A DNA stretch of 64,000 nt, taken from positions 1 to 64,000 of the forward strand of contig CANAPP010000008.1 of NCBI GenBank assembly GCA_947363565.1. The letters are read 5' to 3'. The translations under genes were made by a program, and so were the position numbers. Source of the stretch: an uncultured Lachnospiraceae bacterium (GTDB lineage: Bacteria; Bacillota; Clostridia; Lachnospirales; Lachnospiraceae). A model generated the notes under the pieces. The model had not been told where the DNA came from. It did not search any database and saw only the letters and a list, made by a program, of their open reading frames with translations. Numbering within the stretch: position 1 is the first letter of the stretch; every line of letters starts with the position of its first letter. Positions 1-64,000 of the stretch are shown here, piece after piece.

Positions 1-45
1 ATATATAATAAATTATACCATATTTTTGAAAAATGTTATAGATAT

Positions 46-82
46 GAAATAAAAAACGGAGAGTTTTTTACGCTCTCCGTTT
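46..82 (-). terminator. Rho-independent terminator of spmA
   Basis: Read on the minus strand, the arm at 82-72 pairs with 63-51 (core ACGGAGAG/CTCTCCGT) and is followed by a run of T. The first arm includes the last sense codons of spmA and the stop codon lies in the loop, so the terminator overlaps the coding end. Confidence 0.8.
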
Positions 83-685
83 TCCATCCATTATTTTGCA
101 GAAGATCACAGCAACTATTGTGCTTACTGCCGTCGCCGCAATCCCCGGCCCCACGATCGCCGCCGGGTTCACGCTCCCGTACTGTGAGCGGTATGCGATG
201 ACATTCACCGGGATTAGCTGTAACGAAGATATGTTAATGATCAAAAACGTACACATCTCATTACTGGCAATCCCACGCCGTCTCACAAGCCCCGGCAGCC
301 GCCCGCACCTGCGGTCCTCCTCGAGTTTCCCCAGTTCCGCCATTGCCTTCAAGCCTGCCGGCGTCGCTGCCCACCCAAGCCCAAGTACATTGGCGATGAT
401 ATTCGTAGTAATATGCTCTTCTGCAGCATGACCGGCCGGGAGATTCGGAAAGAGAAACCGGATCAGCGGGTGGATTTTTTTTGAGGCGCTCTCGATGATC
501 CCGGCCTTTGCTGCGATTTCCATAAGCCCCACCCAGAAGGACATCACGCCCATCATCGTGATGCAAAGAGCTACCGCCTCTTTCGAGGAGTCCAGAGCAG
601 CGTTGGTGATGTCAGGCATCCGTCCGGTGAATGCCGCAAAGATAATTCCAACCAGTATCATACCGGCCCATAAGTAATTCAGCAT
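68..685 (-). CDS. spmA: Spore maturation protein A (SpmA), nucleoside-recognition-domain membrane protein
   Basis: This 205-residue polytopic membrane protein matches the SpmA family. SpmA is needed together with SpmB for spore-core dehydration and heat resistance in Bacillus and Clostridium. Visible family features are the N-terminal hydrophobic segment, the stretch around HAAEEHITTNIIANVLGLG and the C-terminal hydrophobic block ending in a basic tail. The length is normal for SpmA. The start ATG at 685 has an AAGGGAAT ribosome site. It lies 58 nt downstream of the MATE gene on the same strand and is probably co-transcribed with it. Its usual partner spmB lies 1.6 kb away on the opposite strand, an unusual split. 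Confidence 0.88.
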   Translation of the reverse strand: MLNYLWAGMILVGIIFAAFTGRMPDITNAALDSSKEAVALCITMMGVMSFWVGLMEIAAKAGIIESASKKIHPLIRFLFPNLPAGHAAEEHITTNIIANVLGLGWAATPAGLKAMAELGKLEEDRRCGRLPGLVRRRGIASNEMCTFLIINISSLQLIPVNVIAYRSQYGSVNPAAIVGPGIAATAVSTIVAVIFCKIMDGKRRA

Positions 686-743
686 AAGATTCCCTTAATT
701 TTTATCAGCTTCTTTAAAATAGCATATGCGGGCAGCCTGCGGC

Positions 744-2114
744 TTATTCTTTCCCGTCGCCCAGATGCCGCCACACAGTGAGCATCATCGTCGTAAAACA
801 TGCGCCGCCGCCGATCAGGTTGGAGATTGGTTCGGCTAAAAATACACCGTCAGTGCCAAGTCCGCCGACAGCCGGAAGACACAGGGTAAGGGGGATTACG
901 ATGACTGCCTTGCGCAGCAGCGAGAAAAATACCGCCTGCTTTGATTTCCCCAAAGCGACAAAGACAGACTGCCCGGAAAATTGCAGCGCTATCAGGAAAA
1001 TGCCGAAAAAGTACAGATGCATGGCGGGAACGCCTTCCTGCAAAAGCTCTGGTTCGCTGCTGAATGGCCGGATGAAAAGATGTGGGAAGAAAAAGATGAG
1101 CGCCCACATCACAAAGGTAAATACGATGGAGAATATGGTGGTCAGCCTGATGGCGGATTTTACCCGGCCATATTTTTTGGCTCCGTAATTAAAGCTCATG
1201 ACGGGCTGGGCGCCGTTGGAAAGTCCGGTCACCGGGATAGTGACGACCTCGCGGACAGAGTTGATCACCGTCATAATTCCGATGTACAGGTCGCCGCCGT
1301 AGCGCTGTAGCGTGGCATTGCAGATAATCTGCACGGAACCGTTGGTGACAGCCATGACGAATCCGGAGAGGCCAAGCGCCGTTATCTCCTTTATAAGAGG
1401 AAGGGACAGCGACATCGACTTCGCCGACAGCCGGAGCAGAGCCTTTGGCCCGATCAGGAAACGAAGCACCCACAGGGCGGAAATCCCCTGGGAGATGATG
1501 GTCGCCAGAGCAGCGCCCCGCACACCCAGGTGAAAGACGAAGATAAACAGCGGGTCTAAAAGGAGATTGAGTGCCGCCCCGATAGACACGGTGAGCATCC
1601 CGGTGATGCCAAACCCCTGGGCGTTGATAAAGTTGTTCATGCCGAGGCTTATCATCACAAACAGAGTTCCGAGAAGGTACAGCGTGACGTAAGATTCGGC
1701 ATAAGGGTATGTAACATCGCTGGCGCCGAACAGGTACAAAAGTGGCCTGCGGAATATGCTGCAGAGGGCGGACAGGACGATCCCGGATAAGAGCAGCATG
1801 GAAAAGGAGTTCCCCATGATCTTTTCTGCCTTTTCCTGTTCATCCGCGCCTCTTGCGATGGAAAACAGCGGTGCGCCGCCCATGCCGAACAGGTTGGCAA
1901 AAGCCGTGATGATCGTAATGACCGGCAGCGTCAGCCCGATGCCGGTGAGGGCATCTGTCGACGTACCCGGGATGTGGCTGATATAAGCGCGGTCCACCAC
2001 ATTATAGAGTACGTTGATGAGCTGCGCCAGGGTCATGGGGACGGCCAGCCGCAGGATATTTGCCGCAACGCTTCCTTTGCCAAAGTCTTTTTCCGTGTTT
2101 TTAAAATGCTTCAT
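744..2114 (-). CDS. MATE family multidrug/cation antiporter
   Basis: This 456-residue protein has about twelve hydrophobic segments and the twofold pseudo-repeat of the MATE (NorM/DinF-like) family. The start region has the typical amphipathic leader and PMTLAQLINVLYNVVDRAYI. Members export drugs or metabolites in exchange for Na+ or H+ across the cytoplasmic membrane; the substrate cannot be read from sequence. The start at 2114 is preceded by a GGTGATAG ribosome site. The gene lies between the diverging spmB and the co-directional spmA and may share a message with spmA. A 15-nt palindrome lies just upstream in the divergent region. Confidence 0.88.
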   Translation of the reverse strand: MKHFKNTEKDFGKGSVAANILRLAVPMTLAQLINVLYNVVDRAYISHIPGTSTDALTGIGLTLPVITIITAFANLFGMGGAPLFSIARGADEQEKAEKIMGNSFSMLLLSGIVLSALCSIFRRPLLYLFGASDVTYPYAESYVTLYLLGTLFVMISLGMNNFINAQGFGITGMLTVSIGAALNLLLDPLFIFVFHLGVRGAALATIISQGISALWVLRFLIGPKALLRLSAKSMSLSLPLIKEITALGLSGFVMAVTNGSVQIICNATLQRYGGDLYIGIMTVINSVREVVTIPVTGLSNGAQPVMSFNYGAKKYGRVKSAIRLTTIFSIVFTFVMWALIFFFPHLFIRPFSSEPELLQEGVPAMHLYFFGIFLIALQFSGQSVFVALGKSKQAVFFSLLRKAVIVIPLTLCLPAVGGLGTDGVFLAEPISNLIGGGACFTTMMLTVWRHLGDGKE

Positions 2115-2151
2115 TGTCTATCACCATTTCTTTCAAAAAAATGTAAGGATA

Positions 2152-2166
2152 ACTGTTAATAACAGT
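2152..2166. promoter_or_regulatory. Palindromic site between divergent MATE and spmB genes
   Basis: ACTGTTA-A-TAACAGT is a perfect 7+1+7 palindrome about 40 nt upstream of the MATE start and 130 nt upstream of spmB. Its position in the only shared control region suggests a dimeric regulator operator. The regulator is unknown. Confidence 0.4.
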
Positions 2167-2295
2167 ATAAAATGCCGGCCGTTTATTTTCAACCTGCAGG
2201 AGTCAATACCGCGGCAGCCGGACAGTAACAGAAATAAACGGAAAGCGCGGGACATATAATGGAAAATAGATTTTATACGGAAATGAGGCGGTTTT

Positions 2296-2820
2296 GTGAA
2301 AATGTTGCTGTACATCGCGGATCTTATCGTGCCGATGGTGATTTTCTTGGTGGTGAGCTACGGCGTGCTGATGCGGGTGGATGTGTACGATTCTTTTATC
2401 AAAGGGGCGAAAGATGGATTTTTTACCGTAATTAAGATCATGCCTACGCTGATCGGGCTTATGGTGGCGGTGGGGATATTGAGGGCGTCAGGTTTTTTGG
2501 ATTATCTGTCGGGGCTTATTGGCGGAGCAATGAAGTATGTTGGGTTCCCCAGCGAACTTGTGCCGCTTACGGTGGTGAAGATGTTTTCATCCTCAGCAGC
2601 GACGGGGCTGCTCCTGGATGCCTATAAGGAGTACGGGACAGATTCGTATATCGGGTTGGTGGCGTCCATCAGCATGTCGTGCACAGAGACGATATTTTAC
2701 ACAATGAGCGTGTACTTTATGACGGCAAAGGTGACAAAGACAAGGTACACGCTGGCCGGAGCCATGCTCGCGACCTTAGCGGGGCTTATGGCAAGTGCGG
2801 TGCTGGCCGGGGCGATGTAA
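2296..2820 (+). CDS. spmB: Spore maturation protein B (SpmB)
   Basis: This 174-residue membrane protein matches SpmB: hydrophobic N-terminus, the central PTLIGLMVAVGILRASG segment and the conserved SCTETIFYTMSVYF region. SpmB acts with SpmA in the forespore to dehydrate the spore core. The start is ambiguous. GTG at 2296 lies only 4 nt after GAGGCGG, while ATG at 2302 has a 10-nt spacer, so the protein may be two residues shorter. It is followed by its own terminator, so it forms a single-gene unit here, away from spmA. Family assignment is firm. Confidence 0.88.
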   Translation: MKMLLYIADLIVPMVIFLVVSYGVLMRVDVYDSFIKGAKDGFFTVIKIMPTLIGLMVAVGILRASGFLDYLSGLIGGAMKYVGFPSELVPLTVVKMFSSSAATGLLLDAYKEYGTDSYIGLVASISMSCTETIFYTMSVYFMTAKVTKTRYTLAGAMLATLAGLMASAVLAGAM

Positions 2821-2848
2821 CGCCGGCGGAATCGGCGTGGGCGCAGGG

Positions 2849-2889
2849 AAAGGCTATGGGGGTGGAGTATCCATAGCCTTTTTGTTTTT
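2849..2889 (+). terminator. Terminator after spmB
   Basis: A hairpin with an 11-bp stem (AAAGGCTATGG/CCATAGCCTTT) and an 11-nt loop is followed by TTTGTTTTT. It lies between convergent spmB and the DUF885 gene. Confidence 0.9.
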
Positions 2890-2914
2890 GCTTTTTGATG
2901 GAATCGGCGTTATG

Positions 2915-4699
2915 CTACATCTGGCTGCGGAGGATGCTGAAGGGTGCGGGCCCGGTCTCTAACACAGCCCGGTGGAAGCGCTCCTGGGTGAATTTCTCGC
3001 CCCATTTGTCAATGGCATATTTTTTAAGCTCTAAAAATTCCAGATATCCGACATAGTATTTTAAGTAGTTTGCCGGGTCGGCCACGATCAGGCTGTAGAT
3101 TTCGGAAATTGTCTGCGTGTCGGTGATCCCATAGTCCCTGAAGAAGGAGACAGTGTCGGAAAGGGACCAGCCGTCATAATGGATACCCATGTCGGCCAGG
3201 GCGTAAAGCCCTAAAAGAATAGAAGTATTTTTCTGCATGATCTTTGCCTCGGCTTTAGGAATGGGGGCGTAGTAGTAGCTGAGCATTTCGCAGTAGGTCG
3301 CCCAGCCTTCCGTGTAGCCGCCGTAGCCTAAAAGACAGCGGATGGGATCCGGATGCAGGTTCATGTAATAGACGTTCTGGTACAGGTGCCCTGGATACCC
3401 TTCGTGGGCAAGGGTGGTGAAGAGGGACAGATCGTCAGGGATGTGGCCTGCATTGATATAAATAACATTTGCCTCGGTGTTGTCGATGGCGGGAATCATA
3501 TAAAAGGCGGGGCTTAAATATTCCTCCAGGGACTTCTGGACGTATTTTACCTGGACATCCACGGCCGGGGGCTTGGGGAAATCGCCGTTCATCTTATTTT
3601 CCAGAGTGTTCAGGATGGAGACGGGATTGGAGTCTTCAAGGATTGCGCCCTGGGAGGAAAACAGATCAGAGGAGCGGGAGCCGGAGTCTTCGGAGGAAAG
3701 ATTGGATACACCAAGCTGTGCCAGCGAAGTCTGCATCGTCCCCAGGTCTTCCATGATCTGGCGCCGTACCAGTTCCTGGAGCTTAGGGATACTGCGGTCA
3801 GAACCAGTTTCGCTGGCGGCGGTCAGTTCGTAATATTTCCGGCCTCCCGGGAGGTTGCACAGTCCGCCGGAACCGGCATCCTCCGCGCAGTCGTCGCGAA
3901 GCTCCAAAAGCCCGGAGACGAGATTTTTATAGGCCGGGAAGACATATTTCTGTATATATCTGTTGTGGGTTTTTCTGTATTTTTTCCGGTCGAATGATTT
4001 CTTCCCCTGTTTTGACAGCTCATCTTCCAGCCCGTCAAGCCGTTCCTCGAAGGAGGAATAGAGATAATTTTTGTCTTTAAGCTTTACAAATGCGCGGCAT
4101 TCGGCAACCAGGTCATTAAGGGAGTCCTCGGACATGAAGAATCCTTTCTGCGCCCGCGCCTGCTCGAATTCCAGGATAGAGTCGAAGTAGGCCGGGATCT
4201 TGCGCAGCAGCTTCAGGTAAGTATCCACATCCGAAGTGCGGTAAAACTGGTATTCGGACAGAATCACCGGGAGCTGGGACTGAGTTCCGGTGAGGGGCGC
4301 TAAAGGCTCCTCATAGAGAGAATAGGGGGCAAGCTCGAAAGCCGATGTAAAATAATCCTCAAGGACATCATACGTCAGCCTGTTTTCTGCCGACAGCCGG
4401 CGCCGGTCGTAGGACTTCAGGAGGGCAAGCGCATTTTCGACGGCGGCACAGATGGAAGTGGTGTCGGCAGTGCATGAGCCGATGGACACAGGGGCGTCGG
4501 TAATGCCGTAGGCGGCAGGATTTTTCAGGGTATAATGAAGGGAGATGGTGTTGCCGGAAACCTCCTGGCAGAAAAGATTGTAGGTATATTCCTCAAACTG
4601 CTGATTTTCATTTTTATAAAAATGATGCACGCTGAGGACAGTGACGGACAGTACCGCAAGAAATATGGCGGTGATAACCGCAGAGCGCTTTTTAGACAT
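2915..4699 (-). CDS. DUF885 family protein, putative membrane-anchored metallopeptidase-like
   Basis: This 594-residue protein has a basic N-terminus and one hydrophobic segment (about residues 8-24), reading as a signal anchor with an extracytoplasmic body. The C-terminal half carries the DUF885 hallmark AHEGYPGHLYQ, an HExxxxH-type metal-binding motif, followed by GGYTEGWATYCE. Family members are suspected zinc peptidases, but no substrate is established for this one. The central part is rich in charged residues. The start ATG at 4699 abuts the metS control region, so the two genes diverge. It is monocistronic and converges on spmB. Confidence 0.8.
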   Translation of the reverse strand: MSKKRSAVITAIFLAVLSVTVLSVHHFYKNENQQFEEYTYNLFCQEVSGNTISLHYTLKNPAAYGITDAPVSIGSCTADTTSICAAVENALALLKSYDRRRLSAENRLTYDVLEDYFTSAFELAPYSLYEEPLAPLTGTQSQLPVILSEYQFYRTSDVDTYLKLLRKIPAYFDSILEFEQARAQKGFFMSEDSLNDLVAECRAFVKLKDKNYLYSSFEERLDGLEDELSKQGKKSFDRKKYRKTHNRYIQKYVFPAYKNLVSGLLELRDDCAEDAGSGGLCNLPGGRKYYELTAASETGSDRSIPKLQELVRRQIMEDLGTMQTSLAQLGVSNLSSEDSGSRSSDLFSSQGAILEDSNPVSILNTLENKMNGDFPKPPAVDVQVKYVQKSLEEYLSPAFYMIPAIDNTEANVIYINAGHIPDDLSLFTTLAHEGYPGHLYQNVYYMNLHPDPIRCLLGYGGYTEGWATYCEMLSYYYAPIPKAEAKIMQKNTSILLGLYALADMGIHYDGWSLSDTVSFFRDYGITDTQTISEIYSLIVADPANYLKYYVGYLEFLELKKYAIDKWGEKFTQERFHRAVLETGPAPFSILRSQM

Positions 4700-4793
4700 A
4701 AGAAAGCCTCGGAGTATTTTTTTAATTTATATGCGGGAGGAAAAGAAGTTATGCGGGTGAAGCTGGACGGGCGGGTGAAATTTTACGCGCCCC

Positions 4794-4822
4794 TTGACAG
4801 TACGCTGTGTTTGTGCTACGAT
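4794..4822 (+). promoter_or_regulatory. SigA-type promoter of the metS T-box transcript
   Basis: TTGACA (4794-4799), a 17-nt spacer and TACGAT (4817-4822) lie about 50 nt upstream of the T-box leader. A perfect -35 and optimal spacing make this the likely metS promoter, with a start near 4829. Confidence 0.75.
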
Positions 4823-4871
4823 GCAGAATATCTGATGATCAGTTTTTGAAATAACAGAAGATAGTACAAAC

Positions 4872-5301
4872 GCAGTGACGAAGAGAGTATGCATATTGAA
4901 TGCTTTACAGAGAAGTCCTGAATTCCTGATGAGATTGACAGCGGCTCAAGGTGAAGAATCCGGCACGGGAGGTATGTGCCCGCCATGGGCCAGGCGATGT
5001 GACTGCTGTCTGCAGACAGGGAGGATGCTGAGAGGGACGAGAGGGAGATATGCGGAAGATGGCTTCTGAGCGGTGCGGTGAGCGAAACAAAGCATCTGAA
5101 CAGAGATTTTCAGGTGCTGCCGGAACTTTCGTAAGCCGTAATGGGTCCGCCCTTTACAGCGGCGAGATGTCAGGTACAGCAGCGGATGAATGGGCTGGCT
5201 TGGCACCTTAAGAGGTCTGCGCCGCGAGGTGCGGATGAATGGAAGTGGTAACACGGGTTTGCTCGTCTTCCCTGATTATTGTAATCGGGGGAGATTTTTT
5301 T
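4872..5301 (+). promoter_or_regulatory. T-box riboswitch leader of metS, with terminator
   Basis: The leader before metS is about 430 nt and has T-box landmarks. GCAGT (4872-4876) can pair with ACTGC (5002-5006) as the base of Stem I. GAAGAGAGTA and ACAGAGAAGTC follow in the usual order on the 5-prime side. The T-box core GGAAGTGGTAACACGGG is at 5241-5257. A 13-bp hairpin (5266-5278 with 5282-5294) plus seven T forms the terminator. GGAAG (5241-5245) can instead pair with CTTCC (5267-5271), giving the mutually exclusive antiterminator. The UGGU of the bulge fits an ACCA tRNA end, consistent with tRNA-Met. I could not place the specifier: AUG triplets at 4974, 4985 and 4997 are all candidates. 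Confidence 0.85.
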
Positions 5302-5373
5302 GTCTTACGGGAAGGATGGGTGGACTTTTGTGAAACATTTTGCGAAAACAATAGGAAAAGGAGAGATGAGAAT

Positions 5374-7314
5374 ATGGAAAAGAAAAAGTATTATATGACG
5401 ACGGCGATTGCCTACACATCAGGCAAGCCTCACATCGGCAACACCTACGAGATCGTCCTGGCGGATGCGATTGCCAGATATAAGAGGAGCCAGGGATACG
5501 ACGTGTTCTTCCAGACAGGAACGGATGAGCACGGGCAGAAGATTGAGCTGAAGGCTCAGGAGGCGGGTGTTACGCCGAAGCAGTATGTGGACAACGTGGC
5601 GGGCCAGGTGAAGGATATCTGGAAGATGATGAATTCTTCCCATGATAAATTTATCCGGACGACGGATGCGGACCATGAGCGGGAAGTGCAGAAGATTTTT
5701 AAGAAACTGTATGAGCAGGGAGATATTTATAAAGGTTCTTATGAGGGGCTTTACTGTACGCCCTGCGAGTCCTTCTGGACAGAATCCCAGCTTGTGGACG
5801 GGAAATGCCCGGACTGCGGGCGTGAGGTGAAACCTGCGAAGGAGGAGGCTTACTTCTTTAAGATGAGCAAATATGCGGACCGCCTGACCCGGCACATCAA
5901 CACCCACCCGGAGTTTATCCAGCCGGTGTCGCGGAAAAATGAGATGATGAACAATTTCCTTCTTCCTGGCCTTCAGGATTTATGCGTGTCCAGGACTTCT
6001 TTCAAGTGGGGAATCCCGGTGGATTTTGACGACAGGCATGTGGTATATGTGTGGCTGGATGCGCTGACCAACTATATCACGGGAATCGGCTATGACGCAG
6101 AGGGCGAGGGTACGGAGCAGTTCAAGAAGAATTGGCCGGCTGATTTGCACCTGATTGGGAAAGACATTATCCGTTTCCATACGATATACTGGCCGATTTT
6201 CCTGATGGCGCTTGGTCTGCCTCTGCCAAAGCAGATTTTCGGGCATCCGTGGCTTTTGCAGGGCGACGGGAAGATGAGCAAGTCTAAGGGAAATGTACTT
6301 TATGCGGATGAACTGGTTGACTTTTTCGGCGTTGACGCAGTGCGTTTCTTCGTGCTCCATGAGATGCCTTTTGACAATGACGGGGTGATTTCCTGGGAGC
6401 TTTTGGTGGAGCGGATTAATTCAGAGCTTGCGAACACCCTTGGCAATCTGGTGAACCGGACGATTTCCATGACGAATAAATATTTCGGCGGCACGGTGAC
6501 GGATAAGGGCGCGGCTTTAAGTGCCGGGGACGCTGCGGTTGACGCTGACCTTAAGGCGGTTGTGGAGCGTACGCCCCAGGTTGTGGAAAAGAAGATGGAC
6601 GACCTTCGGGTGGCGGATGCGATTACGGAGATTTTCAATCTGTTCAAGCGGTGCAACAAGTATATTGACGAGACGATGCCCTGGGCGCTTGCCAAGGAGG
6701 AGGAGAAAAAGGAACGGCTTGAGACGGTGCTTTACAACCTTCTTGAGAGCATCAAGTCCGGCGCAAGGCAGTTGGCGCCGTTTATGCCGGAGACATCAGA
6801 AAAAATTCTGGAGCAGCTTGGCGACGGCAAAGTGACGGAAAAGCCGGAGATATTATTTGCAAGGCTGGATATGGAGGAAGTGCTTAAGAAAGTGGAGGAA
6901 CTTCATCCGCCGGTGGAAGAATCCGAAGGCGCAGCAGGAAGTGACGGGGCGTCAGGAGAGGATGCAGTGATCGATATTGAGGCAAAGCCGGAGATTACTT
7001 TTGAGGAGTTCGGGAAGATGCAGTTCCAGGTGGGCGAGATCATTGCCTGCGAGGAAGTGAAGAAGTCAAGGAAACTGCTTTGTTCCCAGGTGAAGATTGG
7101 CAGCCAGGTTAAGCAGATCGTGTCAGGAATCAAGGCGCACTATACGCCGGAAGAGATGGTAGGCAAGAAAGTAATGGTGCTTGTGAACTTAAAACCTGCG
7201 AAGTTGGCCGGAGTGATGTCTGAGGGGATGCTCCTTTGCGCGGAAGATGCTGACGGGAATCTGGCGCTTGTGACGCCGGAGAAAGAGATGCCGGCAGGGG
7301 CGGAGATTTGTTAA
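5374..7314 (+). CDS. metS: Methionyl-tRNA synthetase with C-terminal tRNA-binding domain
   Basis: This enzyme charges tRNA-Met with methionine in the cytoplasm. The 646-residue protein has the class I catalytic core: the HIGN signature in SGKPHIGNTYE, a zinc-knuckle insert (CTPCESFW...CPDCG), and KMSKSKGN as the KMSKS loop. The anticodon-binding helices follow, then a linker rich in Glu/Ser/Gly and a C-terminal EMAP/Trbp111-type domain (FGKMQFQVGEI...). I chose ATG 5374 because it follows AGGAAAAGGAGAG; an in-frame extension back to 5239 would read through the T-box terminator and is not protein. A T-box leader indicates induction when tRNA-Met is uncharged. ddh follows after 32 nt and is probably co-transcribed. 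Confidence 0.95.
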   Translation: MEKKKYYMTTAIAYTSGKPHIGNTYEIVLADAIARYKRSQGYDVFFQTGTDEHGQKIELKAQEAGVTPKQYVDNVAGQVKDIWKMMNSSHDKFIRTTDADHEREVQKIFKKLYEQGDIYKGSYEGLYCTPCESFWTESQLVDGKCPDCGREVKPAKEEAYFFKMSKYADRLTRHINTHPEFIQPVSRKNEMMNNFLLPGLQDLCVSRTSFKWGIPVDFDDRHVVYVWLDALTNYITGIGYDAEGEGTEQFKKNWPADLHLIGKDIIRFHTIYWPIFLMALGLPLPKQIFGHPWLLQGDGKMSKSKGNVLYADELVDFFGVDAVRFFVLHEMPFDNDGVISWELLVERINSELANTLGNLVNRTISMTNKYFGGTVTDKGAALSAGDAAVDADLKAVVERTPQVVEKKMDDLRVADAITEIFNLFKRCNKYIDETMPWALAKEEEKKERLETVLYNLLESIKSGARQLAPFMPETSEKILEQLGDGKVTEKPEILFARLDMEEVLKKVEELHPPVEESEGAAGSDGASGEDAVIDIEAKPEITFEEFGKMQFQVGEIIACEEVKKSRKLLCSQVKIGSQVKQIVSGIKAHYTPEEMVGKKVMVLVNLKPAKLAGVMSEGMLLCAEDADGNLALVTPEKEMPAGAEIC

Positions 7315-7346
7315 GAAGGTATAATTAGGAAAGGAAGATATAATTT

Positions 7347-8333
7347 ATGGAAAAAATTAGAATTGGTATCGTAGGATATGGCAATATCGGGCGCGGCGTC
7401 GAGCAGGCGATTGCCCGCAATGAGGATATGGAGTTAAAGGCTGTTTTTACCAGGAGGGCTCCGGCGGCTGTGGCGATAAAGACGGAAGGCGCATTGGTAA
7501 AGCATTTTGACGACATGCTTTCGATGAAGGATGAGATTGACGTGATGGTGCTTTGCGGCGGTTCGGCTACAGACCTTCCGGTGATCGGGCCGGAGGTTGC
7601 GGCGAACTTTAATACGATTGACAGCTTTGACACCCATGCGAAGATTCCGGAGTATTTTGCAAATGTGGACAAGGCGGCGAGAGCCGGCGGCAATGTGAGC
7701 ATTATTTCCGTGGGCTGGGACCCGGGGCTGTTCTCTTTGAACCGCCTGTACGCGGAGTCTATCCTGGCGCAGGGCAGCACCTATACGTTCTGGGGCAAGG
7801 GCGTGAGCCAGGGTCACTCGGATGCCATCCGCCGCATTGACGGGGTGAAGAATGCTATCCAGTATACCGTTCCCATTGAGGAGGCGGTTGACAAGGTAAG
7901 GAGCGGCAGCGAGCCGGAGCTTACGACAAGGGATAAGCACTTGAGGGAGTGCTATGTGGTTGCCGAAGACGGGGCTGATAAGGCGGCGATTGAGCAGGCG
8001 ATCAAGACGATGCCGAATTATTTTGACGAGTATGATACGACGGTAACATTTGTCACAGAGGAAGAATTAAAGGCGAACCACAGTAAGATGCCTCACGGCG
8101 GGTTTGTTATCCGAAGCGGCGAGACGGGCTGCGAGGGGAATAAGCATGTGATTGAGTATTCTCTCAGGCTGGACTCCAATCCGGAGTTTACGGCCAGCGT
8201 GCTTGTGTGCTACGCGCGGGCGGCGTACAGGCTGTCGAAAGCGGGCGAGAGCGGGGCGAAGAGCGTGTTTGATATCGCGCCGGGGCTTTTGTCGCAGAAG
8301 ACGGCGGAGGAATTGAGGGCGCAGTTGCTGTAG
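7347..8333 (+). CDS. ddh: meso-Diaminopimelate D-dehydrogenase
   Basis: The 328-residue enzyme catalyses NADP-dependent, reversible conversion of tetrahydrodipicolinate and ammonia to meso-diaminopimelate, a one-step branch of lysine and peptidoglycan synthesis. An N-terminal Rossmann fold shows GIVGYGNIGRG. The family-specific ISVGWDPGLFSLNRL, GKGVSQGHSDAIRRIDGV and HGGFVIRSGETG segments are present. Length is typical (about 326). Start ATG 7347 follows AGGAAAGGAAG. Its position 32 nt behind metS suggests that it shares the T-box-controlled transcript, which would couple lysine/cell-wall precursor synthesis to methionine charging. That coupling is inference. Confidence 0.93.
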   Translation: MEKIRIGIVGYGNIGRGVEQAIARNEDMELKAVFTRRAPAAVAIKTEGALVKHFDDMLSMKDEIDVMVLCGGSATDLPVIGPEVAANFNTIDSFDTHAKIPEYFANVDKAARAGGNVSIISVGWDPGLFSLNRLYAESILAQGSTYTFWGKGVSQGHSDAIRRIDGVKNAIQYTVPIEEAVDKVRSGSEPELTTRDKHLRECYVVAEDGADKAAIEQAIKTMPNYFDEYDTTVTFVTEEELKANHSKMPHGGFVIRSGETGCEGNKHVIEYSLRLDSNPEFTASVLVCYARAAYRLSKAGESGAKSVFDIAPGLLSQKTAEELRAQLL

Positions 8334-8430
8334 TAAAGTAACACGATGTTACAATAAAAATATGATATGATGCAATGCGGAATAGCCCGCAGCATTATGA
8401 GATTAGGATGACCAAGGAGGATGCCGCGCA

Positions 8431-9192
8431 ATGATTTTTGATACCCATGCACATTATGATGATGAACAGTTTGACGGAGACAGAGAGGAGCTTTTGGCAT
8501 CCATGCCATCAAATGGTGTCGGCAGAATCGTCAATGTCAGTGCCGCATATGAATCTTGTGAGCGTGTAATCGCGATGGCGGAAAAATACCCGTTTATGTA
8601 TGCGGCAGTGGGCGTCCATCCGGATGAAGTGGGAAAACTTGACGAAGAGAGATTTTCCCGTATGAAAGCGCTTTTTAAGAATGAAAAGGTGGTGGCAGTA
8701 GGGGAAATCGGCCTTGATTATTACTGGGATAATGAGTCTCATGACGTTCAGAAAAAGTGGTTTGTCCGTCAGCTTGACCTTGCTCGGGAATTAAATCTTC
8801 CGGTAAATATCCACAGCCGCGACGCGGCGCAGGATACGATGGATATCATAAGGGAGTACGGGAAGGGGCTTGACGGTGTGATTCACTGCTATTCCTATGC
8901 AAAGGAGATGGCGCTTGAATATGTGAAGATGGGATACTTTATCGGAGTCGGTGGTGTGGTGACGTTCAAGAACGCAAGAAAGCTTAAGGAGACAGTGGAG
9001 GCGATACCGCTGACTTCGATTGTGCTGGAGACAGACTGCCCTTATCTCGCTCCGGAGCCGTACCGCGGGAAACGGAATAATTCTTCTTATATAAAGTATG
9101 CGGCGGAGGAGATCGGGCGGATCAAGGGAGTGGATGGCGAGGAAGTGGTGAGGCAGACGGAGGAGAATGCCAGAAGATTGTATCGGCTATAA
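8431..9192 (+). CDS. TatD family metal-dependent deoxyribonuclease/hydrolase
   Basis: The 253-residue TIM-barrel protein has the TatD metal ligands: FDTHAHYDD at the N-terminus, VGEIGLDYYWD, PVNIHSRDA, GVIHCYSY and LETDCPYLAP near the C-terminus. Characterised TatD proteins are 3'-5' DNA exonucleases active in DNA repair or turnover, usually cytoplasmic. The length is standard. ATG 8431 follows the strong ribosome site AAGGAGG. In many Firmicutes this gene lies next to metS and rsmA; here ddh lies between metS and tatD, and rsmA is 8 kb away. A terminator follows. Confidence 0.92.
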   Translation: MIFDTHAHYDDEQFDGDREELLASMPSNGVGRIVNVSAAYESCERVIAMAEKYPFMYAAVGVHPDEVGKLDEERFSRMKALFKNEKVVAVGEIGLDYYWDNESHDVQKKWFVRQLDLARELNLPVNIHSRDAAQDTMDIIREYGKGLDGVIHCYSYAKEMALEYVKMGYFIGVGGVVTFKNARKLKETVEAIPLTSIVLETDCPYLAPEPYRGKRNNSSYIKYAAEEIGRIKGVDGEEVVRQTEENARRLYRL

Positions 9193-9241
9193 ATATCCAA
9201 AGATTTTACAACAATAAATGATCAAAGATAATAAATTAAGG

Positions 9242-9290
9242 AAAGGCTGACGGTCAAAGCATGAGCAGAGACGGTCAGCCTTTCTTGTTA
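9242..9290 (+). terminator. Terminator after tatD-type gene
   Basis: AAAGGCTGAC (9242-9251) pairs with GTCAGCCTTT (9274-9283), followed by the T-rich TTTCTTGTT. Confidence 0.85.
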
Positions 9291-9292
9291 TG

Positions 9293-9381
9293 TTCAACCG
9301 TTTTTGTGCAAATTCAACCAAAATCAGTCACGAAATTTGTGAAATAGTTTGATTGACTTTGAATGAATTTGGCGTTATACT
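9293..9381 (+). promoter_or_regulatory. Promoter and candidate operators of the fru-PTS operon
   Basis: TTGACT (9353-9358), 17 nt, TATACT (9376-9381) is a near-consensus SigA promoter. TTCAACC occurs twice exactly 20 bp apart (9293-9299 and 9313-9319). CAAATTCA (9309-9316) is inverted as TGAATTTG in the promoter spacer (9364-9371). These repeats are candidate sites for the DeoR-type regulator encoded at the end of the operon. Confidence 0.75.
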
Positions 9382-9437
9382 ATGTTCAGAAAGTCAAACA
9401 CGGGCAAAAACGTGTAGAACAAGGAGGTGGCGCAGTA

Positions 9438-10349
9438 ATGATATATACAGTGACATTTAATCCGTCACTGGATTACATTGTAGCGGTTGATGATTTTAAG
9501 CTGGGTCTTACGAACCGCACGAACTCGGAGCTTTTGCTCCCGGGCGGAAAGGGAATCAATGTTTCGACAGTACTTATGAATCTTGGAATCGAGAGTACGG
9601 CGCTTGGATTTGTTGCCGGGTTTACGGGGGAAGAGGTCGTAAGGCGGCTGGAGAAGATGGGCGTTAAGAATGGATTTATCCGGATTGATGAAGGATTTAC
9701 GCGGATCAACTTAAAGCTTAAGACGATCGATGGAACAGAAATTAACGGCATGGGCCCGGAGATCAGCGAGGAGAAGATACAGATGCTTATGGATAAGCTT
9801 GACACGCTGGGAGAAGGAGATGTTTTGTTCCTGTCAGGCAGCATACCGGCGTCGATGCCGGACGACGCATACCAGAAGATTATGGAGATGATTGACGGAA
9901 GGAATGTGCAGGTTGCAGTGGATGCGACAAAGGAGCTTTTGATGAATGTCCTGCCCTATCATCCGTTCCTGATCAAGCCGAATAATCATGAGCTTGGCGA
10001 AATCTTCGGGGCGGAGCTTAAGACGCGGGAGGCCGTCGTGCCTTACGCGAAGAAATTGCAGGATGGGGGCGCGCAGAATGTCCTGGTATCTATGGCGGGA
10101 GAAGGTGCGGTGCTTGTAAGCGCGGACGGAAAAGTGTACGATACCCCGGCGCCGAAAGGAACACTCGTTAACGGCGTGGGAGCAGGAGATTCCATGGTGG
10201 CAGGTTTCATGGCGGGCTATATGGAAAAAAGGGATTACCTATATGCGTTCCATATGGGAGTCGCGGCAGGAAGTGCCAGTGCATTTTCGGAAAATCTCGC
10301 CACAAAGCCGGAGATAGACGCGGTGTACCGGCAGCTTGCGGAAATGTAA
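9438..10349 (+). CDS. fruK: 1-Phosphofructokinase
   Basis: This PfkB-family kinase (303 residues) phosphorylates fructose-1-phosphate, the product of the fructose PTS, to fructose-1,6-bisphosphate. The first residues MIYTVTFNPSLDYIV are typical of FruK. LLPGGKGINVS is the N-terminal PfkB signature, and the C-terminal anion-hole signature is NGVGAGDSMVAGF. ATG 9438 is chosen over an upstream in-frame ATG at 9363 because AAGGAGGTGG lies at 9421-9430 and homology begins here; 9363 lies between the -35 and -10 boxes. First gene of the fru operon, 90 nt before fruA. Confidence 0.94.
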   Translation: MIYTVTFNPSLDYIVAVDDFKLGLTNRTNSELLLPGGKGINVSTVLMNLGIESTALGFVAGFTGEEVVRRLEKMGVKNGFIRIDEGFTRINLKLKTIDGTEINGMGPEISEEKIQMLMDKLDTLGEGDVLFLSGSIPASMPDDAYQKIMEMIDGRNVQVAVDATKELLMNVLPYHPFLIKPNNHELGEIFGAELKTREAVVPYAKKLQDGGAQNVLVSMAGEGAVLVSADGKVYDTPAPKGTLVNGVGAGDSMVAGFMAGYMEKRDYLYAFHMGVAAGSASAFSENLATKPEIDAVYRQLAEM

Positions 10350-10439
10350 AGACAACTATTTGAAGGAAGAATCAAGGAATTTTAACAGGAATTAAAAAAA
10401 CAGGTTAGGAAAATATCGGAAAGGTAAGGAGGAAGTGAC

Positions 10440-12350
10440 ATGAGGATCACAGATTTGCTTGATGTACGCAGCGTCTCCCTTGACGGGGCGCCGAAGAGCA
10501 AGAACGAGGCTCTTGACCAGATTGTTGCACTTATGGCTAAGAGCGGGAAGATTAATGACGAGGAAGGGTACCGTAAGCAGGTATACGCCAGGGAGGAGGA
10601 GAGTACAACCGGCATTGGCGAGGGAATCGCGATTCCTCATGGGAAATGTGACGCGGTGGACCGGCCGGGGCTTGCCGCTATGGTGGTGAAGGACGGCGTA
10701 GAGTTCGATTCTCTTGACGGGGAGCCGGTAACGCTGATGTTCCTCATCGCAGCGCCGAACACGGAGGACAATGTCCATCTGGACGTCTTGAGCAAATTAT
10801 CGATGATGCTTATGGATGAAGAATTTACTTCCAACTTAAGAAACGCAAAGTCGGCGGAGGAATTCCTTTCTATCATCGACAAGGCGGACGAGGAGAAGAA
10901 GAGCGTGGATGAGCGGCTTGCCGATATGGGTGAGGCCGAGGCCGGGCAGACAAAGATCCTTGCAGTGACCGGATGCCCGACAGGAATCGCCCATACTTAC
11001 ATGGCGGCGGAAGGAATCGAGAAGGCTGCCAAGGCAAAGGGATGCTTTGTGAAGGTGGAGACGAGAGGCTCCGGCGGGGCGAAAAATGTACTTACCGCTC
11101 AGGAGATTGCCGAGGCGGACTGTATCATCATCGCGGCGGACACACAGGTTCCCATGGACCGTTTTGACGGGAAGAAAGTGCTTGAGCGGCAGGTGTCGGA
11201 CGGCATCAACAAGGCGGATGAGCTTGTAGAGCTTGCGATGTCGGGAAATGTTCCGGTTTTTAAGAGCGCAAATGCGGCAGCAGGCGCATCATCCGTGAAA
11301 TCCGGCGGCAGCATGGGGCATCAGATTTACACACAGCTCATGAACGGCGTTTCCCATATGCTCCCCTTTGTGGTGGGCGGCGGCATCCTCATCGCAGTCT
11401 CCTTCCTGATTGACGGACTTTGCGTGGATATGACCGCTTTGTCAGCGGCGGAGCGGGCAAACTTCGGTACGATTACGCCGGTAGCGGCATTGTTTAAAAA
11501 TATCGGCGGCGTGGCGTTCGGGTTTATGCTGCCGGTGCTGGCTGGATTTATCGCTATGGCAATCGGCGACCGTCCGGCTCTCGCGGTAGGGTTCGTCGGA
11601 GGTATGATGGCGGCAAATGGCACATCCGGGTTCCTTGGGGCTTTGGTTGCGGGATTCGCGGCAGGGTATATCATCAAGATGCTGTTTGTTGTATGTGCGA
11701 AACTGCCGGAGGCTATTGAAAAAATTGCGCCCGTCCTCTTGTATCCGGTATTTGGCATCCTTATCATGGGGCTTTTGATGACCTTTGTGGTAGAGCCGGT
11801 GATGGGCGGGATCAATACGGCGCTCAACAACGGATTGACAAGCATGGGCGGCTCCAGTAAGCTTGTGTTGGGGATGATTCTCGGCGGCATGATGGCTATC
11901 GACATGGGCGGCCCGTTCAACAAGGCGGCATATGTGTTCGGAACAGCCGCTATCGCATCCGGAAACTATGACGTGATGGCAGCAGTGATGATCGGCGGCA
12001 TGACACCGCCCTGTGCCATCGCTCTTGCAACATTGCTTTTCAAGAACAAATTTACAAAAGAAGAAAGAGAATCGGGGCCGACCAACTTTATCATGGGGCT
12101 GGCATTTATTACAGAGGGTGCGATACCGTTTGCGGCGGCAGACCCGGCCCGCGTACTGCCGTCCTGTATCATCGGCTCGGCAGCGGCGGGAGCGCTTTCC
12201 ATGGCGTTCGGATGTACACTGATGGCACCCCATGGCGGTATCTTCGTCGTGCCGGTAATGGAAAATGCGCTGATGTATCTGGTGGCACTCGTGGCAGGAA
12301 CGGTAATATCGGCAGCGCTTTTAGGATTGTTAAAGAAAAAAGTTCAGTAA
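10440..12350 (+). CDS. fruA: Fructose-specific PTS enzyme IIABC
   Basis: The 636-residue membrane permease imports fructose and phosphorylates it to fructose-1-phosphate at the expense of PEP. Domain order is IIA (about 1-150, phospho-His67 in GIAIPHGK), IIB (about 170-270, phospho-Cys179 in VTGCPTGIAHT) and IIC (about 290-636, about nine hydrophobic segments, with AIDMGGPFNKAAYVF). This A-B-C fusion order is common in Firmicutes. ATG 10440 follows AAGGAGGAAGTG. It lies between fruK and ptsH, so all PTS steps are encoded in one operon. Confidence 0.95.
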   Translation: MRITDLLDVRSVSLDGAPKSKNEALDQIVALMAKSGKINDEEGYRKQVYAREEESTTGIGEGIAIPHGKCDAVDRPGLAAMVVKDGVEFDSLDGEPVTLMFLIAAPNTEDNVHLDVLSKLSMMLMDEEFTSNLRNAKSAEEFLSIIDKADEEKKSVDERLADMGEAEAGQTKILAVTGCPTGIAHTYMAAEGIEKAAKAKGCFVKVETRGSGGAKNVLTAQEIAEADCIIIAADTQVPMDRFDGKKVLERQVSDGINKADELVELAMSGNVPVFKSANAAAGASSVKSGGSMGHQIYTQLMNGVSHMLPFVVGGGILIAVSFLIDGLCVDMTALSAAERANFGTITPVAALFKNIGGVAFGFMLPVLAGFIAMAIGDRPALAVGFVGGMMAANGTSGFLGALVAGFAAGYIIKMLFVVCAKLPEAIEKIAPVLLYPVFGILIMGLLMTFVVEPVMGGINTALNNGLTSMGGSSKLVLGMILGGMMAIDMGGPFNKAAYVFGTAAIASGNYDVMAAVMIGGMTPPCAIALATLLFKNKFTKEERESGPTNFIMGLAFITEGAIPFAAADPARVLPSCIIGSAAAGALSMAFGCTLMAPHGGIFVVPVMENALMYLVALVAGTVISAALLGLLKKKVQ

Positions 12351-12395
12351 AGGTAATTATTTAAAATTAAAAATATAAAACGGAGGATTTTTAAA

Positions 12396-12653
12396 ATGAA
12401 AGAATTTAAGTATGTAATCACAGACCCAGAGGGAATCCATGCACGTCCGGCAGGAATCTTAGTAAAGACTGTAAAGGAATTTGCCTGCGACATCAAGATT
12501 GCAAAGGGCGGAAAAGCTATGAACGCGAAGGCTATCTTCGGAGTAATGGGGCTTGGCGCGAAGAAAGGCGACGAAGTGACGCTTACATTTGACGGAGAAG
12601 ACGAAGAGAAGGCATACGAGACCGTAAGCAAATTTATGGAAGAAACCCTGTAG
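12396..12653 (+). CDS. ptsH: HPr phosphocarrier protein with alanine at the Ser46 position
   Basis: This 85-residue HPr transfers phosphate from enzyme I to the IIA domain. The active-site motif GIHARPA places the catalytic His at residue 15, as in B. subtilis HPr. The regulatory loop reads NAKAIFGVMGLG, so residue 46 is Ala (codon GCT) where HPr kinase/phosphorylase substrates have Ser46 (KSIMGVMSLG in B. subtilis). It should therefore work in sugar transport but not form HPr-Ser-P, the CcpA co-effector. It is the reverse of Crh, which keeps Ser46 and lacks His15. The start follows CGGAGGA. A classic Ser46 HPr may be encoded elsewhere in the genome. Confidence 0.92.
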   Translation: MKEFKYVITDPEGIHARPAGILVKTVKEFACDIKIAKGGKAMNAKAIFGVMGLGAKKGDEVTLTFDGEDEEKAYETVSKFMEETL

Positions 12654-12666
12654 CAGTCAGTTCAGC

Positions 12667-12726
12667 CAGACTGTCGTCAGCCGGCCAATCATGCTGGCAT
12701 GAATTTGCCGGCTGGCGGACAGTCTG
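12667..12726 (+). repeat. Long imperfect hairpin between ptsH and ptsI
   Basis: In the 237-nt gap between ptsH and ptsI, positions 12667-12685 pair with 12707-12726: nine perfect pairs CAGACTGTC/GACAGTCTG, a small internal loop, then eight to nine pairs around CAGCCGGC/GCCGGCTG. No T-run follows. A shorter hairpin (GCACC-GGA-GGTGC) lies near 12773-12785, then more GC-rich sequence up to the ptsI ribosome site. It could be an mRNA-processing or attenuation element or a small interspersed repeat. It shares GAATTT followed by GGCTGGC with the inverted repeat near 17.35 kb. Confidence 0.6.
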
Positions 12727-12890
12727 AGGGAGCACCGGGAACATGAGCAAAAGGAGCTGCAAAGCAGCGGAAAAGCACCGGAGGTGCGTTTTGCGAATAG
12801 GCGCGCTGAATGTCCGGAGCTAGGGAGCGGCTGAGAAACATAGTGAACATGGGGATGCCGCAGGTGTCCCCTTTTGTAAAGGAGACCGAT

Positions 12891-14534
12891 ATGAATATAT
12901 ATGAAGGAAAGAGCGTATTTAACGGTGTCGCGATTGGAAAGATCCGTGTATATAAAAAGGGTGAGCAACAGGTAAAGCGCGTGAAAGTGGAGGACGCCGA
13001 GGCTGAGATCACGCGTTTTGAGGAGGCAAAGCTTAAGGCGCTTGAGCAGCTTGCCGGGCTGTATGAGAAAGCGCTCCGCGAGGTAGGGGAGGCGAATGCG
13101 GCAATTTTTGAGGTTCACCAGATGATGCTGGAAGACGACGATTACAATGACTCCATAGAAAATATGATCCGCACCCAGGGAATCAACGCGGAGTATGCGG
13201 TGGCATCCACCGCGGACAATTTCGCCCAGATGTTTGCGGCGATGGATGACGATTACATGCGGGAGCGGGCGGCGGACGTCAGGGATATCTCCGAGCGTGT
13301 CCTTACTATATTAATTGGCGCGGACGGCGGCGGAACGGTGACGGAGGAGCCGTCCATCATCGTGGCGGATGACCTTGCGCCGTCAGAGACCGTGCAGCTT
13401 GACAAGGATATGGTGCTGTCTTTCGTCACCGTCCATGGTTCCTTAAACTCCCACACGGCTATCCTTGCCCGGACGATGGCAATCCCGGCGCTTGTAGGCA
13501 CGCCGCTGCCCCTTGATGGTACGGTGGACGGCAGGCTTGGGATTGTTGACGGCGCGGAAGGAAAGATTTACATTGACCCCGATGAAGAGACATTATCCCG
13601 CATGAAGGAAAGGCAGAGGCAGGAGACAGAGAGAAAGGAACTCTTACAGACCCTTAAGGGCAGGGACAATGTCACTCTTGACGGCAAAAAAGTGATGCTG
13701 TATGCTAATATAGGTAATATAAAAGATCTTGCGACAGTTCTGCAGAACGATGCGGGCGGAATCGGGCTTTTCCGGAGCGAATTCATTTACCTTGAGAAAG
13801 AGGATTATCCGACAGAGGAGGAGCAGTTCCAGATATATAAACAGGTGGCAGAGACGATGGCGGGCAAGCGGGTGATCATCCGTACCCTGGATATCGGCGC
13901 TGACAAGCAGTGCGATTATTTCCAGATGGAGCATGAGGAGAATCCGGCTCTTGGATACCGGGCAATCCGCATCTGCCTGACGCGGCCGGAGGTGTTTAAA
14001 ACACAACTGCGGGCGCTTTTCAGAGCCAGTGCTTACGGGAAAATCGCCATCATGTATCCGATGATCACCAGCGTCAGGGAAGTAAAGCGGATTCGGGAAA
14101 TCGCGGCGTTAGTAAAAGCAGAACTTACCGACCAGGGGATTGAATTCGGCGAGCCGGAGCAGGGCATTATGATCGAGACTCCGGCGGCGGCGCTCATCAG
14201 TGACGAGCTGGCGAAGGAGGTTGATTTCTTCAGTATCGGCACCAATGACCTGACCCAGTACACCCTTGCCATCGACCGTCAGAATACGAAACTGGATGAA
14301 TTTTACGATGCACATCATCCGGCGATTCTGCGGATGATCTCGATGGTGGTGGAAAATGCACAAAAGGCGGGTATCTGGGCAGGCATCTGCGGCGAACTGG
14401 GCGCAGACCAGAGCCTGACCCGGGAATTCCTGGCAATGGGCGTGGATGAGCTGTCGGTATCGCCGGGAAGTATTCTCCCGATTCGCAAGATCGTGTTGGA
14501 GACGAATGTGGAAGAGTACAAGGCGGGAAGGTAA
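12891..14534 (+). CDS. ptsI: PTS enzyme I (phosphoenolpyruvate-protein phosphotransferase)
   Basis: Enzyme I takes phosphate from PEP onto a histidine and passes it to HPr, the first step of PTS sugar uptake. The 547-residue protein has an N-terminal HPr-binding helical domain, the phospho-His188 in LNSHTAILART, and the C-terminal PEP-binding barrel (GIGLFRSEFIYL, NPALGYRAIR, SIGTNDLTQYTLAIDR, GICGELGAD). It is slightly shorter than the usual 570-575 residues. ATG 12891 follows AAAGGAGACC; an in-frame ATG at 12810 lies in the structured spacer and its extension has no homology. The next gene starts at the base after its stop. Confidence 0.93.
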   Translation: MNIYEGKSVFNGVAIGKIRVYKKGEQQVKRVKVEDAEAEITRFEEAKLKALEQLAGLYEKALREVGEANAAIFEVHQMMLEDDDYNDSIENMIRTQGINAEYAVASTADNFAQMFAAMDDDYMRERAADVRDISERVLTILIGADGGGTVTEEPSIIVADDLAPSETVQLDKDMVLSFVTVHGSLNSHTAILARTMAIPALVGTPLPLDGTVDGRLGIVDGAEGKIYIDPDEETLSRMKERQRQETERKELLQTLKGRDNVTLDGKKVMLYANIGNIKDLATVLQNDAGGIGLFRSEFIYLEKEDYPTEEEQFQIYKQVAETMAGKRVIIRTLDIGADKQCDYFQMEHEENPALGYRAIRICLTRPEVFKTQLRALFRASAYGKIAIMYPMITSVREVKRIREIAALVKAELTDQGIEFGEPEQGIMIETPAAALISDELAKEVDFFSIGTNDLTQYTLAIDRQNTKLDEFYDAHHPAILRMISMVVENAQKAGIWAGICGELGADQSLTREFLAMGVDELSVSPGSILPIRKIVLETNVEEYKAGR

Positions 14535-15284
14535 ATGTTGACAAAACAGCGGCAGGAACTGATATTAAAACTTCTGGAGGAAAACGGAAGTGTCACAGTG
14601 ACGGAGGTAAAGGATCTTTTAGATGCCTCAGAATCTACGGTGCGGCGGGATATCACAGCGCTTGACAAAGAAGGAAAGCTTGTCAAGGTGTTCGGCGGCG
14701 CGGTGGCGGCGAAGGAGGGCGCGGTGACAGCCCATGAGTACACCGTCGCCCAAAAGCTTGATTTAAACCGCGAGGAGAAGATGCGGATTGCGAAGTACGC
14801 GGCGTCGCTCATTGAGCCGGAAGATTTCGTCTATCTGGATGCGGGAACCACTACCGGGTATATGCTGGATTATATTTCAGAAAGAAGAGTGACTTTTGTG
14901 ACCAATGCAGTCGCTCACGCCCAGCGGCTGGTGGCTATGGGCATGAAAGTGCTCTTAGTGGGCGGCGAGTTAAAGGCGTCTACGGAGGCGGTCATCGGCA
15001 ACCAGGCTATGCGGATGATTGGGGGATATCATTTTACGAAAGGATTTTTCGGGACAAACGGCGCGGCCAGAAAGAGCGGCTGCACGACGCCGGACGCCAA
15101 TGAGGCGATGGTAAAGCAGACCGCCATGGAGCAGTGCAGGGAATGTTTTGTGCTGTGCGATAGTTCCAAATTTGATAAGGTGAGCTCCGTGACATTTGCG
15201 CCCTTTTATGGAACGGCGTTTATCACCGAAAGAAAAGCCGCAGGATATGAAGAATGTGAGAATATCCTGGTTGCGGGGGAGTAG
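14535..15284 (+). CDS. fruR: DeoR family regulator, probable fructose operon repressor
   Basis: The 249-residue protein has a DeoR-type N-terminal helix-turn-helix (RQELILKLLEENGSVTVTEV, then ASESTVRRDITALDKEGKL) and a C-terminal sugar-phosphate sensor domain (YLDAGTTTGYMLDYI, FFGTNGAARKSGCTTPD, LCDSSKFDKVS). Family members of this type linked to fruK/fruA respond to fructose-1-phosphate. ATG 14535 directly follows the ptsI stop with no gap, so the two are translationally coupled. A last-but-two position in the operon implies autoregulation through the repeats upstream of fruK. Confidence 0.88.
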   Translation: MLTKQRQELILKLLEENGSVTVTEVKDLLDASESTVRRDITALDKEGKLVKVFGGAVAAKEGAVTAHEYTVAQKLDLNREEKMRIAKYAASLIEPEDFVYLDAGTTTGYMLDYISERRVTFVTNAVAHAQRLVAMGMKVLLVGGELKASTEAVIGNQAMRMIGGYHFTKGFFGTNGAARKSGCTTPDANEAMVKQTAMEQCRECFVLCDSSKFDKVSSVTFAPFYGTAFITERKAAGYEECENILVAGE

Positions 15285-15287
15285 GAT

Positions 15288-15683
15288 ATGAAGTACGTGA
15301 AACAATTCGGGATCATCCTCGGGGTGACTTGCGCAGGCGAGGCATGTAAGCACCTGATACCGCTGCCGGTTCCGGCAAGCATCTATGGGCTGGTGCTTTT
15401 GTTTTCGCTGCTGGCATTAAAAATCATCCGTCTTGAACAAGTGAAAGAGGCGGGGGTGTTCCTTATCGAGATCATGCCGCTGATGTTCATCCCGGCGGCA
15501 GCGGGACTTGTGACCTCATGGGGGCAGATAAAGGGTATCTTACTTCCCCTGTGCGTCATCGTGCCGTTTACCACATGCTTTGTCATGTTTGCGGCAGGGA
15601 AGGCGACGGATTGTATGCTGGACAGGGCGGGAGATTCGGCGGACAGCGTGGCTGGCAGGAAGGATGGGGAGCAGCATGAATGA
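15288..15683 (+). CDS. lrgA: LrgA/CidA family membrane protein
   Basis: The 131-residue protein has four hydrophobic segments and the LrgA/CidA signature PVPASIYGLVLLF and EIMPLMFIPAAAGLV. LrgA homologues were described as holin-like modulators of autolysis. With LrgB they also act as pyruvate uptake or efflux systems (PftAB of B. subtilis, LrgAB of Streptococcus). The gene starts 3 nt after fruR and overlaps lrgB, so it appears to be co-transcribed with the fructose PTS. That placement favours a role in pyruvate handling, since PTS transport makes one pyruvate per sugar. The final 25 residues are hydrophilic. Confidence 0.88.
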   Translation: MKYVKQFGIILGVTCAGEACKHLIPLPVPASIYGLVLLFSLLALKIIRLEQVKEAGVFLIEIMPLMFIPAAAGLVTSWGQIKGILLPLCVIVPFTTCFVMFAAGKATDCMLDRAGDSADSVAGRKDGEQHE

Positions 15684-16368
15684 ATTTTTCCTTAATTCCG
15701 CGGCGGCAGGCGTGGTCTTAAGCCTTGTCAGCTATTTTGCCGGGATGGAGATAAAGAGAAGATGGAAATGGGCGGTCTTAAATCCGCTGTTAATATCTAT
15801 CGTGCTGGTGGTCGGATTCCTGGTGTTGTTCGATGTAGATTATGATGCGTACAATGAAAGCGCCAGGTATCTGAGCTATCTGCTGACTCCGGCAACAGTC
15901 AGCCTGGCGATTCCGCTTTATCAGCAGATGGAGCTGCTAAAGAAAAATATGGCGGCAATCTGCATCGGGATCCTTGCCGGAGTGCTGGCATCATTAGGCT
16001 CGATCCTGGCGCTTTCCGTGGTCTTCGGGTTGTCCCATGAGGAGTATGTGACCCTTCTTCCGAAGTCTATCACTACAGCGATCGGGATGGGTGTCTCGGA
16101 GGAGCTTGGCGGCTATGCAGTGATCACCACGGCGGCGATCATCGTCACAGGTGTCATGGGCAATATGACCGCAGAGCATTTGTGCAGAGTGTTTCGGATA
16201 AAATATGCGATCTCAAGGGGAATAGCGATCGGTTCGGCATCCCATGCCATTGGGACGGCAAGGGCTATGGAGATGGGAGAAGCAGAAGGGGCGATGAGCA
16301 GCCTTGCGATAGTGGTAAGTGGATTGTGTACTGTGGCAGGAGCGGCGGTCTTTGCGGGGGTGTATTAA
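15676..16368 (+). CDS. lrgB: LrgB/CidB family membrane protein
   Basis: This 230-residue polytopic protein matches LrgB, with LPKSITTAIGMGVSEELGG and ASHAIGTARAMEMGE as family landmarks. It forms a complex with LrgA in the membrane; the pair moves pyruvate or modulates murein hydrolase activity. ATG 15676 overlaps the lrgA stop by 8 nt, indicating translational coupling. An in-frame upstream start at 15580 lies inside lrgA and is rejected. It is the last gene of the fru-pts-lrg operon; 96 nt separate it from the convergent DUF4230 gene, and this gap holds only a weak hairpin. Confidence 0.88.
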   Translation: MNEFFLNSAAAGVVLSLVSYFAGMEIKRRWKWAVLNPLLISIVLVVGFLVLFDVDYDAYNESARYLSYLLTPATVSLAIPLYQQMELLKKNMAAICIGILAGVLASLGSILALSVVFGLSHEEYVTLLPKSITTAIGMGVSEELGGYAVITTAAIIVTGVMGNMTAEHLCRVFRIKYAISRGIAIGSASHAIGTARAMEMGEAEGAMSSLAIVVSGLCTVAGAAVFAGVY

Positions 16369-16464
16369 TCAGGACGCCCCGGGCGCAGACGCTGATTTTC
16401 GCAGGCTGCGAGTCAGGCGGCATGTTGACGTGTCTATTTGGTGGCTGGCGTGAGGGTGACAGTT

Positions 16465-17043
16465 TTAATGAGTTGTTACTTCGATGGTATACGCTTCGTC
16501 ATTTTCCGTGAATGATGTCAGCAGTGCGGTGACCAGGGTTTTGGCCTGGTCGGTGGCCTGGGTTAGGAGGTCGGTCTTGGCGGCTTTTTCGGTGGCGTCT
16601 TCCTCTGCTTTTTCCATGGCTTTTTGGGTGTCCTGTTTTTTTGTCCAGTTGAAAAGGGCGAGCTTTTCATCGTAAAATTCCAGGGAGTCCGGGTCTACAG
16701 AGATGTCCTGTATCTCGGGTTCAGGGATGGATACGGTGATTTTTTTGTCTTTTACGGATACTTTTGCCTGTGACAGGTCGATGCCTGCTTTGATATGGGC
16801 ATCGTAGATCATGGAAAAGCTCTTTTTGTTTATATACTGGATGTCCCCTTCTTCGTATTTGATAATGCCCCGGTAATCAAGCCTCGCGGTAGTGAGGTCA
16901 CTGCATTTGCTCAGGCGTTCCTCTATGGAGGTGGCGGTTACCTTCGGTTCGTTATTTTTCTCCAAAAGGCGCGCCCCCATAAAGCCTACGGTGATAAGGG
17001 CGATAGATGCGATAATGGCAGTTATGATATGTATCTTTTTCAT
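16465..17043 (-). CDS. DUF4230 domain protein
   Basis: This 192-residue protein has a basic start and a hydrophobic segment (about residues 6-23), then a soluble extracytoplasmic domain matching DUF4230 (TTARLDYRGIIKYEEGDI, KKITVSIPEPEI). The C-terminal third is rich in Lys, Ala and Glu and probably helical. The function of DUF4230 is unknown. ATG 17043 follows GGAGGA at good spacing. It is monocistronic, convergent with lrgB and divergent from rsmA across a 524-nt gap. Confidence 0.75.
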   Translation of the reverse strand: MKKIHIITAIIASIALITVGFMGARLLEKNNEPKVTATSIEERLSKCSDLTTARLDYRGIIKYEEGDIQYINKKSFSMIYDAHIKAGIDLSQAKVSVKDKKITVSIPEPEIQDISVDPDSLEFYDEKLALFNWTKKQDTQKAMEKAEEDATEKAAKTDLLTQATDQAKTLVTALLTSFTENDEAYTIEVTTH

Positions 17044-17268
17044 AGAATTATCCTCCGTATGTGTAGTATTATGGCATAATTTTGCAGGCTATAATTTCTT
17101 GGAAGTTTGTCCTTCCGCCTATTATAACACGGCAAATTCCCCCAAACAAGTGATATAAATTGACATTTATCCCAGCGATTTATCGTCTCAATATTATTGT
17201 AACAAACTTTTGTGAAGCCTGCTGCTGCGGCCTGTCGGAGCATTTAATATCACACACATTCATCAGCC

Positions 17269-17437
17269 AGCCCGGCCAGTCCCATACCCTTGAAGGAATT
17301 CCGTAAAAAACGTCAGCACTTAGCTCGGCGCATATACCAGCCGAATTTACGAGGCTGGCATATGCGCCGAGCTTAGTACTGCTACGTTTTTTCCCGAGCG
17401 GGAGCGTGGTTCCGAAGGGGTATGGGGCTGACCGGGC
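17269..17437. repeat. Long imperfect inverted repeat in the DUF4230/rsmA divergent region
   Basis: The 524-nt gap 17044-17567 contains a nested inverted repeat. From the centre: CCAGCC/GGCTGG, then 14 pairs of AGCTCGGCGCATAT (17322-17335) with 17360-17373, then AAAAAACGT (17305-17313) with ACGTTTTTT (17384-17392). The outer flanks also match inversely: GCCCGGCCAGTCCCATACCC near 17270-17289 against 17418-17437. The right arm carries about 12 extra bases (near 17393-17404). The core could act as a terminator on both strands, though neither flanking gene ends here. It may be a structured RNA or a small inverted-repeat element. No ORF is credible inside it. Confidence 0.7.
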
Positions 17438-17567
17438 GTCCTGCAGACACCGCAAAATATTAAATTCTTCCCGCCATATCTTAATGATTATTTAATTTTT
17501 TTTATATATCATAAATCCCCAAATTATTGTATAATATCTTAATACTTATTTTTTCGGGAGTGGACAT

Positions 17568-18443
17568 ATGGGAAAGCCGACGCTTGGAAATCCGCAGAAC
17601 ACAATTGAAATATTGAAGAGATACCAGTTTTCTTTCCAGAAGAAATTCGGGCAGAATTTTCTTATCGATACCCATGTGCTGGACAAGATCATCCAGGCGG
17701 CGGATATCGGGAAGGATGATCTGGTGCTGGAGATCGGGCCGGGGATCGGTACGATGACTCAGTATCTTGCGGAGGCGGCGGGGAAGGTCGTTGCGGTCGA
17801 GATTGACAAAAATCTTATCCCTATCCTGGAGGATACCCTGGGCAGCTATGATAATGTCCGTATTCTGAACGAGGATGTGTTGAAGGTGGATATCCGGAAG
17901 CTCGTCCGGGAGGAGAATGAAGGGAAGCCCATCAAAGTGGTGGCGAATCTTCCTTATTATATTACGACGCCGATTATCATGGGGCTTTTCGAGGAACACA
18001 TACCGATGGTGAGTATTACCGTTATGGTGCAGAAAGAGGTGGCAGACCGGATGCAGACCGGGCCTGGCAGCAAGGATTATGGGGCACTGTCTTTGGCAGT
18101 CCAGTACTATGCCTCGCCTTACCTTGTGGCGAATGTGCCGCCCAACTGTTTTATGCCCAGGCCGAAGGTAGGTTCTGCGGTTATCCGTCTTACCTGCCAC
18201 GACAGGCCGCCGGTGGAGGTCAAGGATGAAAGGCTGATGTTCGATATCATCCGGGCATCGTTTAACCAGAGGAGGAAGACGCTGGCGAACGGGCTTAACA
18301 ATTCGGAAAAGCTTGATTTCTCAAAGGAGATGATCATAGAAGCGATAGAGCGTCTGGGAAAAGGCCCTGGGGTGCGCGGGGAAGTGCTTTCCCTTGAAGA
18401 TTTTGCCAGTCTGAGCAATCATCTTGCCGGGATCCGGATTTAA
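17568..18443 (+). CDS. rsmA: 16S rRNA (adenine1518-N6/adenine1519-N6)-dimethyltransferase
   Basis: The 291-residue KsgA/RsmA enzyme dimethylates two adjacent adenines in helix 45 of 16S rRNA using S-adenosylmethionine, a late 30S assembly step. Motifs in order: FGQNFLID at the N-terminus, SAM-binding EIGPGIGTMTQYLAE, acidic VEIDKNLIP, catalytic NLPYYITTPI, and the C-terminal PRPKVGSAVIRL. Length is normal. ATG 17568 follows a GGGAG site. A TATAAT at 17530-17535 is a probable -10 element, but the -35 is poor. Confidence 0.95.
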   Translation: MGKPTLGNPQNTIEILKRYQFSFQKKFGQNFLIDTHVLDKIIQAADIGKDDLVLEIGPGIGTMTQYLAEAAGKVVAVEIDKNLIPILEDTLGSYDNVRILNEDVLKVDIRKLVREENEGKPIKVVANLPYYITTPIIMGLFEEHIPMVSITVMVQKEVADRMQTGPGSKDYGALSLAVQYYASPYLVANVPPNCFMPRPKVGSAVIRLTCHDRPPVEVKDERLMFDIIRASFNQRRKTLANGLNNSEKLDFSKEMIIEAIERLGKGPGVRGEVLSLEDFASLSNHLAGIRI

Positions 18444-18493
18444 AATGGTAACTGAAAATTAATCTATATAACGCAGACAGAAAGGATGATAGG

Positions 18494-19864
18494 ATGACAA
18501 ACAACGTAGAAAGAGCGTTATTTGAAATCACACCGGAGATTGAACATTTTGCCGAATTGTGTGTAAAGAATAATGCAATCGACAAGGAACTGTATACCGA
18601 ATATGAGGTCAAAAGGGGGCTTCGCGACCTGAACGGCAAAGGTGTTCTGGCCGGGCTTACCAACGTTTCCGATGTGTGTGCGAAGAAGCTGGTGAACGGA
18701 AAAGAGGTTCCGTGCGCGGGCAGGCTTTATTACCGCGGGTATAATATTAAAGACCTTGTAAATGGCTTTCTGAAAGAAAAGAATTTTGGTTTTGAGGAGA
18801 TCGCATATCTTCTTCTCTTCGGGGAACTGCCGTCGCAGAAGGAGTATGAGGAATTTAAGGCGGAGCTGATCGACAGACGTACGCTGCCGCCGAATTTTGT
18901 GCGGGATGTGATCATGAAGGCACCCAGCCGTGATATGATGAACAGTCTTTCCCGCTCGATCCTGAATCTTTACAGCTATGATATGAAGGCGGATGACACG
19001 ACGATTCCGAATGTGCTCAGACAGTGCATGAACCTGATCAGCCAGTTTCCGATGATGATGGTGTATGGTTATCACGCTTATAATTACCGCAGAGGTGAGG
19101 ATTTGTTCATTTACGCGCCTTCCTCTGAGCTTTCCATGGCGGAGAATATCCTGATGATGCTCAGGGAGGACCGGAAGTATTCCAAGCTTGAGGCAAAGAT
19201 CCTTGATATGGCGCTGGTGCTTCATATGGATCATGGCGGCGGTAATAATTCTACCTTTACGACTCACGTTGTTACGTCTTCCGGTACAGATACTTATTCT
19301 ACGATGGCTGCGGCCATGGCGTCGCTTAAGGGGCCGAAGCACGGCGGGGCGAATATCAAGGTCACGGAGATGTTCGAGGATATGAAGGCGAAGATTTCCG
19401 ACTGGAAGGATGAGGATGCTGTGCGGCAGTATCTTTATGACTTGCTGGAGAAGAAAGCGTTTGATCAGAAGGGGTTGATCTACGGGATGGGGCACGCGGT
19501 GTATTCCATCTCTGATCCGAGAGCGGACATCTTTAAAAAGTTTGTGAAGCGTCTGGCAAAGGAAAAGGGCAGGGAGGATGAGTACGCGCTGTACGAATCA
19601 GTGGAGAAGCTTGCGCCGAAGGTGATCGGAGAGAAACGAAAGATTTATAAAGGTGTTAATGCCAATGTGGACTTTTACAGCGGACTGGTGTACAGTATGC
19701 TGAACCTTCCGAAGTCGCTTTATACGCCGATCTTTGCTGCGGCGCGTGTTGTGGGCTGGAGCGCGCACAGGCTGGAGGAGCTGCAGAATGTGGACAAGAT
19801 CATCCGTCCGGCATACAAGCCGCTTGCACCTTACCGGGATTATGTGCCGATCCACGACCGGTAA
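18494..19864 (+). CDS. gltA: Citrate synthase
   Basis: This 456-residue protein condenses oxaloacetate and acetyl-CoA to citrate. Catalytic regions are visible: HMDHGGGNNSTFTTHV, GMGHAVYSISDPRADIF with the second catalytic His, and NVDFYSG with the catalytic Asp, followed by RVVGWSAHRLEEL. It belongs to the long variant common in Lachnospiraceae, with an N-terminal extension of roughly 50 residues. In an anaerobe it probably supplies 2-oxoglutarate for glutamate. The start at 18494 follows AAAGGATGATAGG. The alpha/beta hydrolase starts 21 nt downstream, so the pair may be an operon. Confidence 0.93.
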   Translation: MTNNVERALFEITPEIEHFAELCVKNNAIDKELYTEYEVKRGLRDLNGKGVLAGLTNVSDVCAKKLVNGKEVPCAGRLYYRGYNIKDLVNGFLKEKNFGFEEIAYLLLFGELPSQKEYEEFKAELIDRRTLPPNFVRDVIMKAPSRDMMNSLSRSILNLYSYDMKADDTTIPNVLRQCMNLISQFPMMMVYGYHAYNYRRGEDLFIYAPSSELSMAENILMMLREDRKYSKLEAKILDMALVLHMDHGGGNNSTFTTHVVTSSGTDTYSTMAAAMASLKGPKHGGANIKVTEMFEDMKAKISDWKDEDAVRQYLYDLLEKKAFDQKGLIYGMGHAVYSISDPRADIFKKFVKRLAKEKGREDEYALYESVEKLAPKVIGEKRKIYKGVNANVDFYSGLVYSMLNLPKSLYTPIFAAARVVGWSAHRLEELQNVDKIIRPAYKPLAPYRDYVPIHDR

Positions 19865-19885
19865 GAAAATCAGAGGTAATGCGAT

Positions 19886-20815
19886 ATGGAAAAGAGAGAA
19901 TTTTTCTTTAGGTCCTGTGACGGAGTGACAAAGATCCATGCAATGGAGTGGATTCCGGACGGGGAAGTCCGGGCGGTTTTACAGATCTGCCATGGGATGA
20001 CCGAGCATATTCGCCGGTATGATGATTTTGCGTCGTATCTGGCGGAGAGGGGATTTTGTGTTGCGGGACATGACCATCTTGGACACGGGCAGTCGGTACA
20101 GGGGGAAGAGTATTACGGGTATTTCCATGAGACGAAGGGCAATGCCTGTGTCATCGGTGATATCCATAAGCTCCGTTACTGGATAAAAAAGCAGTACCGG
20201 GAGGTTCCGTATTTTATGCTGGGGCACAGTATGGGTTCATTTTTGCTGCGCCAGTATCTGACCCGCGAAAGTGCAGGGCTTGCCGGAGCGGTGATCATGG
20301 GGACCGGATATCACAGTGTTCCTGAGGTTATGGCGGGGCAGGCATTGTGCAGGGCCATAGCGGTGTTTAAGGGCTGGAAGTACCGCAGTCGTCTGGTGAA
20401 CGCTGCAGGATTCGGCGGATTTAACCGAAGATTCATGCCCTGCGAGACAGAGATGGACTGGCTGACGACGGACAAAAGGAAGCGGGATGAATATATCGAA
20501 GACCCGCATTGCGGCTTTATTTTCACGGTAAATGGCTATTATCATATGTTTGAAGGTATGAAGTGCCTGCAAAAGCGCAAGAATATAGATAAGATTAGAA
20601 AGGATCTGCCGCTGCTTCTTATCTCGGGGGAGGATGACCCAGTGGGGGCGTTCGGCAAGGGTGTCCGGAAGGTCCATAAGGAATATGCTAAGGCCGGGAT
20701 TGCGGACACGGAGCTTCGCCTGTATGAAGGGAAACGGCATGAGCTTCTCAATGAGAAGGGCCGTATGCAGGTGTATGCGGACTGCCTGCAGTGGATGGAG
20801 AGATATATCGGGTAA
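19886..20815 (+). CDS. Alpha/beta hydrolase, monoacylglycerol-lipase/lysophospholipase-like
   Basis: The 309-residue protein has the serine hydrolase fold of the Hydrolase_4 family. HGMTEHIRRYDDFASYL near residue 36 and GHDHLGHGQS precede the nucleophile elbow GHSMGSFLLRQY. Acid and base candidates are DDPVG and the late His in KRHELLNEKGR. Relatives cleave monoacylglycerols or lysophospholipids; the substrate here is unknown. There is no signal peptide, so it is cytoplasmic. It lies between gltA and asnS on the same strand with short gaps. Confidence 0.82.
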   Translation: MEKREFFFRSCDGVTKIHAMEWIPDGEVRAVLQICHGMTEHIRRYDDFASYLAERGFCVAGHDHLGHGQSVQGEEYYGYFHETKGNACVIGDIHKLRYWIKKQYREVPYFMLGHSMGSFLLRQYLTRESAGLAGAVIMGTGYHSVPEVMAGQALCRAIAVFKGWKYRSRLVNAAGFGGFNRRFMPCETEMDWLTTDKRKRDEYIEDPHCGFIFTVNGYYHMFEGMKCLQKRKNIDKIRKDLPLLLISGEDDPVGAFGKGVRKVHKEYAKAGIADTELRLYEGKRHELLNEKGRMQVYADCLQWMERYIG

Positions 20816-20868
20816 GACAGGGCTTTGCTCTTATTGATAAAAAGGAATGAGAAAAGGAGTTATTTCAC

Positions 20869-22260
20869 ATGGATTTGGTAACGATCAGGGAATTGTACAA
20901 AAAACAGGAGAATTATATTGACAGGAAGGTGACTGTCGGCGGATGGGTCAGGAGCATCCGCGACTCGAAGACTTTCGGTTTTATCGTGGTAAATGACGGG
21001 ACGTTTTTCAGCCCTCTGCAGGTTGTCTACAGCGATAAGCTTGATAATTTTGCGGAAGTTTCCAGGCTGAATGTAGGCGCGGCGATCATCGTGACGGGAG
21101 CGCTGGTGGCGACGCCTAAGGCAAAGCAGCCTTTTGAGATCCAGGCAGACAGCGTGGAGATAGAGGGTGCGTCGGCACCGGATTACCCGCTGCAGAAAAA
21201 ACGCCACGGATTTGAATATTTAAGGACGGTTTCCCACTTAAGGCCGCGGACGAATACGTTCCAGGCGGTGTTCCGCGTGCGTTCGCTGACGGCTTATGCG
21301 ATCCATAAGTTTTTCCAGGAGAGGAATTTTGTATATGTGCACACCCCTCTGATCACTGGAAGCGACTGTGAAGGGGCGGGCGAGATGTTCAAGGTTACGA
21401 CACTTGATCTGGATAATCCGCCGAAAAAGGCTGACGGCAGCATTGACTATTCCCAGGATTTCTTCGGGAAGGAGACGAACCTTACGGTGAGCGGGCAGCT
21501 TAACGGGGAGAGTTACGCCCAGGCATTCCGCAATATCTACACTTTCGGGCCGACCTTCCGGGCGGAGAATTCCAACACTACGAGACATGCGGCGGAGTTC
21601 TGGATGATCGAGCCGGAGATGGCATTCGCGGATCTTGATGACAATATGGCGCTGGCGGAGGATATGTTAAAATATATCATCAACTATGTGATGGAGCATG
21701 CGCCGGAGGAGATGAATTTCTTCAATTCTTTTGTGGACAAGGGGCTGATCGAGCGCCTTAAGAATGTAGCGTCCTCCGATTTTGCCCGTGTGACCTATAC
21801 GGAGGCCATTGCGCTCCTGGAAAAGCATAATGATAATTTTGAATATAAAGTGTCCTGGGGCGCAGACTTGCAGACCGAGCATGAGCGGTATCTGACCGAG
21901 CAGGTATATAAGCGCCCGGTATTCGTAACGGATTACCCGAAGGATATCAAAGCCTTTTATATGAAGATGAATGATGACAACAGGACAGTTGCAGCCGTTG
22001 ACTGCCTGGTGCCGGGCATTGGTGAGATCATCGGCGGCAGCCAGAGGGAGGACGACTATGGGAAACTTCTGGCAAGGATGAAAGAGATGGGACTTAGGGA
22101 AGAGGATTACGGTTTCTACCTGGATCTGCGCAAATACGGCTCCACAAGACACTCCGGCTTCGGACTTGGCTTCGAGCGCTGCGTTATGTACCTGACCGGC
22201 ATGGGCAATATCCGCGATGTCATCCCATTCCCGAGAACGGTGAACAATTGTGATCTGTAA
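20869..22260 (+). CDS. asnS: Asparaginyl-tRNA synthetase
   Basis: The 463-residue class IIb synthetase charges tRNA-Asn. The N-terminal OB-fold anticodon domain ([20 protein letters not shown]) is followed by catalytic motifs: motif 2 in [20 protein letters not shown] and motif 3 in [15 protein letters not shown]. The long [17 protein letters not shown] insertion region is typical of bacterial AsnRS. Start ATG 20869 follows AAAAGGAG. The 53-nt upstream gap is too short for a T-box. The response regulator follows after 27 nt, so read-through is possible. Confidence 0.95.
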
Positions 22261-22287
22261 AATGATTTGATTACGGAGGAACCTGGA

Positions 22288-22977
22288 ATGAACATTTTAG
22301 TTGTAGACGATGAAAAGGAAATTGCAGACGTTATTGAACTTTATCTTCAGAACGACCAGTATAATGTATACAAATTTTATACCGGCGAGGATGCCCTTGC
22401 CTGTGTGCGGAGCATGAAGATAGATCTTGCGATCCTTGATATCATGCTGCCGGATGTGGACGGATTTCAGATTCTCAAGCAGATAAGGGAAAAATATACA
22501 TTTCCGGTCATCATGCTGACAGCGAAGACAGAATATATGGACAAGATCACCGGGCTGACTCTTGGGGCTGACGACTATATGCCGAAGCCCTTTAACCCGC
22601 TGGAGCTGGTCGCCAGGGTGAAGGCGCAGCTTCGGCGCTACACCCAGTACAATGACGGCGGGAAGGAGACGGGGGATATCATCGACATCGGCGGGCTGTT
22701 TCTTAACCGAACTTCCCACGAGTGTGTCTATAATGAGATCCCGCTGACACTGACGCCTATAGAGTTCGATGTGCTCTGGCTGCTGTGTGAGAACCGGGGG
22801 AAGGTAATAAGCTCCGAGGAGCTTTTTGAAAAGGTCTGGCACGAGAAATATTATAAAAACAGCAACAATACGGTGATGGTACATATCAGGCATCTCAGGG
22901 AGAAGATGAGCGGCCCCATGGGGAAATCCGATTTCATCAAGACCGTTTGGGGAGTAGGTTATAAGGTTGAAGAATAA
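22288..22977 (+). CDS. OmpR/VanR-type response regulator
   Basis: The 229-residue protein has an N-terminal receiver (VVDDEKEI, phospho-acceptor Asp in LAILDIMLPD, Lys in YMPKPFNPLELVARV) and a C-terminal winged-helix DNA-binding domain (PIEFDVLWLLCENRGKVISS, ending TVWGVGYKVEE). It would bind DNA after phosphorylation by the adjacent kinase. ATG 22288 follows GGAGGAACC and begins at the receiver fold. The kinase start overlaps its stop by 11 nt. Signal and targets are unknown; the co-linear SbcD/SbcC-like genes are possible partners. Confidence 0.9.
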   Translation: MNILVVDDEKEIADVIELYLQNDQYNVYKFYTGEDALACVRSMKIDLAILDIMLPDVDGFQILKQIREKYTFPVIMLTAKTEYMDKITGLTLGADDYMPKPFNPLELVARVKAQLRRYTQYNDGGKETGDIIDIGGLFLNRTSHECVYNEIPLTLTPIEFDVLWLLCENRGKVISSEELFEKVWHEKYYKNSNNTVMVHIRHLREKMSGPMGKSDFIKTVWGVGYKVEE

Positions 22978-24226
22978 TTATCTGAAATTAAAGCTCAGCA
23001 TACTCTTGCAGACTGTCCTTGTCACGGCGATTACCGTCCTGGTCGGCGGTTTTCTGCTGAACTATGTGGTCGACGGTATATATAATGACAGCTTTGCGAA
23101 GACCTTTGTGAGTACACTGATGGCTCTGCACATAAAAGAGGAGACGGCCATCCGGCTGTATTGGAGCCTGATCGGCAACAATAAGACATTTTTTATGATT
23201 GTAGGTTTCCTGCTTTTATTTGCGCTGTTCTTCTATGTGGCGCTGTCGAAGATGACCAAATATCTCGACCAGGTGGGCGACGGCATTGAGAATATTATCT
23301 CGGATTCCAACGAACCGGTGCATCTGATCACAGAGCTTAAGCCCATCGAGATACGGCTCAATGAGATTAAGGCGACGCTTCGCCGACAGGAACTGGAGTC
23401 TGAGGCGAGTGAGAAGAAGAAGAATGATCTGGTGCTTTTTCTTGCCCATGACCTAAAGACGCCGCTGACATCGGTAGTAGCGTATCTTACTATGCTCAAC
23501 GGCCATCCGGATATGAATCCTGAGGAGCGGGAAAAATATATTCACATTGCTCTGGAGAAATCTATGCGGCTTGGGGATCTGATCAATGAGTTTTTTGATA
23601 TTACGCGCTACAATCTGCAGGATATCGAGCTTGAACCGGTGGAGATCAACCTTTCGCTGATGCTGGAGCAGCTTGCCGATGAGCTTTACGGCGTCCTGCT
23701 TGAAAAGCATCTCTCCTGCGAGGTTGAGGTGGAGGAGAATCTGGAAGTTTACGGCGACCCGGATAAGCTCGCCAGAGTCTTTGACAATATCCTGCGAAAT
23801 GCCATTGCTTACTGCTACGCGAATACGAAGATCCTTATCGGAGCCAGGAGAAAAGGGCGTGATGTAGAGATTACAGTTACCAATGAGGGCGATAAGATAC
23901 CGGGAGCGATGCTCCAGACGATTTTTGAAAAATTCTACCGCGTGGATGGATCAAGATCCAGCGGTACGGGCGGAGCGGGACTTGGGCTGGCTATTGCAAA
24001 GGAAATTGTAGAGCTTCACGGCGGGCGCGTTATGGCTAAGAGCGACGATCTCAGGACGCAGTTTATCGTAACGCTGCCGTCTAAGGTACAGGAGGAAACG
24101 GAAAGGGAGACAGATGAGATTCATACACATCGCAGACGTGCATTTGGGGGCAAGCCCGGACGCAGGAAGCGCGTACGCACCATTGCGCGCGGGAGAGTTG
24201 TGGACAAGCCTGGAAAGGATAGTTGA
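22967..24226 (+). CDS. VanS-type sensor histidine kinase with an overprinted C-terminal tail
   Basis: The 419-residue membrane kinase has two hydrophobic segments (about residues 9-33 and 69-91) with a very short extracytoplasmic loop, then the DHp His motif FLAHDLKTPLTSV, an N-box (NILRNAIAYC) and G-boxes (GTGGAGLGLAIAKEIVELHGG). The start is TTG at 22967, within the regulator gene. The expected end is just after FIVTLPSKVQ. Instead the frame continues 113 nt into the SbcD-like gene, adding about 37 mostly basic residues (RRRAFGGKPGRRKRVRT). This extension is either a real overlap or the result of a lost stop codon. The ligand is unknown. Confidence 0.9.
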   Translation: MKNNYLKLKLSILLQTVLVTAITVLVGGFLLNYVVDGIYNDSFAKTFVSTLMALHIKEETAIRLYWSLIGNNKTFFMIVGFLLLFALFFYVALSKMTKYLDQVGDGIENIISDSNEPVHLITELKPIEIRLNEIKATLRRQELESEASEKKKNDLVLFLAHDLKTPLTSVVAYLTMLNGHPDMNPEEREKYIHIALEKSMRLGDLINEFFDITRYNLQDIELEPVEINLSLMLEQLADELYGVLLEKHLSCEVEVEENLEVYGDPDKLARVFDNILRNAIAYCYANTKILIGARRKGRDVEITVTNEGDKIPGAMLQTIFEKFYRVDGSRSSGTGGAGLGLAIAKEIVELHGGRVMAKSDDLRTQFIVTLPSKVQEETERETDEIHTHRRRAFGGKPGRRKRVRTIARGRVVDKPGKDS

Positions 24227-25169
24227 CCTGTGCAGGGATGAAGAGATCGAGCTGCTTTTGATCGCCGGGGATCTGTTCCACAGACAGCCGCTGCTCCGGG
24301 AACTTAAGGAAGTGAACGGGCTGTTTTTAAGGCTTGAGAAGACGCAGGTCGTACTTTGCGCGGGCAATCACGATTATCTGAAAAAGGATTCTTATTACCG
24401 GACATTTCCGTGGGCAGAGCATGTACATATGATCCTCGGCAGTGAGCTTGAGGCGGTGGAGCTGCCGGGGATCGGCGCGGCCGTTTATGGATTCAGCTAT
24501 ATGTCCAGGGAAATGCAGGCGCAACCTTATAAAGGAAAGCGGGCTAAGGGACTGCAGCCGGCAGAGATTCTTATGATCCATGGCGGTGATGAACGCCATG
24601 TGCCGGTGAAGAAGGATGAGGCGGTTGCGCTTGGCTATGATTATGTGGCTCTCGGCCACATCCATAAGCCCCAGAATATCGTCCCGGGGAAGATGGCATA
24701 CTGCGGCGCCTTAGAGCCGGTTGATTGCAATGATACGGGAAAGCACGGATATATCTGCGGGGAGATCACAGATAAGAAGTGCAGGATAAAGTTTGTTCCG
24801 TCTGCTGCCAGACAGTATATCCATACCGAAGTCCGGGCAGAGGGCGGCATGAGCGGCAGTGAATTAAAGGAAAAGATCAAAGCTGTCATCGAGCGCGGCG
24901 GCAGGGAGAATATATATAAGATTATGATTACAGGCTTCAGGAGCCCGGATATCCGTTTCGATCTTAGGGCGATGGATGTGTACGGCAATATCATCGAGCT
25001 GATTGACGATACGAAGCCTTCTTATGATTTTGCGAAGATCAAACGGCAGAATGAAGATAATCTATTGGGTGAATTTATCAGACAGCTTGAAGGCTGCGGC
25101 GAGGATTCGCTCCAGTACAGGGCGATGTGTGAGGGAGTGCAGGCGCTGATGGAAACGAGAAGGGACTGA
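24114..25169 (+). CDS. SbcD/Mre11-like DNA repair exonuclease (YhaO type)
   Basis: The 351-residue metallophosphoesterase has all Mre11/SbcD metal motifs: RFIHIADVHLGA, LIAGDLFH, CAGNHDY, MIHGGDE and LGHIHKPQ. The C-terminal region is a YhaO-like cap. In the family it forms a nuclease complex with an SMC-like ATPase that processes DNA ends and hairpins. The partner gene starts 4 nt downstream. ATG 24114 lies inside the 3-prime end of the kinase gene; the first residues are the conserved metal motif, so a later start is not possible. Confidence 0.88.
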   Translation: MRFIHIADVHLGASPDAGSAYAPLRAGELWTSLERIVDLCRDEEIELLLIAGDLFHRQPLLRELKEVNGLFLRLEKTQVVLCAGNHDYLKKDSYYRTFPWAEHVHMILGSELEAVELPGIGAAVYGFSYMSREMQAQPYKGKRAKGLQPAEILMIHGGDERHVPVKKDEAVALGYDYVALGHIHKPQNIVPGKMAYCGALEPVDCNDTGKHGYICGEITDKKCRIKFVPSAARQYIHTEVRAEGGMSGSELKEKIKAVIERGGRENIYKIMITGFRSPDIRFDLRAMDVYGNIIELIDDTKPSYDFAKIKRQNEDNLLGEFIRQLEGCGEDSLQYRAMCEGVQALMETRRD

Positions 25170-25173
25170 CCGG

Positions 25174-26724
25174 ATGAAGATTTTGGATTTGAAGATCAGA
25201 AATTTTGGCAAACTGGAGGATCGGCAGATCAGACTGTCCGAGGGGATCAATCTGGTGTACGGCGAAAATGAATCAGGGAAGTCTACGGTGCATACCTTTA
25301 TCCGGGCGATGTTTTTCGGCCTTGAGCGGGCGAGGGGCAGGGCGGCGGCATACGACACTTACAGTCTTTATGAGCCGTGGGAGAATCCGGGGCAGTATTC
25401 CGGTGCGGTGAGGTTTGCATGCGGCGGCAGGACCTTTGTGCTTGACCGGAACTTTGACAGATATTCCAGGAAGACGGAGTTGTTCTGTGAGGATGACGGA
25501 GAAGAGTTATCCGTAGGTGACGGGGATCTTCAGATGCTTCTCGGAGAATTTTCCGAGGGTGTATACTGTAATACGGTGTCTGTGGGGCAGCTTAATGCAC
25601 GTCCGGGAGAGGCGCTGGCAGTAGCTCTTCGCAACTATGCGACGAATTATTACGCGTCGGGCGGCGGAGATCTGGATCTTGACGCGGCGCTTTTACGGCT
25701 CAAGGAGCGAAGGAAGGAGATCGACCGGCAGATTAAGGAGGATTTCCGTAAAAAACAGGCAGACAGGGAGAGGGTTGAGCAGGAAGCATCTTATATCTGG
25801 CGGGAGATGCACAGGCTGCAGACGGAGAGTGATAACCTGAAGGAAAGGATCGCATACCGCAGGGCGCATCAGCCCCAGAGGGAAGAGCCGGAAAATAACC
25901 GGGTGATCGATGAGCTGCGCCCGGGGAAATGGCGGATCCATCCGCTGGAGATACTTGTTTTTGTCATAGTGGTAGTGCTGGTATTTATGTTTATCCAAAG
26001 GCCCTGGAATTATCTTGTGGCGATTGTGCTTGCGCTTTTATGCCTGATCTATACGTGGAACCGCTTAAAGGTAAGTAAAAAGCAGGAAAAGAGCGAGCCG
26101 GAGAAGCTCCTGGAGGAGATTACGCCGGAGGAGGAAAAGATACCGTTGGAGAAGCTCTACTGGGAGCTTGAGCGGAGCGAAGAGGAACTCGGGGAAAAGC
26201 AGGTACAGTACAATAATCTCCGCGAGCAGTTGGAAGAGATGGATGAGATGGGCGAAGAGTTTTGGGAGCAGGAGCGGCAGCGGGAAGCGGTGGATCTTGC
26301 GATGGATAAGATCGATGAGTTGTCCCTCAAACTCCAGAAGCAGATGGAGCAGAAGATGAATGATCTTCTGTCCGAGATGATCAGTGAGCTTACCGGAGGG
26401 AAGTATACCCGCCTCGTCATTGGGGACGGGTTAAAGATGTGCCTTATACGGGATGGGCGGCGGATTCCTGTAGAATATCTGAGCCGCGGAACCGCGGAGC
26501 AGGTTTATCTGGCGCTCCGTATGGTATCGGCAAGAGTTTTTCAGGAGGAAGAGCTGCCGGTTCTGCTTGATGATACGTTTGCGTATTACGATGATGTAAG
26601 GCTTAAAAATACGCTGAGATGGTTAGGCAGCAATAAAAACCAGGTGATTCTCTTTACCTGTCAGAACAGAGAGGAGGAGGCGCTTAAGGCGCTTGGGGTA
26701 AAGTATCAGAAGATTAAGATATGA
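25174..26724 (+). CDS. Compact SbcC/YhaN-like SMC-type ATPase with central membrane hairpin
   Basis: The 516-residue ATPase has Walker A (YGENESGKSTVHTF) near residue 29, an ABC signature (EYLSRGTAEQVYLALRM) and Walker B (LPVLLDDTFAYYDD) at the C-terminus, as in Rad50/SbcC. Between the ATPase halves are two short coiled-coil arms. Where SbcC has a zinc hook there are two adjacent hydrophobic segments (about residues 262-290) and no CxxC motif. The protein is about half the length of typical SbcC. It probably tethers the nuclease complex to the membrane. It pairs with the SbcD-like gene just upstream. Confidence 0.85.
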   Translation: MKILDLKIRNFGKLEDRQIRLSEGINLVYGENESGKSTVHTFIRAMFFGLERARGRAAAYDTYSLYEPWENPGQYSGAVRFACGGRTFVLDRNFDRYSRKTELFCEDDGEELSVGDGDLQMLLGEFSEGVYCNTVSVGQLNARPGEALAVALRNYATNYYASGGGDLDLDAALLRLKERRKEIDRQIKEDFRKKQADRERVEQEASYIWREMHRLQTESDNLKERIAYRRAHQPQREEPENNRVIDELRPGKWRIHPLEILVFVIVVVLVFMFIQRPWNYLVAIVLALLCLIYTWNRLKVSKKQEKSEPEKLLEEITPEEEKIPLEKLYWELERSEEELGEKQVQYNNLREQLEEMDEMGEEFWEQERQREAVDLAMDKIDELSLKLQKQMEQKMNDLLSEMISELTGGKYTRLVIGDGLKMCLIRDGRRIPVEYLSRGTAEQVYLALRMVSARVFQEEELPVLLDDTFAYYDDVRLKNTLRWLGSNKNQVILFTCQNREEEALKALGVKYQKIKI

Positions 26725-26770
26725 TCAAGATGTGATCAAAATATGAAAGGATGATTAAATATCACAAGAA

Positions 26771-26809
26771 AACATTACCGCCATTACGGGTGTAATGGCG
26801 GTGAATGTT
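26771..26809. terminator. Hairpin terminator between convergent sbcC-like and prs
   Basis: AACATTACCGCCATTAC (26771-26787) pairs with 26792-26809 with a small bulge. On the minus strand it is followed by TTTTC, so it best serves prs. The plus-strand side lacks a T-run. Confidence 0.7.
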
Positions 26810-26906
26810 AAGGGTTAGGTTAAATTAATAATATTTTTTGGATAAGTCATGCTTATCCTGTTACATAATCAGCATACCATATTCTGGCATAAAGGGCAAG
26901 AGGAAA

Positions 26907-28094
26907 TTAAACTTCTTCTCCCCGGTTATACCGTTCTACGATATCGACAATCCGCTCACTCGGATTCAGTATACTGTTGATAGAACCGTCATGGTTCAGC
27001 GTGTCGATCATCAGTGCGATATATTTGCTCATGTCGCAGTCGATATAATATGGGCGCTCAAGCAGCTCCGGCGTCTGATAGATCAGGTTGGAAGTTAAGA
27101 TCCCATCAATCAATCCTTCTTCGTATGCTTTATCGAATTTATCCAGGCCGTTGGTGAACAGGCCGAAGGTTGCGGCGGCAAAAATGCGCTTTGCCTTTCG
27201 GTTCTTAAGCTGCTGCGCCACGTCCAGGATACTGTCTCCGGAGGATATCATATCATCCAGGATAATGACATCCTTCCCCTCTACGGAGGAGCCGAGGAAC
27301 TCGTGAGCTACGATTGGGTTGCGCCCATCGACAATCTTCGTGTAATCACGTCTCTTATAAAACATCCCCATATCCAGGTTCAGCACATTGGCAAGATAGA
27401 CGGCACGTCCGGTAGCGCCCTCGTCAGGACTGATGGCCATCATGTGGTCACTGTCAATCTTAAGGTCCTTATATTTGCGCAGAAGCCCCTTGACAAACTG
27501 ATAGGTCGGGCGTACAGTCTCAAAACCGCTGAGCGGTATAGCGTTCTGTACCCGCGGATCGTGGGCGTCGAAGGTGATGATATTATCTGCGCCCATACGG
27601 ACCAGCTCCTGAAGTGCCAGCGCGCAGTCTAAGGACTCACGGCCGCTCCGTTTGTGCTGGCGGCTCTCGTAAAGGAACGGCATGATCACATTGATCCTGC
27701 GTGCCTTTCCGCCGATGGCGGCGATGACCCGCTTAAGGTTCTGATAATGGTCATCCGGCGACATATGGTTTGTGCAGCCTGTCAGTGAATAGGTCAGGCT
27801 GTAGTTACAGACATCTACCATGAGGTAGATGTCCCGCCCCCGGACGGATTCAGCGATAATGCCCTTGGCCTCCCCAGAGCCAAAGCGGGGAACTTTTGCG
27901 TCGATAAGATAGGTGTCCTTCTCGTAGCCATTGAAGACCACATCGTCCTTAAACGTGTGCCCGTCTTCGTGGCGCCATTTCACGATGTAATCATTCACGC
28001 GGTTTCCCATATCCTTGCAGCCATCCAGAGCGATGATCCCAAGTGCGCCTACGGGAATGTTTTCAAGAACACGTTCATTACGGCGTAACATCAT
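26907..28094 (-). CDS. prs: Ribose-phosphate pyrophosphokinase (PRPP synthetase)
   Basis: This enzyme makes PRPP from ribose-5-phosphate and ATP for nucleotide, His and Trp synthesis. The 395-residue protein is longer than the usual 310-320 residues, with an N-terminal extension of about 50 residues and further insertions, a form seen in Lachnospiraceae. Conserved parts include MPFLYESRQHKRSGRE (pyrophosphate loop region), TFDAHDPRVQNAIP and the PRPP loop VIILDDMISSGDSI. The gene overlaps the dnaI stop by 17 nt. ATG 28094 and ATG 28091 are both possible after GGGAGGT. Confidence 0.9.
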   Translation of the reverse strand: MMLRRNERVLENIPVGALGIIALDGCKDMGNRVNDYIVKWRHEDGHTFKDDVVFNGYEKDTYLIDAKVPRFGSGEAKGIIAESVRGRDIYLMVDVCNYSLTYSLTGCTNHMSPDDHYQNLKRVIAAIGGKARRINVIMPFLYESRQHKRSGRESLDCALALQELVRMGADNIITFDAHDPRVQNAIPLSGFETVRPTYQFVKGLLRKYKDLKIDSDHMMAISPDEGATGRAVYLANVLNLDMGMFYKRRDYTKIVDGRNPIVAHEFLGSSVEGKDVIILDDMISSGDSILDVAQQLKNRKAKRIFAAATFGLFTNGLDKFDKAYEEGLIDGILTSNLIYQTPELLERPYYIDCDMSKYIALMIDTLNHDGSINSILNPSERIVDIVERYNRGEEV

Positions 28095-29091
28095 TCGTAC
28101 CTCCCAAATTTAATAGTTTCTTCTGGATACGGATGTCGTCACCGATAAGCCGCAGTATCATATAATTACTGCTGATACGGGAAAAGATCCGTTCCGAATA
28201 AATAGAATTGATGTCGTCAAGTGTAAGGTTTGTAGAAATAACAGTCGGTTTTCTGCGCAGGATACGCTCGTTCAGGCATACAAATAACTGTGACACGGTA
28301 AAAGAATTAGAAAGTTCTGTTCCGAGATCATCGATAATAAGCAGATCACAGTCATAAACATGACGAAAAACATCGGCATCCGTCTCTTCCTTTTTCCCAA
28401 AAGTGCTCTTCGCAAAATAATCGAAAAGCTGTACTGCTGAAAAGTAAATGACAGAATTAGACTTATCCATCAGTTCCTTTGCAATGCAGTGGGTAAGGAA
28501 GGTTTTCCCGACGCCGGTGTCCCCGTATAGTAATATGTTGCAGAATTCTTCCGAAAAGTGGTCTGCAAACTGGCGGCAGACTCTCAGTGCAGTCTGCATA
28601 GATTCCCGCGAGGATCTGCCCGTAAGCGGGTCGATATAATTGCTGGAATAGTAATCTGTGCAGAACGTAGAAAAATTTTCCTGCTCAAGTATCTCCTGCA
28701 GATTAGACTGCATGTATAATAAATCCACGATTGCTTTTTGCAGACAGTGGCATTTATCCGTTCCGATATATCCGGTGTCCCGGCAGTCCGGACAAGTATA
28801 GTGAAGCTCCAGGTAATCTGCGGGCAGTCCCGCAGACTTAAGAAGCTCCTTTTTCCTGGTAAACAGATACGACAACTGTTCCTTTAACTGCCCCAGAGCA
28901 GAGTCATCGCCTTCAAGAAGATGGCGGGCTTTGGAAACGCTCAGCGAGGAGATAGTGTCATCTAATTCCTTTAACTCGGGAATACGGGCATAGGCAGTTT
29001 TGTACCGCTTACGGAGCCTGTGCTCATTATCAAGTTGTCTGAGTTCATAAGTACGCATCAACTGGTCGTACTGTGAATTAGAAAGTGCCAT
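28078..29091 (-). CDS. dnaI: DnaI/DnaC-type replicative helicase loader ATPase
   Basis: The 337-residue AAA+ ATPase loads the DnaB-type helicase at the origin. The N-terminal region includes a zinc-binding cluster (CPDCRDTGYIGTDKCHC near residue 100). The ATPase domain has Walker A GDTGVGKTFLTHCIA, Walker B DLLIIDDLGTE and sensor 1 in TVISTNLT. ATG 29091 follows AAGGAG. It lies 26 nt downstream of the DnaD-like gene and overlaps prs, forming a dnaD-dnaI-prs operon. The symbol follows the Bacillus usage; DnaC is the alternative name. Confidence 0.88.
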   Translation of the reverse strand: MALSNSQYDQLMRTYELRQLDNEHRLRKRYKTAYARIPELKELDDTISSLSVSKARHLLEGDDSALGQLKEQLSYLFTRKKELLKSAGLPADYLELHYTCPDCRDTGYIGTDKCHCLQKAIVDLLYMQSNLQEILEQENFSTFCTDYYSSNYIDPLTGRSSRESMQTALRVCRQFADHFSEEFCNILLYGDTGVGKTFLTHCIAKELMDKSNSVIYFSAVQLFDYFAKSTFGKKEETDADVFRHVYDCDLLIIDDLGTELSNSFTVSQLFVCLNERILRRKPTVISTNLTLDDINSIYSERIFSRISSNYMILRLIGDDIRIQKKLLNLGGTNDVTP

Positions 29092-29117
29092 AAAAGCATT
29101 CTCCTTATACTATCCGA

Positions 29118-30110
29118 TTACTGCTGCAGGAGTCTGCGTTCCAGCTCGTCCATGTCATAAGAACGGCTGTCAAAGTTGTTGAATTTGTTATTCGTCTTAC
29201 GCCCTGCATTAGCATTTCTCTGTGCCTTCGCGTTCTCGCGGCTTGCCGCCTTCTGTTCTTTTGCCTTCAGATAGTCAGAATCAGCGGCGGCGATATCCTC
29301 CAGATTGTGGACACCCTTATCAAACCAGCGTTTTAAGATTGATTCGGTATAATCAAAGCTTGGCTGGTGGATGGCATCCATCGTGCGGTTTACCGCTTCT
29401 ATGACCATCGCAGAGGAAAAGCCGTATTCCTCGTACCATCTTTTGATAAAAGAAATCTCCGAAGCGGCAGGCGCCCTCCCTTTAATTCCGTAAGCATTCA
29501 AAACAGTATAATAGTTCTTGTTGTAGAAAACCGTATTGCACTTGGCCTGTGCCACGGTAGTAATGTTCTGCTCATGCCAGGATAATGCTACCTTCCTGAT
29601 ATAGTGGATGCTTTTATGATTATTCTCGACGCAGTATTCGATGAGATATTCGATCAGGTCTGCGGACATGCCGAGAGACTCATAAAAGTATGTAATAGCA
29701 TCCATCTCTGTATGAGACAGTGTCTTTTGCAGATATTGCTCTGTTACATGGAGTATTTCCCTAAACTCCTTGCGTGACCGGAAACGTTCGATGTCGGACA
29801 CGTCCGAGGCGTGAAGCTCAGCAGAAGGAACTGCTGCCGGGCAATCTGCCTCTGTCCGGATCTCGTAGTCTAATAACCCCTGGTTTTTCCAATAATTCAG
29901 TGCGCGGATAACATCCTTCTCTGTGTCGTCAAGCGCATCGGCAATCTGTGAGATCGTCGGGATGCCGCCTGGCCCTTTCAGATGGCGCAGCAAAAAAAGA
30001 TAAACCTTTACATACTCCCCATTAGCATTCGCCATGTGTTCGTCGATAAACTCGTTCTCCAGTACGGTCGTGTTCGTCTGCACATGGTTTGTAAGGGTTA
30101 ACTTTGTCAT
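29118..30110 (-). CDS. DnaD/DnaB-like primosome protein with two DnaD domains
   Basis: The 330-residue protein has an N-terminal winged-helix part (NGEYVKVYLFLLRHLKG, ISQIADALDDTEKDVIRAL) and two tandem DnaD/DnaB_2 helical domains: about residues 115-205 (YFYESLGMSADLIEYLIEYC) and about residues 210-285 (IKRWYEEYGFSSAMVIEAVN, YTESILKRWFDKG). DnaD/DnaB proteins bridge DnaA at the origin and the helicase loader in low-GC Firmicutes. ATG 30110 is chosen because homology starts at MTKLTLTNHV and TTGGAGGA precedes it; an upstream start at 30224 would span the promoter. A DnaA-box cluster lies about 130 nt upstream. Confidence 0.88.
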   Translation of the reverse strand: MTKLTLTNHVQTNTTVLENEFIDEHMANANGEYVKVYLFLLRHLKGPGGIPTISQIADALDDTEKDVIRALNYWKNQGLLDYEIRTEADCPAAVPSAELHASDVSDIERFRSRKEFREILHVTEQYLQKTLSHTEMDAITYFYESLGMSADLIEYLIEYCVENNHKSIHYIRKVALSWHEQNITTVAQAKCNTVFYNKNYYTVLNAYGIKGRAPAASEISFIKRWYEEYGFSSAMVIEAVNRTMDAIHQPSFDYTESILKRWFDKGVHNLEDIAAADSDYLKAKEQKAASRENAKAQRNANAGRKTNNKFNNFDSRSYDMDELERRLLQQ

Positions 30111-30179
30111 AGTTTTGCCAGTCCTCCAAGACAGATAAATAATGATGAAGGGGATGTCCTCCCCCGTTATGCAAGACTT

Positions 30180-30185
30180 ATTATA
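30180..30185 (-). promoter_or_regulatory. -10 element of the dnaD-dnaI-prs promoter
   Basis: TATAAT reads on the minus strand at 30185-30180, 70 nt upstream of the dnaD start. The matching -35 region is a T-run (about 30208-30203), a weak match to consensus. Confidence 0.5.
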
Positions 30186-30237
30186 GCCTAACAGGGCTGA
30201 CAAAAAAAGAAATTTTTGAGCCAAAAACGAGGTTTTT

Positions 30238-30269
30238 TGTGGATAAAATTCTGTGGAAAATGTGGATAA
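30238..30269. promoter_or_regulatory. Cluster of three DnaA boxes upstream of dnaD
   Basis: TGTGGATAA, the complement of the DnaA box TTATCCACA, occurs perfectly at 30238-30246 and 30261-30269. A one-mismatch copy, TGTGGAAAA, lies between them at 30252-30260. All three have the same orientation within 32 bp. They sit between the murC stop (30270) and the dnaD -10 element, about 60-95 nt upstream of the predicted start of transcription, next to an AT-rich stretch. Confidence 0.8.
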
Positions 30270-31649
30270 CTACGGTTTCAAAAGCGCTTCTCCAATATTT
30301 ACAACGTCTCCGGCGCCCATAGTTATCAACATATCGCCTTTTTGACATTTTTCGAGACAGAATGACTCGATGGCTTCAAAGGAGGGCAGGTAGTATGCAT
30401 CCACGCCATTTTCACAAAGCTCCTTCGCCAGGTCTTCGGAGCAGACACCTAAAGTGTCAGTCTCCCTGGCTGCATAAATATCTGCCAGAATCACATGGTC
30501 AGTGTAGGATAAGGCGTCGGTAAAATCATGGAAGAGAGCCTTGGTCCTTGTATAAGTATGGGGCTGGAATATGCACCAGATCTCCCGGTGGGGATAGTGT
30601 CTCGCAGCTAAAAGGGAGGCGCGTATCTCCGTCGGATGATGGGCATAGTCGTCGATCACGGTGATGCCGTCAACCTCGCCCTTATATTCAAAGCGCCGTT
30701 TTGTGCCGCGGAATTTCTTAAGTCCCGCGCAGGCATCCTCGGCGGAAATATCAAGAAGGTCTGCGACAGCCAGTGCGGCCAGTGCGTTTGATACATTGTG
30801 GTCGCCGTTGACGGACAGGGTGATTCGCCGTACGAAGGTTCCTTTCTTAACAAAATCAAAAGAAGCGTTGCCAAGCTCATTGTGCAGGATATTGACAGCG
30901 GCGTAGTCCATGGAGCTGTCACTGCCGTAAGTGATGACCTTGCAGTTAAGGCCGTCGGTAATGCCTTCGAACCGCTCGATGTCCCCGCTGATGACAAGAT
31001 ATCCGTCCTGCGGGAGAAGTTCTGCAAACCGTCGGAAGGAATGGCGGATATCCTCCAGATCTTTGAAGAAATCCAGATGATCCTCGTCGATATTTAAGAT
31101 GACGCTGATCTTCGGGAAAAATTCAAGAAAGCTGTTGGTATATTCGCAGGCTTCCGTCAAAAATATCTCGGAATTCCCGACCCGGATATTGCCCCCGATG
31201 GCATGGAGGATCCCTCCGACGGAGACGGTAGGGTCTGTGCCGGCAGCCAAAAGGATGTGCGCCAGCATGGAGGTGGTGGTCGTCTTGCCGTGGGTTCCCG
31301 AGACGGCGATCGGCATATCGTAGTTGGTCATAAGCTGCCCGAGGAGCTGAGCGCGCGTCAGCATAGAAAGCCCTTTTTCGATGGCAGCCTTATATTCTTC
31401 ATTGTCAGGATGGATGGCCGCCGTGTAGACGACCACGTCGATACCGTCAATAATATTAGAAACCTTCTGGCCGTAAAAGACAGTGGCACCCTCGGCCTCA
31501 AGCTGTTCGGTCAGGGGTGAGCGCTTGTTGTCGGAGCCGGAGACGGTGAAGCCTTCTTTCAGGAGAATCTTTGCCAGGCCGCTCATGCTGATGCCGCCGA
31601 TCCCGATAAAATGCACATGAATTGGTTTTTCAAAATTTATTTTATACAT
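30270..31649 (-). CDS. murC: UDP-N-acetylmuramate-L-alanine ligase
   Basis: MurC adds L-alanine to UDP-MurNAc, the first amino acid of the peptidoglycan stem, in the cytoplasm. The 459-residue protein shows the Rossmann region VHFIGIGGISMSGLA, the ATP loop VSGTHGKTTTTSML, LNIDEDHLDFF and the C-terminal DDYAHHPTEIRASL. A GTG at 31655 extends the frame by two codons, but it touches the AGGAAGG ribosome site; ATG 31649 has proper spacing. It is divergent from glgC and followed by the DnaA-box cluster and the dnaD operon. Confidence 0.94.
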   Translation of the reverse strand: MYKINFEKPIHVHFIGIGGISMSGLAKILLKEGFTVSGSDNKRSPLTEQLEAEGATVFYGQKVSNIIDGIDVVVYTAAIHPDNEEYKAAIEKGLSMLTRAQLLGQLMTNYDMPIAVSGTHGKTTTTSMLAHILLAAGTDPTVSVGGILHAIGGNIRVGNSEIFLTEACEYTNSFLEFFPKISVILNIDEDHLDFFKDLEDIRHSFRRFAELLPQDGYLVISGDIERFEGITDGLNCKVITYGSDSSMDYAAVNILHNELGNASFDFVKKGTFVRRITLSVNGDHNVSNALAALAVADLLDISAEDACAGLKKFRGTKRRFEYKGEVDGITVIDDYAHHPTEIRASLLAARHYPHREIWCIFQPHTYTRTKALFHDFTDALSYTDHVILADIYAARETDTLGVCSEDLAKELCENGVDAYYLPSFEAIESFCLEKCQKGDMLITMGAGDVVNIGEALLKP

Positions 31650-31673
31650 AAACACCTTCCTGTTCCATATAAT

Positions 31674-31685
31674 GGCACTAGTGCC
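31674..31685. promoter_or_regulatory. 12-bp palindrome upstream of murC
   Basis: GGCACTAGTGCC is a perfect palindrome 25 nt upstream of the murC ATG. On the minus strand a TATAAA lies just upstream of it (31695-31690), so the site would sit at the transcription start, a typical repressor position. Confidence 0.45.
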
Positions 31686-31849
31686 AAGAATTTATACACA
31701 TTTACTGTTAATAATGATTTACAATATATCATATAATATATGCTTCTGTCATATTATTATAAACATATATGCAGAAAAAACCAAGATTAAGTTGTTTGTT
31801 ATTTTTCCATAAAAAGTTGAAGCAAAAGATAAAAATATTGTAAAAATCG

Positions 31850-31878
31850 TTCACTATGGCAAAAAAGTGTGCTATAAT
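31850..31878 (+). promoter_or_regulatory. Promoter of glgC-glgD-spoVG
   Basis: TTCACT (31850-31855), 17 nt, TATAAT (31873-31878). The -10 is perfect and the spacing optimal. The AT-rich region upstream shows no other clear element. Confidence 0.7.
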
Positions 31879-31910
31879 GGCTTTAAAGAAATCTGAGAAG
31901 GGGTGATAAG

Positions 31911-33185
31911 ATGAGAAAAAAAGAGATGATTGCCATGCTGCTTGCCGGCGGACAAGGCAGCAGACTCGGAGTTCTTACAGCAAAAGTTGCGAAGCCGGCA
32001 GTTGCATTTGGAGGAAAGTACCGGATTATCGATTTCCCGCTCAGTAATTGTATTAATTCTGGAATCGATACCGTTGGGGTGCTGACGCAGTATCAGCCCC
32101 TGCGTTTGAATACACATATCGGTATTGGTATTCCGTGGGACTTAGACCGCAATTTCGGCGGCGTATCTATCCTGCCCCCCTATGAGAAGAGCGGGAGCAG
32201 CGAGTGGTATACGGGCACTGCCAATGCGATTTACCAGAACCTTGATTATATGGAGACATTTAGCCCGGATTATGTGTTGATTCTCTCGGGCGACCATATC
32301 TATAAGATGGATTATGAGGTCATGTTAGACTATCACAAGGAAAATCAGGCGGATGTTACGATTGCCGCTATGCCGGTTCCGATGGAGGAGGCCAGCAGGT
32401 TTGGTATCGTCGTGGCGGAGGAGGACGGGCAGATCACAGAGTTCCAGGAAAAGCCTGAGCAGCCGAAGAGCAACCTGGCGTCGATGGGCATCTATATCTT
32501 TAGCTGGCCGGTTCTTAAAGAGGCATTGATTTCGCTTAGGGAAGTGCATGGCTGTGATTTCGGCAAGCATATCATCCCGCACTGCCATGGGATGGGGAAG
32601 CGGTTATTCGCTTACGAGTACAACGGCTACTGGAAGGATGTAGGGACTCTTGGTTCTTATTGGGAAGCGAATATGGAGCTGATTGACATCATCCCGGAGT
32701 TTAACCTTTATGAGGAATTCTGGAAGATCTATACGAACAGCGGTATATTGCCGCCCCAGTATATTTCCGCGAATTCCGTGATCGAGAAGAGTATTATCAG
32801 CAACGGCTGTGAGATTTACGGAGAGGTGCATAACTGTGTGATCGGTGCAGGCGTGACGATCGGACAAGGTGCTGTGGTCCGCGATTCCATCATTATGCAG
32901 GATGTGAAGATCGGGGACGGCTGTGTGATCGATAAGGCGATCATCGCAGAGAACAGTGAGATCGGCAAGGGCTGTACCCTTGGTATCGGCAAGGAGATCC
33001 CCAATAAGCTCAAACCGTCCGTATACTCTTTCGGGCTTGTGACCATCGGGGAGAATTCCAAAATACCGGACGGTGTACAGATCGGTAAGAATACAGCCAT
33101 AAGCGGCGTTACAGAGAAGTATGACTATCCGGACAGCATACTAGAGAGCGGAGAGACTTTGATAAAGGCAGGTGAGCGTTTATGA
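31911..33185 (+). CDS. glgC: Glucose-1-phosphate adenylyltransferase, catalytic subunit
   Basis: GlgC makes ADP-glucose from glucose-1-phosphate and ATP, the committed step of glycogen (granulose) synthesis. The 424-residue protein has the N-terminal nucleotidyltransferase signature [32 protein letters not shown] and the sugar-phosphate region [17 protein letters not shown] with [22 protein letters not shown]-terminal left-handed beta helix follows (repeats such as [14 protein letters not shown]). ATG 31911 follows GAAGGGGTG. Its stop overlaps the glgD start by 4 nt (ATGA). Confidence 0.95.
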
Positions 33186-34300
33186 GAGCAGTAGGACTTA
33201 TACTGGCAGGCGGCAACAGCCATAAGATGCGCGAACTGACCAGGAAGCGGGCAGTGGCGGCCATGCCGATGGCAGGGAGCTACCGGGCGATTGATTTTAC
33301 GCTCAGCAATATGTCGAATTCCCATATTCAGAAGGTGGCGGTGCTGACCCAGTACAACGCCCGCTCGCTGAATGAGCATCTGAATTCTTCCAAGTGGTGG
33401 GATTTCGGAAGAAAGCACGGAGGGCTTTATGTATTTACCCCGACCATTACGGCGGATAACGGGAACTGGTACAGAGGAACATCGGATGCGATCTACCAAA
33501 ATCTGGAGTTCCTGAGGAAATGCCATGAGCCGTACGTGGTCATCGCTTCGGGCGATGCCGTGTACAAGATGGATTACAACAAGATACTGGAATATCATAT
33601 CGCGAAGAAGGCGGATATTACAGTTGGATATAAAGAGCTGGATTCCTATGAGGAGGCCAGCAGGTTTGGAACAATTAAGATGAATGAATCTATGCGCATT
33701 GAGGAGTTTGAGGAAAAGCCGATGGTGGCTAATTCGAGTGTAGTTTCTACCGGGATTTATGTGATCAGGAGAAGGCTCCTCATTGACTTGATCGAACACT
33801 GCGCAGAAGAGGACAGGCATGATTTTGTGACCGATATTTTGATCAGATATAAGAATCTGAAAAAGATATACGGTTATAAAATAAAAGATTACTGGAGCAA
33901 CATTTCAACGGTGGAAGCGTACTATCAGACAAATATGGATTTCCTAAAGCCTGAAGTAAGAAATTATTTTTTCAAAGAGCTACCGGCGATTTATTCCAAA
34001 GTCAGCGATTTGCCGCCGGCAAAATATAATCCGGGGGCAGTAGTTAAAAACAGCATCATAGCGAGTGGGAGTATCATCAATGGAACTGTAGAAAATTCGA
34101 TTCTCTTCAAGAAGACTTTTGTCGGCAACAATTGTGTGATCAAGAATTCAATAATTCTTAACGACGTTTATCTCGGGGACAATACGTATGTGGAAAACTG
34201 TATTGTAGAAAGTCGTGACACAATTCGAGCTAATACGCGTCACGTTGGGGAAAATGGTGTGAAAGTGGTCGTTGAAAAAAACGAGAGATATGCACTATAG
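33182..34300 (+). CDS. glgD: GlgD, non-catalytic/regulatory ADP-glucose pyrophosphorylase subunit
   Basis: The 372-residue GlgC paralogue has a degenerate nucleotide loop ([20 protein letters not shown] in place of [18 protein letters not shown]). In Firmicutes GlgD pairs with GlgC and raises its activity. The fold is retained, with [34 protein letters not shown] and a C-terminal beta helix ([18 protein letters not shown]). It is translationally coupled to glgC by an ATGA overlap. spoVG lies 31 nt downstream. No glgA, glgB or glgP is in the window. Confidence 0.92.
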
Positions 34301-34331
34301 TTCAACGATTGGACAGAAAGGAGCCATGACT

Positions 34332-34601
34332 ATGCAGATCACAGATGTACGTGCACGCAGAGTGGCAAAAGAAGGGAAACTTAAGGCAGTCGTATCAGTT
34401 ACTATGGATGGAGAATTTGTAGTACACGACATCAAGGTTATCGAAGGTGAGAAAGGCTTGTTTATTGCAATGCCGAGCAAGAAAGCGGTAGATGGCGAAT
34501 ATCGGGATATTGCACATCCGATTAATTCAGGCACCAGGGAGCGCATTCAGAGTATTATTCTCGAGGAATACGAAAAAGCGCTGTTAGAAGATGCTGTGTA
34601 A
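34332..34601 (+). CDS. spoVG: Septation/sporulation regulator SpoVG
   Basis: SpoVG is a small RNA- and DNA-binding protein that modulates septation, sporulation and exopolymer genes. The 89-residue protein aligns well with B. subtilis Spo[55 protein letters not shown] 34332 is chosen because AAAGGAG lies about 10 nt upstream and SpoVG homology begins here. An alternative ATG at 34326 is only 4 nt from that site. It shares a unit with glgC-glgD and is closed by a strong terminator. Confidence 0.93.
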
Positions 34602-34619
34602 TATTTATCGAAAGTTGGG

Positions 34620-34670
34620 GGATGCCCGGAAGCTATATTTTTTATAGCTTCCGGGCATCCTTTCTTCTTT
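34620..34670 (+). terminator. Terminator after spoVG
   Basis: An 18-bp perfect stem (34620-34637 with 34643-34660; GGATGCCCGGAAGCTATA) with a 5-nt T loop is followed by TTTCTTCTTT. It separates convergent spoVG and the rluA-type gene. Confidence 0.92.
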
Positions 34671-34707
34671 CTGGCCAGGCAGTTTTTCCAAAGATCAGGA
34701 AATCTTT

Positions 34708-35418
34708 TCAGATAAGTGAAAAGTGCATCGCTTTCTTTGTCTTTGGATGGGTGAAATCAAGGCGGTAGGAGCAGAGCTTTAGTTCCTGGAAACCCGAAGC
34801 TTCCTTTGCCGCGGGATTATATTTTGTATCCCCGACGATGGGGCAGCCGATATGGGAGAGCTGTACGCGGATCTGATGGTGCCGCCCGGTGTGCAGATGG
34901 ATATCAAGCTCGGTAAACGAAGTTTCCCGAGTATTCCCGCGGATATCCGCAGGCAGGGAAAAGTATGGCTGCTCTTCTGGGACGGTCCGGTAGGTCAGGC
35001 TTGCGCTCTTCGCCCCGGCAGCGTCTTTTGGACAGATGCGCGAGGTGTTGGATCTTGCATCCTTCTGAATAAAGTGTGAGAGGGTGTCGGAAGGCTTCGG
35101 CGGCCTGCCGCAGACAAGGGCGCGGTAATATTTCCCGAAGCCGCCCCTTAAAAGCTCACGGCTCAGCTCGCCTGCCGCAAAGGATGTTTTGGCAAAGACC
35201 ATGATCCCCCGGACCGGCTGGTCCAATCGGTGGATGACGGCAAGATACGGCTCTTTGGAGATGGCATTCGGCGAACCTGCTTTTGCGATATGGTTTTTCA
35301 GGATGCTTTCCATATCCGGGGTTTTGATGCATTTACTCTGGGTTGCAGTGCCGGAGGGCTTGACACATACGATGATGTGGCTGTCTTCATATAATATGGT
35401 TAAAGATTGCGGGTGCAT
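34708..35418 (-). CDS. RluA family RNA pseudouridine synthase
   Basis: The 236-residue enzyme isomerises uridine to pseudouridine in rRNA or tRNA. The catalytic motif VIHRLDQPVRGIMVFAK holds the catalytic Asp. RuvxxRTGRHHQIR-type sequence appears as LHTGRHHQIRVQLSHIGCPI. There is no N-terminal S4 domain, so it belongs to the short RluA group (RluC/TruC-like); the target base cannot be inferred. It is monocistronic and divergent from the exchanger gene. Confidence 0.88.
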   Translation of the reverse strand: MHPQSLTILYEDSHIIVCVKPSGTATQSKCIKTPDMESILKNHIAKAGSPNAISKEPYLAVIHRLDQPVRGIMVFAKTSFAAGELSRELLRGGFGKYYRALVCGRPPKPSDTLSHFIQKDARSNTSRICPKDAAGAKSASLTYRTVPEEQPYFSLPADIRGNTRETSFTELDIHLHTGRHHQIRVQLSHIGCPIVGDTKYNPAAKEASGFQELKLCSYRLDFTHPKTKKAMHFSLI

Positions 35419-35513
35419 AAGAAATCTCCTTGACTTTATAATTATTCGCTTTTATCATTTAAACATAGAGAGTAAAAAGATGCAAACATAAATTGCTTTT
35501 GGGAGGATAACAG

Positions 35514-36479
35514 ATGGATTATGTAGTATTGGTTTTGGGTTTCGTACTGCTGATCAAGGGTGCAGATTTATTTGTGGGCGGAAGCTCAAGCGTGGCGAAG
35601 CTCCTTAAGGTCCCGTCGATCATCATCGGCCTTACGGTGGTCGCTTTCGGGACGAGTATGCCGGAGCTTTCAGTGAGTGTGACGGCGGCCATACTGGGGA
35701 ATAATGATCTTGCGGTGAGCAATGTGCTTGGCTCGAATATCTTCAACCTGCTGGTGGTGCTTGGCTGCTGCGCGGTCATCCACCCTGTGCGGGCGAAGGA
35801 GTCGCTTCTTAAGAAAGAGTTTCCCTTTTCTATATTTATCAGTGTGATACTCCTGCTCCTGAATTCGGATTTTTCTGTGGCAAAGGTATTGGGTGGTGAA
35901 GGTACTTTTGTGTTGGGGAGGATGGGCGGCGCTTTGTTTTTAGTGCTGTTTGCCGTGTTTTTACTGGCGACGGTAAAGGCAGCGATGTCGTCGCGGGCAC
36001 AGCAGCCGGAGGATATCGAGGAATATGAGGTGATGACGCCTTTTAAGAGTGCGGTATATATTGCCGGCGGCCTTATCGGGATCATACTTGGCGGCGATTT
36101 TGTGGTGGACAGTGCCTGTAATATCGCGGAATATTTCGGGATGAGCCAGACATTTATCGGCCTTACGATCGTGGCGCTCGGGACGTCCCTGCCGGAGCTG
36201 GTGACTTCTATGGTGGCGGCAGGGCGCGGGGAGAATGATCTGGCTGTCGGCAATGTGGTCGGCTCCAATATCTTTAATATCCTTTTGATCCTTGGCATCT
36301 CTTCCGTGATCACGCCGATCCACCTGGATATCACGGCTGTTTACGATACGGTGATCCTGATCATAGCCAGCATGATCGTCTATGGGGCGGCGCGCAGCAA
36401 GGGCGAGATAAAAAGAATGGAAGGAGCTTTGTTCCTGGCAGTATATGCGGCGTTCTTTATGTATATCCTATGGAGGTAG
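35514..36479 (+). CDS. Calcium/sodium antiporter (CaCA family, YrbG-like)
   Basis: The 321-residue membrane protein has about ten hydrophobic segments and the two inverted alpha repeats of the family: VVAFGTSMPELSVSVTA with NVLGSNIFNLLVVLG, and VALGTSLPELVTSMVAA with NVVGSNIFNILLILG. The conserved Glu of each GTS-PEL motif coordinates the ion. Family members exchange Na+ for Ca2+ across the cytoplasmic membrane. ATG 35514 follows GGGAGGATA. It is a single-gene unit, since rpiB has its own promoter. Confidence 0.93.
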   Translation: MDYVVLVLGFVLLIKGADLFVGGSSSVAKLLKVPSIIIGLTVVAFGTSMPELSVSVTAAILGNNDLAVSNVLGSNIFNLLVVLGCCAVIHPVRAKESLLKKEFPFSIFISVILLLLNSDFSVAKVLGGEGTFVLGRMGGALFLVLFAVFLLATVKAAMSSRAQQPEDIEEYEVMTPFKSAVYIAGGLIGIILGGDFVVDSACNIAEYFGMSQTFIGLTIVALGTSLPELVTSMVAAGRGENDLAVGNVVGSNIFNILLILGISSVITPIHLDITAVYDTVILIIASMIVYGAARSKGEIKRMEGALFLAVYAAFFMYILWR

Positions 36480-36492
36480 CGCGGGTTTGTCA

Positions 36493-36521
36493 TTGCGAAT
36501 TGGCGTCCGGGAGATTATAAT
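36493..36521 (+). promoter_or_regulatory. Promoter of rpiB
   Basis: TTGCGA (36493-36498), 17 nt, TATAAT (36516-36521) lie 43 nt upstream of rpiB. Confidence 0.7.
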
Positions 36522-36563
36522 AGAAGGTAGTACATTTATTCAGGAAAGGACAGGTAGTTAAGG

Positions 36564-37004
36564 ATGAAGATTGGAATTGGCAACGACCATGCGGCGGTTG
36601 AGATGAAGAAAGAGGTGGAAGCATATCTGCAGGAGAAGGGCTATGAGGTGGTGAATTACGGGACTGATACCCATGAAAGCTGCAGCTATCCGGAGTACGG
36701 CGAGAAGGTAGGACGGGCTGTGGTGTCCGGCGAGGTAGACTTAGGGATACTGATCTGCGGGACAGGTGTGGGCATCTCCCTTGCGGCAAATAAAGTGAAG
36801 GGTGTCCGGGCGGTCGTCTGTTCGGAGCCGTATTCCGCGAAACTTTCCAGACAGCATAATAATACGAATGTGCTGGCTTTCGGGGCGAGGGTGATCGGTA
36901 TAGAGATGGCAAAGATGATCATTGATGAGTGGCTCGGTGCGGAATTTATGGGCGGACGCCATCAGACCAGGGTCGATATGATCATGGCCATCGAGGGAAA
37001 ATAA
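36564..37004 (+). CDS. rpiB: Ribose-5-phosphate isomerase B
   Basis: RpiB interconverts ribose-5-phosphate and ribulose-5-phosphate in the pentose phosphate pathway. The 146-residue protein carries the RpiB signature: GIGNDHAAVEMK at the N-terminus, the catalytic Cys65 in LICGTGVGISLAANK, and GGRHQTRVDMI near the C-terminus. Length and motifs fit RpiB rather than galactose-6-phosphate isomerase LacA/LacB, though the family is shared. The reductase gene starts 19 nt downstream. Confidence 0.92.
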   Translation: MKIGIGNDHAAVEMKKEVEAYLQEKGYEVVNYGTDTHESCSYPEYGEKVGRAVVSGEVDLGILICGTGVGISLAANKVKGVRAVVCSEPYSAKLSRQHNNTNVLAFGARVIGIEMAKMIIDEWLGAEFMGGRHQTRVDMIMAIEGK

Positions 37005-37023
37005 AGGGTAAAGGAGAAGGGAT

Positions 37024-38553
37024 ATGCAGGCAGTTGAATGGAAAAAAGACTACGAGGAATTCGAGGAAGTGACCAGGCAGTTCTATGCGGGAGAAGTTCC
37101 GGCACAGAAGTATAAAGGGTTCTCCGGCGGTTTCGGAAGCTACGCCCAGCGGGGCGGCAAAGCGAGCATGCTAAGGCTCAGGCTCCCGGGCGGCAGAGTG
37201 ACTTTAGATAAGCTTGGGTTTATCGTAGATGCGGTGGGAAGATACCATATTGATAAAGTGCATTTTACTACATGCCAGACCATACAGCTTCATAATCTGG
37301 ATGCGGATGCCGTGTGCGCCCTTGCGGTAGAAGCGTTGGATTACGGGATCGTGACGAGAGGCGGGGGCGGGGATTTCCCGAGAAATGTCATGGTATCCGC
37401 CTTATCCGGCGTGGAACAGGGAGAATATTTTGACGTGTCCGCGTATGCGGAGGCGGCAGCGGATTATCTGATGGGCTTCATAAAGACAGTGAAGCTTCCG
37501 CGCAAATTAAAAGTGTGCTTTTCTAATTCCCCGAAAAATGAGCCTCACGCGACGTTCAGGGATCTGGGCTTCGTGGCAAGGAAGGACGGGAAGTTTGATG
37601 TCTACAGCGCCGGCGGCCTGGGCAATAATCCGAAGATGGGCGTGAAGGTTGCGGTGGCTGTGGACGGAAGCGAGATTTTATATTATATCAAGGCTATGGT
37701 GAACATGTTCGTGGCTTACGGCAATTATGAAAACCGTGCCAAGGCCAGGACACGCTATATGCAGGACGTACTTGGAGAAAAGTATGCATCTGCTTTCCAG
37801 GAAAAGCTTGAGCAGGTGAAGAAGGAGGAGAATCTGGATATTCAGGTTCAGGCAAGGGAGATCACCAAGAAGCCTGACGGGTCAGCGGCAGACGATAAGC
37901 GGGCGATTCCCCAGAAGCAGGAAGGGCTTTACGCCGTAGAGTATCATCCCATCGGAGGATGTCCCGAGCCGTCAAAGCTTAAGGAGCTTTATGAGGCGAT
38001 GAAGGAGATGGAGCAGATAGAGCTTCGGATAGCCCCGGATGAGACGGTTTATATTGTCAACTGTACCGGCAGCGAGGCGAAGAAACTTCTGGATATCACG
38101 GCGGACAGCGCAGCGACAGCGTTTGCGTCTTCCGTGGCGTGCATTGGCGCATCCATCTGCCAGGTGGGCGTGAGAGATTCCCAGAAGCTCCTTAAGACAC
38201 TTGTTGAGGAGTCGCAGAAATGGGGCTACGCCGACGGTGTGCTTCCGAGGATCCATATCTCCGGATGTCCGTCCTCCTGCGGGACGCACCAGATCGGAAG
38301 GATTGGTTTCCGCGGAGGAGTGAAGAAAGCGGACGGCGCGATGCAGCCGGCATTTGTGCTCACGGTAAACGGCGAGGACGCAGAAGGGAAAGAGCGGTTC
38401 GGCGAACAGATCGGTACGATATTAGAAAGTGATATCCCATCCTTCTTAAAGGAGCTTGGGGCAGAAATTTCAGCGTCAGGGATGAAGTATGACGAGTGGT
38501 ATGAAAAATACCCGGAACGGTTTGCCGAGATAGCAAAGCCCTATGTTGGATAA
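37024..38553 (+). CDS. Siroheme-dependent sulfite/nitrite reductase (NirA/Sir-like)
   Basis: The 509-residue enzyme has the fused ferredoxin-like and 4Fe-4S/siroheme domains of the assimilatory sulfite and nitrite reductases. Cluster ligands are Cys373-x5-Cys379 (ACIGASIC) and Cys415-x3-Cys419 (SGCPSSCGTHQIGRIGFRG). The N-terminal part holds HFTTCQTIQLHNL and GGGGDFPRNVMVS. It reduces sulfite to sulfide or nitrite to ammonia by six electrons from ferredoxin; which of the two is not clear. No sulfate activation genes are nearby. It is translated behind rpiB and closed by a terminator. Confidence 0.88.
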   Translation: MQAVEWKKDYEEFEEVTRQFYAGEVPAQKYKGFSGGFGSYAQRGGKASMLRLRLPGGRVTLDKLGFIVDAVGRYHIDKVHFTTCQTIQLHNLDADAVCALAVEALDYGIVTRGGGGDFPRNVMVSALSGVEQGEYFDVSAYAEAAADYLMGFIKTVKLPRKLKVCFSNSPKNEPHATFRDLGFVARKDGKFDVYSAGGLGNNPKMGVKVAVAVDGSEILYYIKAMVNMFVAYGNYENRAKARTRYMQDVLGEKYASAFQEKLEQVKKEENLDIQVQAREITKKPDGSAADDKRAIPQKQEGLYAVEYHPIGGCPEPSKLKELYEAMKEMEQIELRIAPDETVYIVNCTGSEAKKLLDITADSAATAFASSVACIGASICQVGVRDSQKLLKTLVEESQKWGYADGVLPRIHISGCPSSCGTHQIGRIGFRGGVKKADGAMQPAFVLTVNGEDAEGKERFGEQIGTILESDIPSFLKELGAEISASGMKYDEWYEKYPERFAEIAKPYVG

Positions 38554-38564
38554 GATAATGATTA

Positions 38565-38613
38565 AAAAGGAACTCCCAGAGACGGCAGAAAGCTCCGGGA
38601 GTTCCTTTTGTAA
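38565..38613 (+). terminator. Terminator after the reductase gene
   Basis: AAAAGGAACTCCC (38565-38577) pairs with 38597-38609, ending in TTTTGT. Confidence 0.88.
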
Positions 38614-38663
38614 AATCCGCACGATTTTATGGCCTGATTCCGCGTAATCTCGTGTAGAATATA

Positions 38664-38692
38664 TTGACAAAATATTAGCAAAATGCTATATT
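38664..38692 (+). promoter_or_regulatory. Promoter of the glycyl-radical enzyme operon
   Basis: TTGACA (38664-38669), 17 nt, TATATT (38687-38692). The -35 is perfect and the spacing optimal, about 215 nt before the activase start. A second TATAAT at 38854-38859 without a good -35 could be a nearer, activator-dependent promoter. Confidence 0.75.
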
Positions 38693-38698
38693 AATATA

Positions 38699-38907
38699 AA
38701 GATTAGACTATAGTATGTACCGCAGTCTAAAAAGCGAGTCTGATAAAGACGCCGACGATTTTTCCGAATTAGATCACGCGGGCAGAATATGCGGTGTCAG
38801 GTAAGATTAGGCATCAGGCATGGCGCCGGATGAAATATCATGTAATATCCAACTATAATGCAGTAACAAAATAATATAGTATCAGGTATGACCAAGAGGA
38901 AATCGGG
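38699..38907 (+). promoter_or_regulatory. Long untranslated leader of the glycyl-radical enzyme operon
   Basis: About 205 nt lie between the predicted transcription start and the activase ATG. It contains GACT/AGTC and GTCT-GATAA-AGAC stem-loops near 38710-38755. There is no terminator hairpin with a T-run. No known riboswitch class could be matched by eye. The last 15 nt carry AAGAGGA as ribosome site. Confidence 0.4.
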
Positions 38908-39816
38908 ATGAAGAATATCACGAACATACAAAAGTTTTCCATCCATGACGGGGATGGAATCCGCACGTCCGTATTTTTTAAAGGATGCCCGTTAAAGTGT
39001 CAGTGGTGCCACAATCCGGAGACACAGAGGTACGTAAGGGAGATGCAGTTTGACGCGGAAAAATGTACCGGATGCGGCTCCTGCGTGAAGGCGTGCAAAA
39101 GCAACGCCCTTTCCATGAAGGAGGGAAAGCCGGTGCTGGAGCCGTCGCTCTGTACGCTGTGCGGGCGGTGCGAGAATTTCTGCCCGGCAGGCTTAAGGGA
39201 AATCATCGGACGGGAATATACGGTGAAAGAGCTTGTAAAAGAGCTTTTAAAGGACCAGATGTTTTATGAGGAATCCGGCGGCGGGGTGACGCTTTCCGGC
39301 GGGGAAGTGATGGCAATGGACACAGGCTATATCCTGGCGGTGGCGAAAGAGCTTAAGCGGCAGGACATCAACCTTACCATCGATACATGCGGGTATGTGC
39401 CTTATGAAAAGTTCCAGGCGCTCCTGCCCTATGTGGATACTTTCCTCTATGATGTGAAGGTGATGGACCCGGAGATACATAAGCAGTATATCGGAACGGA
39501 TAACAAGCTGATTCTGGAAAACCTTGTCCGCCTGTCTGCGGACGGGGCGAGGATCTACATTCGGATTCCGACAATCGAAGAAGTGAACGGCAACGCGGAA
39601 AATATGAAGGAGACCATAGCGTTTCTGAAAGAACATGATATCCATCCGCCTCAGATTAACCTGCTGCCCTACCATGATACGGGGAGCGGCAAATATCGGA
39701 AGTTGGATATGGAATATATGGGTAAAAACTTACATGCACCGGATAAGGCGAAGATGGAGGAATTAAGAAAGCTTTTCATCGACGCCGGATTCCAGAACAC
39801 CAAAATAGGAGGGTAA
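38908..39816 (+). CDS. Glycyl-radical enzyme activase (radical SAM), HypE-like
   Basis: The 302-residue radical-SAM enzyme installs the glycyl radical on its partner. The SAM cluster motif CPLKCQWC is at residues 27-34 (Cys27, 31, 34). A ferredoxin-type insert with two more 4Fe-4S clusters follows (CTGCGSCVKAC and CTLCGRCENFC, about residues 52-95), which marks activases of eliminases such as HypD, glycerol dehydratase and choline lyase rather than of pyruvate formate-lyase. SGGEVMAMDTG and TIDTCGYVPYEKF are SAM-binding strands. The dehydratase gene follows after 4 nt, so the two are coupled. Confidence 0.9.
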   Translation: MKNITNIQKFSIHDGDGIRTSVFFKGCPLKCQWCHNPETQRYVREMQFDAEKCTGCGSCVKACKSNALSMKEGKPVLEPSLCTLCGRCENFCPAGLREIIGREYTVKELVKELLKDQMFYEESGGGVTLSGGEVMAMDTGYILAVAKELKRQDINLTIDTCGYVPYEKFQALLPYVDTFLYDVKVMDPEIHKQYIGTDNKLILENLVRLSADGARIYIRIPTIEEVNGNAENMKETIAFLKEHDIHPPQINLLPYHDTGSGKYRKLDMEYMGKNLHAPDKAKMEELRKLFIDAGFQNTKIGG

Positions 39817-39820
39817 AAAG

Positions 39821-42199
39821 ATGGCGAAACTGCGTGGGATGAACGAAAGAATTCAAAAACTCCGGGAACTCAGTGTGACGACACCTGTCCACATTGACCT
39901 GGAGCGGGCAAAGATTGAGACGGATTTTTACAAGGCAAATGACGGGAAATACTCCATTCCGGTTATGCGCTCGATGGTCCTTAAGGAGTATTTTTCGAAG
40001 AAGACGCTCTACCTTGGGGACGGCGAGCTGATTGTCGGGGAGAAGGGAAAAGACCCCCAGGCGTCTCCTACGTTCCCGGAGCTTTGCTGCCACAGCGTAG
40101 AGGATATGGTAGTCATGAGCGAGCGTGAGCTTGTGTCCTTCAAGACGACGGAGGAAGACCGCAAACTCCAGGCAGAGGAAATCATCCCCTACTGGACAGG
40201 GCGGAGTATGCGGGAGAAAATCCTTGCAAGGATGACCCCGGAGTGGCACGAGTGCTACAGCGCGGGGATGTTTACGGAGTTCATGGAGCAGAGAGGCCCG
40301 GGGCATACATGCGGCGGCGAACAGGTATTTACGACAGGATATCTGGACTACAAAGAAAAGATTAAACGCACAATGGACGCGCTGGATTATATCAATGACC
40401 CGGACGCGGTGAATAAATGTGAAGAGTTAAAGGCGATGGATATCGCCTGTGACGCAGTGATTATTCTCGGCGAGCGCTACCACAAGCTTGCCCTTGAGAT
40501 GGCGGAAAAGGAGACGGACGAGACAAGGAAGGCGGAGCTTTTACAGATTGCGGCAAACCTTGAGGTCGTTCCGGCGCACAAACCAGAGACTTACTGGCAG
40601 GCAATCCAGCTTTACTGGTTCACCCACCTTGCAGTCACCACCGAGTTAAATCCGTGGGATGCGTTCAGCCCGGGAAGGCTTGACCAGCACTTGAACCCGT
40701 ACTATGAGAGAGACGTAGAGGCGGGCATCTTAGACGACGAGCGGGCGTTAGAGCTTTTAGAGTGCCTGTGGGTGAAGTTCTACAACCAGCCGGCTCCGGT
40801 GAAGGTAGGCATTACCTTAAAAGAGAGCGCGACTTATACGGACTTTGCAAATATCAATACCGGCGGCGTTACCCCGGACGGGCGCAACGGCGTGAATAAC
40901 GTAAGCTACTTAATCCTTGACTGCATGGATGAGATGAAACTGGTTCAGCCCAACTCCAATGTGACCATCAGCAAGAAGACTCCGGCGAAGTTCTTAAAGA
41001 GAGCCTGCGAGGTGTCCAGGGAAGGATGGGGCCAGCCGGCGTTCTACAACACCGAGGCGCAGATCATGGAGCTTATCAACGCAGGAAAGAATCTCGAGGA
41101 TGCAAGGCGCGGCGGCTCTTCCGGCTGCGTGGAGACAGGCGCGTGGGGCAGCGAGGCGTATATCCTCACCGGATACTTAAATATCCCGAAAGTATTCCAG
41201 CTCACGCTGTTCAACGGATTTGACCAGTATACCGGAAAGCAGATCGGGCTTGAGCTTGGCTATGCGAAAGATTTCAAGACTTACGATGAGCTTTGGGAGG
41301 CATTTAAAAAGCAGCTTGCCCACATCGTAAACATCAAGATTCGCGGCAACAATGTGATTGAGCAGCTCTATGCCCAGGAGATGCCGGCACCGTGCCTTTC
41401 CGTAGTGACCAACGACTGTATTTCCAACGCGAAGGATTACAACGCAGGCGGCGCAAGGTACAACACCAACTATATCCAGGGCGTGGGCATCGGCACCGTG
41501 ACCGACTGTCTCGCGGCTGTAAAATATAACGTATTCGACAAGCAGAACTTCACCATGGAGGAGCTGATTGAGGCGATGGAGCACGATTTTGAAGGATACG
41601 ACGCTATCTACCGCATGGTCCATGACAAGACGCCGAAGTACGGCAATGACGACGATTACGCGGACGGTATCATGCAGGAAGTCTTCGAGCTTTACCGGAG
41701 CGAGATTACCGGACGCCCGAACATGAAGGGCGGCAAGTATGGCGTAGATATGCTGCCGACCACCTGCCATGTATACTTCGGAGACGTAATCCTTGCGACA
41801 CCCAACGGAAGGAAAGCGCACAAGCCGGTATCCGAGGGCATTTCCCCGGAGAAGTCCGCGGACAGGAACGGCCCGACGGCAGTCATCAAGTCCTGCTCCA
41901 AGATGGACCATCTGGCAACAGCAGGAACGCTGTTGAACCAGAAGTTTACGCCGAACGTAGTTGCCGGAGAGAAAGGGCTTGACAATATGGCGAGCTTAAT
42001 CCGCTCCTACTTCTCCATGGACGGACACCATATCCAGTTCAATGTCATCGACAGGCAGACACTGATTGACGCGCAGAATAATCCGGAAGAGTATAAGGAT
42101 TTGATTGTGCGCGTGGCGGGGTACAGCGACTTCTTCCGCAATTTGGATAAACCGCTGCAGGATGAGATTATCGAGAGGACGGAGCAGTCTTTTGAGTAA
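39821..42199 (+). CDS. hypD: Glycyl-radical trans-4-hydroxy-L-proline dehydratase (HypD)
   Basis: The 792-residue glycyl-radical enzyme has the radical Gly767 in RVAGYSDFF and the thiyl Cys436 in SSGCVETGAW. Against C. difficile HypD numbering (from memory: Phe152, Asp278, Cys434, Glu436, Tyr450, Thr645, Gly765) every residue is conserved with a constant +2 shift: Phe154, Asp280, Cys436, Glu438, Tyr452, Thr647, Gly767. HypD dehydrates trans-4-hydroxy-L-proline to pyrroline-5-carboxylate, which ProC reduces to proline. The symbol should not be confused with the hydrogenase maturation gene of the same name. No proC lies in the window. A terminator follows. Confidence 0.88.
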   Translation: MAKLRGMNERIQKLRELSVTTPVHIDLERAKIETDFYKANDGKYSIPVMRSMVLKEYFSKKTLYLGDGELIVGEKGKDPQASPTFPELCCHSVEDMVVMSERELVSFKTTEEDRKLQAEEIIPYWTGRSMREKILARMTPEWHECYSAGMFTEFMEQRGPGHTCGGEQVFTTGYLDYKEKIKRTMDALDYINDPDAVNKCEELKAMDIACDAVIILGERYHKLALEMAEKETDETRKAELLQIAANLEVVPAHKPETYWQAIQLYWFTHLAVTTELNPWDAFSPGRLDQHLNPYYERDVEAGILDDERALELLECLWVKFYNQPAPVKVGITLKESATYTDFANINTGGVTPDGRNGVNNVSYLILDCMDEMKLVQPNSNVTISKKTPAKFLKRACEVSREGWGQPAFYNTEAQIMELINAGKNLEDARRGGSSGCVETGAWGSEAYILTGYLNIPKVFQLTLFNGFDQYTGKQIGLELGYAKDFKTYDELWEAFKKQLAHIVNIKIRGNNVIEQLYAQEMPAPCLSVVTNDCISNAKDYNAGGARYNTNYIQGVGIGTVTDCLAAVKYNVFDKQNFTMEELIEAMEHDFEGYDAIYRMVHDKTPKYGNDDDYADGIMQEVFELYRSEITGRPNMKGGKYGVDMLPTTCHVYFGDVILATPNGRKAHKPVSEGISPEKSADRNGPTAVIKSCSKMDHLATAGTLLNQKFTPNVVAGEKGLDNMASLIRSYFSMDGHHIQFNVIDRQTLIDAQNNPEEYKDLIVRVAGYSDFFRNLDKPLQDEIIERTEQSFE

Positions 42200-42224
42200 A
42201 AAGTGAAAAGTATTGAATAGTCGG

Positions 42225-42268
42225 GGAGGTTGTACACATGGCGGTGCAGCCTCCTTTGATATATTTTG
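42225..42268 (+). terminator. Terminator after hypD
   Basis: GGAGGTTG (42225-42232) pairs with CAGCCTCC (42247-42254), followed by TTTGATATATTTT. Confidence 0.7.
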
Positions 42269-42333
42269 GTTTACTACAAATAAATCCAACTATTTTTTCT
42301 AAAAAGGTCAAATAGATTACCGCTCCCTCATGT

Positions 42334-42339
42334 TATAAT
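42334..42339 (+). promoter_or_regulatory. -10 element upstream of the locus 1 kinase gene
   Basis: TATAAT lies 44 nt before the kinase ATG. The region at -35 (AATAGA) is a poor match, so the promoter may be weak or activator-dependent. Confidence 0.45.
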
Positions 42340-42382
42340 ATCTATACAGGAGTCACATTTTGCTGCCAAAGGAGGGAAATCT

Positions 42383-43108
42383 ATGAAACTGCGTTCAAAA
42401 ATTCTTGTCATGTGTCTGGGCAGCATTCTGTTTGCGCTTATCCTGCAGACTATATTATTTCAGGAGACTTCATCAAAGCTTATTTACCGCCAGGCGAAGG
42501 AAGAGAGCGAAAATTCTCTGCAGAACATGCAGAATGAGCTCTATGCTTTTGTGAAAAATATTGAGAATAACCTTATAGAAATCTATACAGAGAGTTCCTT
42601 TATCAAGGAATTAAGGCAGGAAAAGGATATTGATATCTTAAGGGCTGAATTTTACCGGAAGGCATATGACATCGCGGTCAGCAAGTTTGAGTCGGCGGAC
42701 AGCGTGGTTTCCCTCTATCTGTATACGACGGACCACGAGATTATCAGTACGTACCGCAGAGCCGTGACGCCCCGGCATAATTACCAGACAGATATCTACG
42801 CGGATAAGGAACAGGAGAATGCGGGCACAGTTATGGATTATGTGGAGTCTGACGAGACGGCGATGCTGATCTCCAGTTATTTTAATCCCCACAGAGGAAA
42901 GGATATCATCCGGTTCGTCCTAAAGCTCTACGGCAACAGCAATCCCAGAGATAAGATTGGCTATATTGTCTGTGACGTGGACAGCAAAGCATTTGTCTCC
43001 ATCATGGAAAAGTACCGGACAGACAATACGATGTATATCTGGCTGCAGCCGGAGCGGGACCGGCCGGTAGTTTCCCTGGGGGAGACAACCGATAAGGAAA
43101 AGTCATGA
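42383..43108 (+). pseudogene. N-terminal sensor fragment of a YesM-type histidine kinase (locus 1)
   Basis: This 241-residue frame encodes the first transmembrane segment (about residues 7-26) and most of the extracytoplasmic double-Cache-like sensor domain (to about residue 235). It then stops at TGA 43106. An intact YesM-type kinase, such as the 620-residue one at 53268, continues with a second transmembrane segment, HAMP and the His-containing domain. All of these are missing. The catalytic end appears in another frame at 43105. The simplest reading is an out-of-frame internal deletion of roughly 700 bp near 43080-43110. Confidence 0.82.
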
Positions 43109-43509
43109 GCGTCCGTATGCAGGATCATGTGAATTACATCTACGAGATAGATGAAAGGACGCTGCAGGATAAGATTCCGAGGATTTCCTTACAGCCTATT
43201 GTGGAAAATGCACTGAACCACGGCTTGAGGAATAAGCGGGGAGATAAGGAGATTAAGATAAAAACCGAGGCGGAGGAAGGGCTTTTAAAGATCTGCATCG
43301 CAGATAACGGGGTAGGCATGGAGGCGGACGAGCTGAATGAGAGGTTAAGGAGGAATGACCTTTCCTATATTGAGGAAGGCAATTCCATAGGCCTTTACAA
43401 TATCAATGCCCGTTTGAAGATGCTTTACGGGGAGAGCTACGGCCTTTCTGTGGAAAGCCGGTTAGGAGAAGGAACCAGTATACGGATGACATTACCAAGG
43501 GAACAGTGA
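43105..43509 (+). pseudogene. C-terminal ATPase fragment of the same YesM-type kinase (locus 1)
   Basis: This 134-residue frame holds the end of the YesM-type catalytic region: RMQDHVNYIYEIDE, the N-box IVENALNHG and the G-boxes NGVGMEADEL and SIGLYNINARLKMLYG. The phospho-accepting His region (INPHFLYNTL in the locus 2 kinase) is absent. Its ATG overlaps the TGA of the upstream fragment (ATGA), so both pieces could be translated in tandem, but autophosphorylation on the normal His is impossible. The response regulator starts 7 nt downstream and is intact. Confidence 0.82.
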
Positions 43510-43516
43510 GAAAGAG

Positions 43517-45115
43517 ATGGATAAGAAAAAGTATACGATTTTAATTGCAGATGACGAATATTGGACGAGGGAAAAGCTCCGGCATATGATACGCTGGGAG
43601 GAATATATGCTGGAATTTTTGGAACCGGCGGCGGACGGAGAGGATGCACTGCGTAAGATAGAAGAAAACCGGCCGGATATTCTGATCACAGATATAAATA
43701 TGCCTTTTGTCGGCGGGGTGGATCTTTTGCAGACCGTGCAGAAACGTTATCCGGATATCGTCACCTTTGTCATCAGCGGTTACGATGATTTTGACTATGT
43801 AAAGGGAACATTTATGTCGGGAGCCATCAATTACCTGATCAAGCCGATTGCAAAAATCGATCTGGTCAATGCAGTCACGAAAGCCCTGGAGATCATCGCG
43901 GAGCATGAGAGCGAGCGGCTTGAGCTTTTGAAGGCGGCATCGGTCATGCAGGACCGGGAGTTCAGCCAGATCCTGCAGCAGAATGAAACGCTGATCATGC
44001 CGTCTGCGCCGGAAGGAGGTTTTCCAGAGTTTACCAGCATGAGCCTTATGCTTGTAAAAATACATAATTTCCCGAAGATTGTGCGGGCCAGGGGCGGCGA
44101 CATAGATTTGCTGGCCTATCGGATAAAAAAAGAGATGAAAAAAATATTCGGGAAGGAAGATATGATCGTGTTCAACTATATCTACCGGCTGAATGAATTT
44201 ATCGTCGTGACAGAAAAGCTTGGGAAGGAGCTCCTTGAGCTGGCGGAAAAGATAAAGGCAAGGTTGTCTGTAACGCTCCAATCCTGCGTCACGATCTGCG
44301 TCAGCGGCCATTCTTACTCCCTGGAAAATATCCATAGGGCGTATGTGGAGGCGGTAGGGCTTTTGATGACGCGGGGTTACGATAAAAAGGATGAAGTGCT
44401 CTCATCCCAGGGAGACAGCCACGGCGGCGACAAGGTGAAGTGCCATTTTACCCATGATCATGAGAAACAGCTAAAGAGCGCATTAAGGGCAGGGAAGATG
44501 GAGACGGTCAGGGAGATCATATTTGAAAAAGCAGGTCTTCGCTCCTGTGCAAAAAATCGATGGAGTTATCTGGAGGTAAAGCAGACAGTGCGCCAGATCC
44601 TGAATCTGATGCTGGATCATTCCGTGCAGAGCAAAGGCTATCTGAAAGCCGGGGATATGGAGAGTGTGGCGGAATCTGTGGAGAAGATTACGGAGAGCCT
44701 TGACGCAGCGGCTCTTTGCGAGGCGTTTGAGGAGATGATTGAATACTGCACGCCGGAGAGGAAGGAGACGGTGACGGACACGATGAGGGGTATCGTGCGT
44801 CAGGCGGCGGAATGGATTGACGGGCATTATTCTGAGGAGCTGTCCTTAGGCTCGCTGGCGGAGCAGTACCATGTAGAGAGTTCCTATTTTTCCAAAGTAT
44901 TCCGGCAGGAGATTGGAGAGAATCTAATCTTTTATATCACAAATAAACGGATTGAGAAGGCGAAAGAGTATGTGAAAAATACAGAAATGAATCTCGCCGA
45001 GGTAGCTTTTTTGGTGGGATACGATGATTATACCTATTTCAGCCGGGTGTTCAAGAAAAATACGGGAATGAGCCCAAGAGAATACCGGAGCTTTTGTGAG
45101 GAGGAGCTAAGTTGA
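43517..45115 (+). CDS. AraC-type response regulator YesN (locus 1)
   Basis: The 532-residue regulator has an N-terminal receiver (LIADDEYWTREKL, phospho-Asp in DILITDINMPFVGG, Lys in YLIKPIAKID), a long linker and a C-terminal AraC double helix-turn-helix (LGSLAEQYHVESSYFSKVFR and LAEVAFLVGYDDYTYFSRVF). Such regulators activate the adjacent sugar transporter operon. The upstream kinase is broken, so it may now be unphosphorylated or receive phosphate from another kinase. The next gene starts with TTG overlapping its stop. Confidence 0.92.
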   Translation: MDKKKYTILIADDEYWTREKLRHMIRWEEYMLEFLEPAADGEDALRKIEENRPDILITDINMPFVGGVDLLQTVQKRYPDIVTFVISGYDDFDYVKGTFMSGAINYLIKPIAKIDLVNAVTKALEIIAEHESERLELLKAASVMQDREFSQILQQNETLIMPSAPEGGFPEFTSMSLMLVKIHNFPKIVRARGGDIDLLAYRIKKEMKKIFGKEDMIVFNYIYRLNEFIVVTEKLGKELLELAEKIKARLSVTLQSCVTICVSGHSYSLENIHRAYVEAVGLLMTRGYDKKDEVLSSQGDSHGGDKVKCHFTHDHEKQLKSALRAGKMETVREIIFEKAGLRSCAKNRWSYLEVKQTVRQILNLMLDHSVQSKGYLKAGDMESVAESVEKITESLDAAALCEAFEEMIEYCTPERKETVTDTMRGIVRQAAEWIDGHYSEELSLGSLAEQYHVESSYFSKVFRQEIGENLIFYITNKRIEKAKEYVKNTEMNLAEVAFLVGYDDYTYFSRVFKKNTGMSPREYRSFCEEELS

Positions 45116-46437
45116 GAAGGATAAGACAAGTCTTGCTGGTGGCGGCTGCAGCCACAGCCCTTGCCGGCTGTACGTCCATACAGCCCCGGGAAAACGATGA
45201 GGAAAAAATCACCTTAAGCGTCCTGGCGGGGCAGTCCACATCGGACGCCGGGGTGGAGGATATGATTGATGAATGGATGGCGCAGCATTATCCGCAGGTG
45301 TCGCTGTCGTGGGAATGTGTGGACTGGGGAGACAAGTTCCACCAGCAGATGCAGGGGCGCTTTGCGGCAGGCGATGTGCCGGATATTATGATCGGAAAGG
45401 CACAGGATGTGCAGACGTACGCCAGGCTGGGGAATCTTGGCACCATCCCGGAGTGCTGCAGCCGGAAGACAGAAGACGAGGCGCGTAAGCTCGTAAGTGT
45501 CAACGACAAAGTGTACGGGATGCCCTACAACGCATGGTATCAGGGTGTGATTTACAATAAAAATCTGTTTAAAGCCTATGACCTGCATCCTCCAAAGACG
45601 ACGGAGGAGCTGCAGCATATTATCGCTGTCCTGGAGCAGAATCATATCGTGCCTTTTGCCTCCCACTATCAGGAGAGCTGGAAAGTGGCCAATATGACGA
45701 TGCAGTATATGATGAATGATATTTTTACGGATAATCCTGCCTGGGGCGATGATTTCAGGAGTGGAAAGAGTGATTTTGGCGGAAACGAAAAAGTGATCAA
45801 AAGCTATGAGAATAATCGGTTTATTCTGGAACATTCGTGGAAGGACGCACTCCAGATCGATCAGTTTGAAAGTGACGACCGTTTTACCCAGGGGGAGGCG
45901 GCTATGTATCTGACCGGCTCCTGGTCGATGCAGTTCGCGAACCAGTACGGGGATGATATTGACTTCGGCATATTTCCCTATCCCAATGAGGCCGGGGATG
46001 CAAAGCTGATCCGGGAAACGAACATGACGTTCATGAAAAGTGCGGATACCTCCCAGGAGGAGCTGATTGACGATATCTTTTTCTCCTTGCTTGAAGACCA
46101 GGAGCTTTTGCAGGAAATCTTAAGCTTTACCCAGTCCTCGTCGGTGGTGAAGGGAATTGAGCCGGTGTATAGGAATCGGATACAGGCGGATATTGACCGA
46201 TATGAAAAGGAGGGAAAGGTCATCGACGTGACTGTGGGAAATGCACAGCTTGTGTGGCGTTTTCAGAACATGATGGCGCAGCAGCAGTTACTTTGGATGA
46301 AAGGCGGGAAATCTCTTGATGAGATTCTCGCATACGCAGACCAGAACCGCCAGCTCAGCGGCTATGCCCTGGCGGAAGAGGCGGAGGTGCTTGCCGGCAG
46401 CGGATTAAAAAAAGGTTCCGGGGATAAGGAGGAATGA
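45112..46437 (+). CDS. Sugar-binding lipoprotein 1 of locus 1 (regulator-linked)
   Basis: The 441-residue extracellular solute-binding protein has a signal peptide with lipobox LAGC (Cys20) and the family-1 binding-protein fold. It is a paralogue of the transporter's own binding protein at 47170: both share LAGQST-DAG-EDMIDE, WECVDWG and PDIMIGKAQDV. The TTG start at 45112 overlaps the regulator stop by 4 nt, with GAGGAGCTAAG as ribosome site, so expression is tied to the regulatory genes rather than to the permeases. This suggests a sensing rather than a transport role, which is inference. Confidence 0.88.
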   Translation: MRRIRQVLLVAAAATALAGCTSIQPRENDEEKITLSVLAGQSTSDAGVEDMIDEWMAQHYPQVSLSWECVDWGDKFHQQMQGRFAAGDVPDIMIGKAQDVQTYARLGNLGTIPECCSRKTEDEARKLVSVNDKVYGMPYNAWYQGVIYNKNLFKAYDLHPPKTTEELQHIIAVLEQNHIVPFASHYQESWKVANMTMQYMMNDIFTDNPAWGDDFRSGKSDFGGNEKVIKSYENNRFILEHSWKDALQIDQFESDDRFTQGEAAMYLTGSWSMQFANQYGDDIDFGIFPYPNEAGDAKLIRETNMTFMKSADTSQEELIDDIFFSLLEDQELLQEILSFTQSSSVVKGIEPVYRNRIQADIDRYEKEGKVIDVTVGNAQLVWRFQNMMAQQQLLWMKGGKSLDEILAYADQNRQLSGYALAEEAEVLAGSGLKKGSGDKEE

Positions 46438-47087
46438 TGATGGCAGAAAGATTTTCCGGCATGGACAGCCCGGTGATGGGTGCGCTGAATAAATTTGTGA
46501 ATCTGGTGATACTTAACCTTTGCTTTTTGGTAAGCTGCATTCCCCTTGTGACGGCAGGGGCGGCGCTTACCGCTCTCTACAGCGTCAATCTTAAGATGGT
46601 GAAGGGTGAGGAAGGGTATGTGTTCAGAGGATACTGGAAGGAATTTGTGCAGAATTTCCGTCAGGGAACAGTCTGCTGGATGGCGATGGCAGGGGCGGGA
46701 ACAGTCTTTATTCTGGATATTAAGGCAGTCCGGGCATTTCACGGGGGGCTAAAAGGATTGTTTCTTACCAGTACCTTTGCAATAGGAATCATAATACTGG
46801 TAGTTTTTTTGTATGTGTTCCCCTATATGGCAAGATTCCGGGACAGCCTTTGGGTGTGCATGAAAAATTCCCTGATCATCGGCGGGAGCAGGATTGGCCA
46901 TACGATAGCGCTGTTTCTTATCACGGCGGCGGCAGCGGCAGTGACAGTCTGCACCCCCCGGATGACGGCGAAAATGCTTTTTTTCTGGCTGACGGCAGGA
47001 TTTGCACTGCTGAGTTATGTGAAGTCTTATTTTTTCAGGAATGTATTTGCCGAATTCGAAAATGTGAATGCAAAAAAGTACAAGTGA
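46434..47087 (+). CDS. DUF624 (YesL family) membrane protein
   Basis: The 217-residue protein has about five hydrophobic segments and the YesL-type start FSGMDSPVMGALNKFVNLVI followed by NLCFLVSCIPLVTAGAALTA. YesL proteins are regularly encoded beside YesM/YesN systems and CUT1 transporters, but their function is not established. The start overlaps the lipoprotein 1 stop (ATGATGATG; 46434, 46437 and 46440 all possible). It is the last gene before a new promoter. Confidence 0.85.
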   Translation: MMMAERFSGMDSPVMGALNKFVNLVILNLCFLVSCIPLVTAGAALTALYSVNLKMVKGEEGYVFRGYWKEFVQNFRQGTVCWMAMAGAGTVFILDIKAVRAFHGGLKGLFLTSTFAIGIIILVVFLYVFPYMARFRDSLWVCMKNSLIIGGSRIGHTIALFLITAAAAAVTVCTPRMTAKMLFFWLTAGFALLSYVKSYFFRNVFAEFENVNAKKYK

Positions 47088-47127
47088 AAAGTTCAAAACT
47101 GTCCTATTTGTAAAATTTTTTCTTCTC

Positions 47128-47133
47128 TATAAT
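47128..47133 (+). promoter_or_regulatory. -10 element of the locus 1 transporter promoter
   Basis: TATAAT lies 36 nt upstream of the binding-protein ATG. The -35 region (TATTTG) is poor, consistent with activation by the AraC-type regulator. Confidence 0.5.
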
Positions 47134-47169
47134 AGAATTATCAAATAAATCACGAGGAGGAAAAATAAC

Positions 47170-48456
47170 ATGAGAAAGCAGAAATTAGTCAGCCTCATGC
47201 TGGTAACGGCGATGACGGCATCACTGGCAGCAGGATGCGGTTCAACATCCGGCGGGGAGAAGAGCGAGGGAGGCGGCGGTTCCGATGAGAAGGTAACCCT
47301 TACCGTTCTTGCCGGACAGTCCACGACAGATGCCGGGATTGAGGACATGATCGACGAGGCGCTGGCGGAAAAATATCCGGAGATTACCCTGGAGTGGGAA
47401 TGCGTAGACTGGGGCAATGATTTCCAGCCGAAGATGCAGCAGTACATGCAGTCGGGATTGCCGGATATCATGATCGGGAAAGCGCAGGATGTAGCGACTT
47501 ACGCACCCCAGGGAGTGCTTGGGGAGATTAAGGGCGACTACCTTGACAGAGGATTGGACGCTGCGAGGGAGAACGTAACCTTTGACGGGAAAACTTACGG
47601 TCTTGTATATAACGCAATGTACCAGGGCGTTTATTACAACAAGAAGATGTTCAAGGACAATAACTGGGAGATTCCGAAGACCCAGGACGATTTAAAGAAG
47701 ATTATCGATGACTGCAAGGCAAAGAAGATTACACCTTTCGGCAGCCATATGGTAGATACATGGTCTATTGGAAATGTGACGATGCAGTTTATGATGAACG
47801 ATGTGTTCAACAAGGACGCGCAGTGGGGCGACAAGTTCCGCGACGGACAGACATCTTTCTCCGACAGCAAGGAGGCGCAGACTGCATACGAATACAACAA
47901 GCTGATCTTTGACAATACATTCCCGGAGACATTCTCTACAGAGCAGACAGACTGTGATGCGAAGATGGTGCAGGGTGAGGTTGCCATGAAGGTATCTGGT
48001 TCCTGGTCCATCCAGAACTTCCTTGACATCGATGAGAACTTTGAGTTCGGTATCTTCCCGTTCCCGAATCAGACAGGCGATTCCAAGCTGATCTTTGAGC
48101 CGAACATTACCGTGATGACAAGTGCAAAGACAGAGCATCAGGATGCGGTTGATAAAGTACTTGACCTTCTTACCAGCGATAAGGATCTGGCAGTGGAGAT
48201 TCTGGATTATACGAAGACAGCATCCATGCTTAAGGATGTGACACCGACTTTCCCGAATCCAAGCCAGGAGGATATTGATAAATATGCGGCGGAAGGAAAT
48301 ATCGTGGACGTAACGCTCGGCAACAACCAGTTAGTATGGGGCGGTTTCCAGGAGGAGAATGCGAAGGATATCGCGGCATGGCTCCAGGGAGACGAAAGCT
48401 TTGAGGAATGTCTTAAGGCATCGGACGACAGGGTAGATGCAAGCACCGCGAATTAA
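47170..48456 (+). CDS. Sugar ABC transporter substrate-binding lipoprotein 2 (locus 1)
   Basis: The 428-residue extracellular solute-binding protein has a signal peptide with lipobox LAAGC (Cys23) and a Gly/Ser/Glu-rich linker. It then has a family-1 sugar-binding fold. It binds sugar outside the membrane and delivers it to the permease pair downstream. The ligand is probably an alpha-galactoside, judged from the GH36 gene in the same operon. ATG 47170 follows CGAGGAGGAAAAA. A hairpin after the gene probably lowers read-through into the permeases. Confidence 0.92.
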   Translation: MRKQKLVSLMLVTAMTASLAAGCGSTSGGEKSEGGGGSDEKVTLTVLAGQSTTDAGIEDMIDEALAEKYPEITLEWECVDWGNDFQPKMQQYMQSGLPDIMIGKAQDVATYAPQGVLGEIKGDYLDRGLDAARENVTFDGKTYGLVYNAMYQGVYYNKKMFKDNNWEIPKTQDDLKKIIDDCKAKKITPFGSHMVDTWSIGNVTMQFMMNDVFNKDAQWGDKFRDGQTSFSDSKEAQTAYEYNKLIFDNTFPETFSTEQTDCDAKMVQGEVAMKVSGSWSIQNFLDIDENFEFGIFPFPNQTGDSKLIFEPNITVMTSAKTEHQDAVDKVLDLLTSDKDLAVEILDYTKTASMLKDVTPTFPNPSQEDIDKYAAEGNIVDVTLGNNQLVWGGFQEENAKDIAAWLQGDESFEECLKASDDRVDASTAN

Positions 48457-48470
48457 CTAACCACAAGGCT

Positions 48471-48502
48471 AAAGGGGGAGAGAGGATTTCCCCCTTTCTT
48501 TT
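48471..48502 (+). terminator. Attenuator hairpin after the locus 1 binding-protein gene
   Basis: AAAGGGGGA (48471-48479) pairs with TCCCCCTTT (48489-48497), followed by CTTTT. It lies inside the operon. Confidence 0.7.
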
Positions 48503-48522
48503 ATGAAAGGATGTAAAATCTC

Positions 48523-49413
48523 ATGAAAGCAAATAAAATAAATTATATGGAGCGGAGGATGTCAAGGCAGTATTTGGCACTGGTGCTGCCGGGGTTCATC
48601 ATTTTTACCATCGGCCTGATCATCCCGCTTTTTATGGCAGTGCGTTACTCGTTCACGAGCTGGGACGGCATGTCTCCGGAGAAAGTATTTGTCGGGTTCC
48701 AGAATTATGTGGAGCTGATGAAGGATTCTGATTTCCGGGATGCATGGTGGTTCACGCTGAAATTCACGATTGGAAATACCATTATCCAGAATGTGGTGGC
48801 ACTTCTTTTTGCCATAGCCTTAGACAGCGGGATAAAGGCGCAGAAGATCTACCGGACGATTCTTTTTGTCCCATGCCTGATAAGCGCTCTTGTGGTAGGT
48901 TTCGTGTGGCTTAAGATGTTTTCCAACGTACTCCCGGCGCTCAATGACTTTTTGGGGACGAATATTAATTTCCTCCTGTTCGGAGAGAAGAAGACCGTGC
49001 TTTCCGGACTGCTCATTGCCAATAACTGGCAGTGGATCGGTTACTGGATGTTAATCTACCTGGCTGGGCTGCAATCTGTTCCGTCAGACCTTTACGAGGC
49101 GGCGAAGGTAGACGGCGCCGGGGCGGTAAAGCGGTTTTTCAATGTTACAATCCCGATGCTTGCGCCGGCGATCACTATCTGCGTGGTAGGAATCACGACA
49201 GGTTCGCTGAAAGTATATGATTTGCTTGTATCCTCCACAAAAGGCGGCCCGGGAAGGGCATCAACATCCATGATCTACCAGACGTACACAACGGCGATTA
49301 ACGGCCGCCAGTATGGTTACGGCTGCGCGATGTCGGTAACGCTGGTCATCGTGCTCCTCCTGGTGGCGCTGGTGCAGGTAAAGGGGCTTAAGAGTAAGGA
49401 GGTGCAGGCATAG
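48523..49413 (+). CDS. CUT1 ABC sugar transporter permease, MalF-type (locus 1)
   Basis: The 296-residue permease has about six transmembrane segments and the ATPase-contacting EAA loop in YEAAKVDGAGAVKRFFNVTI. With the next gene it forms the membrane channel of a carbohydrate uptake system. ATG 48523 follows AAAGGATG. The second permease starts immediately after its stop. No ATPase gene is present in the locus. Confidence 0.93.
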   Translation: MKANKINYMERRMSRQYLALVLPGFIIFTIGLIIPLFMAVRYSFTSWDGMSPEKVFVGFQNYVELMKDSDFRDAWWFTLKFTIGNTIIQNVVALLFAIALDSGIKAQKIYRTILFVPCLISALVVGFVWLKMFSNVLPALNDFLGTNINFLLFGEKKTVLSGLLIANNWQWIGYWMLIYLAGLQSVPSDLYEAAKVDGAGAVKRFFNVTIPMLAPAITICVVGITTGSLKVYDLLVSSTKGGPGRASTSMIYQTYTTAINGRQYGYGCAMSVTLVIVLLLVALVQVKGLKSKEVQA

Positions 49414-50277
49414 ATGAAAAAGAAAAAAGAAAAACTGGAGGCTGAGGTACAGCAGTACACAAAAGGCTCAGTTATCGTACAGATTATCATGACCATTGCG
49501 GCGGCTTTGTTTATCGCTCCGATTTTTATTATCTTTAACTATTCCTTCAAGGGAAAGCGGGAGCTGTATCTGAATAATCCGCTGTCTTTGCCGGAGAAAC
49601 TGAATTTCGATAATTATATCGCGGCATATAAAAAGCTTGACCTGGCGACTACATTTACGAACACTTTTATCTATACGGCGATCAGCGTACTGATCCTGGC
49701 AATTCTGTGCGGGACTACCGCGTGGGCCATTGCCAGGTGCCGGAGAAAATTTTTCAAGTTCTGTTACATTTACTTTATCGTCGGAATCCTGATTCCGTAT
49801 CAGGCGTTGTTCCTCCCGATTTATATGATTGGGTACAGGATGCATATGACGAATACAAGATTCGGGATTATCTTTATGTATGTGGCGACGGGAATTTCTT
49901 TCGGGGTATTTTTGATGAACAGTTTTATGTCAACGGTGCCCTTAGAGCTTGAGGAGGCGGCGAGGATTGACGGATGCTCGGTCTTCCGTACTTATTTTTC
50001 CGTGGTGCTGCCGCTGTTAAAACCTGCGATGGCGACGCTGGTCATCATGCAGGCGTTCCAGATCTGGAATGATTATCTGCTGGCAAGCCTCTATGTGAGC
50101 AAAAAGCAGTTAAAGACTCTTACTGTTGCGATTCAGTCGCTGTTCTCGGCTCAGAGCAGTGATTATACGACGGCGATGGCGGCAATCGTAATATCCGTAC
50201 TGCCGATAGCGATTCTGTTTTTGAGCTTGCAGAAATATTTCATCAAAGGAATGACGGTGGGAGCCGTCAAAGGTTAG
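49414..50277 (+). CDS. CUT1 ABC sugar transporter permease, MalG-type (locus 1)
   Basis: The 287-residue permease has six predicted transmembrane segments and the EAA loop EEAARIDGCSVFRTYFSVVL. It ends in FIKGMTVGAVKG, the typical MalG-like C-terminus. ATG 49414 directly follows the stop of the upstream permease, so the two are coupled. The ATPase is probably a shared MsmX/UgpC-type protein encoded elsewhere. Confidence 0.93.
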   Translation: MKKKKEKLEAEVQQYTKGSVIVQIIMTIAAALFIAPIFIIFNYSFKGKRELYLNNPLSLPEKLNFDNYIAAYKKLDLATTFTNTFIYTAISVLILAILCGTTAWAIARCRRKFFKFCYIYFIVGILIPYQALFLPIYMIGYRMHMTNTRFGIIFMYVATGISFGVFLMNSFMSTVPLELEEAARIDGCSVFRTYFSVVLPLLKPAMATLVIMQAFQIWNDYLLASLYVSKKQLKTLTVAIQSLFSAQSSDYTTAMAAIVISVLPIAILFLSLQKYFIKGMTVGAVKG

Positions 50278-50307
50278 ACAAAAAGTAACAGGTAAAGGAG
50301 AGAGAAG

Positions 50308-52413
50308 ATGGCAGTGCAGTTATTAAAACAATATCAGCTTGGAGATATGGCCGCTGTATATCTGACAGACGAGAAAAAGAAAAAGGTTGGTTTTATCCTA
50401 TTGCCGGCGGAGATGCCGTATGATGATTCGATGGTAAAAAATCAGGAGATTGATTCCCTGATCCAGATTAAAATTTCCGGGGATATCTACAATGAAGCTT
50501 ACGCCATGGGCAATTCCATGCGTAACAGCGAGACCATAAACCGGATGGAGTTTAAAGAGCAGAAGGCAGAAGAGCGGGAGGGAAAGCTTATCATCACAAC
50601 AGTTCTGGCCGCACAGGAACAGTACGAGACAGTACATACACTGACCTGGAAAAAAGATACGCCTTATGTGCGGATACGCTGTGCGGTAAGAAATACGGGA
50701 AAGAAAGTTTTTTCTCTGGAAATGTTTGAGAGCTTTTCGTTAAGTGCCATATCTCCTTACCTTGAAGGAGACGGATACAACAGTCTTTACCTTCACAGGC
50801 TCCGCAGTGTGTGGAGCCAGGAAGGACGGGCGGAGTGCATCCCTATCGAAGACCTGCAGCTTGAGCCGGCGTGGGATCCTCACGCGGTTCGGTGTGAGAA
50901 GTTCGGACAGACAGGTTCTATGCCGGTTAATAAGTTCTTTCCTTTTGCGGCGATAGAGGACAGGGAAAGCCAGGTGTTCTGGGGCGCGCAGATTGCCCAC
51001 AACGCGTCGTGGCAGATGGAAATCTACAGAAAAGATGATGGCTTATGTGTAAGCGGTGGGCTGGCAGACCGGGATTTCGGGCATTGGATGAAGACCGTGG
51101 AGCCGGGAGAGGAATTTTGCACACCGGAGGCAATCGTGAGCACAGGCCGTACGGATTCTTTGGATATTTTTACCGGGAGGCTCACAAAGGCAGCAGAGGA
51201 GAGCCTGGCGGACGCCCCGGAGACAGAAAAGAGCTTGCCCATTATTTTCAACGAGTACTGTACGACATGGGGCGATCCTTCCCACGAAAATATATGCAGG
51301 ATTTTGGATGTACTTAAGGGAAAGGGCTTTGGATACTTTGTCATTGACTGCGGATGGTATCGGCAGGAGGGAGTTCCGTGGGATATCAGTATGGGAGATT
51401 ATGAAGTATCCGATACACTGTTCCCGGAAGGACTGGAGGAGACGGTCCGGCAGATAAAGGCTGCGGGGCTGATTCCGGGAATCTGGTTTGAGATTGAGAC
51501 TGTCGGGAAGGCGGCAAAAGCATACAGCATGACAGAGTACCTGCTTAAGAAAGACGGGAAACCGCTTACCAGTTATTTCAGGCGTTTCTGGGATATGTGC
51601 GATCCGTGGGTGGAAGAATATCTGACAAAGAAAGTAATCGGCACACTGAAAAAATACGGATTCGGTTACATGAAGATTGATTATAATGAGACGATTGGAA
51701 TCGGCTGTGACGGCGCAGAATCTCTGGGCGAAGGACTTAGAAGGAATATGGAGGCATCCTCGGCATTTTTTGAGAAGGTGAAAAGAGAAATTCCGGGGAT
51801 TGTACTGGAAAACTGTTCTTCCGGAGGGCACAGGCTGGCGCCGGGTCTGATGGCACAGATGAGCATGGCATCATTTTCCGACGCACATGAATGCCCGGAG
51901 ATTCCGATTATCGCGGCCAATGTCCACCGGGCTGTCCATCCGGCGCAGAGCCAGATCTGGGCGGTAATCAGAAAAGAGGATTCTTTGAAGAGGATTGCTT
52001 ACTCTGTAGCCGCTACATTTCTCGGGCGGATGTGTATCTCCGGGGATGTGACGGAACTTGGCAGCGGGCAGTGGGAGATGATTGAGGAAGGGATGGCATT
52101 TTACCGGACAATCGTACCGGTAATCCGGAACGGGCAGTCTTACCGGTTCGGCCCGAAGGTGAAAAGCGCAAGACATCCGGAAGGGTGGCAGTGCCTGGTC
52201 CGCGTCGGCGCAAATGGAGAGGGATATGCGGTGGTGCATGTATTCGGCGGCGAAGTGCCATCGTGTATCAAAATACCGCTGCCCGAGGGATGCCCGGAGA
52301 GGATTCGGAGCGTATACCCAAAGCAGGCCGGACATCGGGTCTGTGTACAGGCCGGAAACCTTGAGGTCCGGCCCGGGGAAGACTTTGAGGCTTTAGCGGT
52401 GAAACTTTGGTAG
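50308..52413 (+). CDS. GH36 alpha-galactosidase
   Basis: The 701-residue glycoside hydrolase has an N-terminal beta domain and a central GH36 barrel: FVIDCGWY, the catalytic nucleophile Asp458 in GYMKIDYNE, CSSGGHRLAPG, and the acid/base Asp525 in SFSDAHECPE. There is no signal peptide, so it acts in the cytoplasm on imported substrate. Typical substrates are raffinose-family sugars or other alpha-1,6-galactosides. Single alpha-galactosyl residues on peptides are conceivable. ATG 50308 follows AAAGGAGAGAG. It is last in the locus 1 operon and has its own terminator. Confidence 0.9.
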   Translation: MAVQLLKQYQLGDMAAVYLTDEKKKKVGFILLPAEMPYDDSMVKNQEIDSLIQIKISGDIYNEAYAMGNSMRNSETINRMEFKEQKAEEREGKLIITTVLAAQEQYETVHTLTWKKDTPYVRIRCAVRNTGKKVFSLEMFESFSLSAISPYLEGDGYNSLYLHRLRSVWSQEGRAECIPIEDLQLEPAWDPHAVRCEKFGQTGSMPVNKFFPFAAIEDRESQVFWGAQIAHNASWQMEIYRKDDGLCVSGGLADRDFGHWMKTVEPGEEFCTPEAIVSTGRTDSLDIFTGRLTKAAEESLADAPETEKSLPIIFNEYCTTWGDPSHENICRILDVLKGKGFGYFVIDCGWYRQEGVPWDISMGDYEVSDTLFPEGLEETVRQIKAAGLIPGIWFEIETVGKAAKAYSMTEYLLKKDGKPLTSYFRRFWDMCDPWVEEYLTKKVIGTLKKYGFGYMKIDYNETIGIGCDGAESLGEGLRRNMEASSAFFEKVKREIPGIVLENCSSGGHRLAPGLMAQMSMASFSDAHECPEIPIIAANVHRAVHPAQSQIWAVIRKEDSLKRIAYSVAATFLGRMCISGDVTELGSGQWEMIEEGMAFYRTIVPVIRNGQSYRFGPKVKSARHPEGWQCLVRVGANGEGYAVVHVFGGEVPSCIKIPLPEGCPERIRSVYPKQAGHRVCVQAGNLEVRPGEDFEALAVKLW

Positions 52414-52426
52414 GAAAAGTTCCGGC

Positions 52427-52482
52427 GAATTTCTGCGGGAGTGGGGATGCTGCAGCAAAACTACTTCCGCAGAATTTTTTCC
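52427..52482 (+). terminator. Terminator after the GH36 gene
   Basis: Positions 52428-52442 (AATTTCTGCGGGAGT) pair with 52463-52476 (ACTTCCGCAGAATT) with one bulged T, followed by a run of T. Confidence 0.82.
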
Positions 52483-52517
52483 AACTGCACAGATGTTGTA
52501 CAGATAGAAAATTCTTC

Positions 52518-52546
52518 TTGTTATATGGAGTTTTGGGTGTTATACT
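52518..52546 (+). promoter_or_regulatory. Upstream promoter of locus 2 regulatory genes
   Basis: TTGTTA (52518-52523), 17 nt, TATACT (52541-52546). The leader that follows holds a small inverted repeat (GAATT...TGCC-GTTC-GGCA..AATTC, 52567-52594). Confidence 0.55.
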
Positions 52547-52645
52547 GTCTATGTATCAAAAATTCTGAATTTCAATGCCGTTCGGCAGGAATTCCAAAAT
52601 CAGCAATAATGAAAGATTAAAATTAAAATGTTGAGAACATATGCG

Positions 52646-52674
52646 TTGCCATTCTTCTTTATCATTGTTATAAT
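52646..52674 (+). promoter_or_regulatory. Proximal promoter of locus 2 regulatory genes
   Basis: TTGCCA (52646-52651), 17 nt, TATAAT (52669-52674) lie 57 nt before the small Rpn-like gene. With the site at 52518 this gives two tandem promoters. The remainder of the 318-nt gap shows no gene. Confidence 0.72.
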
Positions 52675-52731
52675 TCTCTTATAACAAAGGCATTTCTCAT
52701 AGATTCTCAGCGGACAAGAAAGGAGAATCAT

Positions 52732-53271
52732 ATGGGAAACGGACAGAAAAATGCAGCAGTTGGCAACACGAAGGTCAGGGATAACGGGGCGAAATTGATT
52801 TTTGATGACCCGGTTTTGTGCGCGGAGTTTCTGCGGGGGTATGTGGATATCGACCTGTTGAATTTTGAGAACTTGAGCGAGAACACCCCTGAATACCTGC
52901 TGCGCGTAATCAGTAAGATTATCACAGTATTTCTCGCAAAATTAAATATTCCAAAGGAAGAGATTGGAGAATTTACCGGGAAGATTGAACGGAGGGAATT
53001 TACGATGTTGTTTGACAGTTTTGAGGCGTATGATGTGCAGGAGACGAGACGGGTCAGCAGAGCGGAAGGAAAGGCAGAGGGAAAAGCAGAAGGGGAAAAA
53101 TATCATTTAGTAAAACAAATCTGCCGGAAGATGAAAAAGGATATGGCGGCAGAGGAGATAGCAGAGCAGTTGGAAGAGGATGTGGATGAAGTGCAGCGGA
53201 TATATGATATCGCGCTCCGCTATGCGCCGGATTTTGATGTTGACAGGATAACGGAAGAAGTTTTGAGATGA
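52732..53271 (+). CDS. Rpn/transposase-like protein remnant lacking its nuclease core
   Basis: The 179-residue protein has ends typical of the Rpn-type (PD-(D/E)XK) family common in Lachnospiraceae. The N-terminal part is KLIFDDPVLCAEFLRGYVDIDLL. The C-terminal part has FDSFEAYDVQETRR and a low-complexity EGKAEGKAEGEK stretch followed by a helical tail. The catalytic core that should lie between them (about residues 50-60) is missing, but the frame is open. It is probably inactive. Its stop overlaps the kinase start by 4 nt (ATGA), so this remnant now leads the two-component operon. Family assignment is from memory of the motif pattern. Confidence 0.6.
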   Translation: MGNGQKNAAVGNTKVRDNGAKLIFDDPVLCAEFLRGYVDIDLLNFENLSENTPEYLLRVISKIITVFLAKLNIPKEEIGEFTGKIERREFTMLFDSFEAYDVQETRRVSRAEGKAEGKAEGEKYHLVKQICRKMKKDMAAEEIAEQLEEDVDEVQRIYDIALRYAPDFDVDRITEEVLR

Positions 53272-55130
53272 TGCGTGCTGGACAAGGGAGTCGTACACAG
53301 AACAAAGGATTCCTGCAATGGTTTGCGGACCAGAAAGTAGGAAAGAAGATTATGTATACGTTCATTGTGACATCAGTCATTCCTCTGCTGCTTTCACAGG
53401 TTCTGATGCTGTATGTAATTTCCAATAACATGAAGGAAAAGGTGGATGACCTTATGGTAAACCAGCTTGTGCAGATTTCAGAGCGGACAGGCCTGACGGT
53501 TGACGTGTATACGAACCTGGTTTATCAGATTTACTCGGATGATGAGATTATTGAATATATGGCAGATTGCCAGAATGCGTCTTCCGAAATACGGGCGCGC
53601 GCATACAGGGAGATTTGCGGGAAACTGCAGCAGTACGGGCTGACCGCCGGCGGGATTGAGTGCATCAGCATCATATTGGAGGACGGCCAGGATATTACTT
53701 ACGATTTTGGGATGGCATCTGCGGTGGACAACCTGTGGGAAGGGTATGCGGACAAGAAAAGCATCGTGCCCTACAAACTGGCGCAGAAGGAATCTGCGAA
53801 TCTGGCTGTCTCGCCCACGCAGCGAGTTCAGAGGGGAGGGGAAGAAGAGCGGATCTTCCATATCTCCAAGCAGATGTATGATTTTTCGGATATACAGAAA
53901 GGCACGGTCGGCACGGTGGTCATGAGTATCAATGAGTCGGTGCTGAATGCCGTGTGCAGCGGGGCGCAGGATGGCGGCGAATTGTACACGATCAATTTTA
54001 TCATGGATAAGGACGGCAATATCCTGACTTATCCGGGCTCCTTTTATTCCGGTATCGCACTGTCCGAAGGCAGGACGGTGAAAGAATTTGTGGAAAAGAC
54101 GGGAGTGCTTGACGGGAAAAAGATTGCCGTTAACCAATATGAGAATGAGGATTTGGGATGGTATTTCTACAATGCGTATGATGAGGATTATATCCTGCGG
54201 GATGTCAGGCATATCCAATATCTGACCATTGCCATAGGCATCCTGCTGCTTATGGTGTCTGTTTTTCTGATTCGTTATACCGTTCTGCTTATAGAGAACT
54301 CTACGCGCAGCATAGTCGCGGGCATCATGGAAGTGCAGAAGGGGAACTTGGATGTGCAGGTTCATGTGGAGAGCAGAGATGAGATGGGGCAGATTGCCGG
54401 GAACTTCAATACGATGACAGGAAAGGTACAGGATCTGATCGAGGAAGTACAGGAAGTGACAGTCAAGCAGAAGGAGGCGGAGATACGTGCGCTGGAGGCG
54501 CAGATCAATCCCCATTTCCTGTATAATACTTTGGATTCGATCAACTGGATGGCGATTGAGAAGGAAGAATATGAAATCAGCCGGATGGTAAGGAACTTAG
54601 GAGTGATCTTGCGGTACAGCGTGGATAAAAGCAATAAGATGGCGACGGTGGCAGAGATGGCTGACTGGCTGGAGAAATATGTAAGCCTCCAGCGTATGCG
54701 GTTTAACGATGCATTTACCTGTGAGATTCATGTGCAGCCGGGGACAGAAAAGCTGTACATCCATAAGCTCCTGCTCCAGCCCTTTGTGGAAAATGCAATC
54801 CTTCATGGATTTAAGGAGATTGAGTACGGGGGAATCCTTCGGGTGGACGTGATGCTTTCAGAGTCCCGGGATGAGCTGGATATTATTATTGAGGATAACG
54901 GAAAAGGAATTCCCCGCCGGATAGCGGAGACATTTAACGACCCGGAAAGGGCGTGCCGGGATGACAAGTCAAGTATCGGCCTTCATAATGCATTTTCCAG
55001 AATGCGGATGTATTACGGAGACAGTGCGTCGTGGAATGTGAGCAGCATTCCGGAGGTTGGTACAGTCATTACGTTAAAGATTCCGGTCAGCGAAAAGGGA
55101 GGTGCTGGGGATGCGGATTGTGATTGTTGA
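53268..55130 (+). CDS. YesM-type sensor histidine kinase (locus 2, intact)
   Basis: The 620-residue membrane kinase has two transmembrane segments (about residues 25-48 and 305-330) flanking an extracytoplasmic double-Cache-like domain. A HAMP linker follows, then the His-kinase domain with phospho-His416 in INPHFLYNTLDSINW. The ATPase has N-box FVENAILHG and G-box NGKGIPRR with SSIGLHNAFSRMRMYYG. It phosphorylates the AraC-type regulator, whose gene overlaps its end by 20 nt. ATG 53268 or 53271 may be used. It serves as the template showing what the locus 1 kinase has lost. Confidence 0.93.
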   Translation: MMRAGQGSRTQNKGFLQWFADQKVGKKIMYTFIVTSVIPLLLSQVLMLYVISNNMKEKVDDLMVNQLVQISERTGLTVDVYTNLVYQIYSDDEIIEYMADCQNASSEIRARAYREICGKLQQYGLTAGGIECISIILEDGQDITYDFGMASAVDNLWEGYADKKSIVPYKLAQKESANLAVSPTQRVQRGGEEERIFHISKQMYDFSDIQKGTVGTVVMSINESVLNAVCSGAQDGGELYTINFIMDKDGNILTYPGSFYSGIALSEGRTVKEFVEKTGVLDGKKIAVNQYENEDLGWYFYNAYDEDYILRDVRHIQYLTIAIGILLLMVSVFLIRYTVLLIENSTRSIVAGIMEVQKGNLDVQVHVESRDEMGQIAGNFNTMTGKVQDLIEEVQEVTVKQKEAEIRALEAQINPHFLYNTLDSINWMAIEKEEYEISRMVRNLGVILRYSVDKSNKMATVAEMADWLEKYVSLQRMRFNDAFTCEIHVQPGTEKLYIHKLLLQPFVENAILHGFKEIEYGGILRVDVMLSESRDELDIIIEDNGKGIPRRIAETFNDPERACRDDKSSIGLHNAFSRMRMYYGDSASWNVSSIPEVGTVITLKIPVSEKGGAGDADCDC

Positions 55131-56634
55131 GGATGAGATTAAGATCAGAGAAGGGATTGCGAAAATGATTGAGTCGCAGACACAGCATGTGGTCCAGGGG
55201 AAAGCGGTGAACGGCGAAGAAGGTCTTGAGATGATCTTAAGATTCAAGCCGGAGCTGGTAATCACGGATGTCCGGATGCCGAAGATGGACGGTCTTGAGA
55301 TGGTGAAGGCTCTCCATGAGCGGAAAATCCCTTTGCATGTAGTAATCCTGAGCGGATATTCGGAATTTGAGTACGCCCAGAAGGCAATCAGGTACGATGT
55401 GGACGAGTATCTCCTGAAACCGCTGGACATAGACGATATCCGGAACATGCTCTGCAAGGTAGAAAAAAAGATCCAAAGAGAGCAGATGACAAGCGGAACG
55501 CCAGGGCTGCATCTTCGCAATCTCCTCACCGGAGAGGATGCGGATAAGGAGAAAAATTGTGATATTTTAAAAGATATCTGCGGCTTTCCGGCCGAGGGAG
55601 AGTACGAGCTTTTCGCAGGCTATATCGGGTCGGCGGAAGTATCCTATAGAGACGAGGTCGAGCGTGCCGCGGAAGAGCTTAGAAAGAAGTACCATGAACT
55701 TAAGATTTATTATATCTATGTGGAGAACAGGCAGAAAGGATATCTGCTTGTCTGCGGGGAACCGGGGGAAGGGAGATTTGCGGAGCTTGAGAGGTCTTTC
55801 TATAATAAACTGCTCCTGCAATACCGGGATAAGACGGAAAAGGCCGTCTGGACGAGAAAAAGATTCCGGCATCCAGAGGAGATTGCTGACACGGCAAAGG
55901 AACTTGACGGACTGCTTACCTATGCGCTGGTCCTTTCGCCAGAGGGGTGGCTGGATAGCGCACAGGCGGAAAAATACAGTCCGCAGCTTTTCTGCGCCCC
56001 GGTCTCCCTCTATAACAAGATGCGAAACGCCATCTGCCAGGACGACGCGCAGAAACTGAAGAAGGTAATGGAGGATTTCCTTGCATATATGGCAGAAGGC
56101 CATTTTGAGATTGGGGAGATACGGAAAGCATTTATCAAGAGCTATTATCTGATCAGCGATACCGTTCAGGAGATAGATAACGCCAGATACCAGCATCTTA
56201 AGGCGAAAAATCTCCTGAGGAATATTGAAGGAGCTGTCACCTGGCATGAGCTTAAAAACGCATACATGGATGTGTTCCAGGTGATTGCCGGGGCACAGGT
56301 AAAGCGCGAAGATATCAGCAACTATGTGATCAAGCGGGCGATCAACCATATCAGGGAGCACTATCAGGAAGGGCTTACGCAGGAAGAAGTGGCATCCGTC
56401 CTTGAGATTACCCCGGAGTATTTAAGTACGCTGTTTAACCGGGAGATGGGGATTAATTTTTCTGTATTTTTAAAGCAGTTCCGCATCAGCCATGCAAAAC
56501 GGATGCTGAAAGGAACGAATCTGAAAGTATATGAGATTGCAAATGCGGTCGGTTACAGTGATCCGAAGTATTTCCAGCGGGTGTTCAAGGAAGAGATCGG
56601 AGTGTCGCCCGGAGAGTACCGGCAGATGGGGTAG
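55111..56634 (+). CDS. AraC-type response regulator YesN (locus 2)
   Basis: The 507-residue regulator has a receiver domain (IVIVEDEIKIREGI, phospho-Asp in LVITDVRMPKMDG, Lys in YLLKPLDIDD), a central linker and a C-terminal AraC domain (TQEEVASVLEITPEYLSTLF and VYEIANAVGYSDPKYFQRVF). ATG 55111 follows GGGAGGTGCTGGGG; an in-frame GTG at 55102 is less likely. It should activate the transporter and GH127 operon downstream. Lipoprotein 1 starts 9 nt after its stop. Confidence 0.93.
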   Translation: MRIVIVEDEIKIREGIAKMIESQTQHVVQGKAVNGEEGLEMILRFKPELVITDVRMPKMDGLEMVKALHERKIPLHVVILSGYSEFEYAQKAIRYDVDEYLLKPLDIDDIRNMLCKVEKKIQREQMTSGTPGLHLRNLLTGEDADKEKNCDILKDICGFPAEGEYELFAGYIGSAEVSYRDEVERAAEELRKKYHELKIYYIYVENRQKGYLLVCGEPGEGRFAELERSFYNKLLLQYRDKTEKAVWTRKRFRHPEEIADTAKELDGLLTYALVLSPEGWLDSAQAEKYSPQLFCAPVSLYNKMRNAICQDDAQKLKKVMEDFLAYMAEGHFEIGEIRKAFIKSYYLISDTVQEIDNARYQHLKAKNLLRNIEGAVTWHELKNAYMDVFQVIAGAQVKREDISNYVIKRAINHIREHYQEGLTQEEVASVLEITPEYLSTLFNREMGINFSVFLKQFRISHAKRMLKGTNLKVYEIANAVGYSDPKYFQRVFKEEIGVSPGEYRQMG

Positions 56635-56643
56635 GAGGAGAGA

Positions 56644-57864
56644 ATGAACGGCTATATGAAAAAAATACTGTCTGCGGGGCTGCTTTTGTGCCTTTTGGGA
56701 TTCCAGGGCTGCGCGGCGGCAGAGGCGGACAGAGAGGAAGAAGAGGCAGAGACAAAAAAAGAGATCGTCCTCTGGACCTACTATGAGACTAACATGCAGA
56801 AGGCATCCATGGACGAGCTGGTGAGCGGGTTCAATGAATCCCAGGAGGAATACCATCTGACATGGGAATACCATGGTCCTGTCACGGAATTTAATAAGCG
56901 GCTGGCAATCGCCATCACCCAGAACCAGCTCCCGGATATGGTGATCCTGGACAATCCGGATATGGCAACCTATATCGAGATGGACAAGTTGGAGGATATC
57001 ACGGAGCATATAAAGGATATAGAAGAACTGGGGCAGTATTTTCCCAGTGCCATGAAGTCTGTGACAGCAGAGGACAGGTATTACGGATTGCCGTTTTGCT
57101 GCAACAATGTGGCGCTTATTTATAACAAGGACATACTTAAAGGGGCAGGAATCCATGTGCCCCAGACCTGGGAAGAGCTTAAGAGGGCGGCCAAAGAGCT
57201 CTCCGCCCCCGGAAGATATGGATTTGCCATGTCAGCGATTGACGGGGAACAGGGAGCGTTTCAGTTTGGGGCTTTTATGCTGTCGGCAGGAGACAGCCTT
57301 GAACAGGCAGGCGGGCGGGGAACGTTAAACGCGTTCCGGTTCATTAAGGATATGGTGGATAATGGCTGGATGTCCCGCGACTGCGTGAACTGGTCACAGA
57401 ACGATGTGGCTAGGACGTTTATCAATGGAGAGTGCGCCATGATGGAGAACGGGCCGTGGGTGTTCCCGGCGCTGGATGAATCGGGAGTCAACTATGGTGT
57501 GGCGGCATTTCCGGCAGGGAAGGAGCAGACAGGGCTGCTCGGCGGGGAGGACATCGCGGTGCTTAAAGGGAAGGATGTGAAGGGCAGCATCGCTTTCCTC
57601 AAATATTACAGCCAGACATCCACGATGCTGAACGCGAACCTGATGGCGAATTCGCTCCCGCCGAGACAGGATGTGGCAGAGCTTTCCTTAAAAGTCAATC
57701 CGGGCTACCGGGTCATCCTGTCTCAGATGGGAGACTGTATATCCAGGACTGACTGCGGCAGCTGGTCAGAGCTGTCCGCAAAACTTTCCGACGGGCAATA
57801 CCGCGTGATCACCGGCGAGAGCACGCCCGAGGAAGTATGTGAGGAGATAAAGAAGATAAAATAA
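56644..57864 (+). CDS. Sugar-binding lipoprotein 1 of locus 2 (regulator-linked)
   Basis: The 406-residue extracellular solute-binding protein has a signal peptide ending at a Cys in GFQGC (Cys23, or Cys19 if ATG 56656 is used) and an acidic linker. It is a paralogue of the transporter-linked protein at 58022; both share the YET/YFE-T segment, GFNESQ, LPD-VILD and IEMD. It is separated from that gene by a terminator and belongs to the kinase/regulator transcript. The same arrangement occurs in locus 1. A co-receptor role for the kinase is suggested but not shown. Confidence 0.88.
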   Translation: MNGYMKKILSAGLLLCLLGFQGCAAAEADREEEEAETKKEIVLWTYYETNMQKASMDELVSGFNESQEEYHLTWEYHGPVTEFNKRLAIAITQNQLPDMVILDNPDMATYIEMDKLEDITEHIKDIEELGQYFPSAMKSVTAEDRYYGLPFCCNNVALIYNKDILKGAGIHVPQTWEELKRAAKELSAPGRYGFAMSAIDGEQGAFQFGAFMLSAGDSLEQAGGRGTLNAFRFIKDMVDNGWMSRDCVNWSQNDVARTFINGECAMMENGPWVFPALDESGVNYGVAAFPAGKEQTGLLGGEDIAVLKGKDVKGSIAFLKYYSQTSTMLNANLMANSLPPRQDVAELSLKVNPGYRVILSQMGDCISRTDCGSWSELSAKLSDGQYRVITGESTPEEVCEEIKKIK

Positions 57865-57883
57865 GATAAGAAAATGAGGAAGA

Positions 57884-57935
57884 AAACAGGGTGGACAATT
57901 CAGTTGAAGAATGTCCACCCTGTTTAAATATTTAG
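57884..57935 (+). terminator. Terminator between locus 2 regulatory and transport operons
   Basis: AAACAGGGTGGACA (57884-57897) pairs perfectly with 57912-57925, followed by a weak T-rich stretch (TTTAAATATTT). Confidence 0.8.
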
Positions 57936-57960
57936 AGTACAAAGAATAATCATATTTTCC

Positions 57961-57966
57961 TATACT
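57961..57966 (+). promoter_or_regulatory. -10 element of the locus 2 transporter promoter
   Basis: TATACT lies 55 nt before the binding-protein ATG. No good -35 is present (TACAAA), as expected for an AraC-activated promoter. Confidence 0.45.
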
Positions 57967-58021
57967 TGATTTAACAAATAAAACAAGAAACAACAAATGA
58001 TTCAAGAAAGGCAGGAAAATT

Positions 58022-59287
58022 ATGAAAAAAAGAATGGTAAGCGTACTTTTATGCCTGGCCATGGCGGCAGGAATGATGGCAGGCTGCAGTGGCGGAGGTG
58101 ATTCCAAAGGTTCATCGGACAAAGAGGGCACAACTGGGGGAAAGGAATCCGTTGTGATCTGGGATTATTTTGAGACCGATGCCCAGAAGAACATGATGCA
58201 GGATATGATCGACGGATTTAACGAATCCCAGGATAAATATGAAGCCTCTCATGTGTATGTACCTTTTGCAGATTACGAGAAACAGCTGACTCTTGGCATG
58301 GCATCCGGGGAACTGCCGGATCTGGTTATCTTAGACGGCTGCGGTATGGCATCCTTCATCGAGATGGATCTGTTCGGAGATGTGTCGGCAGCAGATATTA
58401 AATGGGATGAATATATGGAAGGACCTATGTCCTCTACAATGGCTGACGGAAAGCACTACGGAATCCCGTTTGCAACCAACTGTACCGCATTGTTCTACAA
58501 TAAGGATATTTTCGACGCGGCAAAGATGGATTACCCGGATGAGAATACTACGTGGGAAGATTTCCGTGAGATGGCAAAGGCATTGACCAAAGACGGCGTT
58601 ACCGGATTTGGAAATGCGGCCACCGGCACAGACGAAGGTACGTTCCAGTGTCTGCAATGGTTATACACGGCGGGTGGAGATTATCAGAACATCAAGGGCG
58701 GAATGGACGCTTACAAGCTGATGCAGGAAATGGTGGCAGAGGGTTCATGGTCTAAGGACTGCGTGAACTGGACCCAGTCAGATGCCAATAACAACTTCGT
58801 CGCAGGGAACCTGGCGATGCAGCAGAACGGCCCGTGGCAGATTCCCGGAATCGAAAAAGATGCGCCGGAGCTGAACTATGGCGTGACTGTCCTTCCGAAG
58901 AAGGATGCGGATTCCGGACAGGCAACCTCCATCCTCGGCGGTGAGAATATGGGCGCGGTAAAGCAGGATAATATGGACGGCGCGATTGCTTTCATGGAGT
59001 ATTATGACCAGACAGATGTCATGATAGAGTGTATGAAACAGTACGGTTCTTTCCCTCCGAAGACAGAGGCAGCGCAGGATTCTTACTGGACGGACGACCC
59101 GATCCAGAAAGCATTTATCCAGCAGCTTGACACATCGATCCCGAGAGGGCCGAGCGCATCCTGGCCGGCATACTCAGACGCGATCCAGACAGGATTCCAG
59201 GAGGTAATGACTTCCGCAAAGACACCGGAAAAAGCGTCAGAGGATACACAGGCAGCAGTGGATAAAGTAAAAGCATCAGAAAAATAA
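58022..59287 (+). CDS. Sugar ABC transporter substrate-binding lipoprotein 2 (locus 2)
   Basis: The 421-residue extracellular solute-binding protein has a signal peptide with lipobox MMAGC (Cys22), a Gly/Ser-rich linker and the family-1 fold (FADYEKQLTLGMASGELPDL, YGIPFATNCTALFYNKD). It delivers sugar to the permease pair. The ligand is probably an arabino-oligosaccharide, from the co-encoded GH127 enzyme. ATG 58022 follows GAAAGGCAGG. A strong hairpin directly after the stop suggests higher expression of this protein than of the permeases. Confidence 0.92.
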   Translation: MKKRMVSVLLCLAMAAGMMAGCSGGGDSKGSSDKEGTTGGKESVVIWDYFETDAQKNMMQDMIDGFNESQDKYEASHVYVPFADYEKQLTLGMASGELPDLVILDGCGMASFIEMDLFGDVSAADIKWDEYMEGPMSSTMADGKHYGIPFATNCTALFYNKDIFDAAKMDYPDENTTWEDFREMAKALTKDGVTGFGNAATGTDEGTFQCLQWLYTAGGDYQNIKGGMDAYKLMQEMVAEGSWSKDCVNWTQSDANNNFVAGNLAMQQNGPWQIPGIEKDAPELNYGVTVLPKKDADSGQATSILGGENMGAVKQDNMDGAIAFMEYYDQTDVMIECMKQYGSFPPKTEAAQDSYWTDDPIQKAFIQQLDTSIPRGPSASWPAYSDAIQTGFQEVMTSAKTPEKASEDTQAAVDKVKASEK

Positions 59288-59297
59288 TGAACCGGTG

Positions 59298-59325
59298 AGG
59301 GACAGGAGCACCCTGTCCCTTTTTA
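59298..59325 (+). terminator. Attenuator hairpin after the locus 2 binding-protein gene
   Basis: AGGGACAGG (59298-59306) pairs with CCTGTCCCT (59312-59320), followed by five T. It lies 30 nt before the permease gene. Confidence 0.78.
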
Positions 59326-59354
59326 AACATTACATGCAGAAAGGATGGAATGAG

Positions 59355-60260
59355 ATGAAGAAAAGGAACCATATAAGTATAAGGGCAGGATTTTTGTTTG
59401 CGCTGCCGGCCGCCATCTATATGCTAATATTTGTCGGATATCCGATGATACAGAACTTTATCTTAAGTTTTAAAAACGTGGATGTATATACATTCTCAGA
59501 TACGGCCAAGCAGTCTTTTGTGGGATTGGCCAATTATACCGAACTGTTCTCAGGCGAGGAGGCAATCCTGTCAACTGCGATTGCCAACACATTGATCTTT
59601 ACGGTGATATCGATCTTCTTTCAGTTTTTTATCGGATTCGGGCTGGCGCTTTTGTTCAGCAAGAAGTTCAAGGGAAGTTCGTTCTTCCGGGGAGTTACGA
59701 TGATCTCCTGGCTTTTGCCGGTTACGGTTGCGGGCCTGTTATTTAAGTTCATGTTTGCCAGCAAGGGGGGAATCATCAACCAGCTATTTATGTCCCTGCA
59801 TCTTATTGATGCACCTCTTGAGTGGCTGCTGGATCCAAAGCTTGCTATGGCTGCGATTGTCGTCGCAAATATATGGATTGGTATTCCGTTTAATATGATG
59901 CTGCTGATCACAGGGCTTACGACCATACCGGAGGAAATCTATGAAAGCTCAAAGCTTGACGGGGCCAATAAATTCCAGACTCTGTTCCAGATCACAATTC
60001 CGATGATCCGTCCGGCTATCATGTCAGTGCTGACTTTAGGATTCGTCTATACCTTTAAGGTCTTTGACCTTGTGTGGGTAATGACAAAGGGCGGGCCGGT
60101 CAACTCCACGGAGCTGGTATCTACATACGCATATAAGCTGTCCTTTGAGCAGTTCCAGTTCAGCAAAGGTGCCGCGGCGGCCAATATCTTGTTTTTGATC
60201 CTGTTTGTTGTCGGCATATTCTATATTAAGCTGATCAATGATGAAGAAGAGGTGATGTAA
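59355..60260 (+). CDS. CUT1 ABC sugar transporter permease, MalF-type (locus 2)
   Basis: The 301-residue permease has six predicted transmembrane segments and the EAA-type loop YESSKLDGANKFQTLFQITI, where Ser-Ser replaces Ala-Ala. ATG 59355 is chosen because it follows AGAAAGGATGG and homology begins at this basic start; an upstream in-frame ATG at 59295 lies in the attenuator hairpin. The second permease starts 1 nt after its stop. Confidence 0.93.
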   Translation: MKKRNHISIRAGFLFALPAAIYMLIFVGYPMIQNFILSFKNVDVYTFSDTAKQSFVGLANYTELFSGEEAILSTAIANTLIFTVISIFFQFFIGFGLALLFSKKFKGSSFFRGVTMISWLLPVTVAGLLFKFMFASKGGIINQLFMSLHLIDAPLEWLLDPKLAMAAIVVANIWIGIPFNMMLLITGLTTIPEEIYESSKLDGANKFQTLFQITIPMIRPAIMSVLTLGFVYTFKVFDLVWVMTKGGPVNSTELVSTYAYKLSFEQFQFSKGAAAANILFLILFVVGIFYIKLINDEEEVM

Positions 60261-60261
60261 G

Positions 60262-61092
60262 ATGAAGAAAGAAAAAGGAAATTGGAAATTTTTTATCATT
60301 GGAGCAATCGTATTTGTTATATTCATCTTCCCGCTGTACTGGATGGTGGTCACGGCACTGAAAACGCAGGTTGAGATCTTCCAGATTCCGACGCCGCTGT
60401 GGCCGAAAGACCTGACCTTTGATGCGTTTGCAGATCAGCTCTCCGCATCCAGTGATACGTTAAGAGGCTTTAAAAACAGTGTGATCATAGCCAGCGGAGC
60501 GACGGTTATCTCCACGATACTGGCGATTCCCGCGGCTTACGGGCTTGCGAGGTTCAAATTCAGCGGAAGAAAGGTACTGATCTTATATTTCCTAATGACA
60601 CAGATGCTGCCGTCAACACTGATTCTTACGTCCCTGTACATCATGTTTTCAAAGATGGGGCTTTTGAACTCTTATCTGGCACCTATACTGGCGGATGCGA
60701 CGCTGGGAATCCCGTTCAGCATTATTATCCTGAGGACGTACTTTTTGTCCATTCCGAAGGAGCTTGACGAGGCGGCGAAGATCGACGGATGCAACAGCAT
60801 CACTTCATTTACCAAAGTCATGCTGCCGATCGCCAAACCGGGGATTGTGGTAGCAGCGGTATTTTCCTTTGTATATGCGTGGGGCGACCTGATCTATGGT
60901 ATCACGTTTATCACGGATCCGAATATGCGCCCGATAACGTCCAGTATCTACAATTATGTGCAGCAATATCAGACTTTGTGGAATGCGACGATGGCATTTG
61001 GTATCATCGCAATCCTGCCGGTTGTGCTGATCTTTATCTTTATGCAGAAATACATTGTCAGCGGCCTGACGAACGGCGCGGTGAAGGCATAA
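60262..61092 (+). CDS. CUT1 ABC sugar transporter permease, MalG-type (locus 2)
   Basis: The 276-residue permease has six predicted transmembrane segments and the EAA loop DEAAKIDGCNSITSFTKVML. It ends in VSGLTNGAVKA, the usual MalG-like C-terminus. It forms the channel with the preceding permease. No ATPase gene follows; the next gene is the GH127 enzyme, 28 nt downstream. Confidence 0.93.
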   Translation: MKKEKGNWKFFIIGAIVFVIFIFPLYWMVVTALKTQVEIFQIPTPLWPKDLTFDAFADQLSASSDTLRGFKNSVIIASGATVISTILAIPAAYGLARFKFSGRKVLILYFLMTQMLPSTLILTSLYIMFSKMGLLNSYLAPILADATLGIPFSIIILRTYFLSIPKELDEAAKIDGCNSITSFTKVMLPIAKPGIVVAAVFSFVYAWGDLIYGITFITDPNMRPITSSIYNYVQQYQTLWNATMAFGIIAILPVVLIFIFMQKYIVSGLTNGAVKA

Positions 61093-61120
61093 CGCAGATT
61101 TTTAAGGAGGAACACGAAAT

Positions 61121-63052
61121 ATGAGACTACATGCTGTAGACTTAAGAAAGCTGAAAATCAATGACCCGTTCTGGTCAAAGCATGTCAATCTGGTGGAGGA
61201 GACGATCATTCCTTACCAGTGGAGGGCTATGAACGACTTAATCCCGGACGCGGAGCCGTCCCACTGTCTGGACAATTTTGCCATCGCGGCGGGAAAAAAG
61301 AGCGGCGGGTTTTACGGCGCGGTTTTCCAGGATACGGATATCGCCAAATGGCTTGAGGCCGTTGGGTTCTCACTGGCGGCGCACGAGGATAAGGAGCTGG
61401 AGAAAACTGCTGACAGGGCAATTGATCTGATTGCCGCAGCTCAGCAGGAGGACGGGTATCTGGATACTTATTTTATCATCAAGGCTCCTGAGCGCAAGTG
61501 GGAGAACCTGTGCGAAGGCCATGAGCTCTATACCGCGGGGCACATGATGGAGGCGGCAGTGGCTTACTACCAGGGAACAGGAAAGAAAAGATTCCTGGAT
61601 GTCGTAGAGAAACTGGCAGATCTGCTCTGTGAGACTTTCGGCCCGGAGGAAGGAAAGCTCCACGGATACCCGGGGCACCAGGAGGTAGAGGTAGGGCTTA
61701 TCAAGCTTTACCGTGCGACAGGAAAGAGAAAATATCTGGATCTGGCAAAATATTTTATCGATGCGAGGGGTGTGGGTGAGAATTATTTCCTGAAAGAGAT
61801 GAAAAGACCCGGCTATCAGAACATTACGCCGGAACTTTTGGACTATCGGCCGGAATATTCTCAGTCGGACCGGCCGGTGAGGGAGCAGACGGCGGCGGAA
61901 GGCCATGCGGTAAGGGCTGTATATATGTACACGGCTATGGCAGAGCTTGCGTACGAATATCAGGATCAGGAGCTTATGGATGCATGCGTCAGGATATGGG
62001 ATAATATCGTAAAAAAGCAGATGTATATCACCGGCGGAATCGGCGCGTCCGGTATCCTGGAGCGGTTTACGACAGACTATGACCTGCCCAACGACTGCAA
62101 TTATTCGGAGTCCTGTGCATCCATCGGGCTTGCCATGTTCGGGATACGGATGGCCAATATTACGAGAGACGCCTCTTACATCGACACGGTAGAGAGAGCC
62201 TTGTATAACACGGTGCTTGCAGGCATCGCACTGGATGGCAGGAGTTTCTTCTATGTCAATCCACTGGAGGTGTGGCCGGATAACTGTATGGAACGGACCT
62301 CCAAAGAGCATGTAAAGCCGGTTCGCCAGAAATGGTTCGGCGTGGCATGCTGTCCGCCCAATATCGCCAGGACATTTGCCTCTCTGGGGCAGTACGTGTA
62401 CTCGGCGGGAGAGGGTGAGCTGTATGTGAACCTGTTCATTTCCAATCAGGCGGAGGTCGACCTGGGAAAAGCAGCAGTGGAAGTCTCCATAGAGACGAGA
62501 TTCCCGTTTGAACATGTGATTCATATAACCGTCGGCAAAGTGCCGGAGGATGGGATGAAACTGGCAGTCAGGATTCCCGATTATGCGCGGGATTATAAAG
62601 TGTCGTTTGCCGGTGAGCCGGTGAACTGCCAGGTAGAAAAAGGATACGCGGTTCTTACGCTTAAAGAGGACGCGGCGCTTACGGTTTCCTTTGACGCACC
62701 CGCGAGATTTGTTCGCGCCAATCCGAATGTGAGGGCGGATTGCGGTAAGGTCGCGGTTACAAAAGGACCTTTGGTATACTGCCTGGAGGAGATTGACAAC
62801 GGAAAGAACTTGTCTGAGCTGTACGCGGACACAAAGCAGGAGATTGAAGAATCAGCCTCGGAACTTTTCGGCGGCATTACAGAGTTGATTTTTAGAGGAA
62901 AAAGAATTGAAGAATCGGCCTGGGATAATGGCGAACTTTACGGGGAGCATCCGCTGAGCCTGACGGATGTGACGCTGAAGGCGGTTCCCTATGCATACTG
63001 GAACAACAGAGGCATGGGGGAGATGTCCGTGTGGATGAAAGAGCTGGTGTAG
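61121..63052 (+). CDS. GH127 beta-L-arabinofuranosidase (HypBA1-like)
   Basis: The 643-residue protein matches GH127 (former DUF1680). HypBA1 of Bifidobacterium longum removes beta-L-arabinofuranose from hydroxyproline-linked arabinosides using a zinc-bound cysteine nucleophile. Its key residues (from memory: Glu322, Glu338, Cys340, Cys417, Cys418) have counterparts at Glu314, Glu330, Cys332, Cys410 and Cys411 (ILERF, YSESCAS, VACCPPN). The alpha/alpha barrel (LCEGHELYTAGHMMEA, HGYPGHQEVEVGL) and C-terminal beta domains are complete. There is no signal peptide, so the enzyme is intracellular. ATG 61121 follows AAGGAGGAA. Some GH127 members act on other sugars. Confidence 0.9.
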   Translation: MRLHAVDLRKLKINDPFWSKHVNLVEETIIPYQWRAMNDLIPDAEPSHCLDNFAIAAGKKSGGFYGAVFQDTDIAKWLEAVGFSLAAHEDKELEKTADRAIDLIAAAQQEDGYLDTYFIIKAPERKWENLCEGHELYTAGHMMEAAVAYYQGTGKKRFLDVVEKLADLLCETFGPEEGKLHGYPGHQEVEVGLIKLYRATGKRKYLDLAKYFIDARGVGENYFLKEMKRPGYQNITPELLDYRPEYSQSDRPVREQTAAEGHAVRAVYMYTAMAELAYEYQDQELMDACVRIWDNIVKKQMYITGGIGASGILERFTTDYDLPNDCNYSESCASIGLAMFGIRMANITRDASYIDTVERALYNTVLAGIALDGRSFFYVNPLEVWPDNCMERTSKEHVKPVRQKWFGVACCPPNIARTFASLGQYVYSAGEGELYVNLFISNQAEVDLGKAAVEVSIETRFPFEHVIHITVGKVPEDGMKLAVRIPDYARDYKVSFAGEPVNCQVEKGYAVLTLKEDAALTVSFDAPARFVRANPNVRADCGKVAVTKGPLVYCLEEIDNGKNLSELYADTKQEIEESASELFGGITELIFRGKRIEESAWDNGELYGEHPLSLTDVTLKAVPYAYWNNRGMGEMSVWMKELV

Positions 63053-63137
63053 CCAAAGGGAAGAGCTGAAACACGCACGAACCGCCCTGTTCCCTGCATA
63101 TACTAACAGTAAAAGGAACAGAAAAGAGTGACAAATC

Positions 63138-63899
63138 ATGCCTTATTCAGTAATGTTGGATGCCGGGCACGGCGGTTCTGATCCCGGAGCGGTCTACAAT
63201 GGCCGCCAGGAAAAGGACGATACATTAAGGCTTACGCTGGCAGTCGGGGAGATCCTGCAAAATAACGGGATAGATGTAGAATACACGCGGACGACGGACG
63301 TATACGAGAGTCCTTTTGAAAAAGCGATGGAGGCAAATAACGCAGGAGCAGACTTTTTTGTCTCCATACACCGCAACTCCTTCCCAACCGACAACCAGGT
63401 GATGGGTGTGGAGAGCCTTGTCTACGATCTGTCCGGTATCAAGTATGAAATGGCGCAGAACATTGATGAGCAGCTTGAATCCGTGGGATTCGTGGATCTG
63501 GGCGTGAAGGCGAGGCCGAACCTTGTAGTGCTGAAGCGGACAAATATGCCGTCGGTCTTGGTAGAAGCCGGGTTCATCAATTCCGATACGGATAATCAAT
63601 TGTTCGATGATAATTTTCAGGATATTGCGGAGGCGATAGCCAGAGGGATATTGGACACACTGTCGAATATCGGTGCGGTCAGGGAAAATTACTACCGGGT
63701 GCAGGTGGGCTTGTACCGGAATAACCGGAATGCTGAGCGACTGCTGGACGAATTGCTGGCACAGGATTTCCCGGCATATATAGACAATGCAGGGGAGTTT
63801 ATCCGGGTTCTCGTAGGTGGCTATGACAGCCTTAACGATGCCGCGGCTATGGAACAGCGCCTCAGACAGGCGGGATATGATACGGTGATCGTGAGTTAG
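63138..63899 (+). CDS. N-acetylmuramoyl-L-alanine amidase with SPOR domain, CwlC-like
   Basis: The 253-residue protein cleaves the bond between MurNAc and the stem peptide. The Amidase_3 domain (about residues 1-175) shows zinc-ligand regions LDAGHGGSDPGA and FFVSIHRNSF and the catalytic Glu in SVLVEAGFINS. A C-terminal SPOR-type repeat follows (YYRVQVGLYRNNRNAERLLDEL). It has no signal peptide, like B. subtilis CwlC, a mother-cell autolysin that releases the mature spore. A sporulation role is therefore likely. It has an independent terminator. Confidence 0.88.
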   Translation: MPYSVMLDAGHGGSDPGAVYNGRQEKDDTLRLTLAVGEILQNNGIDVEYTRTTDVYESPFEKAMEANNAGADFFVSIHRNSFPTDNQVMGVESLVYDLSGIKYEMAQNIDEQLESVGFVDLGVKARPNLVVLKRTNMPSVLVEAGFINSDTDNQLFDDNFQDIAEAIARGILDTLSNIGAVRENYYRVQVGLYRNNRNAERLLDELLAQDFPAYIDNAGEFIRVLVGGYDSLNDAAAMEQRLRQAGYDTVIVS

Positions 63900-63910
63900 A
63901 AGAACAGATA

Positions 63911-63966
63911 AAAACAGGAGCGGTGAGTCTGAAAAAGGAAGAAGTATACCCGCTCCTGTTTTCTAT
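63911..63966 (+). terminator. Terminator after the amidase gene
   Basis: AAAACAGGAGCGG (63911-63923) pairs with 63950-63962, followed by TTTTCTATTATTT. Confidence 0.88.
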
Positions 63967-64000
63967 TATTTCACTGTCAGCTGTGGAGGGTGACAGTTGA

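Follow-up and report, generated by a model that had tools for sequence, protein, structure and literature searches.

Sister copies of importer binding lipoproteins beside sensor kinases in gut Lachnospiraceae: two candidate three-component sugar sensors

Related sensor systems

CuaD-CuaS-CuaR of Ruminiclostridium cellulolyticum is a working three-component sugar sensor, and the ectodomain of its kinase, CuaS, binds CuaD and not CuaA (PMC10384115, PMC5663094). As in the loci described here, it is composed of a family-1 binding lipoprotein, a two-TM kinase of ~600-630 aa, and a YesN/AraC regulator, encoded as one transcription unit. With CuaABC there is likewise a separate transport binding protein, together with permeases and a glycoside-cleaving enzyme. 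Unlike the present loci, the binding protein gene comes first (cuaD-cuaS-cuaR), the ligand is cellobiose, and CuaA and CuaD are only 14% identical, so no local duplication is visible in that system.

NagB1 and NagB2 of Paenibacillus sp. FPU-7 are a homologous family-1 pair, one encoded beside a kinase and regulator and the other beside permeases, as is observed here (PMC8233162). Two tryptophans shared with the lipoproteins described below, Trp213 and Trp292 of NagB1, stack on the sugar (PMC8233162). The pair differs in that it occupies two separate loci, handles chitin oligosaccharides, and has a signalling role that is proposed only (PMC8233162).

XylFII-LytS of Clostridium beijerinckii had been named as the precedent in a sequence-only reading of this DNA. 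As cited in PMC10384115 and PMC9601137, XylFII is the ligand subunit of the kinase, as is proposed here, and the kinase regulates an ABC sugar importer that has a second binding protein of its own. PMC10384115 also cites an arabinose system in Geobacillus stearothermophilus, where, as here, a dedicated sensing binding protein lies beside a two-component system and transport has a separate binding protein.

CuaDSR and NagB1/NagB2 are closer precedents than XylFII-LytS. The latter is distant: its binding protein is of another family, and the sensor domain of the kinase gave no match to LytS. XylFII is of the monosaccharide type and belongs to a family other than that of the lipoproteins studied here; none of the four binding proteins has a Peripla_BP match in Pfam, XylF being of the Peripla_BP_4 family. 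The binding protein of the Geobacillus system, which we take to be AraPST, is also of the monosaccharide type, unlike those here.

Organization of the two loci

Two loci are found in the window (the whole 64,000-nt stretch of DNA analysed). In both, genes for a binding lipoprotein, a kinase, and a YesN-type regulator form one unit, and a separate transport binding protein (SBP1b or SBP2b) is followed by two permeases. The unit is complete in locus 2, while the kinase of locus 1 is broken.

Locus 1:
42383..43108, + strand, 5' remnant of the kinase, with TM1 and dCache_1 (Pfam profile positions 2-180 of 240), stopped by a frameshift
43105..43509, + strand, 3' remnant of the kinase, HATPase_c alone (Pfam), aligning with C-terminal parts of intact orthologues
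43517..45115, + strand, RR1, response regulator with receiver and AraC-type HTH (Pfam)
45112..46437, + strand, SBP1a, regulator-linked family-1 binding lipoprotein (Pfam), putative sugar co-receptor, with a TTG start and lipobox LAGC
46434..47087, + strand, DUF624/YesL (MusI-like) membrane protein (PF04854), on the sensor side of the operator-like site
47170..48456, + strand, SBP1b, binding lipoprotein, transport copy, with the permeases next downstream
48523..50277, + strand, two ABC permease genes, order conserved in relatives
50308..52413, + strand, alpha-galactosidase, GH36-type, kept in most orthologous loci that have downstream sequence

Locus 2:
53268..55130, + strand, HK2, intact kinase, dCache-HAMP-His_kinase-HATPase (Pfam)
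55102..56634, + strand, RR2, response regulator with receiver and AraC-type HTH (Pfam)
56644..57864, + strand, SBP2a, regulator-linked family-1 binding lipoprotein (Pfam), putative co-receptor of HK2
58022..59287, + strand, SBP2b, binding lipoprotein, transport copy, with the permeases next downstream
59295..61092, + strand, two ABC permease genes, order conserved in relatives
61121..63052, + strand, beta-L-arabinofuranosidase, GH127-type, kept in orthologous loci

HK2 has the full set of YesM-type (HPK7) domains, namely dCache, HAMP, His_kinase (PF06580), and HATPase; its dCache lies below the Pfam cut-off, yet has the dCache fold in a structure model. The alpha-galactosidase, presumably of family GH36, suggests an alpha-galactoside as the ligand of locus 1. 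An arabinofuranosyl oligosaccharide is suggested for locus 2 by its own enzyme, which we take to be of GH127, the Pfam model of that family having been run only on related secreted enzymes.

The earlier description of the gene junctions is accurate. RR1 and SBP1a overlap by 4 nt (RR1 end 45115, SBP1a start 45112), and 9 nt separate the end of RR2 at 56634 from the start of SBP2a at 56644. The regulator-linked lipoprotein had also been called a paralogue of the permease-linked one, and this holds in both loci. SBP1a and SBP1b are 43% identical over 416 aa (E 6e-126) and share LAGQST, WECVDWG, and PDIMIGKAQDV. SBP2a and SBP2b are 35% identical over 376 aa (E 6e-81) and share GFNESQ and VILD. Cross-locus pairs have 20-23% identity, and all four proteins are SBP_bac_1/SBP_bac_8 in Pfam.

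The layout is kept in 19 other Lachnospiraceae loci for locus 1 and in 10 for locus 2. Where DNA is available upstream, the regulator-linked copy always lies directly 3' of the regulator (19/19 and 10/10). In two relatives (L012, L018), the sensor copy stays with the kinase and regulator, and the transport copy is ~13 kb away. Four others (L099, L100, L101, L103) possess the sensor copy, kinase, and regulator, with only secreted GH127 enzymes nearby. This count leaves out L102, where the contig ends shortly past SBP2a, and the transporter-free loci exclude L021, where a deletion fused SBP1b and GH36. Identity to orthologues is 72-84% for SBP1b, 70-86% for SBP2b, and 40-57% for RR1 (orthologues of like length). 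The DUF624/YesL gene is found at the same position in 4/20 related loci.

The broken kinase of locus 1

The complete two-component system previously described for locus 1 is not present in this assembly; the break had been overlooked. The kinase is in two ORFs, and compared with intact orthologues (590-640 aa, intact in 19/19) it lacks a stretch of ~211-213 residues that includes TM2, HAMP, and the His box. Alignment places the phospho-acceptor histidine within this deletion of ~0.64 kb, and neither remnant has the PF06580 domain that carries it. A duplicate elsewhere in the genome was ruled out, as PF06580 occurs just three times in the whole genome, each time outside locus 1.

The kinase should be non-functional as assembled, and the deletion looks recent. 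The sensor mechanism could thus not run at locus 1 in this genome, barring an assembly error or another kinase that serves RR1. An assembly error, with the kinase intact in the living strain, is compatible with the sensor reading given below. We regard it as unlikely: only a single assembly of 102 contigs was seen, and apart from the break the two remnants are open and their sequence is well conserved, but the junction is clean and the remaining locus is intact. The break is a warning against taking a conserved layout as proof that the system works in this genome.

Predicted structures

The AlphaFold2 model of SBP1a (pLDDT 88.4) has the RafE/NagB fold and is similar to raffinose-bound RafE and to NagB1/B2. 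W190 and W271 align with Trp213 and Trp292 of NagB1 and are invariant in 27/27 sequences. The HK2 ectodomain model (pLDDT 87.7) has a dCache fold and in structure comes closest to ligand-binding domains of chemoreceptors. No LytS structure was among the 50 best fold matches of this ectodomain or among its profile and sequence matches, and a sequence search for a solved relative gave only chance-level matches. It is common for dCache domains to bind small ligands directly.

Operator-like sites and promoters

In both loci, the transport copy has a conserved operator-like site upstream.

42278..42314, + strand, weaker copy of the locus 1 site, PWM 14.8-15.7, 105 nt upstream of the kinase gene
47072..47108, + strand, operator-like site of locus 1, AAAAnnGTACAACTTnTTTTTTCnAnnnnGTCCTATT, upstream of TATAAT and before SBP1b
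57884..57925, + strand, terminator-like hairpin in the SBP2a-SBP2b gap, RNA folding energy -25.7 kcal/mol (z -6.7)
57913..57937, + strand, operator-like element of locus 2, TCCACCnnnTTTAAAATATTAGAA, overlapping the 3' arm of the hairpin

The site before SBP1b has a leave-one-out PWM score of 30.9 bits, against 25-49 bits in orthologues and at most 11.6 in controls. With the TATAAT, it fits the putative promoter that had been assigned to the locus 1 transport copy. About half of the orthologous loci also have second sites upstream of the kinase. In locus 2, the element scores 25.8 bits (leave-one-out) and 22-27 bits in five transporter-bearing orthologues, and L099 has a 20.6-bit match upstream of a secreted GH127 gene. 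The terminator reported between the locus 2 copies stands in part: the hairpin is real, but it overlaps an element that is kept in orthologues without a long hairpin. Since an operator-like site separates the two copies, the sensor copy is probably outside the transport transcription unit. An operator pattern search returned the known site as its sole exact match, plus one 2-mismatch site at control level, and a tRNA scan gave no matches.

Evolutionary rates

Sensor copies evolve ~2.2-2.3x faster than transport copies, at the pace of the kinase ectodomain; transport copies evolve at the pace of the permeases. In locus 1, mean pairwise distances are 0.47 (SBPa), 0.49 (ectodomain), 0.21 (SBPb), and 0.20 (permeases). 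The corresponding values in locus 2 are 0.55, 0.59, 0.25, and 0.15-0.22. The SBPa distance exceeds that of SBPb in 78/78 pairs for locus 1 and 15/15 for locus 2. Raw mirror-tree correlations are high for all genes, so correlations were taken only with permease distances held constant. The partial Mantel correlation with the ectodomain is 0.68 for SBPa (0/2000 permutations) and 0.31 for SBPb (231/2000 permutations). Over eight matched loci, 145 columns are invariant in the transport copy only and 15 in the sensor copy only. The quicker evolution of SBPa could alternatively mean relaxed constraint.

Proposed mechanism and alternatives

We consider it probable that locus 2 encodes a three-component sugar sensor that controls the adjacent importer, and that locus 1 encoded another before its kinase was broken. 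Membrane-anchored SBP1a or SBP2a would bind an oligosaccharide outside the cell and, by docking on the YesM-type kinase at its dCache ectodomain, alter kinase activity. The AraC-type regulator would in turn recognize the operator-like site that precedes the transport copy, switching on the transport binding protein, the permeases, and the glycosidase. The predicted signals are alpha-galactosides for locus 1 and beta-L-arabinofuranosyl oligosaccharides for locus 2. The role of the regulator-linked lipoprotein as putative sugar co-receptor is well supported by comparison, and both loci are best read as further cases of the sensor type shown for CuaD-CuaS-CuaR.

The regulator-linked copy might instead be a second transport binding protein that serves the same permeases with another sugar specificity, leaving the kinase to sense through its own Cache domain. 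Its family and fold are those of transport binding proteins, it retains both sugar-stacking tryptophans, and the dCache ectodomain resembles ligand-binding chemoreceptor domains. This is nevertheless improbable, as the copy stays beside the regulator where no transporter adjoins, lacks the constraint of the permease-linked copy, and is separated from it by an operator-like site. Survival without an adjacent transporter also counts against an indirect effect on the kinase, in which the lipoprotein acts as a sink or docks on the importer. Such coupling is known from Bce-type sensors (BceRS; PMC11502775), and the lipoprotein would sit in the same membrane as kinase and importer, but the CuaS ectodomain binds CuaD itself rather than the transport protein CuaA; we judge this very unlikely.

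Decay of the regulator-linked copies, as duplicates under relaxed selection with no function of their own, would fit their faster divergence and the broken locus 1 kinase. It is barely plausible, given that almost every relative, in many genera, has the copy as an open reading frame, and always behind the regulator. The fold of the copies is predicted with high confidence, both tryptophans are kept, and 104 aligned columns do not vary among eight distant loci; the divergence of the copies equals that of the ectodomain of kinases whose genes are intact in relatives.

Few YesM-type kinases have, to our knowledge, an identified ligand. Should a paralogue of an importer binding protein be the antenna, the neighbouring importer and glycosidase predict the signal, and many gut sensor systems become testable by sugar.

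Origin of the sensor copies

The sensor copies form separate clades with support of 99 (SBP1a) and 100 (SBP2a). A single sensor-copy clade, and with it a common origin of SBP1a and SBP2a, is rejected (p-AU 6e-78), in agreement with the separate origin that had been proposed; the regulator-linked genes of the two loci do not group together. Of the local duplication proposed for each locus, the trees make that at locus 1 firm (100). At locus 2 it is likely, with tree-dependent and weaker support: the SBP2a-SBP2b sister relation has 97 in a large tree and 84/20 in a careful tree, and is absent from a third tree, though not rejected there (p-AU 0.34).

A recent duplication in this genome is ruled out, as SBP1a is 60-66% identical to many orthologues and 43% to SBP1b. 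By sequence comparison, both duplications are old, long before the lineage of this genome, with transport-type binding proteins as their apparent source. In gut Lachnospiraceae, the sister copy of an importer lipoprotein has twice independently been kept with a sensor kinase, very probably as its sugar antenna, and these pairs would show a transport protein turning into a signalling subunit.

The chances seem evenly balanced that conversion of an importer's own binding protein into a kinase antenna is a recurrent route, with at least two independent origins in one family, perhaps three with L122-L132, each with a rate switch from permease-like to kinase-ectodomain-like. If so, matched sensor/transport pairs would amount to a natural experiment, from which the surface that docks on the kinase could be mapped. 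The gene order in L122-L132 is binding protein, kinase, regulator.

Gene layout and protein families

Each locus encodes a binding lipoprotein linked to the response regulator (SBP1a, SBP2a; the putative sensor copy) and a transport copy beside the permeases (SBP1b, SBP2b). The gene order, the 4-nt overlap (locus 1) and 9-nt gap (locus 2) after the regulator gene, and the motifs shared within each locus, all described in the sequence-only reading, were re-found. All four lipoproteins are assigned to SBP_bac_1/SBP_bac_8 by Pfam. Identity is 43% between SBP1a and SBP1b and 35% between SBP2a and SBP2b, versus 20-23% across loci, which bears out the paralogy proposed within each locus. Both regulators are composed of a receiver and an AraC HTH domain, and the kinase at 53268 (HK2) has a complete dCache-HAMP-His_kinase-HATPase architecture (Pfam). 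The source genome, known from one assembly, comprises 3.26 Mb in 102 contigs with 21 PF01547 matches. The window's two glycosidases are presumably GH36 and GH127, as judged by homology to neighbours.

A DUF624/YesL (MusI-like) membrane protein is encoded at 46434-47087, between SBP1a and an operator-like site, and occurs in some orthologous loci only. A small ORF at 52732-53271 shares 4 nt with the beginning of the HK2 gene; by eye, its product looks like the C-terminal regions of Rpn/PD-(D/E)XK transposase-like proteins.

Conservation and linkage

Queried with SBP1a in a single scan, GTDB genomes yielded 20 loci, nearly all labelled Lachnospiraceae; hosts include Lactonifactor longoviformis, Robinsoniella peoriensis, [Clostridium] citroniae, Lachnotalea glycerini, Blautia schinkii, and Faecalicatena contorta. 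Most have the order kinase-regulator-SBP1a-(YesL)-SBP1b-permease-permease, and GH36 follows if the contig is long enough. Ten SBP2a loci came from a family-wide search; five of them are ordered kinase-regulator-SBP2a-SBP2b-permease-permease-GH127. Neither locus was found in the five congeners examined.

The exceptions to the locus 1 order are L012, L018, L020, and L021. SBP1b lies about 13 kb from SBP1a in L012 and L018, where kinase and regulator still adjoin SBP1a. A 1653-aa secreted protein separates the two copies in L020. In L021 (8328-10868, a metagenome-assembled genome), the start of SBP1b is joined in frame to GH36 and the permeases are deleted. Four SBP2a modules (L099, L100, L101, L103) adjoin large secreted multidomain GH127 enzymes with LamG and Ig-like domains instead of permeases (Pfam for the last three). 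The regulator-linked copy thus stays with kinase and regulator where the transport copy or permeases are distant or not adjacent, which argues from gene linkage that it is a partner of the kinase rather than of the importer.

Origin of the putative sensor copies

In a tree of 104 binding proteins, the SBP1a clade (20 rows, support 99) is sister to the SBP1b clade (16 rows, 99) with support 100, and the SBP2a clade (11 rows, 100) is sister to the SBP2b clade (7 rows, 100) with support 97. The second relation has 84/20 support in a more careful tree of 46 rows; in a third, smaller tree it is absent, yet not rejected (p-AU 0.34). A tree forced to unite the sensor copies of both loci is 258 log units worse (p-AU 6e-78), so these copies do not group together away from their local partners. 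Of the separate local duplications that had been proposed, the phylogeny thus firmly supports a separate origin of the two sensor copies and a local duplication in locus 1, and makes one likely in locus 2. Both events predate the split of the sampled genera.

The ancestral state may have been like that of the related loci L106-L108, L111, L116, L118, and L119, where one binding protein gene follows those of kinase and regulator. L122, L123, L126-L128, and L130-L132 have binding protein-kinase-regulator modules with no permeases in the vicinity; these form a clade of their own, a putative further lineage of sensor binding proteins.

Evolutionary rates

Mean distances across 13 complete locus 1 loci are 0.486 for the kinase ectodomain, 0.473 for the sensor copy, 0.207 for the transport copy, and 0.20 for the permeases. 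The corresponding values in six locus 2 loci are 0.592, 0.553, 0.251, and 0.15-0.22. At constant permease distance, the sensor copy correlates with the ectodomain at 0.68 (0 of 2000 permutations); the value for the transport copy is 0.31 and not clear (231 of 2000). In a comparison of eight matched loci, the columns invariant in one copy only number 145 for SBP1b and 15 for SBP1a. This pattern fits a lost permease constraint and a rate shared with the kinase, and is by itself no proof of contact.

The kinase of locus 1

A two-component system had been read in both loci, but the locus 1 kinase is in two pieces:

42383-43108, first piece, Cache domain only (Pfam)
43105-43509, second piece, HATPase only (Pfam)

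The 19 orthologues in relatives are intact (590-640 aa), and alignment with nine of them places TM2, HAMP, and the QINPHFLYNTL box in the missing part. Two flanking landmarks are 23 nt apart in the window versus 657-663 nt in three orthologues, so about 634-640 nt have been lost and the frame is shifted. Because the reading frames of the two pieces are otherwise uninterrupted and well conserved, the deletion looks like either a recent loss or an assembly error. The regulator, SBP1a, and operator-like site of locus 1 are intact despite it.

PF06580 domains number only three in the genome: one in HK2, one on contig C28, and one on contig C40. The C28 kinase belongs to a third sugar locus (L059, 8000-27000) with a regulator, a Peripla_BP_4 lipoprotein as its single binding protein, an ABC ATPase, two permeases, and an araA-like gene. 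On C40 (L060), kinase and regulator are divergent from a family-1 binding protein and two permeases.

Candidate ligands and known systems

The SBP1a model is a confident two-lobe binding protein (pLDDT 88.4), and among solved structures it best matches RafE (raffinose complexes included) and NagB1/NagB2. The sugar in NagB1 stacks against Trp213 and Trp292, which RafE has as well (PMC8233162). They align with W190 and W271 of SBP1a, two residues that never vary among the sensor and transport copies. Judging by the adjacent GH36 and GH127, the ligands may be alpha-galactosides and beta-L-arabinofuranosides. The HK2 ectodomain is modelled as a dCache fold.

The closest known system to both loci is CuaD-CuaS-CuaR of Ruminiclostridium cellulolyticum, which regulates a transporter served by a separate binding protein. 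The family-1 lipoprotein CuaD binds the kinase ectodomain, which alone binds no sugar, and the transport protein CuaA does not bind the ectodomain (PMC10384115, PMC5663094). CuaA and CuaD are 14% identical. NagB1/NagB2 of Paenibacillus are a structural precedent, for which signalling is only proposed (PMC8233162). XylFII-LytS, the precedent originally cited, works alike, but its binding protein is of another family than SBP1a/SBP2a. Given these likenesses, loci 1 and 2 would join a known type of system; the new elements are two demonstrably separate origins, a switch in evolutionary rate, and candidate operators.

Candidate regulatory sites

Operator-like sites were derived from our alignments. 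Upstream of SBP1b, AAAAnnGTACAACTTnTTTTTTCnAnnnnGTCCTATT is common to 14 of 16 aligned loci; its spacing is constant or almost so, and a TATAAT follows it. In 17 loci the site scores 25-49 bits by leave-one-out, versus a best of 11.6 in 584 kb of unrelated loci. The distant SBP1b of L012 and L018 also has the site, which scores 24.3 and 37.4 bits against a matrix built without these two. About half of the locus 1 loci have a weaker copy some 100-200 nt upstream of the kinase gene, the window among them (at 42278).

Upstream of SBP2b, TCCACCnnnTTTAAAATATTAGAA is common to six loci, and a held-out site in L099 (20.6 bits) instead precedes the secreted GH127 gene. The regulators are the putative ligands of both sites. 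Between SBP2a and SBP2b, the TCCACCnnnTTTAAAATATTAGAA element extends over the 3' arm of a hairpin that had been read as a terminator. Folding confirms this hairpin (z -6.7), which may terminate, but its conserved part is operator-like.

A strong extra locus 1 site downstream of GH36 (L015:14690, 27.8 bits) hints at a further regulon gene.
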